From contig JACEVL010000764.1 in assembly GCA_020284085.1 (NCBI GenBank), positions 365,898 through 429,897 of the forward strand: DNA of 64,000 nt, written 5' to 3'. The notes under the pieces were generated by a model. The model saw only the letters and a program-made list of their open reading frames with translations, made no database searches and was not told where the DNA came from. This DNA comes from Aporrectodea caliginosa. Lineage: Eukaryota; Annelida; Clitellata; Crassiclitellata; Lumbricidae. The position numbers and the translations under genes are program-made. Each line of letters opens with the position of its first letter. The stretch's first letter is position 1. Shown in pieces: positions 1-64,000 of the stretch.

Positions 1-560
1 TATGGCCGCCAAAACACATAAATATGTATATCTCACATTAATGGCAGGCGACAATAAAACAATTAAGCGTCGAAATTAATGTTTTTGGGTTCAAGGACTC
101 GCTTTCTCGTAGCAGCAATAGTGTGAAAATTTAAATTTTCAAGATGGCGGCCAATATGGTCGTCAAAACAGAAATATGTATATCTCAGCTCATAGATAAG
201 ATACAATGACAAACGAAGCGTCGAATTTAATATTTTCAGGGTCAAGGAATCGAACTATCGCAGTCACAATAGCGTGGGAATATTGCTTTCCAAGATGGCG
301 GCCAATATGGCCACCAAAACACAAAAATGGCTATATCTGAGCTTATCGGCCATATTGGCCGCCATCTTGAAAGTAACATTTCCACACTATTGTACCTGCG
401 ATTGTTCGATTCCTTGACCCCGAATATATTACATTCGAGACTTTATCTGTTATTTTAGCCTAAAAATAAGCTTAGATATACACATTTTATGTTTCGGCGG
501 CCATATTGGCCGCCATCTTGGATAGTACTATTCCCACACTATTGCCAATGCGATAGTTCG
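1..560. repeat. about 150-bp satellite-like repeat with a head-to-head inversion
   Basis: A unit of roughly 150 bp contains the block CAAGATGGCGGCCAATATGG (at 140-159 and 291-310). It reappears in reverse complement at 350-369 and 501-520. The text between the blocks is also shared: stretches like TATATCTGAGCTTAT and GGTCAAGGAATCGAAC recur in each unit. The units therefore run forward up to about 330 and backward after it, forming a large inverted repeat. No coding content is seen. The array probably continues left of the window. Confidence 0.8.
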
Positions 561-2704
561 ATTCCTTGACCTTGGAAATATCAGAATCTACACCTGATTT
601 GTCATTGTAGCTTACCTGTGAGCTGAGATATTACATATTTCTTTGGGGTAGAAAACTACCCCACTTCGGCCTCCGTGTCTCGAAACGGAGCTTCGGCCTC
701 CGAAGGTTAAATCTACCTACTTCTGTAATTTAGTTTACTAAACTTCTTGTGCTCCTTGATCCATAGGTTGCACTTTCGATGAGATTTGCACCGTAAAAAT
801 ACGATATCTTGATAAGCTCGTCAATCACAATCTTACCTTTCCGAGAAATTTCAAAACTTTGTTTTCAAAAACTCCCCCTATATCAGTATAACTCTCAGCC
901 AAAATAATCTTTTTGGCTGGCATTTCCGTTCCAAATTTCTCTCACCAGTGTTCAGCCTCCTCAAGCCAACAAATGTCTGCAGTTCATTACCTTATTGAGT
1001 CTTCCCAATCAAACATGGCTCTGGACTTATTCTAGTCACCCTGCTTAACTATGGAACGCAACTTTCTCTCGCTCTCCCTCTCTCCCCTCTCTCCCAAGAG
1101 TTGAGGTTGCTTTTTCTCCAGATACCATAACATTCTATTTCTACCATAAAATGCCTTTCCTCCATCTTTTGAGAGGGTTTCTCAGCTGTCATCTGTCTGC
1201 ACAACCCATTCCAATAGACTGTCGTAAATACCATTAGATTAACATTGGCATGATTGCTGTCTACGTGATCGTATAGACAGCAAGCAGTTCCATGGATAAG
1301 GGATATTTCACTTCTCTTGTTCTTCTTGACCCGTCAGCTGCCTCTGATGCTGTCGATTACGACATAATTCTTCACCGTCTTGAACAATGACTTGGGATCT
1401 TGAGTGCCGCTCTCAGATTGTTTATATCTGAGCTCTCTCAAAACACTCAGTCTGTCTATGTTTAGGAATATTCATCAGTTACTTGTAGCGGTTGCTTGAG
1501 CTGTAGCGTGCTGGTTTACAAGAATGATTGGAGTGAAATTCATAGGCCTACTTGGGCTTCATCTTTTCGCTATATTCTGCGGCTTGATTTCTCTAGATAT
1601 GTCCCCGTCTACTTTTCTCTCTAACTAGTCTCTATATCGAAGACATCACATTCACAATGCTTTTCGGATGCCCTCCGCGTGCAGAATTTCCCACTATTGA
1701 GTCAATAAAGTTTTAAACATGCTTTTCTACATGCATTTTTTAATTAGTCTATGTAGCAGGATGTTCTGCGGGTTTTCGGAAACCCAAGCGTTTTTGTTAT
1801 TGGTTGATGCAGAGTTGTGTCTGAGGCTTATCTGACATCATTTATGAGTCAGTGCGTTCGGCCTGCGTGCCTTGAATTGTGCATAATTATTGGCCTGTGG
1901 TCATCAGAGCGTGCAGTCCTGAGGCGAACTGACGTCAGCAGTCTTTACATTGTGGTTTCTGCTGACGCGACATACTTCAGTCGGTTTAAGAATGCAGCAG
2001 AAGACATGCAGCGTGAAGACAAATTCCACTGCACCCATTTCTAGGTGGTGCCAGTCCCAGACCGGAATGAAAGAATAGTGCGACACTAATCACCTAAATA
2101 GTATTGAGAACTGTGGCTATCGGACCACCTTATTTAAATAATTGCACGATAGAAAATCATATACTTTTCTCGAGTTAAAACTACACTGCAAAGCCGATGA
2201 AGATATGCGATATGAAGATCGATCAATACAGAAACTTTGGAGGATTACTGATAAACAGAATTTATTCTTTTGGGTGTAAGCCAATACTTGTAAAAGTTCG
2301 GCGCCTTACTCAATTCATCGAACACTGCCCGAATTTTTATTGCACGTAATATTTGCGTCAGATTTGATTTAAATTATTGCCGTAACATCTTCAAACGAAT
2401 TGCAGTTCTATTCACTTTCATATGCAAATATCCTCAAAACGCAACCTTTTGTGCTTCAGAGTTTTATACCGATTAGTTACTGCCTTGGTTTCTGGTCTTC
2501 CGGTTTACGGTAATTCACTGACAGCATGAAGGCAAATTGCTATAAATAGGCCTAAACTGTGCTTCACTGCTTCTAGGCCAGGGTTATAACAAAATCTCTC
2601 AAATTCAACACATCATTGCATACTGCAATCATTGCACAGACTTTTTATTGAGTAAGTAATCCAATTAACAGCATCTTTCGTATTTTACTAGGTAATATAT
2701 ACAT
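561..2704. other. intronic or unassigned sequence of gene A, partly duplicated
   Basis: No exon is recognised. The stretch 715-930 is clearly similar to 17990-18215 (shared text around CACCGTAAAA and GTATAACTCTCA), so it belongs to the duplicated intron preceding an EGF exon of gene A. A short GC-rich hairpin lies near 690. Small ORFs here look like chance. Confidence 0.5.
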
Positions 2705-3759
2705 TAGGGTGGAGTGAGAAAAAAAATTCTTTCCTTTTTATAAGCTAGACTATTAAAAATGTGCCAAATGTCCATAGTAACAATCATGCCAAATGATATT
2801 ATTTTCTGACAACTGCTTGATCGCCCTTCGCCCAATTGAAATAATTGGCATTGTAACCATTTAAGTGGGCGTTTAAATGAAGCATTTCGACGATGCCAAA
2901 GGTAGGTTTGATTTACATATGTGACACAGTTTAACAGAACCATCCAATAGCATAATAAAAGTATTATTTATAAAGTAAAATCCTAGCTCAGCCACTGAAG
3001 TACGTTATAAAGGCTATCCGACTATTTCAATAATTATTATTTAAGTCAAAACTTTTGTGGTCATAATTATTATACATGTAGTTGAATAACTTGAAATTGG
3101 AAAACTGCTTATCAGTATTTTGAGATTCATTAGCAGTCAGCCTATAGAATTGATTGCTGATTTTCTGGCAAGCATAAAATCTTTTAATGGATAAATTTAT
3201 GAATTGAAATTTGAGTTATTATTTAAATAAATAATACTTTAACATACTGCTGGATGGAAGTCATCATAATAAATAATTGATGCCAAATTACCAATATTTG
3301 ATATTATATTCCATTAAGTAGATGATGAATTAGAGGATAATTTAATTACCATCAGAAATCTGGAGCTCAATTAAGGAAAGAACGGTTAGTGAAAGTCAGG
3401 AATACAAATGAGAGGCAGGCGCTCCTTCAAAGTCTTGCATTTTTAATTTCATAAAAAGCGAATGATGCAGCAAATCAAGTTGACAATATCATTAGGCTAC
3501 TAGTAGGCCTATGAAGTATATAAGTGGAATTAATGATCATGGTACAGAGCGAGTTGTTGATATAGTGATTATAGTCCATGTAGACAATGCAATGCAGCAA
3601 CTCATTCTCTTGAAATTAGATATCATAATGCGATAACTGTCATTTAAAAATCATATATCACATTCACATAATCACATTTTCAAATCTCTGTAATTTCTTT
3701 ATAATTAGAGTCAGAGATGGACCTTTTAAACAAGAAATTGATTTCTACATTTACTTTTA

Positions 3760-4440
<681 letters not shown>

Positions 4441-4629
4441 ATTCATTAAATGTTGTTTGATAGCCTTTTTATAGGCTTACATCAGACTTCTGCTTAATGA
4501 TAAAATTGAATTGAAACAACGAGGGGCCCTTTTGGACCCTGAGAAGTGTCTGCCCCGGGGCCCGCCTTGGCTCTCGACGCCCATGATCAAGGCATCTGAT
4601 TGCATTAAGATGACTATTGACTAGTTGAC

Positions 4630-4765
4630 TACCTTACCTAGACTGTGGACTGTGGACTCGGAGTGTGGACTCTAGTGTAGACTAGAGTGTAGACTGTAGT
4701 GTAGACTGTAGACTTGTGTAGAGTGTAGACTGTAGAGTGTAGACTCTGTGTAGAGTGTAGACACT
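4630..4765. repeat. GTGTAGACT-type minisatellite
   Basis: Imperfect tandem copies of a unit about 7-12 bp long built on GTGTAGACT / GTAGAGT. They lie inside the hAT-like element 2705-4953. Confidence 0.8.
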
Positions 4766-4953
4766 AATCTACCTATATCGTTCTGATGTCGCTTAGTATT
4801 GCAAAATAAAAAGTTGCGAAGGGCGATCAAAACATTAATCAAAAATCTTGTAATTTTTACACAGTGTTCTATTGATCTATTGGCACCTTTTGACATATCT
4901 AGCTAATTGAAATTCAGAAAAAAAATTTTTTTTGCCATTTTCACTCCACCCTA

Positions 4954-6379
4954 ATATACACATTGGCTAGCCAGTTATCTTTTCGTCCTTGCCTACTGCT
5001 CATTGACAAATATTGCACTCTCCGATTCAATACTTTAGCTCATCTTGTGCAATGAACCTGTATAGAACTGGGCTCCGGATCTTTCTCGGTCGCTAGCTAA
5101 AGATCCTGGGATTCGCTTCCTGTTTCTGCCTATTTGCTCTGCACATTTTTGTTTAGGTCAAGAATGAAGTCCCATCCTTTTGGTATTGCTTATCCTCTGG
5201 TATCGGGGCTCAACGGTCTGCGCTGGTTCCGCCCAATTGATAATGCTTTTAAAATTGTATTTGGCTTAGTAACTAGGCCTACCATCGATGGACGCCTTTT
5301 GCTCGTTCTGGTAACGCTGCTAAAGAAGCTTCCAGATGAGATTAAATAAAGAAAAATAATGCATATTGCTACCCGTTGGAGTGAGAATACTTTAGAAAGA
5401 GAGTTTTAGGTGGATATTTTAATGCATCATGTACAGCAAAATATACCTTAAGTCGTCGAATCAACAGGCAGACAACATGGCGACCAAACAGACAAAACGA
5501 GACTGGTTCGAAAACTATCAAAAGTCATTCACACACTGATACAAAACCTTAGACATGCCGATATAAAATGAGATATAATGGCACTAATAATACTTACACA
5601 CTTCGGTAGTGTGACACTTCTGTGAGTGCGTCGATCGTCTTAAAATAAAAACCTTAATCTCTGAGGATTATTTGTATATTCAGGCGAGTGGTCACGGTAA
5701 TAACAGTGCGTTTGTCAGATACAAATAAAAGCTACTTACTTGCTTACTTTCTTTGTTGCTATCTACCGCTAATGATGAGATTTAGCTGGCATGCAACTCT
5801 CCTTGCACTTGTAAGGATTATTTTCTGACTAGCTATGGCATGCGTTCTTGGTAATTTAGACATTACAAATACAATTTTGAAATATTAATTCATTTAATTC
5901 AAAGCTATTCCTTCAAGTTTCTGTCAATAACACAAGACTATCAACGTAGCCTACTCAAGGGTACATTTTTCGAACGCAATTATATGCTTTTGAAGCGTGA
6001 AAAATGAACAAAACATGGACATGACACGATGGGTGAGTAGGTAGGTCTACGTTGACACATAGGCCTAATTATTACATTTCAGATTCATTTGAATGACATC
6101 AACAACAGAAAACTAGCATCGGATTACAAAGTTTCAGACCAATCACAGAAAGTGCTGGAAGGCCTAATATGATATTTGTGCGAGCAACAGCTTCACAAAG
6201 TCTATTGCTGTGAAGATTAACCATGAACAAAAATAAGTCGGTTAAGTTACGTGTAGGAAACTAAGAGAGATTGGACTCTAAGCCGAATTATTTTGCTCAA
6301 TAGCCAGCGAGTTTAATTAATGCATTGTTATGACTAATTGATGTGCGAAAGATAAACATTTTGTTATCTTGTATTTCAG
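4954..6379. other. intron of gene A, with a decayed LINE tail and a duplicated block
   Basis: At 5134-5349 a reading frame (RMKSHPFGI...) resembles the C-terminal tail of CR1/L2-type reverse transcriptases but is decayed. From about 5560 to 6379 the sequence is homologous to 18490-19269, the intron upstream of the later EGF exon, ending in the same GTATTTCAG acceptor. No additional exon is seen. Confidence 0.55.
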
Positions 6380-6517
6380 TTTGTCCTATTGGCTTCTATG
6401 GAAGAGATTGCGTTAAGCGATGCCATTGTGCAGACGAAGGCCCGTGTCGATTCAATGGTTCTTGTCTGACTTCAACGCTCAGCTCCTGTGAACGAGGCTC
6501 TGCATGCAGTAGTGGAG
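6380..6517 (+). CDS. gene A exon: EGF-like domain
   Basis: Acceptor GTATTTCAG before 6380; donor GTAATC after 6517; phase 1-1, 138 nt. The peptide begins VCPIGFYGRDC and continues with a cysteine spacing (CVKRCHC, PCRFNGSC, SSCERGSAC) shared with the exons at 19270 and 41034. The Gly-Phe-Tyr-Gly core is the usual EGF signature of MEGF10/SREC-like proteins. Where the paralogues read GWTGSAC or GWTGFAC this copy reads ERGSAC, so the last loop is a little altered. Confidence 0.85.
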
Positions 6518-9500
6518 GTAATCCGCCTGAAATGTTTATCATTATTTATCCAAATAAATGTAAAACAAGTTGCAGTAGAACACGTTGTCTAGAACAAGGA
6601 AATTTATGGGAACACGAACAAAGACTATTTACAACAGTTAATTGGCCTGCGGTCTCATTACCTTCAGCCTCACTAGCAAATCCTGACGTCAAAATCCACG
6701 CTGATAGACAAGAAAAATCCGCCAAATCAGGCAAAATCAAACATGAATAGCTAGTCGAACGATCAGAATTAACATTCAAAAACGCCATTTGTTACCTTCA
6801 CCTACGTGTGTAGAGCAACGATTCTCTCTGAATCGAGAGATTGGAATGACTTTGCTGAACGATCTCCAGTCGTTCATTCGAGTGGTTTTGTGAGAAAGAA
6901 CCAATCATGCAAATCCTAGATGCGCATGAAAGGTTAGTCGATAGATGTATACTGTAGAGCAGTGGTCACCAACCTTTTTTCGGTGAGGAGCCGCATTGCC
7001 AGGTTTAGCAACTATTGGGAGCCGCCAAGGGTTTTAGGAGCACAACAAATAGGCCTAGGCCTACTAGTGGCTAGCACCATTCGCCGCTAGCGTTAATCAT
7101 AATATACACTGTGTCCACGATAAAGTAGAACACTAGACTTTGTAAAATATCTTGTTCAATTGTACCTATATAGGTACTAAATTCGGTGCACATAAACTTC
7201 CGTCTATTCTATCTATACCCTGCAAATTTTATTAAAATTGATGCAACGGTTACGAGGATATACCGTTATGAAATTGGGTGGTTCAGGAACCAAGTTACCA
7301 ACACGTAAAACGCATCGACAGATGCATGCGCGGCTGATCATCCTGACTCAGCACCAGTTCTTCGACAGCATTGATATTTGTTTGCGTTCGTAACGCCCGA
7401 TCTCGTGGTTTCCTTGCAACTGATCCGGTTGTGGCAATCTTTTTTAACAGCTTGCTGACACCAGCTAGGGACCAATTTTTCATTGGAAATTCTGTAATGA
7501 GTCTCCTTACGCCATACCCCTTCGTCTCTCAACTCCTTGATTAAAATCTTGTCCTCTGCACTGAAAACCATTTCTTTACAACCAATTATACTGTTACGTA
7601 AAACAGGTCTCGTAGTGTAACTGTTTCCGAAAATGACGCTTATAAACAACAGCCTATCTCTGCGGTAGCCAGAAAAATGACGTTATTCTATGCGTTTTAC
7701 GTGTTGGTAACTTGGTTCCTGAACCACCCAATTTCATAAGGGTATATCCTCGTAACCGTTGCATCAATGGTAATAAAATTTGCAGGCTATAGATCGAATA
7801 GACTGAAGTTTATGTGCACCAAATTTAGTACCTATAATAGTACAATTGACCAAGATATTTAACAAAGTCTAGTGTTCTACTTTATCGTGGACACAGTGTA
7901 TAATATAATTATATTATATAGAAGGAAATAAACAATTCTTCATAAATGCGATCACTGAGCTGTACAGATCAGTTACAAAATGAGTACCTGCAACTTCAAA
8001 TTCACTTGGTTTAGATGCCCTGTAACGTAACTTAAAAGGCATTGTCCAGCAAACATGTGCACTGTATAATAACTCAGGGAAGGTCTGCCTTTTCTCTCTA
8101 AAAATTCTTTAATGTGTGGCAACAGTGAAAACAAACTCCCAAACCTTTCCTTTGCTCAGTCATGTCACTTCACTATAAAGAATAAGGTCTCCATACTCTG
8201 CCTTCATTTCTGCAAGCAGAAGCTTAAACTGTCTGTGTTTTAGCGCTCTTGCCCGAATGAAGTTGTAATTTCCACCCACATAAACGACACCTGATGAAAA
8301 ATGCTATGAAATGAAACAAATATTTTCCAAAATCATTATAGAAACAAGTGGTTTCTTATCACTTATGACTCCTATCGAACTCGGAAAGACAGGACCGACA
8401 CACAAAACAAGGACGTCATAGACTTTTGAGCTCAAGCAACAATTTAATTTCGCAATTTAATTTCATCGCATAGAAAATGTCATTTTCTGGAAAGCTCTGG
8501 AGAGCCGCCACAGAACTTTTTGAGAGCCGCATGCGGCTCGCGAGCCGCAGGTTGGTGACCACTGCTGTAGAGTCTCTACAGTATACAATGTTATACATCT
8601 ATCGACTAACTTTGCATTTGTTACCTTCACCTGCGTTCGTGTTTACACGCCAATTCCTGTTGTTTTCGCTGTTTTATCAGTACATCGTCGCAATTTGGCG
8701 TTTTTGGATGTTAATTCTGATCGTTCGACTATTCATGTTTGATTTTTGCCTGATTTGGTGGATTGTTCTTGTCTATCAGCGTGGATTTTGACGTCGTTTT
8801 GGCTACAGTTTCGTCAAATTCGTTCATCTGCCTTCCAATTCTCTTCGACCTAAACGACAGCTGTCTTAGCAGCTCCTCTGTCCGCTCTCTCTGGACTCCC
8901 AGGCAACCGGACTATGATTTCTTGTTGACTGCCCTCTGAGACGAGCAGCGCTCGTGAATAAGCTGGCGCCCTGCTCTTAGCTTTCAAATTGCGCTTAGGA
9001 AATTTGGAGTTGGCGAATTAGATTACAGATTTTAAAATGTCAAAATTTTATGTGATGAGATTTAGAAAATCTTTATCTAGAACTATGCGGGTCATGAGTC
9101 GAATATAATTCGATGTATGCTTAAGACAGGAAATTGAAAGGATTATTCTTTAATTACGACAATTAGTAGTGATTATACCTAATTCATAGTTTTATTGTTG
9201 CCACAGATAACATTCAGAAACAGTACATAGGATGTTACGGAGATGGTTATTATAATTACCAGGCGATGGATGTGAAAAATCCAGGTGGAAGAACAGGTCA
9301 TCAGAGACGGCACCCCAACTCGGTTGAATTCTGCATAAATATTTGTTCTACCTACAATTACACATATGCAGGAATGCAGGTGAGACTAGAGAGTCAACAG
9401 TACAACCTGAGAACGAACATTTACAAACCTGTTTTATTAAATAGCCACACGAAACACATTAAAATAGAAAATCTGCTTTTGTCATTATTAAATAATACAC

Positions 9501-12500
9501 GTGAATCACCCAGTGTTCGATTGTTGTCGCACTTATAGTTCTAAGCAAACAGCTAAAATCACAACAAATTGCAGTACGTAGAGAGAGACAAAGCTGCCTG
9601 CAACGACCTAATAGCCAATTTCAATAAAATTACAGTAAATCGAAAGCGAAAGCCTAGACCCAATAGCCAAACGAAGACCTAAGATCCACAGACCAGATGT
9701 AGCCTATAGTATCTGCGCACCGTCCAATATGGCATAATGGATTCTTTGAACCTACAAGCCAAACACCAGAAATTTCAGAACATCGATAGGCAGTCAGAAG
9801 TATCAATGCTTGAGATAGTGTACACTTTAACGATTAAAGCACCGCCAACGCTTATCAGCTGCAAGCAGCCGTGCGGTCGCGCTTATGCAACCGTAAGTTT
9901 ATGAGCTGAGCAGTTTGCAAGGCGATATTGATCAAGCGCAATCATTTTTGTCAGAGGTATCACTGCCTGTCAGTGCCCATTCTGACATGCCTCTGCCAGG
10001 ATAAGTACGAATATCTGAGGTAATTACTGTGAACGATGATGGGCCACAATTCTTGTGCTTGAATTAAGGCGGGTGAGTTGACAGTATGCGTAAGTCTGTG
10101 AGAGTGTATTGCAAAACCCAGACAAGAAACGGTAGTAATCGATCGTGCCAACTAACGGTCGGAAGGTGCGCAAGTCGTCAGTTCACGGCGATGTTGTCCA
10201 AAATAGTAGTTTGAACACACACTTGGGAAGAGAACAGTTACTGCACATAGCATAATTATAGCACAGCGGTGGGCTATGGTGAAACAGATTACAGATCTGC
10301 TGCTTCGGGAATGATATAAGCCCAAACATATGTGGAAGGTCTACCCGCGCTTCCCCAAACACCGGCTGTACTGAAAATGATGATAGTTGTACTGTCTTTC
10401 AGTACTTGGTGGCAAGCGGTACTACGAACACAGTAGCTGGCTAAATCTGCTGGAGACTTTAGTTTGCAACTGAGCACGTGGGTTTGTCATATCAAGCAGA
10501 GACAATTAAGAGACACTTCGTTTGATGAATATTATTGCACGAAACTGTACATAGCGTATTTACAGAACAGTGAATTAAGCATCATATCGCAACAGAGTCT
10601 GTGACTTTGCCTTTCAGAATTCGCGATTCGCCTTCTAGATAAGTCAGGTCGTTCTTGGAGGCCCGCGGCTGCGTAGTAGGGTGGTGCTAAAAAAATTATT
10701 TTTAGTAAATTGATGGGACAGCCCCAGGTTATGTTCCTTTTGATAAAGTAAGTTAGTGTGCAAAATATGATAAAGATATTCCATCATTTAGGTGTGCCAC
10801 ATGAGATGACAAGTTTTCCAAATTTTAGACAAGGATCGTAAGCACAATTGTGATAAAATTAGAAACTTTTTTAGTATTTTGTGTAAGATAAAGTAAACCT
10901 TAAATTGTTTTCCTTAAAAGCAGAATAATTAAAAAGTACTGCTGAGCATTATTCAGCCTTATAAGTTTGATTAAATCATTAACACATTATAATATTCATT
11001 GGTCCATTTTGTGACCGTTGACCTTTTGGGGTCCGGAAACTTTTTTGATGCTCTTACACCACCTAAAGCAAGACCTGCTTAAATGTTGTTCTGTTACCAC
11101 GCATTACTATTATTAGCTGTCCTTCATTCGATCAAAAGCTGCTGCTAGCCTGCTGCTTGCACACTGATAATATTCTTTGGTACAGCTACAGGAGCTGACC
11201 AACAAAGTGGATTCCAGTAGAAAAAGACTAGGGCTCAGGATCAACGCCCAAAAGACCAAAACAATGACAGTGGGGAAAGGACAGGAGGCACTAGACATCA
11301 GATTGGGAGGAGAGGAGTTGGAGCAAGTAACCGAGTTTGCATATCTAGGAGGGCTTATTACAGAAGATGCCAGATGCACAAAAGACATCAAACGGAGAAG
11401 TACTCTAGCGTGTGCAATGTTCGGTAAACTAAATAAGATCTGGAAAGATAAAAGCATATCAACGAGAACAAAGTTGAAGTTATACGAAACCTTTGTCATA
11501 CCGGTACTACTATATGGCTCAGAATGCTGGTGCCTGAGGAGGGAGGATGAGAGGAGACTCTTGACGACGGAAATGAGCTGGCTGAGAAGAATAAAGGGCA
11601 GGAGCAAAAGAGATAGGATTAGAAATGAGGTGACTAGAAGAGAGCTGGGACAGACGGATACAATTGTCGATAGAATAAGGAAGAAAAGGCTAAAGTGGCT
11701 GGGACATGTGATGAGAATGGGCAATGACAGATTACCATTGTTGGCTTTACACGGATATGTGGAGGGAACTAGGAGTAGAGGAAGACAACAAAAGACATGG
11801 ATGGATAATATACGAGAGGATCTGGAGAGAATGAAGATGAACATTGCAGAAGCAAAGGAACAAATCAAGGACAGAGAATTCTGGAGACGACAAGTTGAGG
11901 ACTCATCGTTGGCCTTGGCCTGACGGAGGAGAAGCAAAGAAGAATATTCTTTGGGCGAGGTCTTTTAGCCTTTGGGGTTTCTGCCTCATCACCAGACTCA
12001 GAGTTTTCGACGCAGTCTATATGGGACATGGGTATATTTCACAACAGGAGGCAAATTAGATAAATTTCCGTCTTCTGCTTTGGACGGCTTACACAAAGAA
12101 TAAAATTATAATTTATAATTTTTAAATACATTGCAGGGCATGTATTAGTTATAAAAAATTATTTATATTATATTATTTAGATGATTAGAATGAGAAAAAA
12201 AAATTATAAAGTCCAATTTTAACCCGAAATTTCATTGACCTTTTTAATGGTGAGTCAATTCAACGTTATGTTAGGGTAACAGCTGAAACGCTTAACTGAT
12301 GTTTTATAATTTTTAGATCATTAACTTACATATATCCATTGCTCTATATGGTTTTTATTAACTAATTAACAAACTAAATAATTAAAAAATAAATAAAACC
12401 GTCTGTCTTCAAATATTGGTTACAACACCGTTACGAATGGGTTTCTGCCATCTGAGGAATAAATTGAAAACTCTCGGCTTTTTGAATTGGCATCTTCTAT

Positions 12501-15500
12501 AGCAGGGAACCAGTCTGCATTGATTTTACCAACAAGAAATCAATATGGAAGTTTGCTTCTGTTGACAATTTTCGGAAATTTATCCGGTAATGTAATAGTA
12601 TAAAAAAAATTACAACTCCGTGACTGTAATTATTGCACTTTGCGTATATATATAATTTTTTTATTTCAAAAATAATATTGAAATTGACAGCCTCGCCACT
12701 ATAAACTAACTATTTATTGTATCTTAACTCGTCCGGTAAGCATGGAGACCTAATTATGAATATTTACAACTCCGTTACTACAACTCCGTTACATTATTTT
12801 CTATTAAAATTAATTTATTTAATGGTACATGTAGAAAATTTGTCGTAAAATAGTTTAGGTTGCTGTGTAATAATTTAATGCACACTTAATACTAATTAAT
12901 CACTAATTATAAACAGTGGCGGTATATTAGAGTGTGTATTTATTACGTAACGGAGTTGTAAATAATTAGGAATCAAAGTTGTATGTGTTTCACATAGTAA
13001 AAAAGCTAAAATGAAAAATTAGGCCAAATCTGTCAAATTTAAGCTCTGCTCAATATCAAATAATCTTCAGGACTGCTAGTAAAATATTTGTGTAAGACAT
13101 TTTTTTTATTTTGCATGACTTTCTTTTTCTCTAATTCTATTTCTGAATTTGACGCCTGTTGTGAAATATACCCATATAGCAGTTATCACTATCTGAAGCA
13201 TCAGAGTTAAATTACTCGGCAGCTATCTTAATACCACTGGATCTGGACGTCGGGCGTAGTAGTAATAGATTGTCTCAATGTCTCTTGATAAATTCTGGCC
13301 TTAATTTCATCTAGTCTCTCTTCTGTTTATCTTCATCTTGTTTTTCAGCTTGTTATCCACTTGTGCCATTGAACTTGATATTCTTCCATCTCTGAGAAAT
13401 GCTCTGTCCTCAAGATTTGTATTTTACACTTCTGCATCAGAATGTGAAATACTAAAAGTTTTCTCTAATTATTCAACAAATCTTTACTCTTTGACTTTTT
13501 GTGTTTCTCCACCTCTCAATGCTGCCTTTGTGAATTCCTCCACTCATTGTAGATATTCTCTAGCCTCCCGATTGCATTTTACATTGTAGTCACAGGCAAG
13601 TGAGCTTTATTTCAAAAAGCTGCAACTGTTCCAACTGTCATGCGTGCACGTTCACGAACGGTTTTGTCATTGACTTTTAACAAATGAAAAACCTGTAATG
13701 TCTGTTTTCATGAAAACAGCCTTGTAACATTGATGGAATCATGTGTGAATCCAACAAAGCATATTTCAGTTTCAGATCTGGTAGAAGGTTTTGGATATGC
13801 CAACCTTTGAGGACCTCTGAGTAGGCTTCTGTATAAATTTTTGGAATGAATGAATCCTAGTCAGTTTCCAATTAAAAAGTACTGAAAACAAACAAGTCAA
13901 TAAAAAGATTGGAAACACTGGATACATTAGGCTTGACTATTTGTTGGGTATTGGGTATTTTAGGATTTTTCTTGCAAAGTAATTTTTGAAATAAGCTAAA
14001 AAATTATTTAAATTTAAACTTGTACAGAGTTGCTAATTATAATCTGATTTTCTACTATATTAATTAAATGTTCTGGCCCGAAACAAAACTTTAGCCAGGT
14101 ATTAAATGTTTTGAAAAACATTATTTACTTTTGATGTGAAGTGCTTTTCCTCTATTACAAAACGCTGGATTAATTTGAAATTGGTTATGGATTCTATGGG
14201 ATATTTTGAGTAAATATAAATAAATAATTAAGCTTAGGAAAGCCTTAAATATACAGAAATCCAAAAAAGTTGTTTTAGAAATTAAAATTATTTATTTACT
14301 CCTCAGCTCCAGTTTGCTCCAATTTAGTTATTTATTATTTAATCATTTATTTAGAAAACTAGTCATCAGAGAATAAGGTATCCAACAATCCATGGTACAT
14401 AGCACTCATCACATTATCACAATAATCAAATAGTAGGCTCTAGAAGTGTCTAACTTTCATTCAGCGCCTGAACAAAAATAAAAAGTTGATTTTGACGGAT
14501 CGATGACGCATTATGTTATATGCAAAATTTAAGTTGTCATCTGGAACCCCTAAATAATGGAATATTATAAAAAGATTTTGCACATGAGTTTCTACTATCA
14601 ATACGAACAGAACTGGGGGATGTCCCTGGCATTATAAAAAAAATTCTTTTTTGACTGCCACCCTACTGCGTAGTCCTCCTACCCTGCTCTGTATTCTCCC
14701 TCTCCAAGCTCTCCTGTCCGACTCGAATCTCCCTTGAGAATCCCCTCTCGCTCCCGAATCTGCTCTCAGAATGCCTTATCTATCTTCTTTCTTTCTCTCT
14801 GTCTGTCTGCCTCTCTCTCTCTCGTTTCTCTCCGCACCTCGCCTGTCAATCAACTCTCTCGCCCTCCCCCAACCGCACCCTGTTATTCGTTCCCTCTTGC
14901 TATCTCCTATCTGCCTTCTCTCCCCTCGGACCCTATGACAGGCGTCGCCTTTCGCTTGCTGCATCGGTCTGTTTGTCAATCAAGTCTTATACATTTTAAG
15001 AGTTCACGACTGTTCGTCTTTACGAATTACATATAACACAATAATAATAATTATACTAACATTATCACGCACGTTTTGCACGGCCACACAGCAAGGGCGG
15101 CCACCGGCCACTACCGGTTACACCTCAACAACGATTCCACGTCATTGGCTAGCACCAGCCCCACAACGGCAGCGGCAAACACCGGCTTCTCCGATCAAGC
15201 GACCAACAACCCAAATACTTGACCGGAGGTCAGCACCTGCCCGGAATCGTTTCGCTAATTCCCTCGAAACGTGAGACTGTGGCCGACACAGGCCTCACCG
15301 TTCGAGCGGCCAACAACGCCTATAGGACGCCGAAGGTCAACACCACAAATTCTCTCAAAATGAGTCAGAGCTCAAGAAGACGTACATGGTCACGATGAGA
15401 GTTTCTCTCCGGGACAAAAACCACCGAATGGATTAAAATCAAGAGGTTCTTAAACAGGCCGCGGAAGGTTAGACGATTTTGGAAGACCTGGGAACAGCCA

Positions 15501-18500
15501 ATGTACGCTGAAACTCTCTAGCTCTCCCAACCATAGGAGGATCTGTTACAGCATCTTTGGAGTGTTTGCGCGTCTATATGGCTCTCGCCTAGCGGACAGC
15601 GACAGGAGATCTTTAAGGAGTGCTATGTTATAAGGCATCTGATTCTCAGCGGTATGCGAGTCCTACTTCACAAGATACTAACCGATCTGGGAGCGGCCGC
15701 AGTGGCTGAGCGGACCGACTGAATGTAAACCATACTTCCGGAGCCAGACGCTCGACAACGATTGAAAGCATCTGGTCTGAAGTCCTATATATAGCATGAA
15801 GCTGAGCGCTTGGTATCTGACCGCTGCCTAAAACTCCTTGAACGAGTCTTGGACACCGACAACCTAGAGTTGTATCCGATTTCTTGGAAAACGGCCTTCG
15901 AGAGTCAGAAACAGATCACCATGGCCGAAGAATGGAACGACGATGAGACTGCGGCGATCATCGAGCAGGATGTTCCTCGAAAGTACACGGCCAAAGAAGG
16001 GGATGACCGAGCTTCTTAGTGAAAGAGACCCTATCGCGATCATTGGGTGCACCAGAATCGCGATCATTGGGTGCACCAGAGCAAGAACAACACGGTCCTC
16101 TTCCCATCACTGGCAAGTACCCAGGTACTGTCTTTCAGTACTTGGTGGCAAGCGGTACTATGAACACAGTAGCTGGCTAAATCTTTTGGAGACTTTATTT
16201 TGCAACTGAGCACGTGGGTTATCGTATCAAGCAGAGACATTTACGAGACACTTCGTTTGACGAATATTATTGCTGCCTATCGATGAACTGGATGAGAGGT
16301 CGGAATATTATGGTTATCTGTCCCAATTACGTGCTTACAAAGAATGTCATCACATCGAAACGGCCTTGGGTGGTGACCCTATGCACCCTATTCGGCCGCC
16401 ATCCCGACAGCCCCTACGAGATTTCATAGTTTTATGCAATGTGAATCTTCAGTTTATGGACATAACCGCACCAGGCGTTGCCATATGCAGCGTGCCACGT
16501 GCGTTCTCCTTGGCCGCCAAGAGCTCGGTGATCGCGTCGCCCAGGACATCCAGAACGGATTAACAGGCTCTCACTGCTACCGTTTGTTTTCCTTTTGCTG
16601 GTGGGTCCAAACATTTATTACTACTTATTGCGCATTGCGCTCATAAGATGCATCCTGGTGTGGGTCGTCGGTCTGTGAGTTGTGTTGCGAGCTGCTGGTG
16701 GGTCTAGGCCTCTCGCTCTCAATATACTGCAATTTATATAAATATTGTTGGTAAGTCGTTGCATGCGGCCTTTCGCTGTCGATGTATTGCAGTTTGTTGT
16801 CTGGTGGGTGCATGGACGGCGTAGGGCTCTATGTTGATAACACTTTAACCAAGAGTTAGAAACACAACCTAAATGCAGTACATTTAAAATTGTGGATAAG
16901 TTTCTATGCAAAGTGTAGCTCGCTAAACTATCGATATAAATTTGAAGAACTAATGTAGTCCCCGAACTATGGCGTCATTAAAAAAAATGCATAATGTAAG
17001 TTTATCAAATGGCACTCCAATACGTATGTGCCAGTTTATTCACATCCAAGAGATATGTCCGACGGATAGAGACCTGCCAATAAAAGATATGCACACTGAA
17101 AGAGGTAAGTCTAAAGTAGAAGTTGGAAGCAATGCAGAGACTACAGTACAATGTGATGATCTAACTTCACACTGCAAATTTTAATTTTGGAGTATTATTT
17201 TTTCGTTAAGTAGCTGTGTTCTGTTATAGTACGGATACGACTGTTCTTGTGGAGAAAAGTACAACAGATACGGAAATAAGACATTCCGTGGCGAACTGGT
17301 CAACTGCAATATTTCCTGTCCCGCAAATGAAAACCAGACATGTGGAGGCCACTTTGCTAACAGTGTTTATCATGGTGAGTGATGAGGATTATTATAGTAT
17401 TCTTATGTCACCTTATTCGCGTGGCAAGATATCGACGATTCAACCTTTGCATTATTATTATGGCTTCCTTTCTTCTGCTTTCAGGTCTTCCGCCACTCAG
17501 ATAATATTTTAACTCGCCATGCAGCTGCATTTGACTCTATTCTTTATGCGAGACAAGCACATTCCCAATAAAGACTAAGGCATTTTATTTGCGGTACTCC
17601 GAATAATTGTCTAGTAAAATTGTATTGTATTGCATTGTATTTGATCGTTTTTAAAGCGCTTCTCATAGCATAAACCTTTCAGAAGCGCTCCCAGTGCAAG
17701 GTACTCCGAGGAAAAAGGCAGGTTTTAAGGTGAGAGAAAGAGGTAGATATGCTACTAGAGAGGATTGTAGAGCGTAGAGAAGAAGGAAGTAGATTCCATA
17801 GAGAGGGACCTATGCACACAAAGGACCTGGATTGTGCCATTGTGGTCCTAACACGGGGAACAAAAAGGTCAAGCCGGTCAGAGGATCTGATAAATGTCGA
17901 CTGTACGCACACATAACTGCTCATCGCATCGCGTTCTGCAAAACTTCAGATATCCCGCAAACTAGTGACCTACGCTAAGATTTGTCGACTTCTCAAATTT
18001 AGTTTCCAAAACTTCTTTTGCCCCTTGTTCCATGTGGCGCACTCTCAACGAGACTTGGCACCGTAAAATGACAATATCTCATTAAGCTCCTAATAACAAT
18101 CGTACTTTTCCAAGAAATTTCTGAACTTTATTTTCCAAAATTGTTACTAATTAAATCAGTGTAACTCTCAACTAAAATAATTTCAATGCTGGACTGTTTT
18201 TCTAGTGGCGACAAAATTTAGTTCGCATCTCACTTTGTGTGACCGACCTATCATTCGGCTGGTTTTCAATTCCACTTATCTCTTCTATCTACGAGACGGT
18301 TTGATCAAATTCAAAGGGCGAGGCCGAGAAACATGAGGCGGGCTTTATCTGCTTCGTCTCGGTCTATTCCTTCAAAGCAGTGAACAATTTGGCTGATTGC
18401 ATTCACTTTTTTCAATTAAGCGCATCTCCGATCTTATTCTCTTATCTGTATAGCCGCCAGTAACTTCTAGTGTGGCATTTTAATGGAATAACATATTTAC

Positions 18501-21500
18501 TCACTAATTGTCTGCTTACACACTTCGGCAGTGTAACACCTCGTTGAGTTTGCAACGATGGCTTCAAAATATTACTTAACAAGTTAACATCTCTGCGGAT
18601 TGTTTGCATATTAACGCTGGAGGTCACTGTTATTGTTTACCGCTAATGATAAAATTAGCGCAGCGGCATGTGGTTCTACCGCTGTGCTAGGGCTTACATT
18701 GTTTCTGACTGGCGATGGCATGCGTTATTGGTCATCATATGCAAGTTAGGCATTACAGAGACAATTTAGAAAATAATATTTGAATTAAGACCGATTATTG
18801 CAGGTTTCTGTCAATAACACAATACAATCAACGCTTTCAAGCCTACATTTTGCGACACATTATTTTGCGTTTGAAACGTGAAGAAAGAATAAAAACATTG
18901 ACTTGACACGGCGGGTAAGTACGTTGACACAAATGACAGATTAAAGATGAATGACATCAACATCAGAGACTTAGCATCGGATTACAATGCTTCAGACCAA
19001 TCGCAGAAAATACTGAAAGGCTTAACATGACATTGATGCGAGCAAAACTCAGCAACAGCTTCACATAATCAATCACGAAGTTGATTATTCTGAAGATTAA
19101 GCAATGAACAAAAATAAGTCAGTTGATTTAAATGCAAGAAACTAAGAGAGATTGGATTCTAAACCGAGTTTTTTACTCAATAGGCAGCAAGTCCACTGTA
19201 GTCCAGTTATTGTATTTTAATGACTAAGTGATGAATGAAATATAAAAAAATTCTTAACCTGTATTTCAGTTTGTCCCATGGGCTTCTATGGACCAAATTG
19301 CGTTAAAAGGTGCAACTGTTCTTACGGAAATCCGTGTCGATTCAACGGTTCCTGTATCACATCGACGCCTCACTTCTGTAAACCAGGATGGACAGGGTTT
19401 GCATGCAATACAAGAGGTACTTTTGCTTGATTCTATATAGTTGTCATTGAGATAATTAAAATGTAAATGACGTTGAAGTTGTGTATGACAAGAAAACATA
19501 TAAGATCATGGGAAAAAGAAAAGCCTATCTGCGACATTTAATTATTGTCATCAGCCGCAGCAGCAAGTCCTTGTACAGATGTAGCCTACATGAACTGGTG
19601 AGGTTCTTTTAGAGTCTACATGTTACTGGAATGCGCCTTAGATTTGAAACTTCCTCTGAATCCCGCATGTTCTCAGTTATTCCACCAATACCGCCATTCA
19701 CCCACCGTCATCTGCCTCTGGCTCTCCTACTTATCACCCAAAAGACTTTCTATCCAAATTTCAGTCTTATCTCTTCAAGAATTCCTACCCTATTCCATCC
19801 GATCCCCCGCCTTCCAACCGTTCTAGTACTAAACGAAACCCACCATAGCATATTCTCTGGGTTATCCCGTAGTTTAGGTTGGTATATTATTTTTAGTGCC
19901 TTCAATGCCGTACTTGACGTTGGTAAGTAAGCAGTCTACCAATGTCTATGATAACTGTCATCAATCCAGCTTCCATTTAAGAAAAAAATATTTTCATCCA
20001 TCGAACTTCTGTTTAAACAAGAATTATTGTCATCGATCCAACTTCTATTTAACCAAGAACTTGTTCAACAATCCAACTTCTATTTAGGCAAGGATTATTT
20101 TCGTCAATCCCACTTCTGTGTAAGCAAAAAACCTTCATCGATCCAGCTTCTACTGAAGCAAATAATTATGTAGTTTTATCCAGCTTCTATTTAGAGACAC
20201 AATTATTTCCATCGACCCGAAACATGTCCTCCGACGGCTATGCTCGATTAGGCAGGAGAGTAGATACAACCTACGCTCTAGGCCCCATCCATTCGCCCTT
20301 CCAGCCAAAGACAATAAGAACTTTTGTCTCGTATGTTGGTATTCAAAACATCTATTAGTTATAACAGACAGCTGAAGTAACTAGGCAAAATCTGTTTCAT
20401 AACTGCTACATCCAGAACAATTATTGTCACTTGTTGCGTTCTGACAACAATCTTTGATTGAATAAACGAAAATACATACATACATACGCGACATCCACCT
20501 GATCAGGCAAAGAAGTAGTTTCATCATATGCAACTTCCATTTAGACCAAAATTATTTTCATCAATCAGCTTCCATTTTTAATTGACAATATAAAATAATT
20601 TACCAACCTAAACTATGTTTTCACCTATTCATTCTGCCTCCTCCCTTTGGTCTCTCTGCAACCGAGACTCGAACCTCGAGCGGGTCATCGATCTCTCGAT
20701 AAAACCTGTTGACGCGACTGCAACACTTCGTGGAATAATCTGGTACCATGCCTTAGCTTTTGAGCAACGCTTTAGAACTTTGGGGTTTATGGCTACTGGC
20801 AATTTTAAAATTTCCCAATTATAGGATATGTTTCCAAATGCTCAAAATTTCTTATAAAACAAGCAGATCCATTAGTTTAAATTAATCTGCTTTTCAATGA
20901 TTTAAAAAATAAATCTGTGGTTAGATTAGGAATTTACTCGTAACTTAAAACTCTGCCTTTAAAATGTGGCATCTTTCCTGGTCTATGATCAATGCTTAAG
21001 AGATAGCAATAAAATTGATGTCATAGTTTACTTTTAAACTTGAAACTCTTCACAAAAACTGTTCAGTGGACCATTTCTAAGCACTTCCCATTCATTTAAA
21101 CTCAGTGCCTAAGAATAAATTTATCATGGGGCTGTCCATTTCTCTGTCCGGTACATAAGGTGTTTCTTGAACAGTTTCAACGATGAAAACTAATCTTTCT
21201 TGTATTATGGAGTTGTCCTTGACGCGAGTTAAGTTGTGATGGCTAAGGTATGTTCTCTCATGATAGTTCGCCTGCCGTAAAATACAACTTTATATGATAA
21301 TTTTATCTTACATGTAGTTTTAACTAAGTCAATCGTAGACTTTTCCATGTGCAACCTTTTGATCGGTTTCATCAATTAAAAATTATTCAGATTGTGAAAA
21401 TTAAAACTAAAATCACTTTTGATACAATTTACACTTTGTTTGCATAGCCTTCCATCTTCAGTTTCAATTTTATTCAGAATACTGTTACGGACGGTTCGAA

Positions 21501-23420
21501 TTATTCTTGCGCCAGAACGACACCGTAGTCTGTACTGGCGAATGGTAGTGTTCTCTGGATAAGGCCTGGTTTATCAAATTCGGATCCAACGGAACAATCA
21601 CTTTGTGGCCCGGCCAAGGCACCAGGAGACTCTTCGCTGTGCTAGCCTGTCAGGTCGGGTCCAGGAGACATTTAACAACTCTGTGTCACCTGAAAGCGTT
21701 CGCTCGGGGCTTTCTCGCCACGCTAACGAAAACTGAATTGTAAGCCAAGACGACGGATATCGCACTGGAAAGGCCTCCTTTTTTTTGAAACCAAAGCACT
21801 GAGTTTAATACCGATTTATAATAAATTTTGTTATCTATATTAAAAATGAAGTAAAATAGAAATTTAGATTATGTGATGTGTGGAATTACATTAAATTTTG
21901 AAACATTCATTCTCGTCAAATATAATATTATGTTGTTAAAATAAAGCTTCTCGCGTTAAAATAAAATGTCTAAGTCTCAAGGTATGCCTTTTGTATACAG
22001 CAATAGAAATTTCTGCATTTCAAGGCCTGCTGTAAGTAAATAGTAGGCTACGCTCTGTATGTATTTTAGAACCAAGTAGAGGTAGGACAAAGTCTGATTT
22101 GCAACCACGTTGCGTAAAAATATCGGATCAGCAAGAAATGACATACATGTACGATGAGATTCCAGATGCTGTTGGCCAGAATAGCGTCTACGAACAGATC
22201 AACCTGGATAAACGTCAGATCGTCCAGAATCCAACTTCTGAATATGCAGCGCTTAAGCACGATGATAACTATTTGAATGTTGAGTCTTCTTCCTAAAAAA
22301 TACTGCAAACATTTGCATGCAATCTAGAATAAGTATATTATATTTAGAATAACAGTTTTTTCGCGTGATTACTTGCGAGGCAGAAGCATTTACATGTAGC
22401 GTTTGGTTTAGTTTAACTATATTTAAACAGATTATTTGAGCTTTAATTCTAGTGAATGTACAACGCATTTTAAGCAAAGAAAGTCATAATGATTTTGTCT
22501 ATCTTCTACTTCTAAACGGTTGCGGACGTTTGTCCAAGTTTGTCCAATATTTACGTAGAAGCGATATGATATACTTTACTGTTAAATGTGCTTAACCAAT
22601 GTTCATTGTATTTTATCTAGGCCCAGACAACCGATTACTCGTTTCGCCGCTCTTGAGAATATTAGCCGGAAAAACAGCATTATATGAACTTAGATCTGCA
22701 TCTATGATATTATGCGCATTTGTAAAAATCCAGCCCTATAATTATAGGCAGTACGTGATTTAACCGGATAAAATAAGTGAACATATTTTATGTATTGCTT
22801 TTAGACAGATAAGTGCCTTCAGATTTTCACAGTGAATTGATTCTCCGACTGTAGGTTGTGAGCTGCATCTCAATTTTTTTAGTCGAAATTAAATGCTCTT
22901 GGACAAGGACCCGAAAGCATCTCAAACCGTGGACTTGTTCTATGTTAATCGAAGAGTTTTCTGGCATTATATACAATATAAGATTAGGCAGGCAAATAGC
23001 AATTGCTTTTGTTTTACAATCATTAAATTTGTATGTTTTTCACAGTTAACTGTTTAATGTGAATGCATTCCATGTATTAGGCCTACTTCTAGCTTCCAAT
23101 CTATGCTCTCTTGGGCTAACATTATTCTATTGTCTGCATTACTGACACAATTTACGGACTTCAGAAGTAGCTATAGTTTATGTTTCTGAGTAAGATTAAG
23201 GACTGATGTATACCCTAAAGCTTTAGACATTGTCATGATTAATTAATTATTGCATTATAGATAATTTGCCATTAATTTTCAGAGGAATTCAAGTATTTGA
23301 ATGTGTTTTTAGTACCGTCGGGATCTCTAGTGAGACTTTCGAACTGGGTTTGCTGTTTCAGACTCTAGTTTTTGATGCATTGCGATATTAGCTGTTAAAA
23401 TATGGGATTCTGAATAAATC
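6380..23420 (+). CDS. gene A: WSC/EGF receptor with ITAM-like tail (3' part of gene, spliced)
   Basis: Spliced model using exons 6380-6517 (EGF), 9207-9379 and 17230-17374 (two halves of a WSC domain), 19270-19416 (EGF) and 22070-22296 (cytoplasmic tail with stop), with AATAAA at 23413-23418. All junctions are GT/AG and the phases (1-1, 1-0, 0-1, 1-1, 1-end) keep one open frame. WSC domains are putative carbohydrate-binding modules with eight conserved cysteines. The EGF units resemble those of MEGF/SREC-type scavenger receptors. The 5' part, with the signal peptide, lies left of the window. Compared with gene B, the second EGF, WSC3, WSC4, EGF, Ca-EGF and transmembrane exons were not found between 19416 and 22070. 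The copy may therefore be shortened, secreted or decaying, or its membrane exon may be too divergent for me to recognise. The name is by domain only. Confidence 0.75.
7107..7898. mobile_element. Tc1/mariner element, internally deleted, long TIRs
   Basis: The ends CACTGTGTCCACGATAAAG (7107) and CTTTATCGTGGACACAGTG (to 7898) are flanked by TA on both sides. The inverted similarity extends about 200 bp inward, for example the AACACGTAAAACGCAT block near 7300 and its complement near 7695. The middle encodes only the N-terminal helix-turn-helix part of a transposase on the minus strand. Confidence 0.92.
7295..7575 (-). pseudogene. mariner-type transposase N-terminus, frameshifted and truncated
   Basis: Minus-strand translation begins MVFSAEDKILIKELRDE and then continues after a frameshift as MKNWSLAGVSKLLKK, followed by ARKPRDRALRTQTN and VEELVLSQDDQP. 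This order (two HTH motifs, an R-rich linker, then VxELVLSQEDxP) matches the N-terminal DNA-binding part of a common invertebrate mariner-like transposase family. The DDE catalytic domain is missing. Confidence 0.85.
9207..9379 (+). CDS. gene A exon: WSC domain, first half
   Basis: Acceptor TTGCCACAG, donor GTGAGA, 173 nt, phase 1 to 0. The peptide contains QKQYIGCYGDG and EFCINIC, which supply the first three of the eight WSC cysteines. It is closely similar to gene B exon 35607-35782 (QKQYIGCYGDGFG, EFCIEVC, ending YTYAGMQ), and the upstream intron sequences are also alike. The second half is at 17230, after a 7.9-kb intron full of transposons. Confidence 0.9.
9380..10668. other. intron, no gene seen; contains a block duplicated at 16125-16278
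   Basis: The segment 10391-10548 (starting near TACTGTCTTTCAGTACTTGG) is about 90% identical to 16125-16278 in the same intron. Nothing else is recognised. Short ORFs lack homology I can see. Confidence 0.5.
11177..11923 (+). pseudogene. LINE reverse transcriptase C-terminal fragment
   Basis: An open frame of about 245 codons matches the region after the catalytic palm of RTE/BovB-type reverse transcriptases: a thumb-like segment with EFAYLGGLITEDARC, then IWKDKSISTRTK, VLLYGSECW and WLGHVMRM. The YADD box and the endonuclease are absent because of 5' truncation. The frame is uninterrupted to its stop, so the insertion is fairly young. Confidence 0.85.
11181..11942 (+). mobile_element. 5'-truncated RTE-like LINE with 12-bp target duplication
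   Basis: The fragment encodes the C-terminal part of a LINE ORF2: LQELTNKVDSSRKRLGL, INAQKTKTM, EFAYLGGLITED, LYGSECWCL, WLGHVMRM, GRQQKTWMDNIRE. It ends with a very short 3' tail (TGACGGAGGAGAAGCAAAGA). The flanks AATATTCTTTGG at 11169-11180 and 11943-11954 are identical, as expected for target-primed insertion. It is nested in the hAT element 10677-14665. Confidence 0.88.
13330..13600 (-). pseudogene. decayed coding remnant inside the hAT-like element
   Basis: The minus strand reads EWRNSQRQH, HKKSKSKDLL, TEHFSEMEEYQVQWHKWITS with stops between the pieces. The charged composition suggests an old protein-coding stretch, possibly of the host transposon, but I cannot assign it to a family. 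Confidence 0.3.
14674..16960. other. GC-richer unassigned region with coding-like fragments
   Basis: The base composition is clearly more GC-rich than the surroundings from about 14680 to 16860. Coding-like stretches include 15810-16019 (+), with RCLKLLERVLDTDNLELYPI and MAEEWNDDETAAIIEQD, and 16270-16563 (+), with LPIDELDERSEYYGYLSQLR. At 16625-16813 (-) there are two copies of LQYI(D/E)SERP. None is recognised. A box-A-like AGTGGCTGAGCGG occurs near 15702. Most likely this is an old retroelement or a transduced sequence in the WSC intron. Confidence 0.35.
16625..16813 (-). CDS. unidentified short ORF with repeated LQYI(D/E)SERP motif
   Basis: The minus-strand peptide of about 62 residues contains KLQYIDSERPHATTYQQYL and then KLQYIESERPRPTSSSQ, an internal repeat of roughly 23 residues, followed by a polar Ser/Asp/Gln tail. 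It resembles a low-complexity cytoplasmic segment. No start context or splice partners were established, so it may be a fragment of a transposed gene or chance. Confidence 0.25.
   Translation of the reverse strand: MHPPDNKLQYIDSERPHATTYQQYLYKLQYIESERPRPTSSSQHNSQTDDPHQDASYERNAQ
17230..17374 (+). CDS. gene A exon: WSC domain, second half
   Basis: Acceptor CTGTTATAG, donor GTGAGT, 145 nt, phase 0 to 1. The peptide starts YGYDCSCGEKYNRYGNK and ends in NCNISC and QTCGGHFANSVYH. It provides the remaining five WSC cysteines and the CGG motif typical of the family. Its length and acceptor are identical to gene B exon 39700-39844. Confidence 0.92.
17620..17935 (-). mobile_element. CR1/L2-like LINE 3' end
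   Basis: The minus strand encodes RLDLFVPRVRTTMAQSRSF, GPSLWNLLPSSLR and SFSHLKTCLFPRS, the conserved tail (W-N-x-L-P...F-K-x-x-L-K-T-x-L-F) of CR1/L2-type ORF2. It ends in a 3' UTR containing AAGCGCTTCT and an ATTGT-rich tail on the plus strand. Related pieces lie at 49021-49110, 49815-50060 and 53000-53340. Confidence 0.8.
17990..19269. repeat. segmental duplicate of 715-930 and 5560-6379
   Basis: The intron upstream of the EGF exon at 19270 matches the sequence upstream of the EGF exon at 6380. Shared text includes ACACTTCGG (18521 and 5600), GGCATGCGTT, GTTTCTGTCAATAACACAA, and CATCGGATTACAA (18976 and 6117). This documents an intragenic duplication of intron plus EGF exon in gene A. The first copy was afterwards split by the hAT-like element at 2705-4953. 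Confidence 0.85.
19270..19416 (+). CDS. gene A exon: EGF-like domain
   Basis: Acceptor GTATTTCAG, donor GTACTT, 147 nt, phase 1-1. The peptide starts VCPMGFYGPNCVKRCNC and ends FCKPGWTGFACNTR, with the complete EGF C-x-P-G-W-x-G-x-x-C close. It is paralogous to 6380-6517 and to 41034-41177. Its phase would also join directly in frame to the tail exon at 22070. Confidence 0.92.
19870..20615. mobile_element. MITE-like element with 25-bp TIRs and internal minisatellite
   Basis: TAGTTTAGGTTGGTATATTA at 19870 is inverted at 20591-20615 with one or two mismatches. The interior carries a tandem unit of about 37 bp based on CATCGATCCAACTTCTATTT. A related minisatellite is found at 36050-36300 inside a foldback element in gene B. 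No target duplication was clear. Confidence 0.6.
20616..22069. other. intron of gene A; GC-rich island, no transmembrane exon seen
   Basis: I looked for a phase 1-1 hydrophobic exon like 48750-48866 of gene B and found none. The segment 21484-21780 is markedly GC-rich and coding-like in composition but not recognised, and is probably a transposon remnant. The rest is AT-rich. Confidence 0.45.
22070..22296 (+). CDS. gene A exon: cytoplasmic tail with ITAM-like tyrosine motifs, stop codon
   Basis: Acceptor TATTTTAG; the phase-1 start needs one base from the preceding exon (giving Glu), and TAA is at 22294-22296. The tail of about 75 residues contains YDEI, YEQI, YAAL and YLNV. YDEI and YEQI are separated by nine residues, which fits the ITAM spacing YxxI/L-x6-12-YxxI/L. 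SVYEQI and SEYAAL also fit the ITIM form S-x-Y-x-x-I/L. YLNV fits a Grb2-type pYxN site, and YDEIP resembles a Src-family SH2 ligand. The gene B tail is homologous (KxSDQxE...YDEI...VGQN...YEQI...SEYA(A/D)L...VESS). Function by motif only. Confidence 0.88.
22297..23420 (+). other. gene A 3' UTR and polyadenylation signal
   Basis: Non-coding sequence after the stop contains blocks conserved with gene B, for example TCTCTAGTGAGAC at 23330 and about 51297, and TTCTGAATAAAT at both ends. AATAAA at 23413-23418 is the best candidate poly(A) signal. The equivalent in gene B is 51387-51392. Confidence 0.6.
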
Positions 23421-23689
23421 GTAGGTGAAATTCAACATTCTTCGTAATTTATAATGCTATCTGGTATTCTGGTTTGAGGACTAAATTTGATCGTCGCCAA
23501 TGACTGTGCTCTTGTCGATTTTATTCTATGCTGGCACTAGTTTTCCGCTATCACAAACTTCAAAACATTTGTGGTGACTGAACAGTAATCCCGCATTGCA
23601 GATGTTGTTTCTACCATATCAAGGCAATAGGTCACTTAAAGGCTGCTCTTACTAAAGACATGTCACATACCATATATAGCCTGCTCTCT

Positions 23690-23716
23690 GGTCTGATATC
23701 GCCTTGATATCAGACC
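23690..23716. repeat. perfect 11-bp hairpin
   Basis: GGTCTGATATC, a 5-base loop GCCTT, then GATATCAGACC. It sits just after the gene A 3' end and just before the ORF at 23727. It could be an RNA hairpin or a transposon end. Function unknown. Confidence 0.6.
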
Positions 23717-23726
23717 AACTCTGTGC

Positions 23727-24101
23727 TTGCAGGAATATCAGATCTTAAAGTCAACCGACTACCAACGTTCGGTGCTGGAACTCTCGCTTCCTTTAGGAAA
23801 GGACCTAGAATCACTATTTCTCACTGACTTTCAAACAACTTATTATCAACCAGGCGACTCGCCGACTGACTATCCGCGTCTCAGATACGCATTTCTCTGT
23901 GACAATGCGCGCGCTAAAAAGGTGTGTAATAATAACAATGTAGGTATGCATGCACAATTTTATGCATATGTTATACATGCATTTAGGTATAATGTGATCA
24001 TTTTAGCGCCTTTTCAGAATCTCCAAGATTTACGAAGTTTAGCTTCCAAATTAATTTCTGAGTCTAACTATGTGTTTAGCGAATCTATAGAATCTCAATA
24101 G
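23727..24101 (+). CDS. unidentified ORF between gene A and gene B
   Basis: An open frame of 124 codons. The first part (TDYQRSVLELSLPLGKDLES, FLTDFQTTYYQPGDSPTDYP) has a coding-like amino-acid composition. After about residue 70 it becomes AT-rich and unconvincing. The last part lies in sequence shared with the B-C intergenic region (from about 55090), where no matching frame is seen. I do not recognise it; it may be a remnant of an inserted gene or chance. Confidence 0.25.
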   Translation: MQEYQILKSTDYQRSVLELSLPLGKDLESLFLTDFQTTYYQPGDSPTDYPRLRYAFLCDNARAKKVCNNNNVGMHAQFYAYVIHAFRYNVIILAPFQNLQDLRSLASKLISESNYVFSESIESQ

Positions 24102-24780
24102 AACGAGTGTAAGACAGTGAAAGTCGTGTGTCTCCCAAACTACAATTCTTCAATGCCACCTGATGAATACGTGAACTGGTAATAAGAAATATATCCGAAG
24201 TTCCTTAGGCCACAAAATTATGAATATTATTATTTCTGCATTTTCAGCGCCACTTTCTGACGATTAAGCAACAATCGATGGCGCTGCGCAATTGTGAGCA
24301 AAGGATTTTCTCAAGGTAGCTACGCAGTAGAAGAGAAGGCTCGACCACGTACTCTCCATGTTACATGCCGAGCGCTGTAACGAATTGGCCACCGTCATCT
24401 AATCTTGTGACCTGAGGAAGTAATGCACTAGAAGTTAATGGCTACAATTGCGCAAGAACCCACTGTATGCAGAATTACGTTTAGCCTGATCAAACTAGGT
24501 GTGGCCACATGGATGGTATTATTGTTTAGGGAACTTTGTTGTTCAGTTTCAGTATCCTTGTTTTAAAAGTGCAACTATATGAACCATATGTAAATTAGTA
24601 TTTGGTATGAAATATTATGAAGCGTTAACTAATAAGGGCTGTGTATGCAGCTACACATGCAGAATGAAACATATCCGTAAACTCCAGCCCAGCTGAACAC
24701 TAAGCAACCCATCTGTTGCAGACATACTACACAACCTCTGATTGGTGTGTGCACTGCGAGGGGCGCTATATACATTGATA
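23990..24780. repeat. intergenic segmental duplication, partner of 55090-55900
   Basis: Long colinear similarity with 55090-55900. Both share AGCGCCACTTT, CGAGCGCTGT(A/G)ACGAATTGGC, CCTGA(G/A)GAAGTAAT and GTGTGGCCACAT. The two copies stand in the same place relative to the preceding receptor gene and the following first exon, so the whole gene-plus-spacer unit was duplicated. Confidence 0.88.
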
Positions 24781-25110
24781 GATACAATACAATACAATAC
24801 AATACAATACAAAACCAGCGTAGCTTTGCATTACATTGTAGCAATAAGTAAGTTTATTCTTTATTATACCAGTTGCATAACCGCACTCTGGTGTACAGAC
24901 AAAGTTTAAACCGCGAAAACACGAATAAAACAAAAAGCGAAACTTGAGAACTAGCAGTGAAATGCAACGGCGCCCATCCCACTTCTGCTCACTCTAGCCA
25001 CGACAAAGAGTCGTCTACAAGCAAACACCACCCGAAACAGACAAGTCACCAGCGACGAACTCCAACGCCCACACGAAGAGCCCAGCCGCAGGGTAGAAGG
25101 CTCTCCCATG
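24780..25110 (-). mobile_element. CR1-like LINE 3' end
   Basis: AAGTAAGTTTATTCTTTATT at 24846 followed by CCGCACTCTGGTGTACA matches 56646-56702 and 61996-62052. The last of these leads into LINE coding sequence on the minus strand. Read on the minus strand, the AATAAAG/TACTTACTT end is the 3' terminus. A (AATAC)n run adjoins at 24783-24811. Confidence 0.6.
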
Positions 25111-25379
25111 ACGCCCGCCTTTAGGCCTACAATTACATCGGTTAATTGCCTAGAGAATTGGCAACTCTAAATGCTATTTTCATGAATCCAATTATTTATT
25201 TTGTTTACCCAGCATTTTCCGGCAGTGGACCCACCTCACTTATCTCACTGTAGAAACCTAATGATTTCATGATTACTAGGACATCCAATTGATAAAATGT
25301 GCTAACTGGTGTCAGTTTGTCAGGATAACGAAAGTAGAACAAGCTAAAGTTTCCGTATTCAACGTCAGTTATCCTAACA

Positions 25380-25513
25380 AACGAAGACCTGCTACAACTG
25401 AATGAGTAGTAATAAATTTGAGAAAAATCTACGCTTATGTGCGCACTAAATGTAGGTTTTTTCAATAAAAAATAGCTAAACTCAGTTCCTACGACATTCT
25501 GAATCGCCATAAG
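25380..25513 (+). promoter_or_regulatory. gene B 5' flank conserved with gene C
   Basis: The region before the start codon matches 56270-56385 before the gene C start: GAATGAGTAGTAA near 25402 and 56273, and GACATTCT followed by (G/A)ATC(G/A)CCATAA(G/A) next to both ATGs. It is a plausible 5' UTR and promoter. No TATA box was fixed with confidence. Confidence 0.5.
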
Positions 25514-51392
<25,879 letters not shown>

Positions 51393-51868
51393 TGATATTT
51401 CACACATTTGCATGTTTACTATAAGGTTGGGAAAGCTCTAGGTGACAGTCAACGCACTTTGTCATTGGTAATGTAATCTGGTTTGATCAGCCGAGTACCG
51501 GCGAAATGTTACAGTTATCTAGCACATGGATCGTCATTTCATTTTGAACTGTAAAAATGTTCTTCGTCCTTAATCCTCGTACAGTTTAAGTAAAATACGG
51601 AAAGTTAGACATTCCAAAACCAACCAAAGAAACATTTATTGTACAGGCTACAAACAATTATCGGGTTATTGAGCCTTTCTTGTTTTTAACAGCCATCGAG
51701 CTGTTGTGTGGTTGCACTATAGAATACTTACACGTCATTCTACTCCTTTTCTCATTCATCAACAACTCGAATGATATTTCCGTCCACAGCTTGATGCTGT
51801 CTACAACAGTGAGTGTATAGGGGAAAGTAAAATATACAAAACCGAGTTGGCTTATACGAAGATAAGCC

Positions 51869-52171
51869 CAGTGGCGTAACTAGGGGTTCCGGCGCCCGGG
51901 GGCAAGAATTTCCAATTTCAGTGTAAAAATTTTCCGATGACCTTCTTTTTTTTTTTTTGCTTTTTCGCCTGTAACTGTCATGTTGCGCCCCTGTCCTACG
52001 TTGATTTGCGCCCCTGTCGTACGTTGATTTCTCAAATTTGTCTACTTTTCCTTAAAAACCCTACAATTTGTCTATTTTCTTACAAAAAATTGTCTTAAAC
52101 CCTCATTTGCGCCCCCAGTAGTTTGCGCCCGGGGGCGGCCGCCCCCTCTGCCCCTTCTCGTTACGCCACTG
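51869..52171. mobile_element. hAT MITE, 303 bp, 8-bp target duplication
   Basis: The ends CAGTGGCGTAACTAGGGG and CTTCTCGTTACGCCACTG are flanked by exact GATAAGCC at 51861-51868 and 52172-52179. Subterminal GCGCCCGGGGGC motifs are also inverted. Confidence 0.93.
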
Positions 52172-52549
52172 GATAAGCCTAATACCTATTTAACTGTGGA
52201 TGGAATTCTTAATTAGATTCCTAGTTCTACAGATAAACAGCTTTAGATTTGATCTGTCTAATTCTTTTTGTATTGTGGGCAAGGGAAAGAAAGTCAGAAT
52301 CTTTGGGGAAGGCAGTTATAATCATAATTATGCCCAAACAAGATTTCCGTAAGCATCACCTAATGTTACAGTCAGCTTTATGCTAATTTCAAATAAGTAA
52401 TTAAATAGCAAAAACAGCATACTGGATCCCGATGATCCCGATGACAATAGTGGTTATAAAGTATCGATGGTGATAGCCAGTCGATTCGGCGACTGTTACA
52501 GTAATGGCAAATTAATCTCCAAATTTCTACTCTAAGGCTAAATGCAGGG

Positions 52550-54350
52550 CACCAGCTTAGTCACAAGCGCTGCGTTGTATCAGCGAGGTTGTCCAGAGAA
52601 CGATGTATATTGGAGGTCCAAGTCCAGTTGCCAGAGACCAGCGAAATGAGGCACAGCAGCTGCCACGGTGAGTTTTGTTGAGGACGAGTAAGCTTGTAAG
52701 ACTACGACGATTACAATAGTGTACGAATTCTTGAAGAGCTGAGATTTCACTTTGGAGTAGAAATCCTGTGTGGTGATAAGTACCTGAAGCCTGAGGTAGG
52801 TCAGCAGTGGAGGTCCCTAATGGCGGAGGAACTGAACATTTTCGGAATTCAGAGGGAAGTTTGTTCCAGAGTCGAGGTGCAGTGTGAGATTTGGATCGCT
52901 TGGAGAACTGAAGGCGAGTAGTAGATCTTAATTTAATTTGCATGCGTCTAATTATGTATGCAGCTCATTTATTGATCGTTGCGCCTTGAAGTCGGACAAT
53001 ATTATTTCGTATTGTACCATATCTGAGAATTTATAAAGAACCTCGTACTAGCTATGCAGAGGCTCTCAGAAGGACAGCCCCGAGGAAATAAAAAAGTCTT
53101 CAAGCAACGAAGGCACGGGGGTGAGACCCCGACTAAACTCTTACTAGGGATTGAGGGGGAGGTAATTCCACATAGAAAAGCCCACGATTGCAAAGGCTCG
53201 GTGATGGCCATGGCAATCCGTGCTCTCGGTACTAGGAGATCAAGTTGATCTGCAGACCTGAGAGGGCGGGACAGGGGTTTGCGCATGAAGTCGCGAAGAT
53301 ATTTAATAGCGACACCCTGTTGAGTTCTCAAGACCAAGAGCAGTACCTAGTATTGGATGCGAGAGGCAACGGGAAGCGAGTGTAGGACATCAGTCACGTA
53401 TGTAGAAATGTGGTAGTCAATGCAACAGTAGATGAAAGCATGGACAATGGTTGTAAAGACAAAAGATGAAACAGATCCTTCGATGGCTCTCAGGCACCTC
53501 AGGTGATAGTAACATGAGCATTGAGCACGTCAAATGCAAGAGGTGCTCGATGAACGTCAAGGATTCGAGGTTCTATCAAAGGTGACACCCAAGTCACACA
53601 CATTGGATGAACACGTGAAGTTGGGATACATTGACGTCAGAAGTGGAAGGTCAAGTTGAAGGAGCTGTGTTTGGTTCGAAACCAGATCAGTTGAGTCTTA
53701 CAGGAGTTAAGGCTAAGTCGGTTGGCCGACATCCATAAATGGAGATCATGTGACAGTGAGTCAATAGATAACACAAGAGATATCTGCTCAGCGGGAGTAA
53801 CGTGTACAAAGGTGGATGTCGTCAGCATAGAGGTGTCCAGTGGCCAGGTGTTAAGTAAACAAGGAAGGAATGTCGGCTGCATAAAGTAGGTACAAGATGG
53901 GGCCGAGGACTGAGCCCTGTGGGACACCGAACTCAACGCTATGGCAGAGGCCATTCTGGAATCACCAAAGACAACCATCTGGCAACGATCTTAAAGATAA
54001 GATTTGAGTCAGGTTAGAGCGGGCCCACAAAAGGCCACAAGACAGTTCAAGACGCTGCAGCAGGATTGCATGATCGACCATAACAAAGGCCGAGGAAGCA
54101 TCAAAAAGTACCAGGACTGTTAAATGTGACATCAATGGCTGAGTAGATATCAGATAGGAGAGACAAGAGGGCAGTTTCAGTGGAATGGTGACCTCTGAAC
54201 CCAGACTGGCTGGGGAAGGGGAGCCAAGACTCTTCAAGGTAAGGCAGAAGCTGGATTGAGACAGGCCTCTTAAGAGTTTCAAAAAGAAACTAAAGGTTAG
54301 AGATAATAAAATTATTATGTCGCTAATTTTGATAATTTTGACAGACATTA
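52550..54350 (-). mobile_element. decayed CR1/L2-like LINE (RT domain to C-terminus)
   Basis: In minus-strand order, with frameshifts: LMSHLTVLVLFDASSAFVMV and DHAILLQRLE (RT motif, usually DLSAAFDTVDHAILLQRL); then SLSHDLHLWMSANRLSLNSC and KTQLIWF; then DQLDLLVPRARIAMA; and SHTAPRLWNKLPSEFR near 52880. The whole ORF2 tail is present but heavily mutated. It lies in the spacer between genes B and C, absent from the A-B spacer. Confidence 0.88.
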
Positions 54351-54489
54351 TATATATCTTCGTTTAATAAAACAAACTGACAAACCGCAGTGAGTTACAT
54401 AATAGAAAGTCAGACAAATCTAATATAATTTTATGGGGTACAGTTGCTGAAGGTTCTTTACCGTTCATTGAAAAATCATAAACTAGAGT

Positions 54490-54800
54490 ATGTATAATTA
54501 TGCTACCGTAATTTATAAAGAATTCTAGGTATGAAATTTCTGTCGTCTTTTATGGGAAGTTGGAAGGGGTGAGACCTGGGGCGCATGTTGTAATGGCGCT
54601 GAGCAGTGGGCGGAAAGAGCCTCCGCAAAACGTGCGCGTCATTTACTGTCACCGCTTTCAACAAACGCGCGTCAGCGGCCTCCGCCATCACCGTGAGTGG
54701 CTCTATGTCGGAGGAGAGGAACTGCATCCGTTGCATTTTCCTCTAGAAACGTTCGAGTTTCGAGCGATCTTCTGCCGATTAAGATCAAGGTTAGGTTTCT
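54490..54800 (-). mobile_element. CR1-like LINE C-terminal fragment
   Basis: The minus-strand peptide RMQFLSSDIEPLTVMAEAAD continues to VLRRLFPPTAQRHYNMRPRS and NFIPRILYKLR. It is homologous to the plus-strand fragment at 49151-49477. Confidence 0.85.
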
Positions 54801-54899
54801 TAATGGCAGGGAAAAAAAAGCCTGGTTTTGAGCTGATGGCATGTGGCCCTCAATATAATGTGTTCACGTGTATGAATTTTTGTAAGTATGTATTTTGTG

Positions 54900-55100
54900 G
54901 CCTGGATATATATATATCACGACACTTATTATAGAGACTTTCATGTGCATTGCAAAGACGCTTCAAATTGCGTTTTCGTTTTATACATGTCTGTGCGTAT
55001 ATAATTATATATGTATACATATATGATATACATGAAATATTATATATGAAATATTTATGCATATATAATTATACGGGTACATAATTATATATTGTAGCGC
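54900..55100. repeat. AT-rich (TATA)n low-complexity tract
   Basis: Runs of TATATATA and TATACATATATG at 54907-54917 and 55000-55095. Confidence 0.7.
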
Positions 55101-55900
55101 TATTTTAGAATCTGAAAGATTTACAAAGTAAACTACGTAGCTTCTACTTTAGTCTGAAAGATTTACAAAGTAAACTACGTAGCTTCTACTTTAGTATGTA
55201 TGCGTATTACTGTGTATGTACCTCATTTATTGAACCTCAATAGGATAGGTGCTAAATTCGTTTGATGTTGTATTCAAATTACCCCTTTTCGATATAAGAC
55301 CACCTGGTGATTACCTGAAATGGCAACATGAGATATGTCAGAAGTTTGTTAGGTCATAAAGTTATCGTCATTGTTATTTCTGTGATTTTAAGCGCCACTT
55401 TTTGACGACTAAGCATTAATCGATAGTGCAATTGCGAGTAAAGGACATGCACGAGGTCTCTGCTCAGTAACCGTCACAGAGGATGCTCCACCTCGTACTC
55501 TCTACGTTACAGTTCGAGCGCTGTGACGAATTGGCTACCGTGCCCCGCCCATCACCTAATCCTGTGGCCTGAAGAAGTAATACACTAGAAGTCAACGTCT
55601 ATAATTGGTGCAAGAAATCACTGTATGCAAAATCACGTTTTGTCTGTTAAAAGTAGGTGTGGCCACATAGATGGTATCATTGTTTAGGAAACATTTGAAC
55701 ATAATTTTATTATTCTTGTTTTAAAAGTGCATATTATATGAACCGTATGTAAATTCATAATTTGGTATTAAAAATGATGGAGCGTTGATGAAGGCTGTGC
55801 ACGTGTACACTGTACAGGATGCTACATAAATTATCCGTAAGCCCTAGCCCTACTAAACACTTGATGAGCAGCCCATCTCCAACAGATATACCACACAGCT
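55090..55900. repeat. intergenic segmental duplication, partner of 23990-24780
   Basis: Colinear with the A-B spacer as described for 23990-24780. The start contains a tandem pair of about 53 bp (CTGAAAGATTTACAAAGTAA at 55102 and 55155) absent from the other copy. Confidence 0.88.
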
Positions 55901-56269
55901 AGCGCAGGCTTGCATTAGGCTAGGCCTATGTTGTTGCAATGCAGGGTAGACGGCTGATCGTTATAATTACACTGAGAAAGGCCAGTGAGTTAAACTGTTC
56001 AAAAGCTGTTCTGTTGAATCTAATTATTCATATCCGTGTCTTTCGCCCACCAACTTCCTGATTCAAGTCCGTGTGTTTGCGGCAGTGGGCCTATCTCGAG
56101 TAGGCATAATCCGATAGTGGAGAGCCTTGTAATTTTACGCTTGCTATGACAGCCAATCAGTTAGGGCGTGGTAATTGTTGGATGATGGAATCCATGGTCA
56201 TGAATTTAGGTCAAGTGAATGGTTCCGCATTCATTCGTTATTTGTCCTTACAACGATGGCCTGCTTCAT

Positions 56270-56385
56270 TGAATGAGTAGTAAACAGTGTTGAATTTATT
56301 TTGCGTTTATAAGAAATCAGTTATAGGCTCAGTCGAAGCGGAAATATATATAGTCACTTATTCAGACATTCTAGATCACCATAAA
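56270..56385 (+). promoter_or_regulatory. gene C 5' flank conserved with gene B
   Basis: Homologous to 25400-25513: GAATGAGTAGTAA and GACATTCT immediately before the ATG. A TATATATAG run at 56346-56354 lies about 32 bp upstream of the start codon, which may be coincidental. Confidence 0.45.
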
Positions 56386-56458
56386 ATGTGCAAAATGAGT
56401 AAATACGCAGGAATGATAAGGTTTTGTTGGATACTTCTGGCAACTACCAGGATCAGTG
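56386..56458 (+). CDS. gene C exon 1: start codon and signal peptide (gene continues right)
   Basis: ATG at 56386; the peptide MCKMSKYAGMIRFCWILLAT then TRIS ends in phase 1 at donor GTAAGT. Length (73 nt), phase, donor and flanking sequence match gene B exon 1. The following intron shares blocks with gene B intron 1 up to about 63705. By that spacing the first WSC exon should lie about 1.4 kb further on, beyond the window. Confidence 0.87.
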
Positions 56459-56639
56459 GTAAGTAGATTTTTTCAAGTAGGCATAGCCTATGCCATTTTC
56501 ATAATTTCCCGGTGGTCTTAGTAGAATCTTACATTAACCTGTAACTTAAGAGCACCCCGTTGGCAATGTCTTTGAGATGCATTGCATATTTTGTGAGGCC
56601 TGCTATATGTATGCAGGTATATATATGGGTATTTATGTA

Positions 56640-57000
56640 AGGAAGTAAGTAAGTATATTCTTTTTTTAAGCCAATTGCATATCCGCACTCTGGTGTACAT
56701 GCGTCTTGATAACAATCAACTGTCAATATGAGTACAGCATTCTAACTATAAAAAGCTTACGCTGTAGATTGTCTGCAAGAGGTAGGCAACGGTCATGCAA
56801 TCGCGGTTGCAGGGTAGATTGCTGGGGCTTTTTGGTGGAAGTAACCTATGCAGTAAGTGACCCAGGTTCATTAGCACCGCAGAGAAAAGACGGGTGTCGG
56901 CTTCAAGACAAAGTTGCTCAAATGTTGGGTAATCGTCAGAAAGGTAGGCTACCGGAGGCGGATTAGCTTGCTTATTATTGATTGGAAACGGCTTCTAGCC
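56640..57000 (-). mobile_element. CR1-like LINE fragment with 3' end
   Basis: On the minus strand: FEQLCLEADTRLFSAVLMNL, GHLLHRLLPPKSPSN, then a 3' UTR ending ATATACTTACTTAC. The same 3' end is at 24846 and 61996. The (ATT)n tract at 57001 separates it from further coding at 57240-57680. Confidence 0.8.
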
Positions 57001-57117
<117 letters not shown>

Positions 57118-57119
57118 AC

Positions 57120-57680
57120 TGTCATTTATAGCGCGCCTAAACAAAAAGAATCTTGCACAAAAGCGCGTAACAGAAAAGTCTAGTCATAATAAATCTTGAA
57201 TAAATAAGTCTTGAGGTTCTTTTTGAAGAGCGTTAATGTTGAAGAGCTGCGAATAAAGTCTGGCAGCTTATTCCATTCAGCTGGGCCGGCTAGCCCAAAT
57301 GCACGATTTCCAAGTTTGCCCCGCAAACCCCCATCATGCCGGGGTAGCATAGAGTAAACGATCTACTGTTGTTGCACGTGCTACATAATTAAGTTTCGGA
57401 TCCGTGAGGCCATGTGCAAGAAAAAAGCGCGGGGCATACATTGTACATTGATTGTCTTGCTATACATCATATTCGGGTTATATGCGGCTCAAAGCTGAGA
57501 ACTTTTGTAAACGTAACCCCTAGGACATTCAAGTTCGAGACCCTACTTAATCCCGGGGTAATGTCCGGAATAATATTATACCCGGCACGCCCCATCGGCC
57601 GTTTGATCATCATAAAAAAAGTCTTTTTCTTATTTAGTTTAAGATTACATGTTTCTCCCATTTCGACATATGGCTGAGTT
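57120..57680 (-). mobile_element. CR1-like LINE coding fragment
   Basis: On the minus strand: NLKLNKKKTFFMMIKRP, PGLSRVSNLNVLGVTFTKVL, then FFLAHGLTDPKLNYVARATT and VDRLLYATPA with a stop in the following WWGF motif. This is the region after the YADD box in CR1-like ORF2. Confidence 0.85.
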
Positions 57681-57779
57681 CATTTGCCACTGTGACACTC
57701 TTTGATGAGGGTAGGCTACCAGCAGATATTGTGTATCTATAATAATATAATATCCTTATTATGTATCTGTGATAAAATA

Positions 57780-58351
57780 TCTATATTATCTTATATATAA
57801 TTCTGAGAGTTTGTCTTTCCGTAACCCGGCCAAAGGCTCCGAAACGTAATGTTCTAGCATTATGAAAAATTTACTAAACCTTTTTATAATCATGTGTAGG
57901 TAAAGTTAAACGCGACTCTTTTCATCTCGCAGTTTACTTTAAATGCCGATATATGGACATTTTAAAATTCGAAATGGTCAACTTCAACGAGGTCAAATCA
58001 ATAACGGCGGCCATTTGCCCTACGTCACGCGGGGCTAAATATGCAAATCAGGTGCATTCGTCATAATATAACCACGACTTCTCTTCGTAACACTTCGAGC
58101 ACCATTGGAAAACTAAAAACTCGAGAATAAGAGACCGAGCTCAATGAGGCAATAGAAAAACACCCGAGCTTAGTCTAGGCCTACTATAATTATTTAGCCC
58201 GGGGAACAAATAATACGCCTATAATATTATAAGGTGAAGATAACCCGTGCAGTAGGCCTACACGGGCAAAGCAACTACTCTCACATCTAAATATCGTTTC
58301 CATTGAGATATATGGACATTTTTTTAATATTTGAAGCCCACCAGCAAATAT

Positions 58352-58391
<40 letters not shown>

Positions 58392-58459
58392 GCCTTTATT
58401 TGCAGCCGTTACAAATTACGCCTGGGGAAAACCCGGGCGAAGCCGGGTACTAATTCTAG
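57780..58459 (+). mobile_element. non-autonomous Helitron
   Basis: It begins with TC after an A (ATCTATATTATC). It ends with the hairpin ACCCGG-GCGAAG-CCGGGT (58431-58448), then TACTAATT and CTAG at 58456-58459 before a T. TC start, subterminal 3' hairpin, CTRR end and A/T insertion are the Helitron signature. A GTAA microsatellite lies at 58352-58391. Confidence 0.8.
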
Positions 58460-58463
58460 TATA

Positions 58464-58560
58464 TCTATAATTCTGAAAGTTTGTCCTTCTGATTGTCCGT
58501 CCCACTAACGCTATAGCGATATGAAAATTTTACTGAGTTTTTATCGAACTTTCTGATCCG
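58464..58560 (+). mobile_element. second Helitron 5' end, immediately downstream
   Basis: TCTATAATTCTGAAAGTTTG at 58464 resembles the 5' end of the first Helitron (TATAATTCTGAGAGTTTGTC near 57795). It starts four bases after the first one ends, so two elements stand head to tail. The 3' end of the second was not located. Confidence 0.6.
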
Positions 58561-59109
58561 AATTTCTATTTTCTATATATTGCAAAGTTTAAAACGTGAG
58601 AACGTAATAATGTACTCGCTGTATTGGTTTAACACAGGCATTTGTAGAAAGCAATTCAACATGAGTATAGAAATGAGAGTAGTTTCAAAAACAATAATGA
58701 CAGCCACATCTAAGTTTCGGTGAACCAATTGTTTGCATGTTTGGTGAATATGTTTACTATGACAGGATAACTGAAATAAACTTAGATGAGATCAATTTCG
58801 TGCGCCCAAACACACTCGCTGAAACGAGGAAACTGGGATGAAGTCATAACTTTAGTTTGGAATAAAAATATTTTAAAACAAATGTTATATAAGCCAATAT
58901 AATTCAATCGAATCTAAACCTTCTATAGCGCCAATGTTTTATTTCATCTCGATTATTGCTACAAAGTAAAATGGTTGTGCATGCTAAAATTAATTCCATG
59001 ATGAGTAGGGTTGAACGCAAGACAGGTATCCCAGAAGACACGACAACTAGCCTATGCATTAAATATACATATACAACAAGCCATATTAATATTAATATTA
59101 TTAATATTT

Positions 59110-59113
59110 TTTA

Positions 59114-59147
<34 letters not shown>

Positions 59148-59166
59148 TATTATTATTATTACTATT
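59110..59166. repeat. (ATT)n microsatellite
   Basis: TATTATTATT run with minor interruptions. Confidence 0.95.
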
Positions 59167-59269
59167 AAAGGCTGTCTTATCGAACGCCTTGTAATGCTAA
59201 TAAGGTCAGTGGTCGGTTTGCTCCAGAATAAAATAACAATACTAGACTTAAAGGAAAAGATATAGGCCT

Positions 59270-59465
59270 AAGCCTATGCCTGCATCCTGGACAATGTAGG
59301 CCTAAGCCTATGCCTGCATCCTGGACAATGTAGGCCTTAGCCTATGCCTGCATCCTGGACAATGTAGGCCTTAGCCTATGCCTGCATCCTGGACAATGTA
59401 GGCCTAAGCCTATGCCTGCATCCTGGACAATGTAGGCCTTAGCCTATGCCTGCATCCTGGACAAT
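59270..59465. repeat. 34-bp minisatellite, about six copies
   Basis: The unit of 34 bp starts at 59270, 59304, 59338, 59372, 59406 and 59440 (the last partial). It consists of AAGCCTATGCCTGCATCCTG followed by GACAATGTAGGCCT, with an A/T variant at the second base. Confidence 0.97.
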
Positions 59466-59739
59466 TGCGATTTAGCCACATTAATGACCGCACTTGTCAA
59501 ACATCGCTGAGGCCATTTGGTAGGCCTACACATATTCGTATTTACTAAACAGCAATTACGTAATAACTGGAGAACATTTAATGCTCTTCTATATCAAGAG
59601 ACCTACTAGACCCAAAATTTCACCACTAACAGGCTGGCCCGCTGGCTTGTACTGTTAGGCTCATTAACTCGGGTGGGGTGTTTCTGATGTCACTGGACCA
59701 CTCGTGCTGACTCAAGTACATTCAGTATATGACTTCAGT

Positions 59740-60100
59740 GTAGCTAGTAGTAGGTAGGTGATTGATTAGTTAGTTAGGTAGATGTTAAGTAGGTAGTTGT
59801 TAGTTAGTTGAGCAGCAAGCCCCAAGGACGAAGCAGAATGGTTTAGAACAGCAGCATTAAATTAATAATTAGAGTACCAGTGCCAAACCCTGTGATAATC
59901 CAAATGAAAGCAAAGGCCAAGCCGATCTGCTAAAACCAATATCGAGCACCGGAGCTACCTCAGGAAGGCCCCATGTCAACAGTCAAAATCAGCAGTCAAG
60001 CGAGTCAAATATGTAAGTAGGTAGTTGTTAGGAAGTTATTAGGCAGTTAGTTGCTGTAGGTAGGTGGTTAGGTAGAGTGAAGGGGAGGGAAGGGAAAGGA
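59740..60100. repeat. GTTAG/GTAGG-rich simple repeats
   Basis: Degenerate GTAGGTAG and GTTAGTTAG runs at 59748-59812 and 60014-60075, with unassigned sequence between them. Confidence 0.6.
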
Positions 60101-60829
60101 AGGGTCGAACAGTGCAGTAACTGGAAAGCGATTTTTGTGCCCACCATGACTGAGATTACGTAAAGAGAAGAACCAAATTTCCAGCAGCCTCTGAAGCATC
60201 GATAAGCTCTTTCATCAGAATACGCACGTTTGTTGTATGCATTACCTGAACAGGCAAAGCGCTAACACCAAATGATTCGTTACGAAAAAGATGAAGACGT
60301 TCACTCAGTAGACCACAAGAGTGCAATGTTAACTATAACAAACTTTCTGCACCACCTTAATATTGAGGATACGTTTCAGTTACACGTCGAAAATTTTATC
60401 TTTGCATAATAGACATTTTTCTCTTTTTTTTACTAAATTGCTATACTGGTGTAACTTTTTGCAAGTTGTTTCATTTGTATAATTATATAGGCGTAGCTGT
60501 CAGGATCTATATTATAAATGATTGGTTGACTGTAAAACAAATATTATTTGTGCTTGTATACCAGTAAGTTCACCGCTAGAGCATAAACAGATGCAGCATC
60601 TGACAGCGGCGCTGGTCGAGTGTGTCAGCAACGTCACAGCGCCCCACTCCGATTCACGCATATTCATGACCCGCCTATTGGGTCGACCTGTCAGTGGAAA
60701 GATCTTGTACTAGACCACCCCCAAGAGCATACTATAATTTATTTCACTGTTAATAGAAATGTAAAATAATGACAATAATTAATATTATTATTATTTAAAT
60801 TTGTAACGTGTGCAAGGTCACACCGAAAT

Positions 60830-61060
60830 GTGAATCTGAAAACCTCTGTCTGGACACCGAGATCGCCTCACTAAGACATATGGCTGTGGATATATAAATG
60901 GCTACTTGGAACGTGACGTCACGTCACATGATCCGTGAATATAATAATCGCACAGTGTCAAACTTAATTCGAAAACCCTAATTCAGTCACCGAAGGCACC
61001 TTTCTAAGACTTAGGGCTGTGGAGATATAAATGGCCACATCAAAGTCACGGTCAATCACG
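60830..61060. repeat. direct repeat of about 130 bp
   Basis: The phrase GGCTGTGGATATATAAATGG at 60880 recurs as GGCTGTGGAGATATAAATGG at 61014, each followed by a GTCACG(T) stretch and preceded by CTAAGAC. This may be inside the second Helitron. Confidence 0.5.
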
Positions 61061-61993
61061 TATTCCGCAAGACATGATTGCCAAAGGGTGTCAAAAGTAT
61101 GTTTTTTAGAAATCGACCTGCCAAAGAATTTAAATTGACACCAATTTTATCCACCTAAGAACAATACTTTTTAAAGAGAAATCATTGTCCAATGTGACGT
61201 CAACTGTAACATCAACGTTTAACTTCATGCCAAACGGATTCACCCAAGAGTAGCTTTATAAAACCAAGACCGTTTTGCAGGAACCATAAATTATAAAGGA
61301 AAATTCATAAAAGGAATTTTGAAAATCTTTTTCAGTTCAAAAGTTGTGCGTAAAACGCGGTTCTGGAGTAAAAGTTCCGCCAGGTTGCAGCAAAAGGGTA
61401 AGGGCCCGTAGTTTCTAAACCTGGTACAAATGAACCGCAATAACAAATTTAAAGAGTATTAGCGTTCGGCATTTGCTGTCGTACTTGGGTATTTTGCGAT
61501 CATATTCACTTATTCGAAATCTATAGCGCCTTTCCTAAAGCTAGACTTTCCTAAAGCCAGATAACTTTTTACGAGCGCTTCGTAACGTCAGAGGAGTTGT
61601 CTATAGCGATACCATGAAAGAACAAGATCCGGTTGTTGAGCGACTAGAGAACGGGTTTGAGGAGCTACTACTGTGGGTTGTGTTTAGATTTAGAAGGCGG
61701 CGATCGCATGGATCAGGCTAGGATTTCTTGAAAGGCGGGCATTTGTTTTGAATGGAAAAATCAGAGCTGTGGTAGACAGGGACTTGAATCAGATGATGGT
61801 AAGTGAACACCATGAGTAATGAAGATACGTTGTATTTGTGGAATGAATTCAGGAGTAGAGACGCTGTGCATTGAGGAATAGGCCTACCGTTCGGTTAGAG
61901 TCTGATTATTGAGTAATTAATCATTGCATTTTAGACAGCTTCCCACTTGCTTTCAAACTTGACTTAGAGGCGTATGAATTTGCTTTGCTAAAG

Positions 61994-62480
61994 TAACTAA
62001 AGTAAGTATATCCTTTATTGAAAACCAACTGCTAAACGCATTTTGGTGTACATAGTTCATCAAATAGATAAAAAAAATTAAGTATAAAGCATCCGCGTGA
62101 CTAATGTTTTACGAGATAGAGAGTTTGCCTAAGTATATTGTGGGTTCTGGGGCGAGAATGAACATTTCTCACGGAAGGCAAAGCTGATGTAATATATGCG
62201 CAGGGTTGCTGATGATGTTTGAAAAGAGGTTGAAGTCTGCTTTCTGGCAAAGTTGCTCGAAACTTTGGTAGGCTTTTGGTAGGTATCTAGACCGGACCAG
62301 TCGCCGTATAGTAGCCTGAAGACGTGTGCTTCCCTCTCCCCCACGAAGCCCCACCACGTCGGGGACGCATAGAGCATCCGCGACACTGTGGTTGCATTGG
62401 TAACTTCACTCAGAGATTGACCCATTAGCCCGTGTCCTGTTAGAACGAGGAGGGCATACATCGAACGTAGTAACGTCAGG
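61994..62480 (-). mobile_element. CR1-like LINE 3' part
   Basis: Minus-strand coding ATTVSRMLYASPTWWGF is followed, after a frameshift, by YLPKAYQSFEQLCQKADFNL and PAHILHQLCLP. It then runs into the conserved 3' end (AAGTAAGTATATCCTTTATT on the plus strand at 61999). Confidence 0.85.
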
Positions 62481-62499
62481 CACCTTCATGAGACATTCA

Positions 62500-64000
62500 A
62501 ACAATGTGGTACAAGCTCAGTATTGAGAGGAGATTGTGCTACAATGGCGTAATAGGACAATTATAATTGCGTATAATTATTGTCATGATAATGTCGTGGT
62601 GATTGCTTTTGCAGCTGAGTGATTTGGGAGTAGTGTAATTAGCATCTTGTTGATTAGTAACACTTTGAATGATGGTTTGCGAAAGTTTCAGCCGGTGTGG
62701 TGATTTGAGGATGAAAGTGATATTTTTGTGCTTCGATATTAAAGCGACAGCTCGGGAAAGTTCATGTTGGATGTCTTGAAGTGGATTGAATTTTATGGAC
62801 AAGAGGATTATAATGACAGAGCCTTGAAAAATTGGAGCAATTGGAGATAACAAGAACATGTTTGAAAATAAAACATGGATCATTTGCTGCGAAAGTCACG
62901 AATATGAACGCAGCTGCCATGATAAAAGTTGAAAATATAACTTGAGAACACCATAATTATGTGGATAGATGTATAACAGATTTAAATGGTGAAAAGTGTG
63001 AATGAAGAAAACGTGGCGAAAATGTGAGTGAAGCATTTAGTTAATTGGTGGAAAGATGGGTCAAGGAGTTTTTATTCGGTTCCGGTAGATCAATGATTAT
63101 GAACTCATTATTGAAACAAACTAGGTTAGGGCACTTTTTTTGATTTTTTAATAATATGGAGTAGGCTAACCGAATGGTGGATTAGCCAAAAATAGAGTTA
63201 GGAAAGAAGGATATGCTGGGCTGAGTGTCATTCGCATGACGGTGGTAATCTATTGAAAATGGTTCTTTGAGATGGCTCAGTGAGATAGTGCACAAAATGA
63301 AGTAAAGTGGCAACAGACTGAACTACGAGAGACACACACGTGATGGTGGGAGGGCAGCAAACAATGACTCGCAGCTTTCACATAAAAGAAGACAATGCTG
63401 CAGCGAAAATTACCGAACCAGGATAATATGCGGGGAAAGTAGGTCACGATGAATTGTGTCAAGTACAGCAAATATGTCGAGAAGATAGAGGCTGATGACT
63501 AATACTACGAGAATAATAAATTGCACATCGAGGAATATTAAAAAGTAAACTACTCAACCAGCTAATGTTACATACTTCTCTGCATTTTATTTATTGCATG
63601 TCTTCACTGTATCCCATCCATCCCATGCGCAGTGCCACGGGGCCCCACATGCATGCTTTTCATGCGACTCCCAAGCAGTTAATCGGCCCCTTGGTTCTAT
63701 CAAATGAGTGAAAAAAGGTTTAAAATGTTTAAGTTAAAAAATGGTACAGTGCTACAGTATGTTGGTTGCGTTAATCCATCTGCGATTAATGCAAACAATA
63801 TACAACTTGATCGCAGACGGCTGTTGTTGTCACACAATCTGAAAACTTGATCGATTTAATTAGATTTGCCGAAAAAACGATCCAATGCTAGTTGAAACGT
63901 CGAATAGTTAAAACTATCACTTGTATGTTGGCGTCGGATATCTGATGACAGTAAATTAGTGTCTGTCTGCATTGACTTCGTAGAATCGGACAATAAAATA
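62500..64000. other. gene C intron 1, with LINE RT remnant
   Basis: On the minus strand near 63420-63480 the frames FAVLDTIHRDLL and ILSWFGN recall the L2/CR1 RT region (AFDTIDHDLL...WF). The block 63420-63705 is homologous to 27000-27330 in gene B intron 1. No exon is seen before the window ends. Confidence 0.5.

Follow-up and report, generated by a model that had tools for sequence, protein, structure and literature searches.

The nearest published system that we found is BbLcLRR of amphioxus, a receptor combining a WSC ectodomain with an ITIM tail, the tyrosines of which are phosphorylated by Lck (PMC8211107). The WSC domain is also present in the animal type I transmembrane (TM) receptors Kremen 1 and Kremen 2 (PMC3927609), in SpREJ6, SpREJ7, and SpREJ10 of the sea urchin and human PKD1 (PMC1934368), and in a trypsin-WSC protein of Nematostella (PMC6767649). 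In fungi, the lectin SiWsc3 binds glucan and Wsc1 clusters (PMC9024836). Draper-I has an ITAM tail and signals through Src42A and Shark (PMC4503800). In the accessible literature on WSC receptors, the coverage of which left out most subscription journals, we found no receptor with a WSC-EGF-TM-tyrosine layout.

The window, which is the whole stretch of 64,000 nucleotides analyzed here, was animal-type DNA with a G+C content of 32–45% per 2 kb, large introns, and transposon remains; Rfam and tRNA scans of the window found nothing. A reverse transcriptase sequence was located at 33171–33923, within the span of gene B, and the 120 matches listed (8000 candidates scored) included sequences from cattle, lizards, octopus, shrimp, and a rotifer; we take this sequence to be a BovB/RTE-type element. 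Three genes were recognized, all on the + strand, one in full (gene B) and two in part (gene A, upstream of gene B, and gene C). Their features are listed in Table 1.

Table 1. Positions of the gene features within the window
Gene	Feature	Position	Strand	Basis or remark
A	EGF exon, copy 1	6380..6517	+	Exon and upstream intron match copy at 19270, 722 columns
A	WSC N-terminal half	9207..9379	+	Pfam scan, similarity to gene B
A	WSC C-terminal half	17230..17374	+	Pfam scan, similarity to gene B
A	EGF exon, copy 2	19270..19416	+	Similarity to gene B EGF2
A	Cytoplasmic-type tail and stop: YDEI, YEQI, YAAL, YLNV	22070..22296	+	Similarity to gene B tail
A	Conserved 3' block, AATAAA (23413) at end	23147..23419	+	Aligns with 51128-51393
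B	Conserved 5' flank	24156..24733	+	73.8% to 55300-55897
B	First exon (24 codons), with start codon and signal peptide	25514..25586	+	Donor GTAAGT; matches gene C 56386-56457, E 3.2e-5
B	WSC1 N-terminal half	28775..28941	+	Enters phase 1, leaves phase 0
B	WSC1 C-terminal half	31857..31992	+	Exon model, Pfam scan
B	EGF1, 8 cysteines	34750..34884	+	Symmetric phase 1
B	WSC2 N-terminal half	35607..35782	+	Pfam scan; gene A copy 63% identical
B	WSC2 C-terminal half	39700..39844	+	Pfam scan; gene A copy 67% identical
B	EGF2, 8 cysteines	41034..41177	+	Exon model, cysteine pattern
B	EGF3, 6 cysteines	42482..42610	+	Exon model; resembles EGF4
B	WSC3 N-terminal half	44769..44908	+	Exon model, Pfam scan
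B	WSC3 C-terminal half	45101..45245	+	Exon model, Pfam scan; donor GTGGAC weak
B	WSC4 N-terminal half, broken	45877..46068	+	Both ends recognizable, frames differ, stops between
B	WSC4 C-terminal half	46333..46465	+	Open in itself, phase 0; window-built HMM, E 7.4e-11
B	EGF4, 6 cysteines	46739..46882	+	Exon model, cysteine pattern
B	EGF5, calcium-binding EGF	47842..47967	+	Pfam PF07645, E 2.6e-10
B	Transmembrane exon	48750..48866	+	Top of 5 hydrophobic phase 1-1 candidates
B	Cytoplasmic tail and stop: YDEI, YEQV, YEQI, YADL	50232..50398	+	Similar to gene A tail
B	Conserved 3' block, AATAAA (51387) at end	51128..51393	+	68.8% to 23147-23419
C	Conserved 5' flank	55300..55897	+	73.8% to gene B flank
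C	Exon 1, 24 codons	56386..56458	+	Similarity to gene B exon 1

Gene B (25514–50398, + strand) was predicted as a complete model of 14 exons encoding 647 amino acids, with a coding length of 1944 bases including the stop codon. All 13 introns of the model were GT-AG introns with consistent phases, and the coding frame contained a single stop, at the last codon, compared with 28 and 50 stops in the other two frames. The model established a predicted architecture in the order signal peptide, WSC1, EGF1, WSC2, EGF2, EGF3, WSC3, EGF4, EGF5 (EGF_CA), TM helix, and a short tyrosine-rich tail. The WSC domains claimed in the original prediction were confirmed by a Pfam scan of the 647-residue translation, in which WSC (PF01822) matched in three stretches with an E-value of 4.7e-34 and a score of 116.9 bits (cut-off, 27.8). 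WSC1, WSC2, and the gene A copy had eight cysteines each, and WSC3 had nine. In the same scan, EGF_CA was matched in EGF5, which had six cysteines, and cEGF remained below threshold; no Pfam EGF family reached its cut-off in the exons of EGF1–EGF4, which were named from their cysteine pattern. EGF3 and EGF4 were 42% identical over 33 columns. Among solved chains, Notch EGFs were nearest to EGF2 (E = 0.0021), closer than SREC-1 (E = 0.3); the resemblance of the EGF modules to the MEGF/SREC type is accordingly weak.

A phase-0 intron interrupted each of the three WSC domains of gene B and the single one of gene A. In frog Kremen 2, the WSC region is likewise interrupted in phase 0 (PMC3927609), which is in keeping with an ancient pair of WSC exons in animals. 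The remaining ten introns of gene B were in phase 1, and every module was a symmetric cassette. Since each module occupies one exon or a pair of exons with phase 1 at both ends, gain, skipping, or loss of a whole module keeps the reading frame. Remains of a fourth WSC domain were located between WSC3 and EGF4, and a working fourth WSC was ruled out by the frame change and stop codons in its N-terminal half. The C-terminal half cannot follow WSC3 in frame, since it is in phase 0. As the first half is broken, an open gene B message must skip both halves, and the phases of both permit such skipping.

The original prediction described three copies sharing their parts, and this was found for neighboring pairs only. 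Between genes A and B, the two WSC halves were 63 and 67% identical at the protein level to those of WSC2, EGF copy 2 was 71% identical to EGF2, and the tails were 56% identical over 48 columns (E = 8.7e-10); the 3' block was also common to both, with AATAAA in register. Genes B and C had in common the 5' flank (E = 1.5e-102) and the first exon (13 of 24 residues identical), whereas genes A and C had no common part within the window. The start codons of genes B (25514) and C (56386) were 30,872 bases apart, in agreement with the 30.9 kb originally given. As read from these alignments, units consisting of a gene and a spacer have been duplicated head to tail. The sequence supports the original interpretation insofar as WSC/EGF/tyrosine-tail genes were duplicated in tandem, in DNA of animal type.

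Gene C was visible as its exon 1, its 5' flank, and weak similarity within intron 1 (26929–27305 of gene B against 63330–63702). Extrapolation of the intron-1 matches places exon 2 of gene C past the end of the window, and no convincing WSC or EGF exon was found between exon 1 and position 64000 (best E = 0.39). The first exons of genes B and C gave a dN/dS of 0.68 over 24 codons, indicating that they are hardly constrained.

Only the 3' half of gene A, from the EGF exon at 6380 onward, was in view. Its five visible exons were all open with matching phases, and its WSC domain scored 53.3 bits with PF01822 (cut-off, 27.8). The two EGF exons matched at 71.7% over 722 columns including the upstream intron, and because the match extends into this intron, one copy looks like a within-gene duplicate; copy 1 lacked three residues near its end. 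A scan of 19416–22070 for a TM exon (phase 1-1, 60–260 bases, hydropathy of at least 1.2) gave no candidate, and the control scan of gene B (47967–50232) at a hydropathy of 1.6 gave five, among which the modeled exon ranked first. No TM exon of gene A was found by similarity to that of gene B, and plain hydropathy of 19400–22070 revealed weak stretches only (best 1.84 over 17 residues), none of which forms a phase 1-1 exon. This interval also contained no convincing counterpart of EGF3, WSC3, WSC4, EGF4, or EGF5 of gene B. Either the anchor of gene A has been lost, or its TM exon is unlike that of gene B, or the assembly is faulty; because the tail of gene A still looks constrained relative to that of gene B, the missing TM exon is unexplained. 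The earlier description of the genes as receptors with a WSC-EGF-TM-tyrosine-tail layout suited gene B, with its predicted signal peptide, TM helix, and tail; for gene A, no TM exon was found, and of gene C, exon 1 was the only exon in view. Similarly, "expanding" described the duplication but not the accompanying loss, which was seen in the broken WSC4 of gene B and in the gene B modules without a counterpart in view in gene A.

Both tails contained the ITAM pattern YxxL/I-x6-12-YxxL/I, as YDEI-x9-YEQI in gene A and YDEI-x11-YEQI in gene B. This pattern is loose; it occurred in 314 of 20,000 shuffled tails for gene A and 296 of 20,000 for gene B (approximately 1.5%). Since the two tails share descent, the two matches are not independent and count about once. 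We consider that the genes probably encode tandemly duplicated type I single-pass receptors, in which a lectin-like WSC/EGF ectodomain is coupled to SH2-type tyrosine signaling. The WSC modules would either recognize a ligand, which may be a carbohydrate or a glycoprotein, or cluster the receptor, and on clustering, Src-family kinases may phosphorylate the tail pair YDEI...YEQI. The phosphorylated pair could then recruit a tandem-SH2 kinase of the Syk/Shark type, by analogy with Draper-I, and the other YxxL/V sites might recruit further SH2 proteins. An immune-type signal is plausible in view of the ITAM-like tail.

YxxPhi is the rule for endocytic sorting signals, and all four tail tyrosines of gene B fit it. 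Together with the shortness of the tail (approximately 55 residues, without a catalytic domain in the Pfam scan), this is consistent with an endocytic or scavenger receptor, in which the tyrosines would direct clathrin uptake of bound glycans without ITAM-type signaling. We regard such a receptor as unlikely, because YDEI and YEQI are 9 residues apart in gene A and 11 in gene B, so that an ITAM spacing has been preserved across a two-residue indel, and because the tail of gene A includes YLNV, which has the YxN form characteristic of sites for the Grb2 SH2 domain.

Over the 204 codons shared by genes A and B, dS was 0.65, dN was 0.24, and dN/dS was 0.37 (0.24–0.55 in 1000 bootstraps); by piece, dN/dS was 0.50 and 0.40 in the WSC halves, 0.28 in EGF, and 0.31 in the tail (52 codons). 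These pairwise values, which do not distinguish the constrained branch, showed apparent purifying selection on the shared coding exons. The ratio, and the fact that five of the five visible gene A exons are open and phase-consistent, argue against a decaying cluster in which gene A and perhaps gene C are pseudogenes and gene B alone, or none, is used. A cluster of this kind would account for the six gene B modules, including the TM exon, that have no counterpart in 19416–22070, for the broken WSC4 of gene B, and for the transposon remains in the introns, but we think it quite improbable.

The preferred reading, tyrosine-signaling receptors in tandem, can be set against the described families. 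BbLcLRR is like gene B in being single-pass, in carrying WSC on the outside, and in having tyrosine motifs in its cytoplasmic part, whereas its ectodomain contains LRRs, its motif is an inhibitory ITIM and not an ITAM-like tail, and no EGF modules are mentioned in the accessible portion of the paper (PMC8211107). In gene B, LRRs were absent from the Pfam scan. The family of Draper, CED-1, and MEGF10 is like gene B in having one TM segment and, in the tail, an ITAM, which is described for Draper-I (PMC4503800) and is matched in gene B by pattern. Assignment of gene B to the Draper/MEGF proteins was rejected, since no EMI domain was found in the Pfam scan and the NPxY motif (NP.Y) was absent from both tails. 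Members of the CED-1/Draper/MEGF10 family have an N-terminal EMI domain and EGF-type repeats and, to our knowledge, no WSC domain. PKD1 and SpREJ proteins have PKD repeats, a REJ domain, and many TM segments, and fungal Wsc1-type proteins have a single WSC domain, a Ser/Thr-rich stalk, no EGF modules, and a tail unrelated to that of gene B. Gene B is like the former in carrying a WSC domain in an animal receptor (PMC1934368) and like the fungal wall sensors in spanning the membrane with a WSC ectodomain (PMC9024836). As a PKD1/REJ protein, gene B was rejected because the Pfam scan matched neither PKD repeats nor REJ and one TM exon was modeled, and as a receptor tyrosine kinase because its short tail contained no kinase domain. 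A Kremen-like developmental co-receptor, the WSC/EGF modules of which would bind a secreted protein ligand and tune signaling or adhesion and not immunity, is very unlikely: Kremen 1 provided the only WSC-bearing chains among 22 matched solved sequences (E at most 0.01; best E = 1.2e-7, to gene B residues 192–272), and WSC domains also serve protein–protein contacts, as in Kremen, but gene B was rejected as Kremen by the absence of kringle and CUB domains from its Pfam scan, and a tandem, module-losing family would be less usual for a developmental receptor. We know of no EGF modules in Kremen.

A protein search with the whole of gene B gave six matches, all with WSC in their Pfam annotation. 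Organisms were named for four of them: two fungi, a brown alga, and the insect Homalodisca, which was the one named animal (25% over 38% of gene B). The search with residues 500–647 gave two EGF-rich proteins, from tilapia and shark. No pattern match was found in viral contigs, and of three pattern matches in genome contigs, none was confirmed. Because few invertebrate receptors were apparently within reach of the protein search, the absence of relatives says little. Provisionally, every part of gene B is known and the exact combination is unusual.

We would suggest only tentatively, and with considerable doubt, that the genes represent an undescribed invertebrate receptor family of immune type, with lectin-like WSC modules connected directly to an ITAM tail. 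Such a family would diversify as genes are duplicated in tandem and as phase-1 cassettes are gained, lost, or skipped, and its member A, having dropped the membrane anchor, may be secreted. If the receptor reading holds, this duplicating row of genes may represent a separate, non-vertebrate joining of a carbohydrate-binding-type ectodomain to an ITAM-like tail, and since the exons are modular and in phase 1, the path of gain and loss would be readable. The finding would then bear on how invertebrates assemble recognition receptors and on how easily ITAM-type signaling can be plugged into different sensors.

In gene B of the tandem WSC/EGF receptor-type genes A, B and C, one WSC module was disrupted and the gene was elsewhere open. 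The first WSC module of gene B (WSC1) had a partial exon copy, located 688 bases upstream of the true exon, in which the acceptor and first nine codons (ERHEMYVGC) were duplicated with 98% identity over 48 columns, and reading on past these codons led to a stop.

The reverse transcriptase fragments in gene B, which included a match to PF00078 (E 2.3e-29) at 33171–33923, are presumably BovB/RTE-like, and we take the transposase fragments to be of the piggyBac type. The region at 11171–11923 in gene A is probably the C-terminal portion of a further LINE reverse transcriptase, and the inverted pair perhaps represents the ends of a DNA transposon. The two copies of the direct repeat bracket much of the WSC intron of gene A.

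Repeats, element remains and partial modules in genes A, B and C
Feature	Positions	Strand	Location and details
Inverted pair, 225 bases, 93% identity	7094–7318 and 7687–7911		A, intron
Direct repeat, 150 bases, 93% identity	10389–10538 and 16125–16273		A, WSC intron
LINE reverse transcriptase, C-terminal part (probable)	11171–11923	+	A, WSC intron; PF20049 and PF00078, each under cut-off
Partial WSC1 exon copy	28068–28114		B
Transposase fragments	29549–30149	-	B, intron splitting WSC1; PF13843
Reverse transcriptase fragments	32519–33923	-	B, intron between WSC1 and EGF1
Disrupted WSC module	45877–46465		B
Tandem repeat, 34-base period	59226–59497		C, presumed intron 1
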